From Strigamia acuminata (Eukaryota > Arthropoda > Chilopoda > Geophilomorpha > Linotaeniidae), in assembly GCA_949358305.1 (NCBI GenBank), contig CASHSZ010000090.1, positions 7,501 to 71,500 of the forward strand: a stretch of DNA of 64,000 nt, given 5' to 3'. Positions 1-64,000 of the stretch are shown in pieces (position 1 is the first letter of the stretch; each line of letters opens with the position of its first letter). The notes under the pieces are model-generated. The model was given only the letters and a program-made list of their open reading frames with translations, did not search any database and was not told the origin of the DNA. A program made the position numbers and the translations under genes.

Positions 1-810
1 AAACATCCAACCAATGATTTGGGAGAATAGACTTTTGATCTCATCACAGTTGACTTAGCACAAACACCACAAGACCAATGTCTCTGAATGTTCAGAAATA
101 GTGTTTAAACCTTAGTAGAAGGCTCCAATGTAAGTTTTAGAAACATCCAACCAATGATTTGGGAGAATAGACTTTTGATCTCATCACAGTTGACTTAGCA
201 CAAACACCATAAGACCAATGTCTCTGAATGTTCAGAAATAGTGTTTAAACCTTAGTAGAAGGCTCCAATGTAAGTTTTAGAAACATCCAACCGATGATTT
301 GGGAGAATAGACTTTTGATCTCATCACAGTTGACTTAGCACAAACACCACAAGTCCAATGTCTCTGAATGTTCAGAAATAGTGTTTAAACCTTAGTAGAA
401 GGCTCCAATGTAAGTTTTAGAAACATCCAACCAATGATTTGGGAGAATAGACTTTTGATCTCATCACAGTTGACTTAGCACAAACACCACAAGACCAATG
501 TCTCTGAATGTTCAGAAATAGTGTTTAAACCTTAGTAGAAGGCTCCAATGTAAGTTTTAGAAACATCCAACCAATGATTTGGGAGAATAGACTTTTGATC
601 TCATCACAGTTGACTTAGCACAAACACCACAAGACCAATGTCTCTGAATGTTCAGAAATAGTGTTTAAACCTTAGTAGAAGGCTCCAATGTAAGTTTTAG
701 AAACATCCAACCGATGATTTGGGAGAATAGACTTTTGATCTCATCACAGTTGACTTAGCACAAACACCACAAGACCAATGTCTCTGAATGTTCAGAAATA
801 GTGTTTAAAC
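1..810 (-). repeat. Satellite array, reverse orientation, type A monomers
   Basis: Nearly six head-to-tail copies of the 140-bp type A monomer; identical phrases recur at 1, 141, 281, 421, 561 and 701. These copies are the reverse complement of the rest of the array. They differ from each other by single bases (for example ccaatg/ccgatg at the start of the unit). No type B monomer is present here. No coding potential. Confidence 0.97.
803..810. other. Satellite inversion junction at GTTTAAAC
   Basis: Monomers before this point read in one direction and those after it in the other. The switch falls on the self-complementary octamer GTTTAAAC, which is present in almost every monomer. One base is missing right after it: expected ...AAACACTATTT, seen ...AAACCTATTT. 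The junction is therefore a clean head-to-head join at a palindrome, consistent with an inversion or a template switch between opposed repeats. An assembly fold-back is an alternative. Confidence 0.85.
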
Positions 811-2639
811 CTATTTCTAAACATTCAGAGACATTGGTCTTGTGGTGTTTGTGCTAAGTCAACTGTGATGAGATCAAAAGTCTATTCTCCCAAATCATCG
901 GTTGGATGTTTCTAAAACTTACATTGGAGCCTTCTACTAAGGTTTAAACACTATTTCTGAACATTTAGAGACATTGGTCTTGTGGTGTTTGTGCTAAGTC
1001 AACTGCGATGTGAAATAAGCTCAAAATTTTTTTTTCAAAATTTATTGCTTGGGTGTTGCTAAAACTTATATTGAAGGCTTCTACTAAGGTTTAAACACTA
1101 TTTCTGAACATTCAGAGACATTGGTCTTGTGGTGTTTGTGCTAAGTCAACTGCAATGTGAAATGAGCTCAAAATTTTTTTTTCAAAATTTAATGCTTGGG
1201 TGTTGCTAAAACTTATATTGAAGGCTTCTACTAAGATTTAAACACTATTTCTGAACATTCAGAGACATTGGTCTTGTGGTGTTTGTGCTAAGTCAACTGT
1301 GATGAGATCAAAAGTCTATTCTCCCAAATCATCGGTTGGATGTTTCTAAAACTTACATTGGAGCCTTCTACTAAGGTTTAAACACTATTTCTGAACATTC
1401 AGAGACATTGGTCTTGTGGTGTTTGTGCTAAGTCAACTGTGATGAGATCAAAAGTCTATTCTCCCAAATCATCGGTTGGATGTTTCTAAAACTTACATTG
1501 GAGCCTTCTACTAAGGTTTAAACACTATTTCTGAACATTCAGAGACATTGGTCTTATGGTGTTTGTGCTAAGTCAACTGTGATGAGATCAAAAGTCTATT
1601 CTCCCAAATCATCGGTTGGATGTTTCTAAAACTTACATTGGAGCCTTCTACTAAGGTTTAAACACTATTTCTGAACATTCAGAGACATTGGTCTTGTGGT
1701 GTTTGTGCTAAGTCAACTGTGATGAGATCAAAAGTCTATTCTCCCAAATCATTGGTTGGATGTTTCTAAAACTTACATTGGAGCCTTCTACTAAGGTTTA
1801 AACACTATTTCTGAACATTCAGAGACATTGGTCTTGTGGTGTTTGTGCTAAGTCAACTGTGATGAGATCAAAAGTCTATTCTCCCAAATCATTGGTTGGA
1901 TGTTTCTAAAACTTACATTGAAGGCTTCTACTAAGGTTTAAACACTATTTCTGAACATTCAGAGACATTGGTCTTGTGGTGTTTGTCTAAGTCAACTGCG
2001 ATGTGAAATGAGCTCAAAATTTTTTTTTCAAAATTTAATGCTTGGGTGTTGCTAAAACTTATATTGAAGGCTTCTACTAAGGTTTAAACACTATTTCTGA
2101 ACATACAGAGACATTGGACTTGTGGTGTTTGTGCTAAGTAACTGTGATGAGATCAAAAGTCTATTCTCCCAAATCATTGCTTGGATGTTGCTAAAACTTA
2201 CATTGAAGGCTTCTACTAAGGTTTAAACACTATTTCTGAACATTCAGAGACATTGGTCTTGTGGTGTTTGTGCTAAGTCAACTGTGATGAGATCAAAAGT
2301 CTATTCTCCCAAATCATCGGTTGGATGTTTCTAAAACTTACATTGGAGCCTTCTACTAAGGTTTAAACACTATTTCTGAACATTCAGAGACATTGGTCTT
2401 ATGGTGTTTGTGCTAAGTCAACTGTGATGAGATCAAAAGTCTATTCTCCCAAATCATCGGTTGGATGTTTCTAAAACTTACATTGGAGCCTTCTACTAAG
2501 GTTTAAACACTATTTCTGAACATTCAGAGACATTGGTCTTGTGGTGTTTGTGCTAAGTCAACTGTGATGAGATCAAAAGTCTATTCTCCCAAATCATTGG
2601 TTGGATGTTTCTAAAACTTACATTGGAGCCTTCTACTAA

Positions 2640-4020
2640 GGTTTAAACACTATTTCTGAACATTCAGAGACATTGGTCTTGTGGTGTTTGTGCTAAGTCA
2701 ACTGTGATGAGATCAAAAGTCTATTCTCCCAAATCATCGGTTGAATGTTTCTAAAACTTACATTGGAGCCTTCTACTAAGGTTTAAACACTATTTCTGAA
2801 CATTCAGAGACATTGGTCTTGTGGTGTTTGTGCTAATTCAACTGTGATGAGATCAAAAGTCTATTCTCCCAAATCATCGGTTGGATGTTTCTAAAACTTA
2901 CATTGAAGGCTTCTACTAAGGTTTAAACACTATTTCTAAACATTCAGAGACATTAGTCTTGTGGTGTTTGTGCTAAGTCAACTGTGATGAGATCAAAAGT
3001 CTATTCTCCCAAATCATCGGTTGGATGTTTCTAAAACTTACATTGGAGCCTTCTACTAAGGTTTAAACACTATTTCTGAACATTTAGAGACATTGGTCTT
3101 GTGGTGTTTGTGCTAAGTCAACTGCGATGTAAAAAAAGCTCAAAATTTTTTTTTCAAAATTTATTGCTTGAGTGTTGCTAAAACTTATATTGAAGGCTTC
3201 TACTAAGGTTTAAACACTATTTCTGAACATTCAGAGACATTGGTCTTGTGGTGTTTGTGCTAAGTCAACTGTGATGAGATCAAAAGTCTATTCTCCCAAA
3301 TCATCGGTTGGATGTTTCTAAAACTTACATTGGAGCCTTCTACTAAGGTTTAAACACTATTTCTGAACATTCAGAGACATTGGTCTTGTGGTGTTTGTGC
3401 TAAGTCAACTGTGATGAGATCAAAAGTCTATTCTCCCAAATCATTGGTTGGATGTTTCTAAAACTTACATTGGAGCCTTCTACTAAGGTTTAAACACTAT
3501 TTCTGAACATTCAGAGACATTGGTCTTGTGGTGTTTGTGCTAAGTCAACTGTGATGAGATCAAAAGTCTATTCTCCCAAATCATCGGTTGAATGTTTCTA
3601 AAACTTACATTGGAGCCTTCTACTAAGGTTTAAACACTATTTCTGAACATTCAGAGACATTGGTCTTGTGGTGTTTGTGCTAAGTCAACTGTGATGAGAT
3701 CAAAAGTCTATTCTCCCAAATCATCGGTTGGATGTTTCTAAAACTTACATTGAAGGCTTCTACTAAGGTTTAAACACTATTTCTAAACATTCAGAGACAT
3801 TAGTCTTGTGGTGTTTGTGCTAAGTCAACTGTGATGAGATCAAAAGTCTATTCTCCCAAATCATCGGTTGGATGTTTCTAAAACTTACATTGGAGCCTTC
3901 TACTAAGGTTTAAACACTATTTCTGAACATTTAGAGACATTGGTTTTGTGGTGTTTGTGCTAAGTCAACTGCGATGTAAAAAAAGCTCAAAATTTTTTTT
4001 TCAAAATTTATTGCTTGAGT
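2640..4020 (+). repeat. 847-bp higher-order duplication (6 monomers)
   Basis: Private variants recur exactly 847 bp apart: 'gatgtaaaaaaagc' at 3126 and 3973, 'ttgaatg' at 2741 and 3588, and 'cattagtctt' at 2951 and 3798. 847 equals five type A plus one type B monomer. Edges are approximate. Confidence 0.85.
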
Positions 4021-5899
4021 GTTGCTAAAACTTATATTGAAGGCTTCTACTAAGGTTTAAACACTATTTCTGAACATTCAGAGACATTGGTCTTGTGGTG
4101 TTTGTGCTAAGTCAACTGTGATGAGATCAAAAGTCTATTCTCCCAAATCATCGGTTGGATGTTTCTAAAACTTACATTGGAGCCTTCTACTAAGGTTTAA
4201 ACACTATTTCTGAACATTCAGAGACATTGGTCTTATGGTGTTTGTGCTAAGTCAACTGTGATGAGATCAAAAGTCTATTCTCCCAAATCATCGGTTGGAT
4301 GTTTCTAAAACTTACATTGGAGCCTTCTACTAAGGTTTAAACACTATTTCTGAACATTCAGAGACATTGGTCTTATGGTGTTTGTGCTAAGTCAACTGTG
4401 ATGAGATCAAAAGTCTATTCTCCCAAATCATCGGTTGGATGTTTCTAAAACTTACATTGGAGCCTTCTACTAAGGTTTAAACACTATTTCTGAACATTCA
4501 GAGACATTGGTCTTGTGGTGTTTGTGCTAAGTCAACTGTGATGAGATCAAAAGTCTATTCTCCCAAATCATTGGTTGGATGTTTCTAAAACTTACATTGG
4601 AGCCTTCTACTAAGGTTTAAACACTATTTCTGAACATTCAGAGACATTGGTCTTGTGGTGTTTGTGCTAAGTCAACTGTGATGAGATCAAAAGTCTATTC
4701 TCCCAAATCATCGGTTGAATGTTTCTAAAACTTACATTGGAGCCTTCTACTAAGGTTTAAACACTATTTCTGAACATTCAGAGACGTTGGTCTTGTGGTG
4801 TTTGTGCTAAGTCAACTGTGATGAGATCAAAAGTCTATTCTCCCAAATCATCGGTTGGATGTTTCTAAAACTTACATTGGAGCCCTCTACTAAGGTTTAA
4901 ACACTATTTCTGAACATTCAGAGACATTGGACTTGTGGTGTTTGTGCTAAGTCAACTGCGATGTGAAATGAGCTCAAAATTTTTTTTTCAAAATTTATTG
5001 CTTGGGTGTTGCTAAAACTTATATTGAAGGCTTCTACTAAGGTTTAAACACTATTTCTGAACATTCAGAGACATTGGTCTTGTGGTGTTTGTGCTAAGTC
5101 AACTGCGATGTGAAATGAGCTCAAAATTTTTTTTTCAAAATTTAATGCTTGGGTGTTGCTAAAACTTATATTGAAGGCTTCTACTAAGGTTTAAACACTA
5201 TTTCTGAACATTCAGAGACATTGGACTTGTGGTGTTTGTGCTAAGTCAACTGTGATGAGATCAAAAGTCTATTCTCCCAAATCATCGGTTGGATGTTTCT
5301 AAAACTTACATTGGAGCCTTCTACTAAGGTTTAAACACTATTTCTGAACATTCAGAGACATTGGTCTTATGGTGTTTGTGCTAAGTCAACTGTGATGAGA
5401 TCAAAAGTCTATTCTCCCAAATCATCGGTTGGATGTTTCTAAAACTTACATTGGAGCCTTCTACTAAGGTTTAAACACTATTTCTGAACATTCAGAGACA
5501 TTGGTCTTGTGGTGTTTGTGCTAAGTCAACTGTGATGAGATCAAAAGTCTATTCTCCCAAATCATTGGTTGGATGTTTCTAAAACTTACATTGGAGCCTT
5601 CTACTAAGGTTTAAACACTATTTCTGAACATTCAGAGACATTGGTCTTGTGGTGTTTGTGCTAAGTCAACTGTGATGAGATCAAAAGTCTATTCTCCCAA
5701 ATCATCGGTTGGATGTTTCTAAAACTTACATTGGAGCCTTCTACTAAGGTTTAAACACTATTTCTGAACATTTAGAGACATTGGTCTTGTGGTGTTTGTG
5801 CTAAGTCAACTGCGATGTAAAATAAGCTCAAAATTTTTTTTTCAAAATTTATTGCTTGGGTGTTGCTAAAACTTACATTGAAGGCTTCTACTAAGGTTT

Positions 5900-7905
5900 A
5901 AACACTATTTCTAAACATTCAGAGACATTGGTCTTGTGGTGTTTGTGCTAAGTCAACTGTGATGAGATCAAAAGTCTATTCTCCCAAATCATCGGTTGGA
6001 TGTTTCTAAAACTTACATTGGAGCCTTCTACTAAGGTTTAAACACTATTTCTGAACATTTAGAGACATTGGTCTTGTGGTGTTTGTGCTAAGTCAACTGT
6101 GATGAGATCAAAAGTCTATTCTCCCAAATCATCGGTTGAATGTTTCTAAAACTTACATTGGAGCCTTCTACTAAGGTTTAAACACTATTTCTGAACATTC
6201 AGAGACATTGGTCTTGTGGTGTTTGTGCTAAGTCAACTGTGATGAGATCAAAAGTCTATTCTCCCAAATCATCGGTTGGATGTTTCTAAAACTTACATTG
6301 GAGCCTTCTACTAAGGTTTAAACACTATTTCTGAACATTTAGAGACATTGGTCTTGTGGTGTTTGTGCTAAGTCAACTGCGATGTGAAATAAGCTCAAAA
6401 TTTTTTTTTCAAAATTTATTGCTTGGGTGTTGCTAAAACTTACATTGAAGGCTTCTACTAAGGTTTAAACACTATTTCTAAACATTCAGAGACATTGGTC
6501 TTGTGGTGTTTGTGCTAAGTCAACTGTGATGAGATCAAAAGTCTATTCTCCCAAATCATCGGTTGGATGTTTCTAAAACTTACATTGGAGCCTTCTACTA
6601 AGGTTTAAACACTATTTCTGAACATTTAGAGACATTGGTCTTGTGGTGTTTGTGCTAAGTCAACTGCGATGTGAAATAAGCTCAAAATTTTTTTCTTCAA
6701 AATTTATTGCTTGAGTGTTGCTAAAACTTATATTGAAGGCTTCTACTAAGGTTTAAACACTATTTCTGAACATTCAGAGACATTGGTCTTGTGGTATTTG
6801 TGCTAAGTCAACTGCGATGTGAAATGAGCTCAAAATTTTTTTTTCAAAATTTAATGCTTGGGTGTTGCTAAAACTTATATTGAAGGCTTCTACTAAGGTT
6901 TAAACACTATTTCTAAACATTCAGAGACATTGGTCTTGTGGTGTTTGTGCTAAGTCAACTGTGATGAGATCAAAAGTCTATTCTCCCAAATCATCGGTTG
7001 GATGTTTCTAAAACTTACATTGGAGCCTTCTACTAAGGTTTAAACACTATTTCTGAACATTTAGAGACATTGGTCTTGTGGTGTTTGTGCTAAGTCAACT
7101 GTGATGAGATCAAAAGTCTATTCTCCCAAATCATCGGTTGAATGTTTCTAAAACTTACATTGGAGCCTTCTACTAAGGTTTAAACACTATTTCTGAACAT
7201 TCAGAGACATTGGTCTTGTGGTGTTTGTGCTAAGTCAACTGTGATGAGATCAAAAGTCTATTCTCCCAAATCATCGGTTGGATGTTTCTAAAACTTACAT
7301 TGGAGCCTTCTACTAAGGTTTAAACACTATTTCTGAACATTTAGAGACATTGGTCTTGTGGTGTTTGTGCTAAGTCAACTGCGATGTGAAATAAGCTCAA
7401 AATTTTTTTTTCAAAATTTATTGCTTGGGTGTTGCTAAAACTTACATTGAAGGCTTCTACTAAGGTTTAAACACTATTTCTAAACATTCAGAGACATTGG
7501 TCTTGTGGTGTTTGTGCTAAGTCAACTGTGATGAGATCAAAAGTCTATTCTCCCAAATCATCGGTTGGATGTTTCTAAAACTTACATTGGAGCCTTCTAC
7601 TAAGGTTTAAACACTATTTCTGAACATTTAGAGACATTGGTCTTGTGGTGTTTGTGCTAAGTCAACTGCGATGTGAAATAAGCTCAAAATTTTTTTCTTC
7701 AAAATTTATTGCTTGAGTGTTGCTAAAACTTATATTGAAGGCTTCTACTAAGGTTTAAACACTATTTCTGAACATTCAGAGACATTGGTCTTGTGGTATT
7801 TGTGCTAAGTCAACTGCGATGTGAAATGAGCTCAAAATTTTTTTTTCAAAATTTAATGCTTGGGTGTTGCTAAAACTTATATTGAAGGCTTCTACTAAGG
7901 TTTAA
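5900..7905 (+). repeat. 1002-bp higher-order duplication (7 monomers)
   Basis: A type B variant whose T tract is broken by CTT occurs only at 6691 and 7693, 1002 bp apart. The 'ggtatttgtgc' variant and the 'atcggttgaa' variant (6131 and 7133) keep the same spacing. This fits four type A and three type B monomers, one of them 1 bp longer. Edges are approximate. Confidence 0.85.
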
Positions 7906-9078
7906 ACACTATTTCTGAACATACAGAGACATTGGACTTGTGGTGTTTGTGCTAAGTAACTGTGATGAGATCAAAAGTCTATTCTCCCAAATCATTGCTT
8001 GGATGTTGCTAAAACTTACATTGAAGGCTTCTACTAAGGTTTAAACACTATTTCTGAACATTCAGAGACATTGGTCTTGTGGTGTTTGTGCTAAGTCAAC
8101 TGTGATGAGATCAAAAGTCTATTCTCCCAAATCATCGGTTGGATGTTTCTAAAACTTACATTGGAGCCTTCTACTAAGGTTTAAACACTATTTCTGAACA
8201 TTCAGAGACATTGGTCTTATGGTGTTTGTGCTAAGTCAACTGTGATGAGATCAAAAGTCTATTCTCCCAAATCATCGGTTGGATGTTTCTAAAACTTACA
8301 TTGGAGCCTTCTACTAAGGTTTAAACACTATTTCTGAACATTCAGAGACATTGGTCTTGTGGTGTTTGTGCTAAGTCAACTGTGATGAGATCAAAAGTCT
8401 ATTCTCCCAAATCATCGGTTGAATGTTTCTAAAACTTACATTGGAGCCTTCTACTAAGGTTTAAACACTATTTCTGAACATTCAGAGACATTGGTCTTGT
8501 GGTGTTTGTGCTAAGTCAACTGTGATGAGATCAAAAGTCTATTCTCCCAAATCATCGGTTGGATGTTTCTAAAACTTACATTGGAGCCTTCTACTAAGGT
8601 TTAAACACTATTTCTGAACATTTAGAGACATTGGTCTTGTGGTGTTTGTGCTAAGTCAACTGCGATGTGAAATAAGCTCAAAATTTTTTTTTCAAAATTT
8701 ATTGCTTGGGTGTTGCTAAAACTTACATTGAAGGCTTCTACTAAGGTTTAAACACTATTTCTAAACATTCAGAGACATTGGTCTTGTGGTGTTTGTGCTA
8801 AGTCAACTGTGATGAGATCAAAAGTCTATTCTCCCAAATCATCGGTTGGATGTTTCTAAAACTTACATTGGAGCCTTCTACTAAGGTTTAAACACTATTT
8901 CTGAACATTCAGAGACATTGGTCTTGTGGTGTTTGTGCTAAGTCAACTGCGATGTAAAATGAGCTCAAAATTTTTTTTTCAAAATTTATTGCTTGGGTGT
9001 TTTTAAAACTTATATTGAAGGCTTCTACTAAGGTTTAAACACTATTTCTGAACATTCAGAGACATTGGACTTGTGATG

Positions 9079-9082
9079 TTTG
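9079..9082. repeat. Target-site duplication TTTG, left copy (BEL/Pao)
   Basis: TTTG ends the left satellite flank and is repeated at 18506-18509. Joining the flanks at one copy gives the satellite phrase seen uninterrupted near 34851 and 36705, so this is a true insertion site. BEL/Pao elements typically make 4-6 bp duplications. Confidence 0.88.
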
Positions 9083-9411
9083 TGTTGCAAGACAGCGTAG
9101 AAATTGTTGTGCTATTTTATTGTCAATATTTTTTACCATTTACTTTGAGTTGATTAAAATCTTTAAGTGTTTTAATTTCCTTTGCCTAATTGGTATTTTT
9201 CACTTTTCAGATTTTTTATTGCCTATTAAAGTGTTTTGACTTGATTTTTATTCATACTTTTCAATATTCAGTAATGTTTATGCTTTGTATTGATTTCAAA
9301 TATCTTATTCCGTGCATTTATTGACTTATTCACTTGTTTTATGAGAGTTTGTGTTGATTCCGAACAGTTTTGGTGTAAATTTCGTTACCTAGCATACAAT
9401 TGCGATGCTAG

Positions 9412-9419
9412 TGACGTCA
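9412..9419. promoter_or_regulatory. CRE-like site TGACGTCA in the LTR
   Basis: A perfect 8-bp palindromic cAMP-response element sequence (CREB/ATF consensus). It is repeated in the 3' LTR at 17272-17279. That it functions as an enhancer is inference. Confidence 0.4.
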
Positions 9420-9782
9420 TTTTTCAGTTTCCCGTAAAGTTACGGTTCCGTCTTCTAACCTTTTGTTTAGTACTTTTCAAATCACTTGGAATTTTATTAA
9501 GCATTCGTTTAGACTAATTCAAGCATGCTCTTTCTATCTAGTTGCATCAAAACTGCTTTGGAAGTTCCGTTTGATTGGTTTGAACGTTCGTTTCCGTCTG
9601 CCATAAAAGCGCAGCCGGGAATGTTCATTTGGCCGATAAATTCGTATTTATTCAATCTGTGTATTTTATTCCGATGTTTTGTGAAGAGAATTGATAATTA
9701 TTCTTATAATTTAATCGATACTTTATTGATTATTTACATTTTAGTGTTTTTACATTCATTTTACGTGTAGTTTTGCCGCCGA

Positions 9783-9860
9783 TGTTATGTTCGCCGGACG
9801 CCATGTTTGATCCAACACCTTTGTTATGTTCGCCGGTCGCCATGTTTGTCCCAAGCGACG
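9783..9860 (+). repeat. 39-bp tandem duplication inside the LTR
   Basis: TGTTATGTTCGCCGG followed by CGCCATGTTTG occurs at 9783 and again at 9822, with one base change in the middle. The same pair is present in the 3' LTR 7860 bp downstream. It may be duplicated regulatory sequence. Confidence 0.75.
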
Positions 9861-10203
9861 ATTACACAATGTAACCGTTATTTTTGTATTTTATATCACA
9901 TAATTTGCATTTACTATTACATTGCGTTATTATTCAGTATGTATTCTTTGATAATTTTGTGCTTTTGTACCGATCGAAATTCAAATGTGATCGTTATGTA
10001 ATTTTCCTGGCCTGTGATTGGCTATCGTCAATCCTTTCTTTCCGAGATCGGTTTATTGCTAATATCTCATTGTTTAACGTGTTTTTTGACATTGTTGTGA
10101 TTAGCTTTTTTGTTCACCGCATTCTTGTGGTCATTTCAATGTATTTCAATGTATTTTTAATGCATTTTTTAGCAAATGCCAACTTTGCCGTAATCTTGTT
10201 TCC

Positions 10204-10223
10204 TCCGTTACCATGGTAACGGA
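10204..10223. promoter_or_regulatory. Perfect 20-bp palindrome matching the RFX X-box
   Basis: TCCGTTACCATGGTAACGGA is fully self-complementary. Its core GTTACC-AT-GGTAAC matches the X-box bound by RFX/DAF-19 factors, which drive ciliary and testis genes in animals. The copy in the 3' LTR is at 18064-18083. Binding is inferred from sequence only. Confidence 0.5.
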
Positions 10224-10348
10224 ATCTTTCGTGTATCTGTATTTCGCCGCTATCGGCCTGGCGCGTGCCATATTCGGTACTGCGCATGTGCGGTTCTCTA
10301 AGAACCAATCTAATTGCTGTAATTTCTTCAGTTATTAACCAACCTTTG

Positions 10349-10354
10349 AATAAA
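10349..10354 (+). terminator. Candidate polyadenylation signal AATAAA (5' LTR)
   Basis: AATAAA followed by a GT/T-rich stretch (tgtgttgtgttttatt), the usual layout of a cleavage site. The functional copy would be the one in the 3' LTR at 18209-18214. Confidence 0.5.
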
Positions 10355-10443
10355 TGTGTTGTGTTTTATTAGCTCTTGTTTTAGGTTTATTTTCAAACAC
10401 ATTCAATGTGTAGTGAGTAGTTTAAAAATTCTCAGGCCAACTT

Positions 10444-11406
10444 ATGTTTCTGCCACCTATTGGATACTTGGTGCAGGTGTTCTCCACATTGTTCCAGCGG
10501 TACAACAATGCCATTTGTTGCGGATTTATTGCTCTCCAGTGCGATTTTCGTACTAGCCACGCCATACGACCTTGGGCGAGCTCAAGTGTCTTGAATTTGG
10601 ATACGCATCGCCATTCCTTTCTATCTGTCTTGTTGACCTGCAACACAGATACGAAGCTTTTGGTAGCCGTGACCAGGATTCCGTCTGCAATTCGTGAGTT
10701 TTTCCAGTGCATCATCAATACGTTTGAAAAAGTGTTTGGTGCGACGGAGGAACAATACGTTCGTGTTTCGTCACCCATGTCAAGAGTCAACGTTCAACGT
10801 GACAGAAGTTACGACGGGGACTTCTTTGGCGGCGAAAACGAACAAAAGTGTGCATGCAGTTGGAGTTCAAGGTCACAACACTGGATAACACAACGCGTCG
10901 TGTTGGAAAGCGGATTCGCCCCTGGAATAATTGCATTTTACAGTGTTTTGCCTTATGAAATTGAAATTTTGGAGATTTTGGTTATTAAGGGGAACTGTAT
11001 CAAGTGTCTTTATGGGATTTTGGTAGTTACATTTGTTGGTTTTCGGGAAAATTTCGATAAAGTGTCTATTTTACAACTTTTGAAGTGTTTTTTCATTGCA
11101 TGCTTAGTTCTCCACTATAACCGCCATAAGCGGGGGAGATTTAGTTTGTTTAGAGTAAAATTGACTAGTTTCACGTTGCTTGAGCTGTCAATTAAGTCAA
11201 AATTTAATGATAGGAGTTATTGGCGTGTTTTGTTGCAAAACGAACCGTCAATTGTTTTCAAAAGAGTTTATTGGCGTGCTTTGTTGCAAAACGAACCGTC
11301 AATTATTTTCAAACTGTGCAGGGTATTGTGTCACGTTTTATTTACGTACACAAAAACCGCTCAAATTTTTGGTCATCCTCGATTGGCCAAACATTTGATA
11401 TTCTAA
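10444..11406 (+). CDS. Leader ORF spanning LTR end and primer site (320 codons), doubtful
   Basis: An ATG-started frame of 320 codons begins in the last 200 bp of the 5' LTR, crosses the candidate primer site and ends in the leader, upstream of gag. The product resembles no family I know and is rich in Phe, Leu and Cys. A 51-bp tandem duplication at 11221-11322 lies inside it and keeps the frame (17 codons each); both substitutions between the copies change the amino acid. The 3' LTR copy of the frame is cut short at 18573, as expected. It may be an upstream ORF or simply an open stretch. I see no evidence of selection, so I would not call it a gene without expression data. Confidence 0.2.
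   Translation: MFLPPIGYLVQVFSTLFQRYNNAICCGFIALQCDFRTSHAIRPWASSSVLNLDTHRHSFLSVLLTCNTDTKLLVAVTRIPSAIREFFQCIINTFEKVFGATEEQYVRVSSPMSRVNVQRDRSYDGDFFGGENEQKCACSWSSRSQHWITQRVVLESGFAPGIIAFYSVLPYEIEILEILVIKGNCIKCLYGILVVTFVGFRENFDKVSILQLLKCFFIACLVLHYNRHKRGRFSLFRVKLTSFTLLELSIKSKFNDRSYWRVLLQNEPSIVFKRVYWRALLQNEPSIIFKLCRVLCHVLFTYTKTAQIFGHPRLAKHLIF
10661..10677 (+). promoter_or_regulatory. Candidate primer-binding site of the BEL/Pao element
   Basis: TGGTAGCCGTGACCAGG lies 15 nt after the 5' LTR. It starts with the TGG complementary to a tRNA CCA end. It is close to the tRNA-His-type site of the non-autonomous element (53376-53390) but has one extra A after TGGT. The tRNA identity is not settled, and the spacer is longer than usual. 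Confidence 0.45.
11221..11322 (+). repeat. 51-bp tandem duplication in the leader
   Basis: TGGCGTG followed by TTTGTTGCAAAACGAACCG begins at 11221 and again at 11272 (TGGCGTGC in the second copy). The copies differ by a few bases. The period is a multiple of three. Confidence 0.85.
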
Positions 11407-11430
11407 AATTCTCACGTGTCACCAAGGACC

Positions 11431-11568
11431 GTGAAAATTGAGTGCTTTTTGGGGGATAAAATTAAAAAGTTTATTCTCTTTAAAGTTAAAACAAAAACCG
11501 TGAAAATTGAGAAATTTTTGGGGGATAAAATAAAAAGGTTTATTCTCTTAAAAATTAAAACAAAGTTG
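11431..11568 (+). repeat. 69-bp tandem duplication in the leader
   Basis: GTGAAAATTGAG followed by a TTTTTGGGGGATAAAAT block and TTTATTCTCTT occurs at 11431 and again at 11500. The period is a multiple of three and the copies have diverged slightly. Role unknown; such repeats may modulate packaging or translation. Confidence 0.8.
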
Positions 11569-11641
11569 AATTGTCATGCCCGTTTTTATCTGTTCTTTCC
11601 AAATTTCACAGCCGAATTTTTTGTGAGAGAGGACAGAGAAA

Positions 11642-14600
11642 ATGGCGGAACCTACAATGAGAGATCTTCTAAATGAGGATCAAATCGAAGTGCAACAACA
11701 ACGTTGGGAATCGCAAGTCACTGCAATGAATCATCTGTTGTCTATATCGGAGAAGACAGCAGATCCAGGTGAACTGGAAGCGCTGGTGCAAACTGCGACC
11801 CCGAAAGAAACGAGAATAGTCGGTGCGCTGAATGATCTACAGGAATATTCGCACCACGGCTATTATCTAGAATGCATTGACAAGCTTGAGACTATGCAAG
11901 CAAGAGTGGATCTTCTTCGCACGAGATACGAAATTTCAAAGCGATCACTTCCAACTTTGGGAGGAAGATTAAATACGTCGACAAGCTCAAACCAGAATAC
12001 AACCTTGAACGCGACAGCAACGTTTAGAAAAAATTCGAAGCTGCCCAAACTGGATTCCGTAAAATTCGACGGAGATATTTTGAAGTACAGAACATTCAAA
12101 AGCAACTTCGAGACCTCCGTACACAAGGATCCAGACCTGAGTAACATTGAAAAACTCCAGTATTTACAAACTATGTGTACTGGAGAAGCGGCAATTCTCA
12201 TCTCAACTTTTCCCCTGATCGAGGAATCCTATGACCTTGCAAGAGAAGAACTCGAAAGACATTTTGGTGATGAGGATGCCCAACAAACTGCGTTAATAAA
12301 ATCAATTCGAGAATTAAAAGCTGTTTCAAGTGTATATCCAACTAAAGCGATAAAAACAAATTTGACAAAGATTTCTGCGACTATTAGACTTCTCGAGCAA
12401 CTAAAAATTCCTATTCAGACTTCCGGAGCTTTCTTATTGCCCGACATAATTAGCAAGTTTCCAACTTCAATGGCATTAAGATTTTACCAAGTTCACGGAA
12501 TTCAAAATAAGAACATTGTTACGTTGCTCAATTTCTTTGTGAATGAAGTTGCGATGGCCGAACGAACTGAAAGCGTTTCTGAAAAATCGAAAAAAGACAA
12601 GAATGAAAAATCTGAAGTGGAGAAACCGAAAGTGAAAGGTTCAATGACCACGTGCGCAGCTACTCAAGACGCCAAGCAGTCTACTAGTGCAAAAACGAAG
12701 AGTGAACCGAAATCTGAAAGCAAGAATGCGCCTTCAAGGACAAGCAAGTGCATTTTTTGTGATGATGAACATTTAAACGGCGCTTGTAAAAAGGATTTCG
12801 AAATTAACGCGAAAATCGAAATAGTTAAGAAAAACCGACTGTGTTTTAATTGTTTCAGAACTGGGCATAGAGTGGGAGACTGCAAGGTCAAATTTTCTTG
12901 TAAACATTGTGGTGGGCGACACCACTCCACAATATGCAAAAAATCCGAGGTGAAGAATTCAACGAGCGCTGCGGAGAAGCCGAAGGAGCCACAAGTAACA
13001 ACACATGTTTCATGCGCAATCTCGACGACTCTACAACTAATGATATTCACCGCGGACCTCAAAACAAAATCAGGAGGAACTCACAGCATTCGAGGGATGA
13101 TTGATCCGGGAAGCCATCGATCGTTCATTACAAAAGAATTTGTTGAAAGACTGAAACTGAAAAAATGCGGCAGTGTCTCTGCCACCACACAGAGATTCAA
13201 CGACTCGTCTCCAGCAGCCACGGACTATGATGTGTTTAATGTCACATTGCAAAGTAAAAATGACACTCAAGATTTGAAACTTTCAATGCTTTCTGTGGAA
13301 AATTTGCCACGAGTGCAGGGCATTCTTAACTCATCAATAATAGACAAGGTGAAGAAGTTAAACCTTGAACTTGCTGAAGACCTACCAGCTAAGACTTCTC
13401 AAATCGACGTGCTTTTAGGAGTCGACGTGTGGTGGAAGGTCGTTAAGGACGGCAAGAAAAAAGTAAACGCAGATCTTGGATTAATAAATACAATTTTTGG
13501 TTGGGTCTTGTCTGGAGCGGCGGGGAACACCAATTTATTCGAAGATGATGAAGAATTGACAACATGTTGCAACACATGCGACTTAGACATCCAAGAAAAA
13601 TTGGACAAACTGTGGAACTTGGAAGCAATCGGAATAAATGCGGGAGAAAAAGAATCCGACTTTATTCGCGATCGATTCGAATCAACTACGAAGCGTCTAG
13701 ACGATGGACGTTATGAAGTCATGCTGCCATTCAACGGACAGGAAGTCGACTTGGAGTCCAATTGGGAATTGGCCATGAATCAACTGGCCAACACGCTCAA
13801 AAGAATAGATGCCAACGAGGACTACAAAAAACGTTACGACGAGTCCATGTGGCAGTATATTCACGAAAATCACGCGGAGGAAGTCCCAAAAGAAGAGCGT
13901 TTTCTGAAGAAAGGAACATACAATATACCTCACCATCCTGTAATCAAGGAGGATCGAGACACGACGAAATTTCGAGTAGTGTTCAACGCGTCTTCATCCA
14001 AGAAGGGGAAACTTTCCCTCAATGACTGTTTATTTCCGGGACCCTCCCTTAATCCAGACTTAATACTCGTTATTGTGAGATTCCGTCTCTATTGTATTCC
14101 AATAATAGCAGACATTAAGCAAGCGTTTCTCCAGGTTATGATCAACCCAACTCAAACAAACTTTTTACGTTTTTTGTGGGTCGCTCGTGACTATTTCAAA
14201 GAGCCATACTCATGGCAAAATTTGTGGAATAATCTAATGGTTCTGCGAATGATTGTCGTGCCATTTGGCGTCATTTCTTCTCCATTCCTCTTGTGTGCGA
14301 CGATTAGGAAACAAGCGAAACAATTTGAAGAAACTCATGCAAAAGAAGTCGACGCACTCGATGATGGAATCTTCATGGATGATTTGACGTCAGGAGGAGA
14401 TTTTACAGCCGACACAACATCACATTGCGAGAAACTGAAAATGATATTAGACGACGGAAAGCTTCCCCTCGTGAAGTGGGCGACCTCAAGCAAGGACGTC
14501 TTCAACAATTTGAAAAAAGAAGGTTTTCATATGCGAGGAGAGGAGTTTTCGGACTTAGGAATTATAAAAATGCTTGGAATATTGTGGAACACGGCAGAAG

Positions 14601-14737
14601 ATGTCATGATGTTTAACATTCCGACAATTGAAAAAATTCCGAATACGAAGCGAGAAGTTGTTTCATTAATGGCTTCCATATTCGATCCAATGGGACTCAT
14701 TGCTCCTGTTGTTCTTCAAATGAAACTGCTAGTTTAA
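11642..14737 (+). CDS. BEL/Pao Gag-protease-reverse transcriptase (1031 aa, ends at a premature stop)
   Basis: The start ATG has a strong context (A at -3, G at +4). Residues about 130-290 form a Pao-type gag (DUF1759-like: 'KLPKLDSVKFDGD', 'LERHFGD'). A Lys/Glu/Ser-rich linker follows. Three Cys/His knuckles begin at C370, C401 (CFNCFRTGHRVGDC) and C420. An aspartic protease of the DUF1758 type has its active site at D488, read as DPGS rather than the usual DSG/DTG. The reverse transcriptase spans about residues 760-1031, with 'ADIKQAFLQV' and the catalytic box FMDD (D913, D914), a variant of YVDD. The frame ends at TAA 14735-14737, before RNase H, and the same frame stays open afterwards. 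BEL/Pao elements normally make one Gag-Pol frame, so this stop is a break and not a natural end. Gag and protease could still be made; RNase H and integrase could not, short of readthrough. Confidence 0.9.
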   Translation: MAEPTMRDLLNEDQIEVQQQRWESQVTAMNHLLSISEKTADPGELEALVQTATPKETRIVGALNDLQEYSHHGYYLECIDKLETMQARVDLLRTRYEISKRSLPTLGGRLNTSTSSNQNTTLNATATFRKNSKLPKLDSVKFDGDILKYRTFKSNFETSVHKDPDLSNIEKLQYLQTMCTGEAAILISTFPLIEESYDLAREELERHFGDEDAQQTALIKSIRELKAVSSVYPTKAIKTNLTKISATIRLLEQLKIPIQTSGAFLLPDIISKFPTSMALRFYQVHGIQNKNIVTLLNFFVNEVAMAERTESVSEKSKKDKNEKSEVEKPKVKGSMTTCAATQDAKQSTSAKTKSEPKSESKNAPSRTSKCIFCDDEHLNGACKKDFEINAKIEIVKKNRLCFNCFRTGHRVGDCKVKFSCKHCGGRHHSTICKKSEVKNSTSAAEKPKEPQVTTHVSCAISTTLQLMIFTADLKTKSGGTHSIRGMIDPGSHRSFITKEFVERLKLKKCGSVSATTQRFNDSSPAATDYDVFNVTLQSKNDTQDLKLSMLSVENLPRVQGILNSSIIDKVKKLNLELAEDLPAKTSQIDVLLGVDVWWKVVKDGKKKVNADLGLINTIFGWVLSGAAGNTNLFEDDEELTTCCNTCDLDIQEKLDKLWNLEAIGINAGEKESDFIRDRFESTTKRLDDGRYEVMLPFNGQEVDLESNWELAMNQLANTLKRIDANEDYKKRYDESMWQYIHENHAEEVPKEERFLKKGTYNIPHHPVIKEDRDTTKFRVVFNASSSKKGKLSLNDCLFPGPSLNPDLILVIVRFRLYCIPIIADIKQAFLQVMINPTQTNFLRFLWVARDYFKEPYSWQNLWNNLMVLRMIVVPFGVISSPFLLCATIRKQAKQFEETHAKEVDALDDGIFMDDLTSGGDFTADTTSHCEKLKMILDDGKLPLVKWATSSKDVFNNLKKEGFHMRGEEFSDLGIIKMLGILWNTAEDVMMFNIPTIEKIPNTKREVVSLMASIFDPMGLIAPVVLQMKLLV

Positions 14738-16882
14738 GCAATCTGGATTAGAACAAAAAACTGGGATGAAAAGATTCTTGACTCAGAGAAAAAAGAAGTC
14801 GAAGAATGGAGTCAAGACATACAAAAATTGAAAGAATTGAAAGTACAACGTTGGCTGCAGACTTATTCCGGTCAAGACATCACTTTAGAAGTTTTCTGTG
14901 ACGCAAGCACAAAGGCATTTGGCTGTTCAATTTTTGTCGTCAATCTGGAGGGCAAAAGAACTTTATTGTTGAGTAAATGTCGTATTGCGCCGACGAAAAA
15001 AGTAACTCTTCCTCGACTTGAATTAACTGCAGCAGTGGTTGGAGTGCGAATGACCAAGTACCTGTTAGAAAACTTTCTTCCCGGGTACCCAGTCACTGAA
15101 GTGCGATACTACTCGGACTCCACCATAACTTTAGCATGGATAAATTCGGACAAGAACGTATGGAAGCCATACGTCTCGAACCGTGTGCAAGAAATTATTT
15201 CTTCCACCAAACCCGAACAATGGTCTCACGTACCAACGGAATTTAACCCAGCAGATTTATTGACTCGACCACATAACTCAAAAACATTGATGCAAAATAA
15301 ACTTTGGTGGTTTGGAGTTGATGTCTCAAAACTAGAAAAAACAGAAATTATACAAGAGATTCTTCCAGAAGAGGAACGAAAAATTGTAGTGATGACTATT
15401 CAAGTTAAGGAAAGTTTTATTGGACAATTTTTCAAACGTTTCCGGAATTACAACAAACTTTTGAGAGTTTTTTCGTATATTTTGCGATGGAAAAACAAAC
15501 TTTTGCGCGGTGAGCCTCTCTCGCCACTCGAGTTAGAGGACAACCAATTGAAGATCCTGCAGTTTTCTCAGAAATTACATTTTTCTGAGGAGATTGATGA
15601 TGTGAAAAACAAAAGAAAACTGTCTAAACATTCCACCCTACGCAATTTCGAGCTCTTCATTGACGAGGACGGATTACTTCGACTTCGTAGCCGCTTGAAA
15701 AAATCTTTATTGACATTTGATGAAGTGTATCCAATTATTTTGCATTATGATAGTTGGATAACAAGACTGTTAATTAAAAAAGTGCATTTGGAGTTGCTTC
15801 ACAGTGACATAAGCGAAACTTTGTATCACCTACGCGAACAATTTTGGATTATAAGAGGACGAAGAACTATACAAACAGTTATTCGAGAATGTGAGATTTG
15901 CCGACGAGGAAAACTTGCACGCAACAACCCTTCAACGGGTGACCTTCCTGCTGAACGTGTGACACCAGCGGCGCCATTTCAAAACACCGGAGTTGACCAC
16001 TTGGGTCCCATTTATGTCGGCAGCAACAAGAAAGAAAAGAAAAAAGTTTATATCCTGCTTTTCACGTGTATGGTGACCCGATCCCTACATTTAGAAGTAT
16101 CAGAGGACCTTTCTGTGCCAAAGTTTTTGCTAGCGATGAGAAGATTTGGGGCACGCCACGGATACCCCGGGAAGATTTTCTCTGACAACAGTAAGACGTT
16201 TGAGCACGGAAGCCTCGAATTACAATCATGGGGGAAACTCATCGGTCATTCAGATGTGAAAACTTTCCTATCCGAAAAGAAAGTGCTTTGGACTTTCATC
16301 CCACCGCTGTCTCCATGGATGGGCGGAGCGTGGGAGCGCTTAGTCCGCTCAGTAAAAAATAAACTTCGAAAAACTTTGTTGCGCAGCACTGTAGACTTGG
16401 AAACTCTCCAAACATTGGTCTTGGAAATAAGTTCAGTGCTAAATTCCCGACCCTTAAGTTACGTCCCAGACAGTGTAGATGGTGGTAGAATTTTGGCACC
16501 TGAAAACTTTCTAACAGGAGGCATGCCAAAATACGTAATAAACAAACAACTGAGTGCAATTAAAAAATCAGATTTAAGAAAACTGGACATTAAACGACGC
16601 CAATTTATTTGGGAGTTCTGGAAAATTTGGAAAAAGAGTTACCTCATGCAATTGAGGAATTTTTATGAATCCAAAGGTGATAAGTTCTTCAAAAACCCTA
16701 AAGTAGACCAAATAGTGCTTCTAGAAAAAATGGGTACTAACCCATATTTTTGGCCACTTGCCAGGATAAAAGAAATTTTTCCCGGTGAGGATGGTCAAAT
16801 CCGTGTGATAAAAGTTGTGCTACCCGATGGACGTGAGTTGAAAAGGTCAGTCAAGCATGTGAGAGCCCTAGAACTTGAGTGA
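14738..16882 (+). pseudogene. BEL/Pao RNase H-integrase half, separated from its start by the stop
   Basis: This is the continuation, in the same frame, of the upstream gag-pol. The first ATG after the stop is at 14828, giving 684 residues, and the numbering here uses that ATG. RNase H carries D25 (FCDAS), 'LELTAA', 'YYSDST' and 'NPADLLTR'. Integrase has a zinc-binding H320-H325 and C355-C358, then the catalytic triad D390 (VDHLGPI), D453 (FSDN) and E503 (GGAWERL). The C-terminal domain after about residue 595 (FWKIWKKSYL ... WPLARI) is the DUF5641-like tail typical of BEL/Pao. No further frameshift or stop is present. The 90 nt between the stop and the first ATG are open and belong to the connection region. 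Without readthrough it would not be expressed from the normal start. Confidence 0.9.
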
Positions 16883-16942
16883 TTTTTTTTTTTGTGATTT
16901 TTTGCGTGGTTCTCCATCTCTGTCCTCTCGCCGGCAATTCGC
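16883..16942 (+). other. Pre-3'-LTR segment lacking a purine tract
   Basis: Sixty bases between the pol stop and the 3' LTR. It is T-rich, then pyrimidine-rich (tctccatctctgtcctctc), and ends GCCGGCAATTCGC. The expected polypurine tract next to the LTR is absent on the coding strand. A 13-base piece (tctctgtcctctc) is the reverse complement of the leader sequence at about 11627-11640. Confidence 0.7.
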
Positions 16943-18505
16943 TGTTGCAAGACAGCGTAGAAATTGTTGTGCTATTTTATTGTCAATATTTTTTACCATT
17001 TACTTTGAGTTGATTAAAATCTTTAAGTGTTTTAATTTCCTTTGCCTAATTGGTATTTTTCACTTTTCAGATTTTTTATTGCCTATTAAAGTGTTTTGAC
17101 TTGATTTTTATTCATACTTTTCAATATTCAGTAATGTTTATGCTTTGTATTGATTTCAAATATCTTATTCCGTGCATTTATTGACTTATTCACTTGTTTT
17201 ATGAGAGTTTGTGTTGATTCCGAACAGTTTTGGTGTAAATTTCGTTACCTAGCATACAATTGCGATGCTAGTGACGTCATTTTTCAGTTTCCCGTAAAGT
17301 TACGGTTCCGTCTTCTAACCTTTTGTTTAGTACTTTTCAAATCACTTGGAATTTTATTAAGCATTCGTTTAGACTAATTCAAGCATGCTCTTTCTATCTA
17401 GTTGCATCAAAACTGCTTTGGAAGTTCCGTTTGATTGGTTTGAACGTTCGTTTCCGTCTGCCATAAAAGCGCAGCCGGGAATGTTCATTTGGCCGATAAA
17501 TTCGTATTTATTCAATCTGTGTATTTTATTCCGATGTTTTGTGAAGAGAATTGATAATTATTCTTATAATTTAATCGATACTTTATTGATTATTTACATT
17601 TTAGTGTTTTTACATTCATTTTACGTGTAGTTTTGCCGCCGATGTTATGTTCGCCGGACGCCATGTTTGATCCAACACCTTTGTTATGTTCGCCGGTCGC
17701 CATGTTTGTCCCAAGCGACGATTACACAATGTAACCGTTATTTTTGTATTTTATATCACATAATTTGCATTTACTATTACATTGCGTTATTATTCAGTAT
17801 GTATTCTTTGATAATTTTGTGCTTTTGTACCGATCAAAATTCAAATGTGATCGTTATGTAATTTTCCTGGCCTGTGATTGGCTATCGTCAATCCTTTCTT
17901 TCCGAGATCGGTTTATTGCTAATATCTCATTGTTTAACGTGTTTTTTGACATTGTTGTGATTAGCTTTTTTGTTCACCGCATTCTTGTGGTCATTTCAAT
18001 GTATTTCAATGTATTTTTAATGCATTTTTTAGCAAATGCCAACTTTGCCGTAATCTTGTTTCCTCCGTTACCATGGTAACGGAATCTTTCGTGTATCTGT
18101 ATTACGCCGCTATCGGCCTGGCGCGTGCCATATTCGGTACTGCGCATGTGCGGTTCTCTAAGAACCAATCTAATTGCTGTAATTTCTTCAGTTATTAACC
18201 AACCTTTGAATAAATGTGTTGTGTTTTATTAGCTCTTGTTTTAGGTTTATTTTCAAACACATTCAATGTGTAGTGAGTAGTTTAAAAATTCTCAGGCCAA
18301 CTTATGTTTCTGCCACCTATTGGATACTTGGTGCAGGTGTTCTCCACATTGTTCCAGCGGTACAACAATGCCATTTGTTGCGGATTTATTGCTCTCCAGT
18401 GCGATTTTCGTACTAGCCACGCCATACGACCTTGGGCGAGCTCAAGTGTCTTGAATTTGGATACGCATCGCCATTCCTTTCTATCTGTCTTGTTGACCTG
18501 CAACA
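16943..18505 (+). repeat. BEL/Pao 3' LTR (1563 bp)
   Basis: Direct repeat of 9083-10645 with the same TGTTGCA...TGCAACA ends. It differs at two positions that I found (A for G near 17836, A for T near 18104). It carries the second copies of the CRE (17272), the X-box palindrome (18064) and AATAAA (18209-18214). Confidence 0.95.
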
Positions 18506-18509
18506 TTTG
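18506..18509. repeat. Target-site duplication TTTG, right copy (BEL/Pao)
   Basis: TTTG directly follows the 3' LTR and continues as satellite (tgctaagtcaactg). It pairs with 9079-9082. Confidence 0.88.
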
Positions 18510-21500
18510 TGCTAAGTCAACTGTGATGAGATCAAAAGTCTATTCTCCCAAATCATCAGTTGGATGTTTCTAAAACTTACATTGGAGCCTTCTACTAAGG
18601 TTTAAACACTATTTCTGAACATTCAGAGACATTGGTCTTGTGGTGTTTGTGCTAAGTCAACTGTGATGAGATCAAAAGTCTATTCTCCCAAATCATTGGT
18701 TGGATGTTTCTAAAACTTACATTGGAGCCTTCTACTAAGGTTTAAACACTATTTCTGAACATTCAGAGACATTGGTCTTGTGGTGTTTGTGCTAAGTCAA
18801 CTGTGATGAGATCAAAAGTCTATTCTCCCAAATCATCGGTTGGATGTTTCTAAAACTTACATTGGAGCCTTCTACTAAGGTTTAAACACTATTTCTGAAC
18901 ATTTAGAGACATTGGTCTTGTGGTGTTTGTGCTAAGTCAACTGCGATGTGAAATAAGCTCAAAATTTTTTTTTCAAAATTTATTGCTTGGGTGTTGCTAA
19001 AACTTACATTGAAGGCTTCTACTAAGGTTTAAACACTATTTCTAAACATTCAGAGACATTGGTCTTGTGGTGTTTGTGCTAAGTCAACTGTGATGAGATC
19101 AAAAGTCTATTCTCCCAAATCATCGGTTGGATGTTTCTAAAACTTACATTGGAGCCCTCTACTAAGGTTTAAACACTATTTCTGAACATTCAGAGACATT
19201 GGACTTGTGGTGTTTGTGCTAAGTCAACTGCGATGTGAAATGAGCTCAAAATTTTTTTTTCAAAATTTATTGCTTGGGTGTTGCTAAAACTTATATTGAA
19301 GGCTTCTACTAAGGTTTAAACACTATTTCTGAACATTCAGAGACATTGGTCTTGTGGTGTTTGTGCTAAGTCAACTGCGATGTGAAATGAGCTCAAAATT
19401 TTTTTTTCAAAATTTAATGCTTGGGTGTTGCTAAAACTTATATTGAAGGCTTCTACTAAGGTTTAAACACTATTTCTGAACATTCAGAGACATTGGACTT
19501 GTGGTGTTTGTGCTAAGTCAACTGTGATGAGATCAAAAGTCTATTCTCCCAAATCATCGGTTGGATGTTTCTAAAACTTACATTGGAGCCTTCTACTAAG
19601 GTTTAAACACTATTTCTGAACATTCAGAGACATTGGTCTTATGGTGTTTGTGCTAAGTCAACTGTGATGAGATCAAAAGTCTATTCTCCCAAATCATCGG
19701 TTGGATGTTTCTAAAACTTACATTGGAGCCTTCTACTAAGGTTTAAACACTATTTCTGAACATTCAGAGACATTGGTCTTGTGGTGTTTGTGCTAAGTCA
19801 ACTGTGATGAGATCAAAAGTCTATTCTCCCAAATCATTGGTTGGATGTTTCTAAAACTTACATTGGAGCCTTCTACTAAGGTTTAAACACTATTTCTGAA
19901 CATTCAGAGACATTGGTCTTGTGGTGTTTGTGCTAAGTCAACTGTGATGAGATCAAAAGTCTATTCTCCCAAATCATCGGTTGGATGTTTCTAAAACTTA
20001 CATTGGAGCCTTCTACTAAGGTTTAAACACTATTTCTGAACATTTAGAGACATTGGTCTTGTGGTGTTTGTGCTAAGTCAACTGCGATGTAAAATAAGCT
20101 CAAAATTTTTTTTTCAAAATTTATTGCTTGGGTGTTGCTAAAACTTACATTGAAGGCTTCTACTAAGGTTTAAACACTATTTCTAAACATTCAGAGACAT
20201 TGGTCTTGTGGTGTTTGTGCTAAGTCAACTGTGATGAGATCAAAAGTCTATTCTCCCAAATCATCGGTTGGATGTTTCTAAAACTTACATTGGAGCCTTC
20301 TACTAAGGTTTAAACACTATTTCTGAACATTTAGAGACATTGGTCTTGTGGTGTTTGTGCTAAGTCAACTGTGATGAGATCAAAAGTCTATTCTCCCAAA
20401 TCATCGGTTGAATGTTTCTAAAACTTACATTGGAGCCTTCTACTAAGGTTTAAACACTATTTCTGAACATTCAGAGACATTGGTCTTGTGGTGTTTGTGC
20501 TAAGTCAACTGTGATGAGATCAAAAGTCTATTCTCCCAAATCATCGGTTGGATGTTTCTAAAACTTACATTGGAGCCTTCTACTAAGGTTTAAACACTAT
20601 TTCTGAACATTTAGAGACATTGGTCTTGTGGTGTTTGTGCTAAGTCAACTGCGATGTGAAATAAGCTCAAAATTTTTTTTTCAAAATTTATTGCTTGGGT
20701 GTTGCTAAAACTTATATTGAAGGCTTCTACTAAGGTTTAAACACTATTTCTGAACATTCAGAGACATTGGTCTTGTGGTATTTGTGCTAAGTCAACTGCG
20801 ATGTGAAATGAGCTCAAAATTTTTTTTTCAAAATTTAATGCTTGGGTGTTGCTAAAACTTATATTGAAGGCTTCTACTAAGGTTTAAACACTATTTCTGA
20901 ACATACAGAGACATTGGACTTGTGGTGTTTGTGCTAAGTAACTGTGATGAGATCAAAAGTCTATTCTCCCAAATCATTGCTTGGATGTTGCTAAAACTTA
21001 CATTGAAGGCTTCTACTAAGGTTTAAACACTATTTCTGAACATTCAGAGACATTGGTCTTGTGGTGTTTGTGCTAAGTCAACTGTGATGAGATCAAAAGT
21101 CTATTCTCCCAAATCATCGGTTGGATGTTTCTAAAACTTACATTGGAGCCTTCTACTAAGGTTTAAACACTATTTCTGAACATTCAGAGACATTGGTCTT
21201 ATGGTGTTTGTGCTAAGTCAACTGTGATGAGATCAAAAGTCTATTCTCCCAAATCATCAGTTGGATGTTTCTAAAACTTACATTGGAGCCTTCTACTAAG
21301 GTTTAAACACTATTTCTGAACATTCAGAGACATTGGTCTTGTGGTGTTTGTGCTAAGTCAACTGTGATGAGATCAAAAGTCTATTCTCCCAAATCATTGG
21401 TTGGATGTTTCTAAAACTTACATTGGAGCCTTCTACTAAGGTTTAAACACTATTTCTGAACATTCAGAGACATTGGTCTTGTGGTGTTTGTGCTAAGTCA

Positions 21501-24500
21501 ACTGTGATGAGATCAAAAGTCTATTCTCCCAAATCATCGGTTGGATGTTTCTAAAACTTACATTGGAGCCTTCTACTAAGGTTTAAACACTATTTCTGAA
21601 CATTTAGAGACATTGGTCTTGTGGTGTTTGTGCTAAGTCAACTGCGATGTGAAATAAGCTCAAAATTTTTTTTTCAAAATTTATTGCTTGGGTGTTGCTA
21701 AAACTTACATTGAAGGCTTCTACTAAGGTTTAAACACTATTTCTAAACATTCAGAGACATTGGTCTTGTGGTGTTTGTGCTAAGTCAACTGTGATGAGAT
21801 CAAAAGTCTATTCTCCCAAATCATCGGTTGGATGTTTCTAAAACTTACATTGGAGCCCTCTACTAAGGTTTAAACACTATTTCTGAACATTCAGAGACAT
21901 TGGACTTGTGGTGTTTGTGCTAAGTCAACTGCGATGTGAAATGAGCTCAAAATTTTTTTTTCAAAATTTATTGCTTGGGTGTTGCTAAAACTTATATTGA
22001 AGGCTTCTACTAAGGTTTAAACACTATTTCTGAACATTCAGAGACATTGGTCTTGTGGTGTTTGTGCTAAGTCAACTGCGATGTGAAATGAGCTCAAAAT
22101 TTTTTTTTCAAAATTTAATGCTTGGGTGTTGCTAAAACTTATATTGAAGGCTTCTACTAAGGTTTAAACACTATTTCTGAACATTCAGAGACATTGGACT
22201 TGTGGTGTTTGTGCTAAGTCAACTGTGATGAGATCAAAAGTCTATTCTCCCAAATCATCGGTTGGATGTTTCTAAAACTTACATTGGAGCCTTCTACTAA
22301 GGTTTAAACACTATTTCTGAACATTCAGAGACATTGGTCTTATGGTGTTTGTGCTAAGTCAACTGTGATGAGATCAAAAGTCTATTCTCCCAAATCATCG
22401 GTTGGATGTTTCTAAAACTTACATTGGAGCCTTCTACTAAGGTTTAAACACTATTTCTGAACATTCAGAGACATTGGTCTTGTGGTGTTTGTGCTAAGTC
22501 AACTGTGATGAGATCAAAAGTCTATTCTCCCAAATCATTGGTTGGATGTTTCTAAAACTTACATTGGAGCCTTCTACTAAGGTTTAAACACTATTTCTGA
22601 ACATTCAGAGACATTGGTCTTGTGGTGTTTGTGCTAAGTCAACTGTGATGAGATCAAAAGTCTATTCTCCCAAATCATCGGTTGGATGTTTCTAAAACTT
22701 ACATTGGAGCCTTCTACTAAGGTTTAAACACTATTTCTGAACATTTAGAGACATTGGTCTTGTGGTGTTTGTGCTAAGTCAACTGCGATGTAAAATAAGC
22801 TCAAAATTTTTTTTTCAAAATTTATTGCTTGGGTGTTGCTAAAACTTACATTGAAGGCTTCTACTAAGGTTTAAACACTATTTCTAAACATTCAGAGACA
22901 TTGGTCTTGTGGTGTTTGTGCTAAGTCAACTGTGATGAGATCAAAAGTCTATTCTCCCAAATCATCGGTTGGATGTTTCTAAAACTTACATTGGAGCCTT
23001 CTACTAAGGTTTAAACACTATTTCTGAACATTTAGAGACATTGGTCTTGTGGTGTTTGTGCTAAGTCAACTGTGATGAGATCAAAAGTCTATTCTCCCAA
23101 ATCATCGGTTGAATGTTTCTAAAACTTACATTGGAGCCTTCTACTAAGGTTTAAACACTATTTCTGAACATTCAGAGACATTGGTCTTGTGGTGTTTGTG
23201 CTAAGTCAACTGTGATGAGATCAAAAGTCTATTCTCCCAAATCATCGGTTGGATGTTTCTAAAACTTACATTGGAGCCTTCTACTAAGGTTTAAACACTA
23301 TTTCTGAACATTTAGAGACATTGGTCTTGTGGTGTTTGTGCTAAGTCAACTGCGATGTGAAATAAGCTCAAAATTTTTTTTTCAAAATTTATTGCTTGGG
23401 TGTTGCTAAAACTTACATTGAAGGCTTCTACTAAGGTTTAAACACTATTTCTAAACATTCAGAGACATTGGTCTTGTGGTGTTTGTGCTAAGTCAACTGT
23501 GATGAGATCAAAAGTCTATTCTCCCAAATCATCGGTTGGATGTTTCTAAAACTTACATTGGAGCCTTCTACTAAGGTTTAAACACTATTTCTGAACATTT
23601 AGAGACATTGGTCTTGTGGTGTTTGTGCTAAGTCAACTGCGATGTGAAATAAGCTCAAAATTTTTTTTTCAAAATTTATTGCTTGAGTGTTGCTAAAACT
23701 TATATTGAAGGCTTCTACTAAGGTTTAAACACTATTTCTGAACATTCAGAGACATTGGTCTTGTGGTATTTGTGCTAAGTCAACTGCGATGTGAAATGAG
23801 CTCAAAATTTTTTTTTCAAAATTTAATGCTTGGGTGTTGCTAAAACTTATATTGAAGGCTTCTACTAAGGTTTAAACACTATTTCTGAACATACAGAGAC
23901 ATTGGACTTGTGGTGTTTGTGCTAAGTAACTGTGATGAGATCAAAAGTCTATTCTCCCAAATCATTGCTTGGATGTTGCTAAAACTTACATTGAAGGCTT
24001 CTACTAAGGTTTAAACACTATTTCTGAACATTCAGAGACATTGGTCTTGTGGTGTTTGTGCTAAGTCAACTGTGATGAGATCAAAAGTCTATTCTCCCAA
24101 ATCATCGGTTGGATGTTTCTAAAACTTACATTGGAGCCTTCTACTAAGGTTTAAACACTATTTCTGAACATTCAGAGACATTGGTCTTATGGTGTTTGTG
24201 CTAAGTCAACTGTGATGAGATCAAAAGTCTATTCTCCCAAATCATCGGTTGGATGTTTCTAAAACTTACATTGGAGCCTTCTACTAAGGTTTAAACACTA
24301 TTTCTGAACATTCAGAGACATTGGTCTTGTGGTGTTTGTGCTAAGTCAACTGTGATGAGATCAAAAGTCTATTCTCCCAAATCATCGGTTGGATGTTTCT
24401 AAAACTTACATTGGAGCCTTCTACTAAGGTTTAAACACTATTTCTGAACATTCAGAGACATTGGTCTTGTGGTGTTTGTGCTAAGTCAACTGCGATGTGA

Positions 24501-26090
24501 AATAAGCTCAAAATTTTTTTTTCAAAATTTATTGCTTGGGTGTTGCTAAAACTTACATTGAAGGCTTCTACTAAGGTTTAAACACTATTTCTAAACATTC
24601 AGAGACATTGGTCTTGTGGTGTTTGTGCTAAGTCAACTGTGATGAGATCAAAAGTCTATTCTCCCAAATCATCGGTTGGATGTTTCTAAAACTTACATTG
24701 GAGCCTTCTACTAAGGTTTAAACACTATTTCTGAACATTTAGAGACATTGGTCTTGTGGTGTTTGTGCTAAGTCAACTGTGATGAGATCAAAAGTCTATT
24801 CTCCCAAATCATCGGTTGAATGTTTCTAAAACTTACATTGGAGCCTTCTACTAAGGTTTAAACACTATTTCTGAACATTCAGAGACATTGGTCTTGTGGT
24901 GTTTGTGCTAAGTCAACTGTGATGAGATCAAAAGTCTATTCTCCCAAATCATCGGTTGGATGTTTCTAAAACTTACATTGGAGCCTTCTACTAAGGTTTA
25001 AACACTATTTCTGAACATTTAGAGACATTGGTCTTGTGGTGTTTGTGCTAAGTCAACTGCGATGTGAAATAAGCTCAAAATTTTTTTTTCAAAATTTATT
25101 GCTTGGGTGTTGCTAAAACTTACATTGAAGGCTTCTACTAAGGTTTAAACACTATTTCTAAACATTCAGAGACATTGGTCTTGTGGTGTTTGTGCTAAGT
25201 CAACTGTGATGAGATCAAAAGTCTATTCTCCCAAATCATCGGTTGGATGTTTCTAAAACTTACATTGGAGCCTTCTACTAAGGTTTAAACACTATTTCTG
25301 AACATTTAGAGACATTGGTCTTGTGGTGTTTGTGCTAAGTCAACTGTGATGAGATCAAAAGTCTATTCTCCCAAATCATCGGTTGAATGTTTCTAAAACT
25401 TACATTGGAGCCTTCTACTAAGGTTTAAACACTATTTCTGAACATTCAGAGACATTGGTCTTGTGGTGTTTGTGCTAAGTCAACTGTGATGAGATCAAAA
25501 GTCTATTCTCCCAAATCATCGGTTGGATGTTTCTAAAACTTACATTGGAGCCTTCTACTAAGGTTTAAACACTATTTCTGAACATTTAGAGACATTGGTC
25601 TTGTGGTGTTTGTGCTAAGTCAACTGCGATGTGAAATAAGCTCAAAATTTTTTTTTCAAAATTTATTGCTTGGGTGTTGCTAAAACTTACATTGAAGGCT
25701 TCTACTAAGGTTTAAACACTATTTCTAAACATTCAGAGACATTGGTCTTGTGGTGTTTGTGCTAAGTCAACTGTGATGAGATCAAAAGTCTATTCTCCCA
25801 AATCATCGGTTGGATGTTTCTAAAACTTACATTGGAGCCTTCTACTAAGGTTTAAACACTATTTCTGAACATTCAGAGACATTGGACTTGTGGTGTTTGT
25901 GCTAAGTCAACTGCGATGTGAAATGAGCTCAAAATTTTTTTTTCAAAATTTATTGCTTGGGTGTTGCTAAAACTTATATTGAAGGCTTCTACTAAGGTTT
26001 AAACACTATTTCTGAACATTCAGAGACATTGGACTTGTGGTGTTTGTGCTAAGTCAACTGTGATGAGATCAAAAGTCTATTCTCCCAAAT

Positions 26091-29000
26091 CATTGGTCGG
26101 ATGTTTCTAAAACTTACATTGGAGCCTTCTACTAAGGTTTAAACACTATTTCTGAACATTCAGAGACATTGGTCTTGTGGTGTTTGTGCTAAGTCAACTG
26201 TGATGAGATCAAAAGTCTATTCTCCCAAATCATCGGTTGGATGTTTCTAAAACTTACATTGGAGCCTTCTACTAAGGTTTAAACACTATTTCTGAACATT
26301 TAGAGACATTGGTCTTGTGGTGTTTGTGCTAAGTCAGCGATGTGAAATAAGCTCAAAATTTTTTTTTCAAAATTTATTGCTTGGGTGTTGCTAAAACTTA
26401 CATTGAAGGCTTCTACTAAGGTTTAAACACTATTTCTGAACATTCAGAGACATTGGTCTTGTGGTGTTTGTGCTAAGTCAACTGTGATGAGATCAAAAGT
26501 CTATTCTCCCAAATCATCGGTTGGATGTTTCTAAAACTTACATTGGAGCCTTCTACTAAGGTTTAAACACTATTTCTGAACATTCAGAGACATTGGTCTT
26601 GTGGTGTTTGTGCTAAGTCAACTGTGATGAGATCAAAAGTCTATTCTCCCAAATCATCGGTTGGATGTTTCTAAAACTTACATTGGAGCCCTCTACTAAG
26701 GTTTAAACACTATTTCTGAACATTCAGAGACATTGGACTTGTGGTGTTTGTGCTAAGTCAACTGCGATGTGAAATGAGCTCAAAATTTTTTTTTCAAAAT
26801 TTATTGCTTGGGTGTTGCTAAAACTTATATTGAAGGCTTCTACTAAGGTTTAAACACTATTTCTGAACATTCAGAGACATTGGTCTTGTGGTGTTTGTGC
26901 TAAGTCAACTGTGATGAGATCAAAAGTCTATTCTCCCAAATCATCGGTTGGATGTTTCTAAAACTTACATTGGAGCCTTCTACTAAGGTTTAAACACTAT
27001 TTCTGAACATTCAGAGACATTGGTCTTATGGTGTTTGTGCTAAGTCAACTGTGATGAGATCAAAAGTCTATTCTCCCAAATCATCGGTTGGATGTTTCTA
27101 AAACTTACATTGGAGCCTTCTACTAAGGTTTAAACACTATTTCTGAACATTCAGAGACATTGGTCTTGTGGTGTTTGTGCTAAGTCAACTATGATGAGAT
27201 CAAAAGTCTATTCTCCCAAATCATTGGTTGGATGTTTCTAAAACTTACATTGGAGCCTTCTACTAAGGTTTAAACACTATTTCTGAACATTCAGAGACAT
27301 TGGTCTTGTGGTGTTTGTGCTAAGTCAACTGTGATGAGATCAAAAGTCTATTCTCCCAAATCATCGGTTGGATGTTTCTAAAACTTACATTGGAGCCTTC
27401 TACTAAGGTTTAAACACTATTTCTGAACATTTAGAGACATTGGTCTTGTGGTGTTTGTGCTAAGTCAACTGCGATGTAAAATAAGCTCAAAATTTTTTTT
27501 TCAAAATTTATTGCTTGGGTGTTGCTAAAACTTACATTGAAGGCTTCTACTAAGGTTTAAACACTATTTCTAAACATTCAGAGACATTGGTCTTGTGGTG
27601 TTTGTGCTAAGTCAACTGTGATGAGATCAAAAGTCTATTCTCCCAAATCATCGGTTGGATGTTTCTAAAACTTACATTGGAGCCTTCTACTAAGGTTTAA
27701 ACACTATTTCTGAACATTTAGAGACATTGGTCTTGTGGTGTTTGTGCTAAGTCAACTGTGATGAGATCAAAAGTCTATTCTCCCAAATCATCGGTTGAAT
27801 GTTTCTAAAACTTACATTGGAGCCTTCTACTAAGGTTTAAACACTATTTCTGAACATTCAGAGACATTGGTCTTGTGGTGTTTGTGCTAAGTCAACTGTG
27901 ATGAGATCAAAAGTCTATTCTCCCAAATCATCGGTTGGATGTTTCTAAAACTTACATTGGAGCCTTCTACTAAGGTTTAAACACTATTTCTGAACATTTA
28001 GAGACATTGGTCTTGTGGTGTTTGTGCTAAGTCAACTGCGATGTGAAATAAGCTCAAAATTTTTTTTTCAAAATTTATTGCTTGGGTGTTGCTAAAACTT
28101 ACATTGAAGGCTTCTACTAAGGTTTAAACACTATTTCTAAACATTCAGAGACATTGGTCTAGTGGTGTTTGTGCTAAGTCAACTGTGATGAGATCAAAAG
28201 TCTATTCTCCCAAATCATCGGTTGGATGTTTCTAAAACTTACATTGGAGCCTTCTACTAAGGTTTAAACACTATTTCTGAACATTTAGAGACATTGGTCT
28301 TGTGGTGTTTGTGCTAAGTCAACTGCGATGTGAAATAAGCTCAAAATTTTTTTTTCAAAATTTATTGCTTGAGTGTTGCTAAAACTTATATTGAAGGCTT
28401 CTACTAAGGTTTAAACACTATTTCTGAACATTCAGAGACATTGGTCTTGTGGTATTTGTGCTAAGTCAACTGCGATGTGAAATGAGCTCAAAATTTTTTT
28501 TTCAAAATTTAATGCTTGAGTGTTGCTAAAACTTATATTGAAGGCTTCTACTAAGGTTTAAACACTATTTCTGAACATACAGAGACATTGGACTTGTGGT
28601 GTTTGTGCTAAGTAACTGTGATGAGATCAAAAGTCTATTCTCCCAAATCATTGCTTGGATGTTGCTAAAACTTACATTGAAGGCTTCTACTAAGGTTTAA
28701 ACACTATTTCTGAACATTCAGAGACATTGGTCTTGTGGTGTTTGTGCTAAGTCAACTGTGATGAGATCAAAAGTCTATTCTCCCAAATCATCGGTTGGAT
28801 GTTTCTAAAACTTACATTGGAGCCTTCTACTAAGGTTTAAACACTATTTCTGAACATTCAGAGACATTGGTCTTGTGGTGTTTGTGCTAAGTCAACTGTG
28901 ATGAGATCAAAAGTCTATTCTCCCAAATCATCGGTTGAATGTTTCTAAAACTTACATTGGAGCCTTCTACTAAGGTTTAAACACTATTTCTGAACATTCA

Positions 29001-32000
29001 GAGACATTGGTCTTGTGGTGTTTGTGCTAAGTCAACTGTGATGAGATCAAAAGTCTATTCTCCCAAATCATCGGTTGGATGTTTCTAAAACTTACATTGG
29101 AGCCTTCTACTAAGGTTTAAACACTATTTCTGAACATTCAGAGACATTGGTCTTGTGGTGTTTGTGCTAAGTCAACTGTGATGAGATCAAAAGTCTATTC
29201 TCCCAAATCATCGGTTGGATGTTTCTAAAACTTACATTGGAGCCCTCTACTAAGGTTTAAACACTATTTCTGAACATTCAGAGACATTGGACTTGTGGTG
29301 TTTGTGCTAAGTCAACTGCGATGTGAAATGAGCTCAAAATTTTTTTTTCAAAATTTATTGCTTGGGTGTTGCTAAAACTTATATTGAAGGCTTCTACTAA
29401 GGTTTAAACACTATTTCTGAACATTCAGAGACATTGGTCTTGTGGTGTTTGTGCTAAGTCAACTGTGATGAGATCAAAAGTCTATTCTCCCAAATCATCG
29501 GTTGGATGTTTCTAAAACTTACATTGGAGCCTTCTACTAAGGTTTAAACACTATTTCTGAACATTCAGAGACATTGGTCTTATGGTGTTTGTGCTAAGTC
29601 AACTGTGATGAGATCAAAAGTCTATTCTCCCAAATCATCGGTTGGATGTTTCTAAAACTTACATTGGAGCCTTCTACTAAGGTTTAAACACTATTTCTGA
29701 ACATTCAGAGACATTGGTCTTGTGGTGTTTGTGCTAAGTCAACTATGATGAGATCAAAAGTCTATTCTCCCAAATCATTGGTTGGATGTTTCTAAAACTT
29801 ACATTGGAGCCTTCTACTAAGGTTTAAACACTATTTCTGAACATTCAGAGACATTGGTCTTGTGGTGTTTGTGCTAAGTCAACTGTGATGAGATCAAAAG
29901 TCTATTCTCCCAAATCATCGGTTGGATGTTTCTAAAACTTACATTGGAGCCTTCTACTAAGGTTTAAACACTATTTCTGAACATTTAGAGACATTGGTCT
30001 TGTGGTGTTTGTGCTAAGTCAACTGCGATGTAAAATAAGCTCAAAATTTTTTTTTCAAAATTTATTGCTTGGGTGTTGCTAAAACTTACATTGAAGGCTT
30101 CTACTAAGGTTTAAACACTATTTCTAAACATTCAGAGACATTGGTCTTGTGGTGTTTGTGCTAAGTCAACTGTGATGAGATCAAAAGTCTATTCTCCCAA
30201 ATCATCGGTTGGATGTTTCTAAAACTTACATTGGAGCCTTCTACTAAGGTTTAAACACTATTTCTGAACATTTAGAGACATTGGTCTTGTGGTGTTTGTG
30301 CTAAGTCAACTGTGATGAGATCAAAAGTCTATTCTCCCAAATCATCGGTTGAATGTTTCTAAAACTTACATTGGAGCCTTCTACTAAGGTTTAAACACTA
30401 TTTCTGAACATTCAGAGACATTGGTCTTGTGGTGTTTGTGCTAAGTCAACTGTGATGAGATCAAAAGTCTATTCTCCCAAATCATCGGTTGGATGTTTCT
30501 AAAACTTACATTGGAGCCTTCTACTAAGGTTTAAACACTATTTCTGAACATTTAGAGACATTGGTCTTGTGGTGTTTGTGCTAAGTCAACTGCGATGTGA
30601 AATAAGCTCAAAATTTTTTTTTCAAAATTTATTGCTTGGGTGTTGCTAAAACTTACATTGAAGGCTTCTACTAAGGTTTAAACACTATTTCTAAACATTC
30701 AGAGACATTGGTCTAGTGGTGTTTGTGCTAAGTCAACTGTGATGAGATCAAAAGTCTATTCTCCCAAATCATCGGTTGGATGTTTCTAAAACTTACATTG
30801 GAGCCTTCTACTAAGGTTTAAACACTATTTCTGAACATTTAGAGACATTGGTCTTGTGGTGTTTGTGCTAAGTCAACTGCGATGTGAAATAAGCTCAAAA
30901 TTTTTTTTTCAAAATTTATTGCTTGAGTGTTGCTAAAACTTATATTGAAGGCTTCTACTAAGGTTTAAACACTATTTCTGAACATTCAGAGACATTGGTC
31001 TTGTGGTATTTGTGCTAAGTCAACTGCGATGTGAAATGAGCTCAAAATTTTTTTTTCAAAATTTAATGCTTGAGTGTTGCTAAAACTTATATTGAAGGCT
31101 TCTACTAAGGTTTAAACACTATTTCTGAACATACAGAGACATTGGACTTGTGGTGTTTGTGCTAAGTAACTGTGATGAGATCAAAAGTCTATTCTCCCAA
31201 ATCATTGCTTGGATGTTGCTAAAACTTACATTGAAGGCTTCTACTAAGGTTTAAACACTATTTCTGAACATTCAGAGACATTGGTCTTGTGGTGTTTGTG
31301 CTAAGTCAACTGTGATGAGATCAAAAGTCTATTCTCCCAAATCATCGGTTGGATGTTTCTAAAACTTACATTGGAGCCTTCTACTAAGGTTTAAACACTA
31401 TTTCTGAACATTCAGAGACATTGGTCTTGTGGTGTTTGTGCTAAGTCAACTGTGATGAGATCAAAAGTCTATTCTCCCAAATCATCGGTTGAATGTTTCT
31501 AAAACTTACATTGGAGCCTTCTACTAAGGTTTAAACACTATTTCTGAACATTCAGAGACATTGGTCTTGTGGTGTTTGTGCTAAGTCAACTGTGATGAGA
31601 TCAAAAGTCTATTCTCCCAAATCATCGGTTGGATGTTTCTAAAACTTACATTGGAGCCTTCTACTAAGGTTTAAACACTATTTCTGAACATTCAGAGACA
31701 TTGGTCTTGTGGTGTTTGTGCTAAGTCAACTGCGATGTGAAATAAGCTCAAAATTTTTTTTTCAAAATTTATTGCTTGGGTGTTGCTAAAACTTACATTG
31801 AAGGCTTCTACTAAGGTTTAAACACTATTTCTAAACATTCAGAGACATTGGTCTTGTGGTGTTTGTGCTAAGTCAACTGTGATGAGATCAAAAGTCTATT
31901 CTCCCAAATCATCGGTTGGATGTTTCTAAAACTTACATTGGAGCCTTCTACTAAGGTTTAAACACTATTTCTGAACATTTAGAGACATTGGTCTTGTGGT

Positions 32001-33160
32001 GTTTGTGCTAAGTCAACTGTGATGAGATCAAAAGTCTATTCTCCCAAATCATCGGTTGAATGTTTCTAAAACTTACATTGGAGCCTTCTACTAAGGTTTA
32101 AACACTATTTCTGAACATTCAGAGACATTGGTCTTGTGGTGTTTGTGCTAAGTCAACTGTGATGAGATCAAAAGTCTATTCTCCCAAATCATCGGTTGGA
32201 TGTTTCTAAAACTTACATTGGAGCCTTCTACTAAGGTTTAAACACTATTTCTGAACATTTAGAGACATTGGTCTTGTGGTGTTTGTGCTAAGTCAACTGC
32301 GATGTGAAATAAGCTCAAAATTTTTTTTTCAAAATTTATTGCTTGGGTGTTGCTAAAACTTACATTGAAGGCTTCTACTAAGGTTTAAACACTATTTCTA
32401 AACATTCAGAGACATTGGTCTTGTGGTGTTTGTGCTAAGTCAACTGTGATGAGATCAAAAGTCTATTCTCCCAAATCATCGGTTGGATGTTTCTAAAACT
32501 TACATTGGAGCCTTCTACTAAGGTTTAAACACTATTTCTGAACATTCAGAGACATTGGACTTGTGGTGTTTGTGCTAAGTCAACTGCGATGTGAAATGAG
32601 CTCAAAATTTTTTTTTCAAAATTTATTGCTTGGGTGTTGCTAAAACTTATATTGAAGGCTTCTACTAAAGTTTAAACACTATTTCTGAACATTCAGAGAC
32701 ATTGGTCTTGTGGTGTTTGTGCTAAGTCAACTGCGATGTGAAATGAGCTCAAAATTTTTTTTTCAAAATTTAATGCTTGGGTGTTGCTAAAACTTATATT
32801 GAAGGCTTCTACTAAGGTTTAAACACTATTTCTGAACATTCAGAGACATTGGACTTGTGGTGTTTGTGCTAAGTCAACTGTGATGAGATCAAAAGTCTAT
32901 TCTCCCAAATCATTGGTCGGATGTTTCTAAAACTTACATTGGAGCCTTCTACTAAGGTTTAAACACTATTTCTGAACATTCAGAGACATTGGTCTTGTGG
33001 TGTTTGTGCTAAGTCAACTGTGATGAGATCAAAAGTCTATTCTCCCAAATCATCGGTTGGATGTTTCTAAAACTTACATTGGAGCCTTCTACTAAGGTTT
33101 AAACACTATTTCTGAACATTTAGAGACATTGGTCTTGTGGTGTTTGTGCTAAGTCAGCGA
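26091..33160 (+). repeat. 6820-bp segmental repeat spacing in the satellite
   Basis: Two rare variants, 'cattggtcgg' (26091, 32911) and 'aagtcagcga' (26331, 33151), recur together 6820 bp apart. This points to a large duplicated block that itself contains the 2554-bp duplication. Edges are approximate. Confidence 0.7.
26440..31550 (+). repeat. 2554-bp higher-order duplication (18 monomers)
   Basis: Four private variants keep exactly 2554 bp spacing: 'ggagccctc' (26685, 29239), 'ctatgatg' (27189, 29743), 'gtctagtgg' (marker base 28161, 30715) and the hybrid monomer (28575, 31129). The length fits 13 type A-class monomers, one of them the 139-bp hybrid, and five type B monomers. Edges are approximate. 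Confidence 0.9.
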
Positions 33161-33693
33161 TGTGAAATAAGCTCAAAATTTTTTTTTCAAAATTTATTGC
33201 TTGGGTGTTGCTAAAACTTACATTGAAGGCTTCTACTAAGGTTTAAACACTATTTCTAAACATTCAGAGACATTGGTCTTGTGGTGTTTGTGCTAAGTCA
33301 ACTGTGATGAGATCAAAAGTCTATTCTCCCAAATCATCGGTTGGATGTTTCTAAAACTTACATTGGAGCCTTCTACTAAGGTTTAAACACTATTTCTGAA
33401 CATTTAGAGACATTGGTCTTGTGGTGTTTGTGCTAAGTCAACTGCGATGTGAAATAAGCTCAAAATTTTTTTTTCAAAATTTATTGCTTGAGTGTTGCTA
33501 AAACTTATATTGAAGGCTTCTACTAAGGTTTAAACACTATTTCTGAACATTCAGAGACATTGGTCTTGTGGTATTTGTGCTAAGTCAACTGCGATGTGAA
33601 ATGAGCTCAAAATTTTTTTTTCAAAATTTAATGCTTGGGTGTTGCTAAAACTTATATTGAAGGCTTCTACTAAGGTTTAAACACTATTTCTGA

Positions 33694-36600
33694 ACATACA
33701 GAGACATTGGACTTGTGGTGTTTGTGCTAAGTAACTGTGATGAGATCAAAAGTCTATTCTCCCAAATCATTGCTTGGATGTTGCTAAAACTTACATTGAA
33801 GGCTTCTACTAAGGTTTAAACACTATTTCTGAACATTCAGAGACATTGGTCTTGTGGTGTTTGTGCTAAGTCAACTGTGATGAGATCAAAAGTCTATTCT
33901 CCCAAATCATCGGTTGGATGTTTCTAAAACTTACATTGGAGCCTTCTACTAAGGTTTAAACACTATTTCTGAACATTCAGAGACATTGGTCTTATGGTGT
34001 TTGTGCTAAGTCAACTGTGATGAGATCAAAAGTCTATTCTCCCAAATCATCGGTTGGATGTTTCTAAAACTTACATTGGAGCCTTCTACTAAGGTTTAAA
34101 CACTATTTCTGAACATTCAGAGACATTGGTCTTGTGGTGTTTGTGCTAAGTCAACTGTGATGAGATCAAAAGTCTATTCTCCCAAATCATCGGTTGAATG
34201 TTTCTAAAACTTACATTGGAGCCTTCTACTAAGGTTTAAACACTATTTCTGAACATTCAGAGACATTGGTCTTGTGGTGTTTGTGCTAAGTCAACTGTGA
34301 TGAGATCAAAAGTCTATTCTCCCAAATCATCGGTTGGATGTTTCTAAAACTTACATTGGAGCCTTCTACTAAGGTTTAAACACTATTTCTGAACATTCAG
34401 AGACATTGGTCTTGTGGTGTTTGTGCTAAGTCAACTGCGATGTGAAATAAGCTCAAAATTTTTTTTTCAAAATTTATTGCTTGGGTGTTGCTAAAACTTA
34501 CATTGAAGGCTTCTACTAAGGTTTAAACACTATTTCTAAACATTCAGAGACATTGGTCTTGTGGTGTTTGTGCTAAGTCAACTGTGATGAGATCAAAAGT
34601 CTATTCTCCCAAATCATCGGTTGGATGTTTCTAAAACTTACATTGGAGCCTTCTACTAAGGTTTAAACACTATTTCTGAACATTCAGAGACATTGGTCTT
34701 GTGGTGTTTGTGCTAAGTCAACTGCGATGTAAAATGAGCTCAAAATTTTTTTTTCAAAATTTATTGCTTGGGTGTTTTTAAAACTTATATTGAAGGCTTC
34801 TACTAAGGTTTAAACACTATTTCTGAACATTCAGAGACATTGGACTTGTGATGTTTGTGCTAAGTCAACTGTGATGAGATCAAAAGTCTATTCTCCCAAA
34901 TCATCAGTTGGATGTTTCTAAAACTTACATTGGAGCCTTCTACTAAGGTTTAAACACTATTTCTGAACATTCAGAGACATTGGTCTTGTGGTGTTTGTGC
35001 TAAGTCAACTGCGATGTGAAATAAGCTCAAAATTTTTTTTTCAAAATTTATTGCTTGGGTGTTGCTAAAACTTACATTGAAGGCTTCTACTAAGGTTTAA
35101 ACACTATTTCTAAACATTCAGAGACATTGGTCTTGTGGTGTTTGTGCTAAGTCAACTGTGATGAGATCAAAAGTCTATTCTCCCAAATCATCGGTTGGAT
35201 GTTTCTAAAACTTACATTGGAGCCTTCTACTAAGGTTTAAACACTATTTCTGAACATTTAGAGACATTGGTCTTGTGGTGTTTGTGCTAAGTCAACTGCG
35301 ATGTGAAATAAGCTCAAAATTTTTTTTTCAAAATTTATTGCTTGAGTGTTGCTTAAACTTATATTGAAGGCTTCTACTAAGGTTTAAACACTATTTCTGA
35401 ACATTCAGAGACATTGGTCTTGTGGTATTTGTGCTAAGTCAACTGCGATGTGAAATGAGCTCAAAATTTTTTTTTCAAAATTTAATGCTTGGGTGTTGCT
35501 AAAACTTATATTGAAGGCTTCTACTAAGGTTTAAACACTATTTCTGAACATACAGAGACATTGGACTTGTGGTGTTTGTGCTAAGTAACTGTGATGAGAT
35601 CAAAAGTCTATTCTCCCAAATCATTGCTTGGATGTTGCTAAAACTTACATTGAAGGCTTCTACTAAGGTTTAAACACTATTTCTGAACATTCAGAGACAT
35701 TGGTCTTGTGGTGTTTGTGCTAAGTCAACTGTGATGAGATCAAAAGTCTATTCTCCCAAATCATCGGTTGGATGTTTCTAAAACTTACATTGGAGCCTTC
35801 TACTAAGGTTTAAACACTATTTCTGAACATTCAGAGACATTGGTCTTATGGTGTTTGTGCTAAGTCAACTGTGATGAGATCAAAAGTCTATTCTCCCAAA
35901 TCATCGGTTGGATGTTTCTAAAACTTACATTGGAGCCTTCTACTAAGGTTTAAACACTATTTCTGAACATTCAGAGACATTGGTCTTGTGGTGTTTGTGC
36001 TAAGTCAACTGTGATGAGATCAAAAGTCTATTCTCCCAAATCATCGGTTGAATGTTTCTAAAACTTACATTGGAGCCTTCTACTAAGGTTTAAACACTAT
36101 TTCTGAACATTCAGAGACATTGGTCTTGTGGTGTTTGTGCTAAGTCAACTGTGATGAGATCAAAAGTCTATTCTCCCAAATCATCGGTTGGATGTTTCTA
36201 AAACTTACATTGGAGCCTTCTACTAAGGTTTAAACACTATTTCTGAACATTCAGAGACATTGGTCTTGTGGTGTTTGTGCTAAGTCAACTGCGATGTGAA
36301 ATAAGCTCAAAATTTTTTTTTCAAAATTTATTGCTTGGGTGTTGCTAAAACTTACATTGAAGGCTTCTACTAAGGTTTAAACACTATTTCTAAACATTCA
36401 GAGACATTGGTCTTGTGGTGTTTGTGCTAAGTCAACTGTGATGAGATCAAAAGTCTATTCTCCCAAATCATCGGTTGGATGTTTCTAAAACTTACATTGG
36501 AGCCTTCTACTAAGGTTTAAACACTATTTCTGAACATTCAGAGACATTGGTCTTGTGGTGTTTGTGCTAAGTCAACTGCGATGTAAAATGAGCTCAAAAT

Positions 36601-39300
36601 TTTTTTTTCAAAATTTATTGCTTGGGTGTTTTTAAAACTTATATTGAAGGCTTCTACTAAGGTTTAAACACTATTTCTGAACATTCAGAGACATTGGACT
36701 TGTGATGTTTGTGCTAAGTCAACTGTGATGAGATCAAAAGTCTATTCTCCCAAATCATCAGTTGGATGTTTCTAAAACTTACATTGGAGCCTTCTACTAA
36801 GGTTTAAACACTATTTCTGAACATTCAGAGACATTGGTCTTGTGGTGTTTGTGCTAAGTCAACTGCGATGTGAAATAAGCTCAAAATTTTTTTTTCAAAA
36901 TTTATTGCTTGGGTGTTGCTAAAACTTACATTGAAGGCTTCTACTAAGGTTTAAACACTATTTCTAAACATTCAGAGACATTGGTCTTGTGGTGTTTGTG
37001 CTAAGTCAACTGTGATGAGATCAAAAGTCTATTCTCCCAAATCATCGGTTGGATGTTTCTAAAACTTACATTGGAGCCTTCTACTAAGGTTTAAACACTA
37101 TTTCTGAACATTTAGAGACATTGGTCTTGTGGTGTTTGTGCTAAGTCAACTGCGATGTGAAATAAGCTCAAAATTTTTTTTTCAAAATTTATTGCTTGAG
37201 TGTTGCTAAAACTTATATTGAAGGCTTCTACTAAGGTTTAAACACTATTTCTGAACATTCAGAGACATTGGTCTTGTGGTATTTGTGCTAAGTCAACTGC
37301 GATGTGAAATGAGCTCAAAATTTTTTTTTCAAAATTTAATGCTTGGGTGTTGCTAAAACTTATATTGAAGGCTTCTACTAAGGTTTAAACACTATTTCTG
37401 AACATACAGAGACATTGGACTTGTGGTGTTTGTGCTAAGTAACTGTGATGAGATCAAAAGTCTATTCTCCCAAATCATTGCTTGGATGTTGCTAAAACTT
37501 ACATTGAAGGCTTCTACTAAGGTTTAAACACTATTTCTGAACATTCAGAGACATTGGTCTTGTGGTGTTTGTGCTAAGTCAACTGTGATGAGATCAAAAG
37601 TCTATTCTCCCAAATCATCGGTTGGATGTTTCTAAAACTTACATTGGAGCCTTCTACTAAGGTTTAAACACTATTTCTGAACATTCAGAGACATTGGTCT
37701 TATGGTGTTTGTGCTAAGTCAACTGTGATGAGATCAAAAGTCTATTCTCCCAAATCATCGGTTGGATGTTTCTAAAACTTACATTGGAGCCTTCTACTAA
37801 GGTTTAAACACTATTTCTGAACATTCAGAGACATTGGTCTTGTGGTGTTTGTGCTAAGTCAACTGTGATGAGATCAAAAGTCTATTCTCCCAAATCATCG
37901 GTTGAATGTTTCTAAAACTTACATTGGAGCCTTCTACTAAGGTTTAAACACTATTTCTGAACATTCAGAGACATTGGTCTTGTGGTGTTTGTGCTAAGTC
38001 AACTGTGATGAGATCAAAAGTCTATTCTCCCAAATCATCGGTTGGATGTTTCTAAAACTTACATTGGAGCCTTCTACTAAGGTTTAAACACTATTTCTGA
38101 ACATTCAGAGACATTGGTCTTGTGGTGTTTGTGCTAAGTCAACTGCGATGTGAAATAAGCTCAAAATTTTTTTTTCAAAATTTATTGCTTGGGTGTTGCT
38201 AAAACTTACATTGAAGGCTTCTACTAAGGTTTAAACACTATTTCTAAACATTCAGAGACATTGGTCTTGTGGTGTTTGTGCTAAGTCAACTGTGATGAGA
38301 TCAAAAGTCTATTCTCCCAAATCATCGGTTGAATGTTTCTAAAACTTACATTGGAGCCTTCTACTAAGGTTTAAACACTATTTCTGAACATTCAGAGACA
38401 TTGGTCTTGTGGTGTTTGTGCTAAGTCAACTGTGATGAGATCAAAAGTCTATTCTCCCAAATCATCGGTTGGATGTTTCTAAAACTTACATTGGAGCCTT
38501 CTACTAAGGTTTAAACACTATTTCTGAACATTCAGAGACATTGGTCTTGTGGTGTTTGTGCTAAGTCAACTGCGATGTGAAATAAGCTCAAAATTTTTTT
38601 TTCAAAATTTATTGCTTGGGTGTTGCTAAAACTTACATTGAAGGCTTCTACTAAGGTTTAAACACTATTTCTAAACATTCAGAGACATTGGTCTTGTGGT
38701 GTTTGTGCTAAGTCAACTGTGATGAGATCAAAAGTCTATTCTCCCAAATCATCGGTTGGATGTTTCTAAAACTTACATTGGAGCCTTCTACTAAGGTTTA
38801 AACACTATTTCTGAACATTCAGAGACATTGGTCTTGTGGTGTTTGTGCTAAGTCAACTGCGATGTGAAATAAGCTCAAAATTTTTTTTTCAAAATTTATT
38901 GCTTGGGTGTTGCTAAAACTTACATTGAAGGCTTCTACTAAGGTTTAAACACTATTTCTAAACATTCAGAGACATTGGTCTTGTGGTGTTTGTGCTAAGT
39001 CAACTGTGATGAGATCAAAAGTCTATTCTCCCAAATCATCGGTTGGATGTTTCTAAAACTTACATTGGAGCCTTCTACTAAGGTTTAAACACTATTTCTG
39101 AACATTCAGAGACATTGGTCTTGTGGTGTTTGTGCTAAGTCAACTGCGATGTAAAATGAGCTCAAAATTTTTTTTTCAAAATTTATTGCTTGGGTGTTTT
39201 TAAAACTTATATTGAAGGCTTCTACTAAGGTTTAAACACTATTTCTGAACATTCAGAGACATTGGACTTGTGATGTTTGTGCTAAGTCAACTGTGATGAG
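33694..39300 (+). repeat. 1854-bp higher-order repeat (13 monomers), two regular copies and a longer third
   Basis: The hybrid monomer starts at 33694, 35548 and 37402, each 1854 bp apart. The 'atgtttgtgc' variant after 'tggacttgtg' falls at 34851 and 36705 (1854 bp) and then at 39272, so the third copy has gained monomers internally. The unit reads hybrid, A, A, A, A, B, A, B, A, B, A, B, B. The stretch just left of the BEL insertion (up to 9082) belongs to the same family. Confidence 0.9.
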
Positions 39301-41413
39301 ATCAAAAGTCTATTCTCCCAAATCATCAGTTGGATGTTTCTAAAACTTACATTGGAGCCTTCTACTAAGGTTTAAACACTATTTCTGAACATTCAGAGAC
39401 ATTGGTCTTGTGGTGTTTGTGCTAAGTCAACTGCGATGTGAAATAAGCTCAAAATTTTTTTTTCAAAATTTATTGCTTGGGTGTTGCTAAAACTTACATT
39501 GAAGGCTTCTACTAAGGTTTAAACACTATTTCTAAACATTCAGAGACATTGGTCTTGTGGTGTTTGTGCTAAGTCAACTGTGATGAGATCAAAAGTCTAT
39601 TCTCCCAAATCATTGGTTGGATGTTTCTAAAACTTACATTGGAGCCTTCTACTAAGGTTTAAACACTATTTCTGAACATTCAGAGACATTGGTCTTGTGG
39701 TGTTTGTGCTAAGTCAACTGTGATGAGATCAAAAGTCTATTCTCCCAAATCGTCGGTTGGATGTTTCTAAAACTTACATTGGAGCCTTCTACTAAGGTTT
39801 AAACACTATTTCTGAACATTCAGAGACATTGGTCTTGTGGTGTTTGTGCTAAGTCAACTGCAATGTGAAATAAGCTCAAAATTTTTTTTTCAAAGTTTAT
39901 TGCTTGGGTGTTGCTAAAACTTACATTGAAGGCTTCTACTAAGGTTTAAACACTATTTCTAAACATTCAGAGACATTGGTCTTGTGGTGTTTGTGCTAAG
40001 TCAACTGTGATGAGATCAAAAGTCTATTCTCCCAAATCATCGGTTGGATGTTTCTAAAACTTACATTGGAGCCTTCTACTAAGGTTTAAACACTATTTCT
40101 GAACATTCAGAGACATTGGACTTGTGGTGTTTGTGCTAAGTCAACTGCGATGTGAAATGAGCTCAAAATTTTTTTTTCAAAATTTATTGCTTGGGTGTTG
40201 CTAAAACTTATATTGAAGGCTTCTACTAAGGTTTAAACACTATTTCTGAACATTCAGAGACATTGGTCTTGTGGTGTTTGTGCTAAGTCAACTGTGATGA
40301 GATCAAAAGTCTATTCTCCCAAATCATCGGTTGGATGTTTCTAAAACTTACATTGGAGCCTTCTACTAAGGTTTAAACACTATTTCTGAACATTCAGAGA
40401 CATTGGTCTTATGGTGTTTGTGCTAAGTCAACTGTGATGAGATCAAAAGTCTATTCTCCCAAATCATCGGTTGGATGTTTCTAAAACTTACATTGGAGCC
40501 TTCTACTAAGGTTTAAACACTATTTCTGAACATTCAGAGACATTGGTCTTGTGGTGTTTGTGCTAAGTCAACTGTGATGAGATCAAAAGTCTATTCTCCC
40601 AAATCATTGGTTGGATGTTTCTAAAACTTACATTGGAGCCTTCTACTAAGGTTTAAACACTATTTCTGAACATTCAGAGACATTGGTCTTGTGGTGTTTG
40701 TGCTAAGTCAACTGTGATGAGATCAAAAGTCTATTCTCCCAAATCATCGGTTGAATGTTTCTAAAACTTACATTGGAGCCTTCTACTAAGGTTTAAACAC
40801 TATTTCTGAACATTCAGAGACATTGGTCTTGTGGTGTTTGTGCTAAGTCAACTGTGATGAGATCAAAAGTCTATTCTCCCAAATCATCGGTTGGATGTTT
40901 CTAAAACTTACATTGGAGCCTTCTACTAAGGTTTAAACACTATTTCTGAACATTTAGAGACATTGGTCTTGTGGTGTTTGTGCTAAGTCAACTGCGATGT
41001 GAAATAAGCTCAAAATTTTTTTTTCAAAATTTATTGCTTGGGTGTTGCTAAAACTTACATTGAAGGCTTCTACTAAGGTTTAAACACTATTTCTAAACAT
41101 TCAGAGACATTGGTCTTGTGGTGTTTGTGCTAAGTCAACTGTGATGAGATCAAAAGTCTATTCTCCCAAATCATCGGTTGGATGTTTCTAAAACTTACAT
41201 TGGAGCCTTCTACTAAGGTTTAAACACTATTTCTGAACATTCAGAGACATTGGACTTGTGGTGTTTGTGCTAAGTCAACTGCGATGTGAAATGAGCTCAA
41301 AATTTTTTTTTCAAAATTTATTGCTTGGGTGTTGCTAAAACTTATATTGAAGGCTTCTACTAAGGTTTAAACACTATTTCTGAACATTCAGAGACATTGG
41401 TCTTGTGGTGTTT

Positions 41414-41417
41414 GTGC
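41414..41417. repeat. Target-site duplication GTGC, left copy (non-autonomous element)
   Basis: GTGC ends the satellite flank. The right copy at 54168-54171 reads GCGC, one base different. Removing the element restores TTTGTGC-TAAGTCAAC, the normal satellite phrase. Confidence 0.65.
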
Positions 41418-42190
41418 TGTTTCTAGCAGTGCTTGAAGACCGTGTTGCACTCTAGAAGACATTTGAAAATGGTTAAAATAAATAACCCTATTTACCAGAA
41501 CTTGTGAAGAATCCCAAAGAAGAAAGTCCATTACAGGAAAAAACCTTGGTGTGAAACCTGTAAAGTGAGCTGTGAACATGTTGGGACAATTCAATACTAT
41601 TGTGCTCAAGTTAGCACACAAAAACGAATTTATTGTAAAGTTAAAATCTATCAAAACATTACACATAAGAGAGGAGAAAATCAACGTTACTTAGGACTAG
41701 AAAAAACATATAACAAGTCAGAGTAGTTGCTGCGCAACCTACAACAATTAGAGCAGCGGCTCTTAGCAACGAGTGGCAACAATCGCTCGCAAGAGGCGAA
41801 TTGTCCCTCTAGTGACAAAATGATAAAGCGTATACAAGAAAATACACAGTTTCGAGTATGAAATCATTACAAAAGGCACAAAACCGTAATAAATTAAGAC
41901 AAAGTGTTTCAAATAAATGAACTAACCTAGGAACTAACAGCAGCGACTCTTTGGACGAATCCAAGCAGTAAAACTCCAAAGAATCAAAGAAAAGATACAA
42001 GATTACCTTAAAAAAGACAGCTTAAATCAGGTAATTCACCGCTCCCACTTCACAAACTACACGAAATTCATTTAACATTTAGCCAAAACTTAAGCTGCAC
42101 TATTAACTAAATACAAACTTAAATAATTGATCAATTAAAGCAAATCCGCTATTGCGATAGCAAAAATCCATGTTGCACGTGCTCGCAACA
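41418..42190 (-). repeat. 3' LTR of the non-autonomous element (773 bp)
   Basis: Same as 53395-54167; I saw no difference by eye. On the - strand it holds AATAAA (plus coordinates 41629-41634), a candidate polyadenylation signal. Short open frames inside it (for example 41809-42000) look incidental. Confidence 0.92.
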
Positions 42191-43097
42191 GCGTTGCCGG
42201 CCAAAGAAGAAGGGAAGGCAAGGCAGAAAACCGTTGAAGAAATTCCCCATCAAAACCAAGAGCACGGGAAGAAAAAGTACCGAAACCAAACTCGACTTTG
42301 TGAAAGTCGCAAAGGCAAAAAGCTGTAACCTAAACATCCGGGACCTCTAGAAGCGTCACGGAACCAAGAGCGTCGAAATCGGATTGTGACCCAAAAACAC
42401 CGGAGAGAAGAAAGAGAAGGGCCGTGCCATGATGCCCTAGTCCAGACACCAAGGGGCCACGGCGTCGCCAATACCCACGTGGCGCACACGCAAAATACCT
42501 TTAGAAAATCTGACTGAACGGGTTTTCTAACCGGAACAACGTGAGAACATTGCGGGAGCTTCTCAGAAAGCTCAGTCTGTCAACCCGTAGACAGACGCTT
42601 AAACTAATGAAAGCTAAAAACAGGAAAACGAGAATCCTCGTCAAAGAGGAAGGAAAACTGTCACAAAAGCTCTTGATCGAGCATGGTCTCGCAAGGAACA
42701 AGACATGCATGAAGACTAGAAGAAACTTGGAACGCAAAAAAGGAACAAACTTGAGACACGGCAGGCTTCACCGCCTCGTTGTCCTCGAGCCAGCGCTCAA
42801 GTGACAGCGTACCACGGAAACCTCCATCCGCACTAAAACACGAGCTGCGAACTTAAACTTATTAAACTACTAAAGACGAACCTTTTATAGAAAACAAGAA
42901 AAATGCAAACTAAGGGAATGAATGCGTTGACCCAAACCTATCGTCTGACAACCACCCAGCATTCGTACGAAGAACTAGAAAATGCCGTCAAGACCTAGGC
43001 ACCACTCTTTCGCAAAGAGTGACCAACTAACAACTTACCCAAAGCCATGACCACCTAGCTAACATGATCATGCCAGAAGAAGGAAAAAGAGAACGAG
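42191..43097 (-). other. 3' internal region of the non-autonomous element
   Basis: About 0.9 kb with no recognisable protein. The + strand is purine-rich (ggccaaagaagaagggaagg right beside the LTR), so the element's own strand is pyrimidine-rich where a polypurine tract would be expected. It ends GGCCGGCAACGC before the LTR on the - strand. Frames such as 42541-42804 (+) are Lys/Arg-rich translations of this biased sequence and I do not call them genes. Confidence 0.6.
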
Positions 43098-43102
43098 AAA
43101 GC
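43098..43102. repeat. Target-site duplication AAAGC, left copy (Copia)
   Basis: AAAGC flanks the Copia insert on both sides (the other copy is at 50012-50016). Five bases is the normal Copia duplication length. Confidence 0.92.
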
Positions 43103-43582
43103 TGTTGGCCTTTAATCTTAAATAAGGTGAGTTGAAGCAACTTTCAAGGTTTTGCATTACTAGCACAAATTGTGCCGCCATCTTTAATGCAGTGGAAAAA
43201 CATAAGCAATACAGTATACACGGTTTGAGGTTATTTGACCTCACAAACTATAAGAAGGACAAATCACTATTGTATTCAATTCGATTTGTCCTGTACAATG
43301 TTTAAACATAAACAACTTAAAACAGAACAAGTTCTTAATACAAAATGCTCATAAGAGCAGACGACAATTAGACAAATCATTATATAAAGGTAAATCAGTT
43401 GTGGTAACGAAACACGCATTAGATAAAAAGCAATAACAACTGATCTGCAATTCCGGGACATAATACAATGATAAACTAATCGCGTAACAATCGCGCTAAT
43501 TCGGAAACGCACGAAGTAATCTCTCCATCGTAAATCGGAACTGACTGTGACAACACTTGTCCCTAAACTTTACATATCAATA
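43103..43582 (-). repeat. Copia 3' LTR (480 bp)
   Basis: Appears identical to 49532-50011. On the - strand it starts TATTGATATG and ends GGCCAACA. The start is TA instead of the usual TG, supported by both the target duplication and the adjacent purine tract. A TATA-like TTATATAA lies at about 43380-43387. ATTAAA near the LTR end (43111-43116) is a weak polyadenylation candidate. Confidence 0.93.
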
Positions 43583-43590
43583 CCCCCTCT
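43583..43590 (-). promoter_or_regulatory. Copia polypurine tract
   Basis: On the - strand AGAGGGGG abuts the 3' LTR. This is the standard primer for plus-strand DNA synthesis and it fixes the LTR edge at 43582. Confidence 0.88.
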
Positions 43591-43601
43591 GGACAACTTT
43601 G

Positions 43602-46600
43602 TCACAGATCAAAGATGTGTCCACACAATTCAGTCAAACGTGGTCGGGCTAACCACTTGGTTAATAAATCGGCCACGTTCAGTCTTCCAGAAACGTGCCG
43701 GATGTCGAAGACCTTGCTTTCATACAGATCGCGTAAATAATGAAAGCGAACCTCGATGTGTTTGTTCGCTTTATTTTCCACGCGGTTCTTGCTATATTGT
43801 ATCGCCGCTGTGCTATCAGCTAAGACACAGGGCTGCAAATTCCCAAAGTAGTCGAACATTACCGACATGTTGAAGAGCCTCTTAAGCCATATCAGTTCCC
43901 TGACGCCATCAACGATGGCCACAAACTCTGACTCCATCACGGATAACGTGGTCATCTTCTGTTTTCTACATGACCACGAAACCGGAACACCGCCCAGGAA
44001 AACTACATGACCTCCGAAACTCCTTCGTTGGTCTACATCCGTAGCGTATGACGCATCGGTAAATACCGTTAGCAAAGCGCTTTTGCATCTCGAGAGATCA
44101 ATACAATAATCCTCAGTACTTTTCAGGTACCTGAGTACCTGCAATAACATATTAATATGTCTCTGAGAATGTCGCTCGTTGTATTGGGAGAGCACAATGG
44201 TGGAAAATAGTATGTCTGGTCTGGTTCGCGACGCCAAGAACAGAAGACTACCAACCAGCGATCTATAGGGGAACACGGTGTCAAGTTGTTCATCCTTTTT
44301 CATCCCCATTATCATAGTACCTACAGCCCCAGGTAAATGAACTTTATGCGACCCATCGATTTTGAAATGGTTGCATAATCTCTCGATATATTTGCGCTGA
44401 TGCACCAAAATCTTGCCATTCACACGCGTAAATTCTATGCCTAGCAAATGGGTCACTGGCCCAAGGTTTACCATTTGAAAGTGTTCTGTAATCCAGGACA
44501 GGACATCTTTCTCGATCTTTTCGTTGCGTGAAAAGATGACTAAGTCATCGACATACACGACTAAAACTACATCTCTGTCCATACAATAAACACAGTTAAA
44601 CCCAGGGACCGGTTTGAATCCTATGTGCAACAGTCTGTCGTGCAACTTTTCGAACCACATACGGCCCGACTGGTGCAGGCCGTATAAAGCTTTGTAAAGC
44701 TTCCAGCACTTGCCGACATTCTGTGGCGTTTGAAACCCTTTTGGAATTCCCATGTATTGGACTTCGTCCAAGTCTCCATAGAGATATGCGGCTTTTATAT
44801 CCGCATGTGTGTCTCTCCAGTTCATGAGGACAACCAACATGCAAAATAACACCAAGATAACAACAAAATTCACCACCGGTGAGAACACCTCGGTGAAATC
44901 TATGCCCGGTCGCTGTTTAAAACCTTGGGCGACCAGTCTCGCTCGATGACGTCTTATTTCCCCGGTATTATCTCTCTTGATCTTATAGATCCATTTGCTG
45001 CCTAGCAATTGTTGGTCTTTCTCACAATCAACTTCCTCATAGACTTTTCTTTCATTAAATATGTCAATTTCTTCTTGCATTGCGCCAACCCATTCGGACT
45101 TTCGTTCGCCTTTTATAGCCTCCTCGTAGGTGTTGGGCTCAAGCGCACAACAACCCGCAAAACCCGCAAATGGGTTCGGAAGTTCTACATTTTGAGTTTT
45201 CCCTGAGAAATCAAACAGATCTGCCTCAAACTCGTATCCGTTCTCTTGGCACCAATGCAATGCCTCAATTCTGCTGCGGAGCCTTTTCTTATTCGGCGCT
45301 ACATAATGCGCATAAGTTGTCCCAGCATCCCTTCCTGTTTGTCTAACATATGGTTTGATATCCCAATCATTCATATTCAATTTCAACAAAGGAACACCCC
45401 CAACTGCTACAGCCTCTTGACCCCCTCTTACGTTTGGAGAAGCTAACAGTGCTTCTTGGAAAACCTCTTCATCATCACTGACTTCGTCAGTTGGTTCTCC
45501 AGTAAATTCAATCAGTTTTGGTCTCTTAAAAACCAGGGGTTTAGGGGTTGTCGGTAATGGGGGTTTACCAAGTGTCAAATCCACAGCTGGTGGAAGCGGC
45601 TTTACAACAGGTGGCACGACTTGTTGAACAGGTAAACCCTGAATTGGGGGACTTTGACCTGGTAAAGGTTGGCTTGGCTTTGGAACAGGGACATGAACGG
45701 GTGCCAAGCTCACAGGAGTTGGGGTTTCTTCGTCTGACTCAAGTCCCAAGTCACTCCCATTAAAGTATTCAAAACTTTGTGTCTGTTCCTTTCCCTTTTT
45801 CGGAATGCCATTCCCCTTTTCATGCCAATATTCATTTTCGTTAATAGTCACGTGTTTTGACCCAAAAATCTTATTACGTGTTGGGTCCCATATGCGATAT
45901 CCCTTTGTGTCAGTACAATAACCTACAAGGGCTCCAACCCAAGCTCTTGGTTCCAATTTGCTATGGCGTTGTTGGGCAGGGATATGTGTATAACATTTTG
46001 ATCCAATGCATCTTAAATGCCTAACTGAAGCCCTTTTGTTATAAAATACATTATAGGGGGAACGATTGTTCAATTTCGGATGTGGGTATAAGTTCTTAAC
46101 ATAAACGAGGGTTACTGCTAACTCTCCCCACAATCTCTTGGGAAGTTCAGACTCAATTAACATCGCTCTCACCCCCTCTAAGATTAAGCGGTTCGCCCGC
46201 TCTGCGACAGAATTCATTTCGGGCGAATAGGCATTCGTCCGCTCGCATTTAATTCCTTCTTGTTGGGCATAATCTTCCCATTCCTTGGATACAAATTCGC
46301 CCCCTTTATCAGTTCGTATTGTTTTGACCTTTTTAAATGTGGAGCGTTCAATCTCTCTTTGCCAAATCTTAAAAATCCCCAATACATCACTTTTCTTTTT
46401 CATGATGTATATCCACATAAAGCGTGAATAATCGTCCACTATAAGTAGGAAATAACTCCCACCCCCAAGGGTTTTAGTTTGGCTTGCTCCCCAAACATCC
46501 ATATGTACAAGGTCCAATATGCCTTTGGTCAAAATTTGTCCAATTGGAGGAAATCCAGCACGTGTCTTTTTGGCTTTCATGCACGCGTCACACTGGTCCA

Positions 46601-48335
46601 TGTCTTTATTAGACAATTTCACTCCAAAAATATCTGTTGACTTTTCCATGTCAACAATGCCCTTTGTGTGTAAATGTGCCATCCGGCCATGCCAGTAACT
46701 AATATCTAAAGCTTTATCCGCTTTCCCATCAGACTTAACCCCGTTAATTCCGCTGGCCGGAAGCGCACTCGCATCAGTTGCGCTAGAAACGATTTTCTCT
46801 GGAGTTTTAATGCCCTTCTTGCCTTTTGATGTGTTCAACACTTCACTGTAAGACGGTTTCGTAATTTCGCTCGCCTGCGTTACGCATTCACTCGAGTTAG
46901 GGTTAGATACGCTATTCTTAACAACATTAACACTTTCAGTAACATTCAATGTATTAGTAATCGGATTACTTATGCCAGGTGCTTCCGCATGCGTCGGAAT
47001 TGCACTTGCATTTACAGAAGGAACCGCAATCTGACAAGAACTCTTGTACATTCTGTCCGACTGACGCATGGCTGTCAGTATTGGTTCTGTAATCCGTTGT
47101 TTGAAAATGACCATCTTTCCTTCACCAACACGGGTTACATACCCAGCCTCATCAGTGCGACCGAGGGAAATCAAATTCTTAGTGAAATTAGGTGCGTAAA
47201 ACACATTCCTTAATATGAATGGGTGCCCTTGAGATTTATCTTTCGATTCCAATTTAATATCTCCCACCCCGTCAATTTTGGATGAACCCTCACCCAATCG
47301 CACTGAATAATTAGAAAGGGGCTTGTAATTCACGAAACCGTGTTTGGTGAAAGTAAAGTGGTCGGTGGCGCCAGTGTCCACATACCAAGCCATGTCTTGC
47401 ACCCCCGATGATGTAACAAATGAAGACACGGTTGTCGTTGATTGTCCGATGGTCTGTTGAAGTGATGTATAAAATCCTTCCAGTTCCTCAAAAGAGCTCA
47501 GATTAGCTTTTCTTCCCCGTGCACGTCCTCGGCCTTTGCCGCGTCCACGAGACTGAGAAATATTCGATGCAGATTTGGTCGGCACAATCGTAAAGCCCTG
47601 TTTCGATGAAGGGCAATCGCGTGAAAAGTGGCCTTTTCCGCCGCAGTTATAGCAAACAACTCCTTTTTGTTGCGGCTTTTGCGGATTCGTCGCATAAGCA
47701 CCAGATGCAGATGCGTCTCCTGGCGCAGTTCCACCATGAGTCCTGTTGTACTCAGCAAGGAGCCTTTCTTTAACTTTGGCCACTGTGAAGTCGGCCTTGT
47801 CCCAGTGGTACACAATGGATTTTAATGCCTCGTATTCAGGCCCGAGGAAATCCAAATATTGGAACGCGATTTCCTTTTCCGTTAAAGTAATATCCACGTC
47901 CTTTAACTCTATCGCCTTCCTGTCCACCCTAGAAGTGAACACGACCATGTCGTCCCCTGGAAGCATTTGGAGCTGTAAAAACTCCCGGCGTAGCCTGGCT
48001 TGTCGCGCCATCGTGGTCGGTTGGTACGCAGTTTTTAATGCGTCCCACGCTTCTTTTGCTGTTTTATTTGCGACAGCAACCCCTTTCTGCGCTTCTGTGC
48101 AGCCGAGACAAATGGAGGAACGTGCACGGGATTCTCGTGCCTGGAAATCACGCTTCTCCTTCGGGGAGGCCGTTGCGGCCAACGCTGGCTCGGTTCCAAT
48201 TACGTGAGCCCAAACTCCTTGGTGCTCTAAGTAAAGCTGCATGTCAACGGCCCAAGACTCATAATTTGCGCCGTCTAATTTGCGAATGTTTGCATTAAAT
48301 GGCTTGGAAAAATCTTCCATACTTTCACTAGCCAT
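43602..48335 (-). CDS. Copia Gag-Pol polyprotein, intact (1577 aa)
   Basis: I start at the ATG at 48335, whose context (A at -3, G at +4) is good; the frame is open for 21 codons further upstream but without ATG. Domains in order: Copia-type Gag to about residue 220; zinc knuckle 228-241 (CYNCGGKGHFSRDC); aspartic protease with D320-T-G-A; pre-integrase zinc region (WHGRMAHLH ... CDACMKAK); integrase core D613, D676, E712 with exactly 35 residues between the last two; a Pro-rich linker; reverse transcriptase with 'SKWIYKIKRD' and Y1261-V-D-D; RNase H with D1427 (FTDAS), 'MESEF' and 'ADLLTK'. There is no stop or frameshift, and all catalytic residues I looked for are present. Length is typical of insect Copia elements. 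The stop lies 12 nt from the purine tract. It probably encodes a working element. Confidence 0.95.
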   Translation of the reverse strand: MASESMEDFSKPFNANIRKLDGANYESWAVDMQLYLEHQGVWAHVIGTEPALAATASPKEKRDFQARESRARSSICLGCTEAQKGVAVANKTAKEAWDALKTAYQPTTMARQARLRREFLQLQMLPGDDMVVFTSRVDRKAIELKDVDITLTEKEIAFQYLDFLGPEYEALKSIVYHWDKADFTVAKVKERLLAEYNRTHGGTAPGDASASGAYATNPQKPQQKGVVCYNCGGKGHFSRDCPSSKQGFTIVPTKSASNISQSRGRGKGRGRARGRKANLSSFEELEGFYTSLQQTIGQSTTTVSSFVTSSGVQDMAWYVDTGATDHFTFTKHGFVNYKPLSNYSVRLGEGSSKIDGVGDIKLESKDKSQGHPFILRNVFYAPNFTKNLISLGRTDEAGYVTRVGEGKMVIFKQRITEPILTAMRQSDRMYKSSCQIAVPSVNASAIPTHAEAPGISNPITNTLNVTESVNVVKNSVSNPNSSECVTQASEITKPSYSEVLNTSKGKKGIKTPEKIVSSATDASALPASGINGVKSDGKADKALDISYWHGRMAHLHTKGIVDMEKSTDIFGVKLSNKDMDQCDACMKAKKTRAGFPPIGQILTKGILDLVHMDVWGASQTKTLGGGSYFLLIVDDYSRFMWIYIMKKKSDVLGIFKIWQREIERSTFKKVKTIRTDKGGEFVSKEWEDYAQQEGIKCERTNAYSPEMNSVAERANRLILEGVRAMLIESELPKRLWGELAVTLVYVKNLYPHPKLNNRSPYNVFYNKRASVRHLRCIGSKCYTHIPAQQRHSKLEPRAWVGALVGYCTDTKGYRIWDPTRNKIFGSKHVTINENEYWHEKGNGIPKKGKEQTQSFEYFNGSDLGLESDEETPTPVSLAPVHVPVPKPSQPLPGQSPPIQGLPVQQVVPPVVKPLPPAVDLTLGKPPLPTTPKPLVFKRPKLIEFTGEPTDEVSDDEEVFQEALLASPNVRGGQEAVAVGGVPLLKLNMNDWDIKPYVRQTGRDAGTTYAHYVAPNKKRLRSRIEALHWCQENGYEFEADLFDFSGKTQNVELPNPFAGFAGCCALEPNTYEEAIKGERKSEWVGAMQEEIDIFNERKVYEEVDCEKDQQLLGSKWIYKIKRDNTGEIRRHRARLVAQGFKQRPGIDFTEVFSPVVNFVVILVLFCMLVVLMNWRDTHADIKAAYLYGDLDEVQYMGIPKGFQTPQNVGKCWKLYKALYGLHQSGRMWFEKLHDRLLHIGFKPVPGFNCVYCMDRDVVLVVYVDDLVIFSRNEKIEKDVLSWITEHFQMVNLGPVTHLLGIEFTRVNGKILVHQRKYIERLCNHFKIDGSHKVHLPGAVGTMIMGMKKDEQLDTVFPYRSLVGSLLFLASRTRPDILFSTIVLSQYNERHSQRHINMLLQVLRYLKSTEDYCIDLSRCKSALLTVFTDASYATDVDQRRSFGGHVVFLGGVPVSWSCRKQKMTTLSVMESEFVAIVDGVRELIWLKRLFNMSVMFDYFGNLQPCVLADSTAAIQYSKNRVENKANKHIEVRFHYLRDLYESKVFDIRHVSGRLNVADLLTKWLARPRLTELCGHIFDL

Positions 48336-49531
48336 GATGCGATGCGTAGCACAATACACAAAATCACTTAGAATCACAACCCTTGCAAAATATAACACTT
48401 AACCCACCAAAAATTAGGCGAAAAATAATGCAATTCCACCCGGGGTACAGCTCAATAAGTGAGCACAACTTCTCCGACTAGTCGCTACAAGGACCTCCGA
48501 CCGACACACCTGGGGTCGCGGGAAAATCCCCTTGCTTCGAGCAAGCCTAGCCGAAAATAAGACGACACTAGGCGAATGCCTAAAGGGTGCCGAATATATT
48601 AAAGGGCCCAAACAAAACCTTAATATTATACAGAGTTTCACGACAACCCAAAAAAAAAACACTTTTAAGATGTTAAGATGGCAAGTTGATGTGTGAATTG
48701 CGGGAGGAATCGTCGCAAGTCCAACGCTGGCTGCTTGGAGCTCCCTCGGAGCACAGGCGCACACCGGGGTGCTAACCTGTGTGTGTGCGGCAATAATAAC
48801 CTCGCACACTTCGCGCACGTCCGCGCCTTCGCAATTGCCGTATTGCAAAATTGCGGTTCTTCAATGTCGAATGCACGTGCGTATTCCGTACGCACGGGTT
48901 CTCCAACGTCGGTACGTCGTTCGAGACGTACGTGGTGAACGTTGATCGTTCGTGATGCGAAATATTCGCGATGATCGCCGCCGCACTCGTATCTGGCGAA
49001 AAATGCACAAAATCGACGAACTCCGCCGATAAATTAGTGCTAATGCACGCAAAACACCTCACACTGGTGTAAATAATAAATACAGTTACTTGAAAACGCT
49101 CGTAGAATCCAAAAACCGCTGAAAAACGATGCTGGAAACAGCCAAAACACTTAACACCTGGTCGGCGCCATCTTGGATTCCCGAAAATGTGATCCAGGTT
49201 GGGAAAAACAGTTCCGTGTGGTTTTAGCAGTTTCCTCCTGCTAAATGCCGGATATTTTAACGAAAATATCTTGTCCTCACCGCTAATGATGAAAACGCTG
49301 GCCGCTCCACGCTGAAAACCGCTCAAAATCGTCGAAAAACGAATAATTTCGACTTCGCCGACCCCCGATGTTGGCTGCGCTACTCGGCGACGTGCGGGAA
49401 ACGTTCCGTGTCGCCCCGCCTCCGTTTTCCGTGCGTCGTGGCCGTCCGCGACGTGGAAAATCGCCGAAAAATCGCCGAGAATTGCTTTAAATCGACAGGC
49501 ACTCACCAAAAACGCATGCCTCTGCTACCAC
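48336..49531 (-). other. Copia 5' leader (about 1.2 kb)
   Basis: Lies between the 5' LTR and the gag ATG. It is much richer in CG dinucleotides than the satellite or the LTRs. A frame on the - strand runs open from 49509 to 48772 (245 codons) but begins without ATG, and the product resembles nothing known. A good splice-donor match (GGTGAGT on the - strand, plus coordinates 49501-49507) lies about 12 nt after the primer site. Whether this leader is spliced is unknown. Confidence 0.6.
49520..49530 (-). promoter_or_regulatory. Copia primer-binding site, initiator tRNA-Met
   Basis: On the - strand TGGTAGCAGAG follows the 5' LTR by one base. It is complementary to CTCTGCTACCA, the 3' end of animal initiator tRNA-Met. 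Confidence 0.85.
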
Positions 49532-50011
49532 TGTTGGCCTTTAATCTTAAATAAGGTGAGTTGAAGCAACTTTCAAGGTTTTGCATTACTAGCACAAATT
49601 GTGCCGCCATCTTTAATGCAGTGGAAAAACATAAGCAATACAGTATACACGGTTTGAGGTTATTTGACCTCACAAACTATAAGAAGGACAAATCACTATT
49701 GTATTCAATTCGATTTGTCCTGTACAATGTTTAAACATAAACAACTTAAAACAGAACAAGTTCTTAATACAAAATGCTCATAAGAGCAGACGACAATTAG
49801 ACAAATCATTATATAAAGGTAAATCAGTTGTGGTAACGAAACACGCATTAGATAAAAAGCAATAACAACTGATCTGCAATTCCGGGACATAATACAATGA
49901 TAAACTAATCGCGTAACAATCGCGCTAATTCGGAAACGCACGAAGTAATCTCTCCATCGTAAATCGGAACTGACTGTGACAACACTTGTCCCTAAACTTT
50001 ACATATCAATA
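49532..50011 (-). repeat. Copia 5' LTR (480 bp)
   Basis: Appears identical to 43103-43582. It carries the promoter copy that would drive the polyprotein leftwards on the map. The outer end again reads TATTGATATG on the - strand. Confidence 0.93.
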
Positions 50012-50016
50012 AAAGC
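50012..50016. repeat. Target-site duplication AAAGC, right copy (Copia)
   Basis: Matches 43098-43102. It marks where the non-autonomous element was split. Confidence 0.92.
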
Positions 50017-52828
50017 ATGAAGCTCAGGCAATGCGAACCATTCGCAGCAACTGCCACGCAAAGGCGTTGACCGCACCCTGACTTGACATGAACCCACGAA
50101 ACCGCTAAGAGCAGAGAATAAAGAAAGAAAGGAAAGACGTAGTCAGGTGACTGTGTAAACCAACTGCGACCTCTTGTCCACAGCGACAAGGAAACACGCG
50201 CACGCTGACCCATCGACCACAACTTTATCTAACTAACAAAAGAAAAACGGTTCAATTATCTAAAAAAAAAACGAGCACGTTCCGTGCAAATAAATACCGG
50301 CAAAAACGTCAATATTATCACTAAAGCTATTGGCCAAGTATGGCCTCACAAGGGAAACTAACAAACTGGAACTGTGAAAACCAGCAAGAATTCCAAAACA
50401 CTAAACTTTCTGCTTTTTTTTTTCGAAGAGGGAATAAGTCCGTACCCAAATAATCAATCCATTTCCTCCCCACGAGAAAAGAAAGGAAAGGGGCCTGCTT
50501 CTATTTGAAGATCAACAGGTGTCAAACGATACTGAAAAACGTTGGAAGCAGTGCAACTGCAACCAAATGAAGCGAAGCTACACTTCCTGCACGAAAACTA
50601 ATCACGTCGTTGAAAAGAAATTAAAACCGGTGGCTATCTTTCAACCGAGCTGCGCTTTACGAATGCGCCTTGAACAAGGAGGTACCCGATGGACTGCACG
50701 TCCGCACTCGGGCCACCGTGTAGCCTGTTGTGAGCAGACTACCACGAAGACTGAAACTTCTTTAACCGAGAGGGAAATAGAAACTAGATCTAGTTAAAAC
50801 CCCATGCTCCAATAAGGAGGCTACCGTATGAACGCTTGGCCCACCCCGAGTCGGAACCAATATGATTGAACCGAGAAACGAGAGAAGAGGGGGGGTTGCT
50901 TGACGTCCCTGATTGCGAGGGGCGTCACACATAGACATGAGCAGAAGGACTTGCCAGTTGCCAACCGCATTACTGGAACCGGTAAGCAACTGCAAGTCGA
51001 CAATTGACTCGCTCACATACCCATTGACCACATCGTCGATCAGCAAGCCGACTTCCGGAAATCGCCACTCTACTGAAAGCACGTGTTGTCCAATGACTAA
51101 AACGTGTTGCCGAGTGCCGGCGCCAAGAAGGCCGCACACACACGTCCTTCGACCCATCCTAGAGTGGGCTCCCTGCCTAGTGCATGTCTGCCTCACTGCA
51201 GAGCTAGGGATGAAAGACTAACAACAACTACTCAGTCGCGGGAAGCAAACGTAGAAATAGGGGCCGCCAAGAGGCGCAGGGACATTGTCTCGGACACGAC
51301 ATCTAACAGAGTATGGCAGTACAAACCTGCCCTCTGAAACACATCGAATGGCAGTCCTTGCTGTGCACAGCAAAAACGACCATCCAAAACAAGTACCTAT
51401 ATCCTAACGCCACGCTAGCTAGCCGCAACCCAAAAATAGCAAGCAAGCTATTTCCTAAACGAATAAGCTAAAATGTCCAAATTCTAAGGTTGCCCCAAAG
51501 AACTAGAATAACTAAACTCCCTTTTTTAAACGATAAAAGGCGAGACTAATCACTAATGAAGACTCATGAAACGCTACGGACGTTTCCACGAAGAGAAAGC
51601 GAAAATGCAGAACGTACATCACCAGCGGTAGACACTGGGTGCAGCGGTCAACAACAGAAACTGGACTTGCCCAGTGGGCGGTGCGGATCGGCTGCTCTAA
51701 ACTTCCAGCACCGACAGAAGTCACACGCCTTTCTAAATCCAAACCCACTTGCAAACAAGTCGTATAACAATCTAAACTAACAGAGATTGACGGACAGGTA
51801 AGAACCGACTGACCTCGCGGGCCAGCGCTCGCTCAGCAAGACATGAGCAGCAAAAGAACGAATCTTGTTCTAAAAACAAGAAACGTTCTACAAACACACG
51901 AATACAAACGGGTGTGCCCTCTCCCGAAGCGGAGAGATGATCGACACCAGAGCTCACGAGGAAACTCGTGCGGCACACGAAAAACATTGGACACAAAACG
52001 TAAAGACCAGAGGTCGTCCACATTCCAAACACAAGAGCAGGCTCACATGACGAGAAGAAGCTAGATCACTCAAGGACCCCCCTGACCGCCGCTCTGATAG
52101 GCGGGAAGGACGAGGAGAAGGAACTGGTTGGCTCACAATAGCTAGTAATTTAACTTTAGCGTAGGGCAGAAAGCTAAAAGCGGGAGTTAATCGACCCCGA
52201 GCTGACGACTAACTGGCCAACACCACTAAAAATTTGCAAATGTGACGACGCTCCTGTCATTAAGCCTAAAAATTTCTTAAAAAGACTACACGAAAAAGGG
52301 AAAAACCCCGGGAGATCAAAGAACTCAAGTCCAAAGAGCTAATAACGTGGTAAATTGGCAAACTCGATTAAAAAGGGAAACTTGGAAACAAGTAGCTTTG
52401 CTTCTCACATATTAAACCAAAAATTCTTACCAAAAACGTGAGTGAACAAAGAATAAAGCTATTAACCAGCACAGGCATAAATGCGATCAGAAAATTAGAC
52501 TCCCTTATTGAATCCAGACACAGAAAGCCAATAAATACGTACAAATCATTCTTTGGCACTTAAACAATGAACTGAGGACAATAGCAACCTAACCGTAAGC
52601 GAGGAGGGCAAAAACAGAAGTTTAGGGTTTAAGGGGACTCCAAACAAGGCGCAAATAGGCGTGGAAACTAGCTACACTTGCACAACGACGTATGCAGAAG
52701 CATGAAACAGAACTAACGCCCCAAAACTCCCAAAACAACCACAATTTCCCCCAAAAACCTTAAAATTAACATTTGATGAAAACGAGAAAATATAATCGAC
52801 AAAAAAAACGAAATCTTCATGGCCGACT
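50017..52828 (-). other. Central internal region of the non-autonomous element, no recognised gene
   Basis: About 2.8 kb without any retroelement motif on either strand. Open frames are short (144 codons or fewer), overlap on both strands and resemble no family I know, including 50762-51196 (-) and 50519-50797 (+). It is Lys/Arg/Thr-rich when translated on + because the strand is A-rich. It may be cis-acting filler or eroded coding sequence. Confidence 0.5.
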
Positions 52829-53374
52829 CTAGTACATTGCGTTGTGTATAACTGGCGGCCGACTGACGCTTGAAGAGTGACTCTTCCAAACTCGGTGACC
52901 ATTCTGTGTGCGCTGACGGCACGAATCTTTTGGCGGGACTGTCCGGTACAACTGAGAGAACTCGCTCTGCTGCTGAAGAAACAACTCGACTGGAATCTTG
53001 ACCGCGTCGCTTGTGAGACGGCGCACGTCTGTGTGGACACAGCCTCGTACTGTCCAACGAACTGGGCACACGAAATCCTGGAAAATCTTGCCGAAACTCT
53101 CTCCATCGACGATCCCGAAGTGGTCGCTGCATTTCGCCATACGACGCACTCGTACTGGGCGAATCTGAGACGAATTTCGCCATCCCGAGCAGCAATTCTC
53201 GATTTGACCGACAGCCACACGCATTGCGCTTGTGAATGCGCTGGCTTCACACGATGCGTCTGTCGTCACTAAGCGCTGGCAGCCTCCACTGCAATTACCG
53301 ATCTTGTTTCCGAAAATGGCGGCAATGTCACCCATTTTCGAACTCACGGCAACCTGACGACACCTGGCTAGCAT
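52829..53374 (-). CDS. Hypothetical first ORF of the non-autonomous element (181 or 168 aa)
   Basis: The first ATG after the primer site on the element's strand is at 53374 (181 residues). A second ATG at 53335 has a stronger context (aaaATGGG) and gives 168 residues starting MGDIAAIFGNK. It occupies the gag position. The product is Cys- and Ser/Arg-rich without a zinc knuckle or other motif I recognise. Two further - strand frames and the + strand frame 52874-53272 are also open here (the last lacks an ATG and ends in CACECAGFTRCVCRH), so openness alone proves nothing: the local sequence is GC- and CGA-rich with few stops. It may be a gag remnant, a captured host fragment, or chance. Confidence 0.3.
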   Translation of the reverse strand: MLARCRQVAVSSKMGDIAAIFGNKIGNCSGGCQRLVTTDASCEASAFTSAMRVAVGQIENCCSGWRNSSQIRPVRVRRMAKCSDHFGIVDGESFGKIFQDFVCPVRWTVRGCVHTDVRRLTSDAVKIPVELFLQQQSEFSQLYRTVPPKDSCRQRTQNGHRVWKSHSSSVSRPPVIHNAMY

Positions 53375-53375
53375 C

Positions 53376-53390
53376 CTGGTCACGGCACCA
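53376..53390 (-). promoter_or_regulatory. Primer-binding site of the non-autonomous element, tRNA-His type
   Basis: On the - strand TGGTGCCGTGACCAG starts 4 nt from the LTR. Its first 12 bases are complementary to GTCACGGCACCA, the 3' end of animal tRNA-His. It sets the element's orientation. Confidence 0.75.
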
Positions 53391-53394
53391 ATTT

Positions 53395-54167
53395 TGTTTC
53401 TAGCAGTGCTTGAAGACCGTGTTGCACTCTAGAAGACATTTGAAAATGGTTAAAATAAATAACCCTATTTACCAGAACTTGTGAAGAATCCCAAAGAAGA
53501 AAGTCCATTACAGGAAAAAACCTTGGTGTGAAACCTGTAAAGTGAGCTGTGAACATGTTGGGACAATTCAATACTATTGTGCTCAAGTTAGCACACAAAA
53601 ACGAATTTATTGTAAAGTTAAAATCTATCAAAACATTACACATAAGAGAGGAGAAAATCAACGTTACTTAGGACTAGAAAAAACATATAACAAGTCAGAG
53701 TAGTTGCTGCGCAACCTACAACAATTAGAGCAGCGGCTCTTAGCAACGAGTGGCAACAATCGCTCGCAAGAGGCGAATTGTCCCTCTAGTGACAAAATGA
53801 TAAAGCGTATACAAGAAAATACACAGTTTCGAGTATGAAATCATTACAAAAGGCACAAAACCGTAATAAATTAAGACAAAGTGTTTCAAATAAATGAACT
53901 AACCTAGGAACTAACAGCAGCGACTCTTTGGACGAATCCAAGCAGTAAAACTCCAAAGAATCAAAGAAAAGATACAAGATTACCTTAAAAAAGACAGCTT
54001 AAATCAGGTAATTCACCGCTCCCACTTCACAAACTACACGAAATTCATTTAACATTTAGCCAAAACTTAAGCTGCACTATTAACTAAATACAAACTTAAA
54101 TAATTGATCAATTAAAGCAAATCCGCTATTGCGATAGCAAAAATCCATGTTGCACGTGCTCGCAACA
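53395..54167 (-). repeat. 5' LTR of the non-autonomous element (773 bp)
   Basis: Appears identical to 41418-42190. On the - strand it starts TGTTGCGAGCACGTGCAACA, in which the inner part forms a short stem (GTTGC...GCAAC). It abuts the satellite at its outer end. Confidence 0.92.
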
Positions 54168-54171
54168 GCGC
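54168..54171. repeat. Target-site duplication GCGC, right copy (non-autonomous element)
   Basis: Differs by one base from GTGC at 41414-41417. Satellite continues at once (taagtcaactgcgatg), with a type B monomer. Confidence 0.6.
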
Positions 54172-57100
54172 TAAGTCAACTGCGATGTGAAATGAGCTCA
54201 AAATTTTTTTTTCAAAATTTAATGCTTGGGTGTTGCTAAAACTTATATTGAAGGCTTCTACTAAGGTTTAAACACTATTTCTGAACATTCAGAGACATTG
54301 GTCTTATGGTGTTTGTGCTAAGTCAACTGTGATGAGATCAAAAGTCTATTCTCCCAAATCATCGGTTGGATGTTTCTAAAACTTACATTGGAGCCTTCTA
54401 CTAAGGTTTAAACACTATTTCTGAACATTCAGAGACATTGGTCTTGTGGTGTTTGTGCTAAGTCAACTGTGATGAGATCAAAAGTCTATTCTCCCAAATC
54501 ATTGGTTGGATGTTTCTAAAACTTACATTGGAGCCTTCTACTAAGGTTTAAACACTATTTCTGAACATTCAGAGACATTGGTCTTGTGGTGTTTGTGCTA
54601 AGTCAACTGTGATGAGATCAAAAGTCTATTCTCCCAAATCATCGGTTGAATGTTTCTAAAACTTACATTGGAGCCTTCTACTAAGGTTTAAACACTATTT
54701 CTGAACATTCAGAGACATTGGTCTTGTGGTGTTTGTGCTAAGTCAACTGTGATGAGATCAAAAGTCTATTCTCCCAAATCATCGGTTGGATGTTTCTAAA
54801 ACTTACATTGGAGCCTTCTACTAAGGTTTAAACACTATTTCTGAACATTTAGAGACATTGGTCTTGTGGTGTTTGTGCTAAGTCAACTGCGATGTGAAAT
54901 AAGCTCAAAATTTTTTTTTCAAAATTTATTGCTTGGGTGTTGCTAAAACTTACATTGAAGGCTTCTACTAAGGTTTAAACACTATTTCTAAACATTCAGA
55001 GACATTGGTCTTGTGGTGTTTGTGCTAAGTCAACTGTGATGAGATCAAAAGTCTATTCTCCCAAATCGTCGGTTGGATGTTTCTAAAACTTACATTGGAG
55101 CCTTCTACTAAGGTTTAAACACTATTTCTGAACATTCAGAGACATTGGTCTTGTGGTGTTTGTGCTAAGTCAACTGCAATGTGAAATAAGCTCAAAATTT
55201 TTTTTTCAAAGTTTATTGCTTGGGTGTTGCTAAAACTTACATTGAAGGCTTCTACTAAGGTTTAAACACTATTTCTAAACATTCAGAGACATTGGTCTTG
55301 TGGTGTTTGTGCTAAGTCAACTGTGATGAGATCAAAAGTCTATTCTCCCAAATCATCGGTTGGATGTTTCTAAAACTTACATTGGAGCCTTCTACTAAGG
55401 TTTAAACACTATTTCTGAACATTCAGAGACATTGGACTTGTGGTGTTTGTGCTAAGTCAACTGCGATGTGAAATGAGCTCAAAATTTTTTTTTCAAAATT
55501 TATTGCTTGGGTGTTGCTAAAACTTATATTGAAGGCTTCTACTAAGGTTTAAACACTATTTCTGAACATTCAGAGACATTGGTCTTGTGGTGTTTGTGCT
55601 AAGTCAACTGTGATGAGATCAAAAGTCTATTCTCCCAAATCATCGGTTGGATGTTTCTAAAACTTACATTGGAGCCTTCTACTAAGGTTTAAACACTATT
55701 TCTGAACATTCAGAGACATTGGTCTTATGGTGTTTGTGCTAAGTCAACTGTGATGAGATCAAAAGTCTATTCTCCCAAATCATCGGTTGGATGTTTCTAA
55801 AACTTACATTGGAGCCTTCTACTAAGGTTTAAACACTATTTCTGAACATTCAGAGACATTGGTCTTGTGGTGTTTGTGCTAAGTCAACTGTGATGAGATC
55901 AAAAGTCTATTCTCCCAAATCATTGGTTGGATGTTTCTAAAACTTACATTGGAGCCTTCTACTAAGGTTTAAACACTATTTCTGAACATTCAGAGACATT
56001 GGTCTTGTGGTGTTTGTGCTAAGTCAACTGTGATGAGATCAAAAGTCTATTCTCCCAAATCATCGGTTGAATGTTTCTAAAACTTACATTGGAGCCTTCT
56101 ACTAAGGTTTAAACACTATTTCTGAACATTCAGAGACATTGGTCTTGTGGTGTTTGTGCTAAGTCAACTGTGATGAGATCAAAAGTCTATTCTCCCAAAT
56201 CATCGGTTGGATGTTTCTAAAACTTACATTGGAGCCTTCTACTAAGGTTTAAACACTATTTCTGAACATTTAGAGACATTGGTCTTGTGGTGTTTGTGCT
56301 AAGTCAACTGCGATGTGAAATAAGCTCAAAATTTTTTTTTCAAAATTTATTGCTTGGGTGTTGCTAAAACTTACATTGAAGGCTTCTACTAAGGTTTAAA
56401 CACTATTTCTAAACATTCAGAGACATTGGTCTTGTGGTGTTTGTGCTAAGTCAACTGTGATGAGATCAAAAGTCTATTCTCCCAAATCATCGGTTGGATG
56501 TTTCTAAAACTTACATTGGAGCCTTCTACTAAGGTTTAAACACTATTTCTGAACATTCAGAGACATTGGACTTGTGGTGTTTGTGCTAAGTCAACTGCGA
56601 TGTGAAATGAGCTCAAAATTTTTTTTTCAAAATTTATTGCTTGGGTGTTGCTAAAACTTATATTGAAGGCTTCTACTAAGGTTTAAACACTATTTCTGAA
56701 CATTCAGAGACATTGGTCTTGTGGTGTTTGTGCTAAGTCAACTGCGATGTGAAATGAGCTCAAAATTTTTTTTTCAAAATTTAATGCTTGGGTGTTGCTA
56801 AAACTTATATTGAAGGCTTCTACTAAGGTTTAAACACTATTTCTGAACATTCAGAGACATTGGTCTTATGGTGTTTGTGCTAAGTCAACTGTGATGAGAT
56901 CAAAAGTCTATTCTCCCAAATCATCGGTTGGATGTTTCTAAAACTTACATTGGAGCCTTCTACTAAGGTTTAAACACTATTTCTGAACATTCAGAGACAT
57001 TGGTCTTGTGGTGTTTGTGCTAAGTCAACTGTGATGAGATCAAAAGTCTATTCTCCCAAATCATTGGTTGGATGTTTCTAAAACTTACATTGGAGCCTTC

Positions 57101-60100
57101 TACTAAGGTTTAAACACTATTTCTGAACATTCAGAGACATTGGTCTTGTGGTGTTTGTGCTAAGTCAACTGTGATGAGATCAAAAGTCTATTCTCCCAAA
57201 TCATCGGTTGAATGTTTCTAAAACTTACATTGGAGCCTTCTACTAAGGTTTAAACACTATTTCTGAACATTCAGAGACATTGGTCTTGTGGTGTTTGTGC
57301 TAAGTCAACTGTGATGAGATCAAAAGTCTATTCTCCCAAATCATCGGTTGGATGTTTCTAAAACTTACATTGGAGCCTTCTACTAAGATTTAAACACTAT
57401 TTCTGAACATTTAGAGACATTGGTCTTGTGGTGTTTGTGCTAAGTCAACTGCGATGTGAAATAAGCTCAAAATTTTTTTTTCAAAATTTATTGCTTGGGT
57501 GTTGCTAAAACTTACATTGAAGGCTTCTACTAAGGTTTAAACACTATTTCTAAACATTCAGAGACATTGGTCTTGTGGTGTTTGTGCTAAGTCAACTGTG
57601 ATGAGATCAAAAGTCTATTCTCCCAAATCATCGGTTGGATGTTTCTAAAACTTACATTGGAGCCTTCTACTAAGGTTTAAACACTATTTCTGAACATTCA
57701 GAGACATTGGACTTGTGGTGTTTGTGCTAAGTCAACTGCGATGTGAAATGAGCTCAAAATTTTTTTTTCAAAATTTATTGCTTGGGTGTTGCTAAAACTT
57801 ATATTGAAGGCTTCTACTAAGGTTTAAACACTATTTCTGAACATTCAGAGACATTGGTCTTGTGGTGTTTGTGCTAAGTCAACTGCGATGTGAAATGAGC
57901 TCAAAATTTTTTTTTCAAAATTTAATGCTTGGGTGTTGCTAAAACTTATATTGAAGGCTTCTACTAAGGTTTAAACACTATTTCTGAACATTCAGAGACA
58001 TTGGTCTTGTGGTGTTTGTGCTAAGTCAACTGTGATGAGATCAAAAGTCTATTCTCCCAAATCATCGGTTGGATGTTTCTAAAACTTACATTGGAGCCTT
58101 CTACTAAGGTTTAAACACTATTTCTGAACATTTAGAGACATTGGTCTTGTGGTGTTTGTGCTAAGTCAACTGCGATGTGAAATAAGCTCAAAATTTTTTT
58201 TTCAAAATTTATTGCTTGAGTGTTGCTAAAACTTATATTGAAGGCTTCTACTAAGGTTTAAACACTATTTCTGAACATTCAGAGACATTGGTCTTGTGGT
58301 ATTTGTGCTAAGTCAACTGCGATGTGAAATGAGCTCAAAATTTTTTTTTCAAAATTTAATGCTTGGGTGTTGCTAAAACTTATATTGAAGGCTTCTACTA
58401 AGGTTTAAACACTATTTCTGAACATTCAGAGACATTGGTCTTGTGGTGGTGTTTGTGCTAAGTCAACTGTGATGAGATCAAAAGTCTATTCTCCCAAATC
58501 ATCGGTTGGATGTTTCTAAAACTTACATTGGAGCCTTCTACTAAGGTTTAAACACTATTTCTGAACATTCAGAGACATTGGTCTTGTGGTGTTTGTGCTA
58601 AGTCAACTGTGATGAGATCAAAAGTCTATTCTCCCAAATCATTGGTTGGATGTTTCTAAAACTTACATTGGAGCCTTCTACTAAGGTTTAAACACTATTT
58701 CTGAACATTCAGAGACATTGGTCTTGTGGTGTTTGTGCTAAGTCAACTGTGATGAGATCAAAAGTCTATTCTCCCAAATCATCGGTTGAATGTTTCTAAA
58801 ACTTACATTGGAGCCTTCTACTAAGGTTTAAACACTATTTCTGAACATTCAGAGACATTGGTCTTGTGGTGTTTGTGCTAAGTCAACTGTGATGAGATCA
58901 AAAGTCTATTCTCCCAAATCATCGGTTGGATGTTTCTAAAACTTACATTGGAGCCTTCTACTAAGGTTTAAACACTATTTCTGAACATTTAGAGACATTG
59001 GTCTTGTGGTGTTTGTGCTAAGTCAACTGCGATGTGAAATAAGCTCAAAATTTTTTTTTCAAAATTTATTGCTTGGGTGTTGCTAAAACTTACATTGAAG
59101 GCTTCTACTAAGGTTTAAACACTATTTCTAAACATTCAGAGACATTGGTCTTGTGGTGTTTGTGCTAAGTCAACTGTGATGAGATCAAAAGTCTATTCTC
59201 CCAAATCATCGGTTGGATGTTTCTAAAACTTACATTGGAGCCTTCTACTAAGGTTTAAACACTATTTCTGAACATTCAGAGACATTGGACTTGTGGTGTT
59301 TGTGCTAAGTCAACTGCGATGTGAAATGAGCTCAAAATTTTTTTTTCAAAATTTATTGCTTGGGTGTTGCTAAAACTTATATTGAAGGCTTCTACTAAGG
59401 TTTAAACACTATTTCTGAACATTCAGAGACATTGGTCTTGTGGTGTTTGTGCTAAGTCAACTGCGATGTGAAATGAGCTCAAAATTTTTTTTTCAAAATT
59501 TAATGCTTGGGTGTTGCTAAAACTTATATTGAAGGCTTCTACTAAGGTTTAAACACTATTTCTGAACATTCAGAGACATTGGTCTTGTGGTGTTTGTGCT
59601 AAGTCAACTGTGATGAGATCAAAAGTCTATTCTCCCAAATCATCGGTTGGATGTTTCTAAAACTTACATTGGAGCCTTCTACTAAGGTTTAAACACTATT
59701 TCTGAACATTTAGAGACATTGGTCTTGTGGTGTTTGTGCTAAGTCAACTGCGATGTGAAATAAGCTCAAAATTTTTTTTTCAAAATTTATTGCTTGAGTG
59801 TTGCTAAAACTTATATTGAAGGCTTCTACTAAGGTTTAAACACTATTTCTGAACATTCAGAGACATTGGTCTTGTGGTATTTGTGCTAAGTCAACTGCGA
59901 TGTGAAATGAGCTCAAAATTTTTTTTTCAAAATTTAATGCTTGGGTGTTGCTAAAACTTATATTGAAGGCTTCTACTAAGGTTTAAACACTATTTCTGAA
60001 CATTCAGAGACATTGGTCTTGTGGCGGTGTTTGTGCTAAGTCAACTGTGATGAGATCAAAAGTCTATTCTCCCAAATCATCGGTTGGATGTTTCTAAAAC

Positions 60101-63100
60101 TTACATTGGAGCCTTCTACTAAGGTTTAAACACTATTTCTGAACATTCAGAGACATTGGTCTTGTGGTGTTTGTGCTAAGTCAACTGTGATGAGATCAAA
60201 AGTCTATTCTCCCAAATCATCGGTTGGATGTTTCTAAAACTTACATTGGAGCCTTCTACTAAGGTTTAAACACTATTTCTGAACATTCAGAGACATTGGT
60301 CTTGTGGTGTTTGTGCTAAGTCAACTGTGATGAGATCAAAAGTCTATTCTCCCAAATCATTGGTTGGATGTTTCTAAAACTTACATTGGAGCCTTCTACT
60401 AAGGTTTAAACACTATTTCTGAACATTCAGAGACATTGGTCTTGTGGTGTTTGTGCTAAGTCAACTGTGATGAGATCAAAAGTCTATTCTCCCAAATCAT
60501 CGGTTGGATGTTTCTAAAACTTACATTGGAGCCTTCTACTAAGGTTTAAACACTATTTCTGAACATTTAGAGACATTGGTCTTGTGGTGTTTGTGCTAAG
60601 TCAACTGCGATGTGAAATAAGCTCAAAATTTTTTTTTCAAAATTTATTGCTTGGGTGTTGCTAAAACTTACATTGAAGGCTTCTACTAAGGTTTAAACAC
60701 TATTTCTAAACATTCAGAGACATTGGTCTTGTGGTGTTTGTGCTAAGTCAACTGTGATGAGATCAAAAGTCTATTCTCCCAAATCATCGGTTGGATGTTT
60801 CTAAAACTTACATTGGAGCCTTCTACTAAGGTTTAAACACTATTTCTGAACATTTAGAGACATTGGTCTTGTGGTGTTTGTGCTAAGTCAACTGCGATGT
60901 GAAATAAGCTCAAAATTTTTTTTTCAAAATTTATTGCTTGGGTGTTGCTAAAACTTACATTGAAGGCTTCTACTAAGGTTTAAACACTATTTCTAAACAT
61001 TCAGAGACATTGGTCTTGTGGTGTTTGTGCTAAGTCAACTGTGATGAGATCAAAAGTCTATTCTCCCAAATCATCGGTTGGATGTTTCTAAAACTTACAT
61101 TGGAGCCTTCTACTAAGGTTTAAACACTATTTCTGAACATTTAGAGACATTGGTCTTGTGGTGTTTGTGCTAAGTCAACTGCGATGTGAAATAAGCTCAA
61201 AATTTTTTTTTCAAAATTTATTGCTTGAGTGTTGCTAAAACTTATATTGAAGGCTTCTACTAAGGTTTAAACACTATTTCTGAACATTCAGAGACATTGG
61301 TCTTGTGGTATTTGTGCTAAGTCAACTGCGATGTGAAATGAGCTCAAAATTTTTTTTTCAAAATTTAATGCTTGGGTGTTGCTAAAACTTATATTGAAGG
61401 CTTCTACTAAGGTTTAAACACTATTTCTGAACATTCAGAGACATTGGTCTTGTGGTGTTTGTGCTAAGTCAACTGTGATGAGATCAAAAGTCTATTCTCC
61501 CAAATCATCGGTTGGATGTTTCTAAAACTTACATTGGAGCCTTCTACTAAGGTTTAAACACTATTTCTGAACATTCAGAGACATTGGTCTTATGGTGTTT
61601 GTGCTAAGTCAACTGTGATGAGATCAAAAGTCTATTCTCCCAAATCATCGGTTGGATGTTTCTAAAACTTACATTGGAGCCTTCTACTAAGGTTTAAACA
61701 CTATTTCTGAACATTCAGAGACATTGGTCTTGTGGTGTTTGTGCTAAGTCAACTGTGATGAGATCAAAAGTCTATTCTCCCAAATCATCGGTTGAATGTT
61801 TCTAAAACTTACATTGGAGCCTTCTACTAAGGTTTAAACACTATTTCTGAACATTCAGAGACATTGGTCTTGTGGTGTTTGTGCTAAGTCAACTGTGATG
61901 AGATCAAAAGTCTATTCTCCCAAATCATCGGTTGGATGTTTCTAAAACTTACATTGGAGCCTTCTACTAAGGTTTAAACACTATTTCTGAACATTCAGAG
62001 ACATTGGTCTTGTGGTGTTTGTGCTAAGTCAACTGCGATGTGAAATAAGCTCAAAATTTTTTTTTCAAAATTTATTGCTTGGGTGTTGCTAAAACTTACA
62101 TTGAAGGCTTCTACTAAGGTTTAAACACTATTTCTAAACATTCAGAGACATTGGTCTTGTGGTGTTTGTGCTAAGTCAACTGTGATGAGATCAAAAGTCT
62201 ATTCTCCCAAATCATCGGTTGGATGTTTCTAAAACTTACATTGGAGCCTTCTACTAAGGTTAAAACACTATTTCTGAACATTCAGAGACATTGGTCTTGT
62301 GGTGTTTGTGCTAAGTCAACTGCGATGAGATCAAAAGTCTATTCTCCCAAATCATTGGTTGGATGTTTCTAAAACTTACATTGGAGCCTTCTACTAAGGT
62401 TTAAACACTATTTCTGAACATTCAGAGACATTGGTCTTGTGGTGTTTGTGCTAAGTCAACTGTGATGAGATCAAAAGTCTATTCTCCCAAATCATCGGTT
62501 GGATGTTTCTAAAACTTACATTGGAGCCTTCTACTAAGGTTTAAACACTATTTCTGAACATTTAGAGACATTGGTCTTGTGGTGTTTGTGCTAAGTCAAC
62601 TGCGATGTGAAATAAGCTCAAAATTTTTTTTTCAAAATTTATTGCTTGGGTGTTGCTAAAACTTACATTGAAGGCTTCTACTAAGGTTTAAACACTATTT
62701 CTAAACATTCAGAGACATTGGTCTTGTGGTGTTTGTGCTAAGTCAACTGTGATGAGATCAAAAGTCTATTCTCCCAAATCATCGGTTGGATGTTTCTAAA
62801 ACTTACATTGGAGCCCTCTACTAAGGTTTAAACACTATTTCTGAACATTCAGAGACATTGGACTTGTGGTGTTTGTGCTAAGTCAACTGCGATGTGAAAT
62901 GAGCTCAAAATTTTTTTTTCAAAATTTATTGCTTGGGTGTTGCTAAAACTTATATTGAAGGCTTCTACTAAGGTTTAAACACTATTTCTGAACATTCAGA
63001 GACATTGGTCTTGTGGTGTTTGTGCTAAGTCAACTGCGATGTGAAATGAGCTCAAAATTTTTTTTTCAAAATTTAATGCTTGGGTGTTGCTAAAACTTAT

Positions 63101-64000
63101 ATTGAAGGCTTCTACTAAGGTTTAAACACTATTTCTGAACATTCAGAGACATTGGACTTGTGGTGTTTGTGCTAAGCCAACTGTGATGAGATCAAAAGTC
63201 TATTCTCCCAAATCATCGGTTGGATGTTTCTAAAACTTACATTGGAGCCTTCTACTAAGGTTTAAACACTATTTCTGAACATTCAGAGACATTGGTCTTA
63301 TGGTGTTTGTGCTAAGTCAACTGTGATGAGATCAAAAGTCTATTCTCCCAAATCATCGGTTGGATGTTTCTAAAACTTACATTGGAGCCTTCTACTAAGG
63401 TTTAAACACTATTTCTGAACATTCAGAGACATTGGTCTTGTGGTGTTTGTGCTAAGTCAACTGTGATGAGATCAAAAGTCTATTCTCCCAAATCATTGGT
63501 TGGATGTTTCTAAAACTTACATTGGAGCCTTCTACTAAGGTTTAAACACTATTTCTGAACATTCAGAGACATTGGTCTTGTGGTGTTTGTGCTAAGTCAA
63601 CTGTGATGAGATCAAAAGTCTATTCTCCCAAATCATCGGTTGGATGTTTCTAAAACTTACATTGGAGCCTTCTACTAAGGTTTAAACACTATTTCTGAAC
63701 ATTTAGAGACATTGGTCTTGTGGTGTTTGTGCTAAGTCAACTGCGATGTAAAATAAGCTCAAAATTTTTTTTTCAAAATTTATTGCTTGGGTGTTGCTAA
63801 AACTTACATTGAAGGCTTCTACTAAGGTTTAAACACTATTTCTAAACATTCAGAGACATTGGTCTTGTGGTGTTTGTGCTAAGTCAACTGTGATGAGATC
63901 AAAAGTCTATTCTCCCAAATCATCGGTTGGATGTTTCTAAAACTTACATTGGAGCCTTCTACTAAGGTTTAAACACTATTTCTGAACATTTAGAGACATT
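54172..64000 (+). repeat. Satellite array, mixed type A and B monomers, runs off the window
   Basis: About 69 monomers in the same orientation as the central array. Variants 'atcgtcggttgg' and 'gcaatgtgaaataagc' at about 55066 and 55176 match those at about 39751 and 39860. After subtracting the inserted element (12754 bp) the spacing is 2562 bp, which fits 12 type A and six type B monomers. So the insertion split an existing higher-order repeat. No coding potential. Confidence 0.97.
56870..60030 (+). repeat. 1578-bp higher-order duplication (11 monomers) with a 3-bp insertion
   Basis: A GGT-type insertion in the shared half ('ttgtggtggtg' at 58441, 'ttgtggcggtg' at 60019) occurs only twice, 1578 bp apart. 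The length fits six A and five B monomers plus three bases. Edges are approximate. Confidence 0.82.

Follow-up and report, generated by a model that had tools for sequence, protein, structure and literature searches.

Recurrent insertion sites shared by a BEL/Pao retrotransposon and a pol-less LTR element within a 140-bp satellite of Strigamia acuminata

Introduction

In alpha satellite, HIV-1 integrase K258R was reported to favour two places in the alphoid consensus, positions 6 and 69, with the insertions lying in different monomers (PMC8933506). Target motifs of Drosophila LTR elements were described as similar within a clade (PMC3276498), and in einkorn wheat centromeres RLG_Cereba and RLG_Quinta were found concentrated in the same chromatin (PMC11302176). 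Here we analysed a 64,000-nucleotide stretch of Strigamia acuminata DNA (the window; contig CASHSZ010000090.1, positions 7,501 to 71,500), in which a BEL/Pao retrotransposon (E1) and an LTR element in which no pol of its own was recognised (E2) are inserted in one satellite, and mapped insertions of both families in a genome sample. Here, as reported for HIV-1 K258R, an integrase of the retroviral type is linked with a preference for single positions of a satellite monomer (PMC8933506). A satellite serves as a natural integration assay, presenting an almost identical target in tens of thousands of copies.

Two LTR elements in one satellite

The features of the window are as follows.

1-812, 140-bp satellite in opposite orientation (TRF)
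803..9082, plus strand, 140-bp satellite array left of E1; its last bases are the duplicated TTTG (TRF and letters)
9079-9082, plus strand, left copy of the E1 target duplication TTTG (letters)
9083..18505, plus strand, E1, BEL/Pao LTR retrotransposon, 9.4 kb, termini TGTTGC...GCAACA (LTRs, letters, Pfam)
9083..10645, plus strand, E1 5' LTR, 1563 bp, 99.87% identical to 16943-18505 (blast)
10661..10681, plus strand, E1 primer-binding-site-like stretch TGGTAGCCGTGACCAGGATTC, 15 nt inward from the LTR, presumably matching tRNA-His
11627..16879, plus strand, E1 coding region in two frames, 11627-14734 and 14738-16879 (letters, Pfam)
16943..18505, plus strand, E1 3' LTR (blast)
18506..18509, plus strand, right copy of TTTG, monomer positions 1-4 (letters)
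18506..41417, plus strand, satellite array between E1 and E2, monomers mainly 140 and 147 bp
41414..41417, plus strand, left copy of the E2 target duplication GTGC, monomer positions 4-7 (letters)
41418..54167, minus strand, E2, 12.7-kb LTR element with no recognised pol except that of the nested Copia that splits it
41418..42190, minus strand, E2 left LTR, its 3' LTR (blast; end placed by GCAACA)
43103..50011, minus strand, nested Ty1/copia with 481-bp LTRs and duplication AAAGC at 43098-43102 and 50012-50016
53373..53390, minus strand, E2 primer-binding-site-like stretch TGGTGCCGTGACCAGGAT, presumably also matching tRNA-His
53395..54167, minus strand, E2 right LTR, its 5' LTR (blast)
54168..54171, plus strand, E2 right flank GCGC, one base off the left GTGC (letters)
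54172..64000, plus strand, satellite array right of E2 (TRF; first bases by letters)

E1 is a BEL/Pao LTR retrotransposon, with LTRs, inverted termini and a target duplication in the short (4-6 bp) range of this group. Pfam matches included Peptidase_A17 (1.7e-24), DUF1759, DUF1758, Integrase_H2C2 and DUF5641, that is, a Pao-type peptidase with pol neighbours, and no RVT family matched at 0.001. An in-frame TAA separates the two frames inside the Pao peptidase domain. No Pfam domain indicated a chromodomain, a CR-like domain or another known chromatin tether on E1, a search that unfamiliar tethers would escape. The TTTG duplication described in the initial annotation is present on both sides, and among 19 E1 copies with both flanks the duplication measured 4 bp in 14 and 5 bp in the remainder.

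The only Pfam pol within E2 belongs to the nested Ty1/copia element, which makes up about half of E2 and had been missed by the initial annotation. This nested element was classified by RVT_2 (5e-57), Retrotran_gag_2, rve and other Pfam matches together with its LTRs, and its gag-pol spans 1598 aa (43605-48398, minus strand). E2 copies without the nested insert are about 6 kb long, and in L030, L034 and L044, which are of this kind, five of the longer frames had no Pfam match at 0.1. The E2 LTRs match over 776 bp at 100%, overrunning the LTR end by 3 bp because GCG adjoins both sides, and the minus-strand call was made from the primer-binding-site-like stretch at 53373-53390. The claimed GTGC duplication is found on the left, but the right flank reads GCGC, hence it is imperfect; other E2 copies have 4-bp duplications.

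Both E1 and E2 end in TGTT...AACA, have target duplications mostly of 4 bp and carry primer-binding-site-like stretches that resemble each other. The E2 ends (TGTTGC...GAAACA) and its primer-site-like stretch resemble those of E1 without being identical, and vary among E2 copies. Outside the satellite, blastn detected no resemblance between E1 and E2, and none was found between the 326-aa upstream frame of E1 and the 302-aa frame of E2. Both elements of the window are young mobile elements, and they lie, as first described, in opposite orientation at sites 3 bp apart (E1 plus, TTTG, monomer 1-4; E2 minus, GTGC, monomer 4-7).

We found 47,037 satellite monomers; no less than about 2.8% of the assembly is this satellite. 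In the alignment, base 19 is the first at which monomer types A and B diverge, in agreement with a divergence placed about 12-15 bp past the insertion site. The sequence TTTGCGCTAAGT is read by none of the monomers in the window, whereas TTTGTGCTAAGT occurs 284 times on its plus strand. A literature search by the sequence letters of the satellite did not yield a name for it.

Junction map

We mapped 71 E1 and 53 E2 junctions, yielding 34 and 20 unique satellite insertions, respectively, that were placed on the monomer (34 of the 47 E1 and 20 of the 37 E2 insertions in the sample). Half the LTR-start counts puts the families at about 85 E1 and 145 E2 copies in the full assembly. Insertions were scored as same-site when their target centres lay within 0.6 bp, and 139 rotations along the monomer served as the null. 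Left out were 11 of 102 records that had no outer junction (L073, L083, L058, L062, L064, L066, L067, L013, L020, L026 and L046), and L099 with one junction each of L030 and L035 were dropped as internal E2 primer-site variants. L077/L088, L025/L027, both L061 LTRs and L038/L094 were each merged as a single event, and L017/18, L040/41, L054/55 and L056/57 were each treated as two ends of one insertion. L012/L014 was counted once, though junction counts suggest two insertions 27 kb apart, and splitting it would strengthen the site AAGT. L076, classed as non-satellite by the program, was added by eye as two further E1 sites, since its two E1 ends enclose an 11-bp satellite remnant.

The results showed strong reuse of single sites within and between families. 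Same-site E1-E2 pairs numbered 26 against 5.3 expected, and 23 against 4.9 with the window pair removed, and none of the 139 rotations reached either count; within families, there were 33 pairs against 4.0 for E1 and 6 against 1.3 for E2. When each site was counted once and the window pair removed, 10 of the 16 E2 sites were also among the 21 E1 sites, compared with 2.5 on average and never more than 6 under rotation.

The distinct target centres (21 for E1, 16 for E2) do not form the single sharp peak of strict site targeting. A peak had been proposed at TTTGTGC, where the junction plot placed 5/34 E1 and 4/20 E2 insertions and no sharp maximum, AAGT, GTCT and CCTT being about as hot. Without the window pair, TTTGTGC was moderately enriched (E1 4/33, p 0.014; E2 3/19, p 0.016). 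Genome-wide junction counts agreed for E2, which in reverse orientation occupied GTGC in 9 places (6 of these new to the mapped sample), and likewise CCTT (83-86; 9 places, 6 new); E1 in forward orientation occupied AAGT (9-12) in 9 places, 3 of them new, compared to 3 at GTGC forward. A cold-site control in one orientation gave 0 places with only about 0.2 expected if flat, so it was almost powerless. The flat distribution that would have spoken against the initial annotation is rejected by the E1 insertions and, as regards site reuse, by both families; on the broad scale E2 alone was not significantly uneven (Kuiper p 0.19) and does not reject it.

Target motif

A motif was derived from 38 non-satellite junctions, one of which, at the right of L025, has probably been rearranged. 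Going outward from the LTR, the motif is roughly as follows: duplicated base 1 is not T, C is favoured at 2, A is avoided at 4 and G is favoured at 6. This motif predicted the satellite insertions with an AUC of 0.72 for E1 and 0.78 for E2, and the distinct satellite sites with 0.68 and 0.76, respectively; a motif learned independently thus predicts insertions in part, as the weak palindromic preference of DDE integrases would have it. Across families, the E1-derived motif on E2 sites was unequalled by any other rotation at each of the four widths; the E2-derived motif on E1 sites was unequalled at three of them (6, 8 and 10) and had a p of 0.02 at width 4. The E1-derived motif was a weak predictor of E1's own sites (rotation p from 0.014 to 0.16, depending on width), and for both families together the fit gave a 2dlnL of 37.6.

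Built from 38 junctions, the motif accounts for no more than part of the sites. It ranked TTTG 64th and CTAC 120th of 140, yet these were struck 4 and 2 times, and GCCT (82), its second-ranked site, was never struck. At the best-fitting weight (0.35-0.4) it predicted fewer coincidences than seen; at 0.75 the E1 number was about right, with too many for E2 and for cross pairs. The sequence preference originally suggested for the integrase is partly supported, by exact-site reuse, by sharing and by partial prediction from an outside motif, but not by a peak at TTTGTGC.

We consider it reasonably likely that BEL/Pao-type integrases with a shared weak palindromic preference insert both families, with a chromatin contribution for E1. 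The families probably share a site list because their insertion enzymes prefer similar DNA sequences, and we infer a shared or similar integrase. The satellite would hold few favoured spots per monomer, and because each monomer repeats them, E1 and E2 would repeatedly strike a common set of about ten sites, to which the window's TTTG and GTGC would belong. E2, with no recognisable pol, probably moves in trans with the enzymes of E1 or a relative.

Alternative explanations

E1 insertions also showed a broad preference, being centred at monomer base 2.6 (Rayleigh 0.565, p 2e-4), with 27 of 34 in a 46-bp zone from about base 120 across the monomer boundary to base 25; the opposite stretch, 45-80, received 1/34 E1 and 0/20 E2 insertions. 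This excess was left standing by the motif model at every weight tried (Rayleigh p at most 5e-4), the zone having a p of 8e-4 at full motif weight. Accessible or linker DNA of a phased array would be the likeliest reason. One phased nucleosome per monomer, with an open or rotationally favoured boundary where any integrase lands, could produce both this zone and the period-10 resultants over all insertions (0.38 and 0.48), but as the explanation of the sites it appears unlikely. Only 10 of 20 E2 insertions fell in the same zone, with no excess beyond the motif (Fisher E1 vs E2, p 0.035), the 10-bp period was weak once each site was counted singly (naive p 0.08 and 0.09), and the family phases differed (1.8 vs 4.5). 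Moreover, base-level reuse seems to exceed what accessibility alone would give. By a crude, simple dinucleotide score for nucleosomes, the best dyads differed between the two monomer types, so the score was not used as phasing evidence. The phased-linker idea of the initial annotation thus suits the E1 zone but not E2.

The large satellite excess (34/47 E1 and 20/37 E2 insertions in a satellite of at least about 2.8% of the assembly) is compatible with the proposed safe haven, and these data can be read equally as targeting or as retention. An E1 integrase drawn to satellite chromatin and reading nucleosome phase, with the pol-less partner borrowing the enzyme and the array acting as a landing pad, is a doubtful extension of this idea. 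If true, it would to our knowledge be the first natural BEL/Pao case of active satellite-chromatin targeting; a literature search by title and abstract start found no earlier one.

It is quite improbable that a few old insertions were copied along with the satellite, so that recurrent sites are copies and not events. Such copying does occur, as seen in L061, whose two solo LTRs lie 2,966 bp from each other and have the same flanks, in the common left flank of L025 and L027 and in the identical 60-bp flanks of L077 and L088, but known duplicates were merged before counting. Among pairs of same-site copies that have a side in common, those left after merging can be told apart by flank letters, orientation, monomer type, length of the duplication or of the element, or LTR sequence, and same-site copies include some in opposite orientation. 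Unmerged same-site E1 copies differ at 2-5 of 60 flank letters (comparable side and type), one pair of different monomer type differs at 4, and the three AAGT copies compared differ from each other by 33-77 over some 1558 LTR bases, which exceeds the divergence between the LTRs of a single copy. The same-site E2 pairs L035/window, L035/L091 and L033/L098 differ at only 1 of 40-60 flank letters on a side, though also in length. Sites are also common to two families that lack blastn similarity outside the satellite, and a strict set, with known or possible duplicates and odd structures out, retained 17 cross pairs against 3.9 expected (2/139 rotations as high).

For the window pair itself, the initial estimate of about one in twenty agrees with the 5% for one pair within 3 bp if insertions were flat. 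The 3-bp coincidence alone is nearly uninformative and weighs little, because 7.2% of the 680 E1-E2 pairs lie as close (23/139 rotations reach as many). Although this count suits a chance pair with nothing behind it, we regard that as extremely improbable, since the sample without the window pair is still strongly non-random at exact sites and refutes chance for the families as a whole. Taken together, the initial observation is partly confirmed and largely holds.

Comparison with described systems

With the satellite map, a preference for exact sites can be distinguished from a wider bias that chromatin may cause, and the site list connects the pol-less E2 family with an integrase of BEL type. 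The question whether satellites are targets of retroelements or only places where they persist becomes testable in a small genome.

As reported for Drosophila LTR elements, the Pao group included, E1 and E2 show a weak palindromic motif extending beyond the target duplication; Drosophila Pao elements have 5-bp duplications and a low-information AT-rich motif, whereas E1 has 4 or 5 bp, E2 has 4, and the motif is not AT-rich (PMC3276498). For nested plant LTR retrotransposons, a weak preference for palindromes is described, together with a correlation of insertions with predicted nucleosome occupancy; that work covers nested and non-nested plant elements, and its abstract gives no positions within a satellite monomer (PMC6911290). 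The probable pairing of an autonomous element with a pol-less partner of similar primer-binding site and LTR ends resembles RLG_Cereba and RLG_Quinta of einkorn wheat. These are described as having an integrase with a CR domain and partly common LTRs, whereas E1 is a BEL/Pao element with no chromodomain or CR-like Pfam match, and E1 and E2 are without blastn similarity beyond the satellite (PMC11302176). HIV-1 K258R, as reported, is a point mutant with two preferred spots; E1 and E2, in contrast, are natural families with about ten common spots, and their sites are partly predicted by a motif learned elsewhere (PMC8933506).

Structure of the two elements and their array

The assembly comprises 237.5 Mb in 157 contigs, and the window (bases 7501-71500 of contig 101) is an array of a 140-bp satellite, whose monomers mostly measure 140 or 147 bp, interrupted by two LTR elements:

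9083-18505, plus strand: E1, BEL/Pao by Pfam
41418-54167, minus strand: E2, an LTR element without a recognised pol of its own
43103-50011: Ty1/copia element nested inside E2

The E1 LTRs are 1563 bp each and 99.87% alike, TTTG flanks the element on both sides, and an in-frame TAA (14735-14737) breaks its coding region within the Pao peptidase domain. The E2 LTRs match at 100% across 776 bp, of which 3 bp extend past the LTR by chance. With monomer base 1 defined as the first T of TTTGTGCTAAGTC, the target sites lie at 1-4 (E1) and 4-7 (E2). The initial annotation gave GTGC as the E2 duplication, which is correct on one side only, since the left flank ends in GTGC and the right flank (54168-54171) begins with GCGC. 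One-base mismatches were observed in 2 of the 12 E2 copies for which the two flanks are available, this one (GTGC/GCGC) and the copy at locus L033 (AAGG/AAGT), with identical LTRs in both; they may come from conversion between monomers.

The satellite orientation flips at 803-812, positions 1-812 being reversed relative to the remainder, and monomer spacing in 18506-41417 shows an apparent higher-order unit of ~2,701 bp (the stretches at 19667 and 22368, for instance, match at 100% across 300 bp). E1 duplications measured 4 bp in 14 of the 19 copies with both flanks known and 5 bp in five (L015, L022, L053, L060, L063). At the right end of a further E1 locus, L027 (C1:66115448-66125447), the 3' LTR is followed by 10 letters, CAGATGCGAA, normally found after the 5' LTR, and then by satellite with the corresponding duplication, ACAGT. 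Apparently the DNA that integrated here had additional bases at the 3' terminus.

Sampling of insertions across the genome

We located 169 starts and 182 ends of E1 LTRs, and 290 starts and 152 ends of E2 LTRs. The first 100 matches listed per set formed at least 79 E1 groups and at least 92 E2 groups; 60 regions for E1 and 40 for E2 were retrieved for mapping, and the outer junction was present in 91 of 102 records, window included. Among 71 E1 and 53 E2 junctions, 51 and 31, respectively, were classed as satellite. After the two sides of each insertion and known duplicates were merged and two sites at locus L076 were added by eye, 34 E1 and 20 E2 satellite insertions remained, with 13 E1 and 17 E2 insertions outside the satellite. 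Halving the LTR-start counts puts the totals near 85 copies for E1 and 145 for E2. The sample, which follows the order of the matches and is not a random draw, thus covers roughly one in two E1 copies and one in four E2 copies. The 47,037 monomers found span ~6.7 Mb, at least ~2.8% of the assembly, and 34/47 E1 and 20/37 E2 sampled insertions fell within them, an excess expected under targeting as well as under survival in gene-poor DNA.

E1 and E2 share integration sites in the monomer

The E1 and E2 families share a list of integration sites in the monomer. We counted 26 E1-E2 same-site pairs against 5.3 by rotation, with 0/139 rotations as high; with the window pair removed, 23 remained against 4.9 (again 0/139). 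Mirror-image controls gave 4 pairs with the window and 3 without. When only distinct sites were considered, 10 of 16 E2 sites fell on a site among the 21 used by E1; rotations averaged 2.5 and never exceeded 6. The strictest subset retained 17 pairs against 3.9 (2/139 rotations as high), and type A monomers alone 18 against 3.1 (0/139).

Centres of satellite target sites on the monomer (number of insertions in brackets)
E1, clustered: 2.5 (3), 5.5 (2), 10-10.5 (6), 14.5-16.5 (3), 20.5-22 (3), 130.5-135.5 (9)
E1, remaining of the 34: 43.5, 54.5, 81, 84.5, 88.5 (2), 100.5, 122.5
E2, lower part: 2.5, 5.5 (3), 10.5, 14.5, 16.5, 19.5, 21.5, 34.5, 35.5, 43.5
E2, upper part: 84.5 (3), 85.5, 94.5, 100.5, 115.5, 122.5

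The initial annotation had read the two insertions 3 bp apart as suggestive of targeting, which a sharp junction peak at TTTGTGC would support and a flat distribution would refute. The results showed neither pattern. Insertions at TTTGTGC (target starts 1-4) amounted to 5/34 for E1 and 4/20 for E2, or 4/33 (P = 0.014) and 3/19 (P = 0.016) without the window. The E1 distribution was uneven (Kuiper and Rayleigh P = 2e-4, the lowest value attainable in the simulation), and E2 reused sites above chance (6 same-site pairs vs 1.3, P = 0.003); broad-scale unevenness of E2 was not significant (Kuiper P = 0.19, Rayleigh P = 0.34). The window pair alone proves nothing; it is a real but faint hint of an effect that does exist, the shared site list.

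Junction searches with fully specified patterns (up to 2 mismatches) gave whole-genome lower bounds, which undetected duplicates could inflate, against a flat expectation of ~0.2-0.3 places per site and orientation. E2 in reverse was found in at least 9 places at GTGC and at least 9 at CCTT (83-86), 6 of each outside the mapped sample, and E1 forward in at least 9 at AAGT, 3 of them new, two of which sit 6.6 kb apart on one contig; the AAGT and CCTT patterns were picked because they were already evident in the mapped sample. E1 forward at GTGC occurred in at least 3 places, none new and two being merged duplicates, and E2 forward at GTGC in at least 1. E2 orientation at monomer 4-7 was nearly all one way (9 reverse vs 1 forward).

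Independence of the same-site copies that were compared

Known duplicates were merged before counting. Unmerged same-site copies of comparable side and monomer type differed at 2-5 of 60 flank letters for E1; for E2, 1-3 of 40-60 flank letters differed, as did copy lengths. E1 copies in opposite orientation at one site were seen at AAGT, GTCT and CTAC. The LTRs within one copy, where both were found, showed 0-8 (E1) or 0-2 (E2) differences, leaving out L014, where the LTR pair comes from two separate insertions; the insertions are therefore young. Three E1 copies at AAGT differed at 33-77 of ~1558 LTR bases, more than the LTRs of one copy, and thus the copies compared at a shared site arose from separate events.

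At L061 (C11:395278-400406), two solo E1 LTRs with identical flanks lie 2,966 bp apart, and the solo LTR seems to have been amplified along with the satellite. At L076 (C5:12411213-12411388), two E1 LTR starts, one from a variant subfamily, stand head to head at sites 1-4 and 134-137, separated by only 11 bp of satellite; this is another instance of insertions that neighbour each other within one monomer.

Base preferences predict part of the site choice

A base-preference table built from 38 non-satellite junctions (19 per family) was weakly palindromic and scored satellite insertions with an AUC of 0.72 (E1) and 0.78 (E2), or 0.68 and 0.76 for distinct sites. Against a flat model, 2dlnL was 37.6 for the two families together. 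The table of each family predicted the sites of the other, and the E1-derived table predicted E1 sites weakly. These preferences predict part of the site choice and fall short of a full account: TTTG and CTAC were used despite poor scores, and the best-fitting table weight predicted fewer coincidences than observed.

E1 also showed a broad excess at bases 120-25 (27/34 insertions), which persisted at all table weights tried (Rayleigh P ≤ 5e-4; zone P = 8e-4 at full weight); the zone limits were set after the data were seen, which does not apply to the Rayleigh test. The excess was absent in E2 (10/20; Fisher E1 vs E2, P = 0.035). Nucleosome phasing is a plausible conjecture for this bias, but a 10-bp periodic signal was weak and differed in phase between E1 and E2. 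The likeliest explanation of the site sharing is an ordinary one, that the integrase weakly prefers certain sequences; it leaves the broad E1 bias over.

Relationship of E1 and E2, and comparison with known systems

Un-nested E2 copies are ~6 kb, and the five longer frames scanned (copies L030, L034 and L044) gave no Pfam match. The E2 stretch 3' of the 5' LTR resembles the corresponding E1 stretch. Its primer-binding-site-like part equals TGGTGCCGTGACCAGGAT without a gap in 2 of the 15 E2 copies shown (the window's E2 and L043) and carries an extra insertion in 9; among 16 E1 copies, TGGTGCCGTGACCAGGAT is exact in 2 and has one extra base in 14. TGGTGCCGTGACCAGGAT is a putative complement of the tRNA-His 3' terminus. 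The shared sites, ends and primer-site letters make it likely that E1 and E2 use a common or related integrase.

Among the papers listed in literature searches, none by title and start of abstract dealt with BEL/Pao target sites in satellites. An HIV-1 integrase mutant is known to favour particular positions of a satellite monomer (PMC8933506), weak palindromic motifs are the rule in the Drosophila LTR families that were examined, among them Pao (PMC3276498), and a pair of autonomous and pol-less elements is described from einkorn centromeres (PMC11302176).
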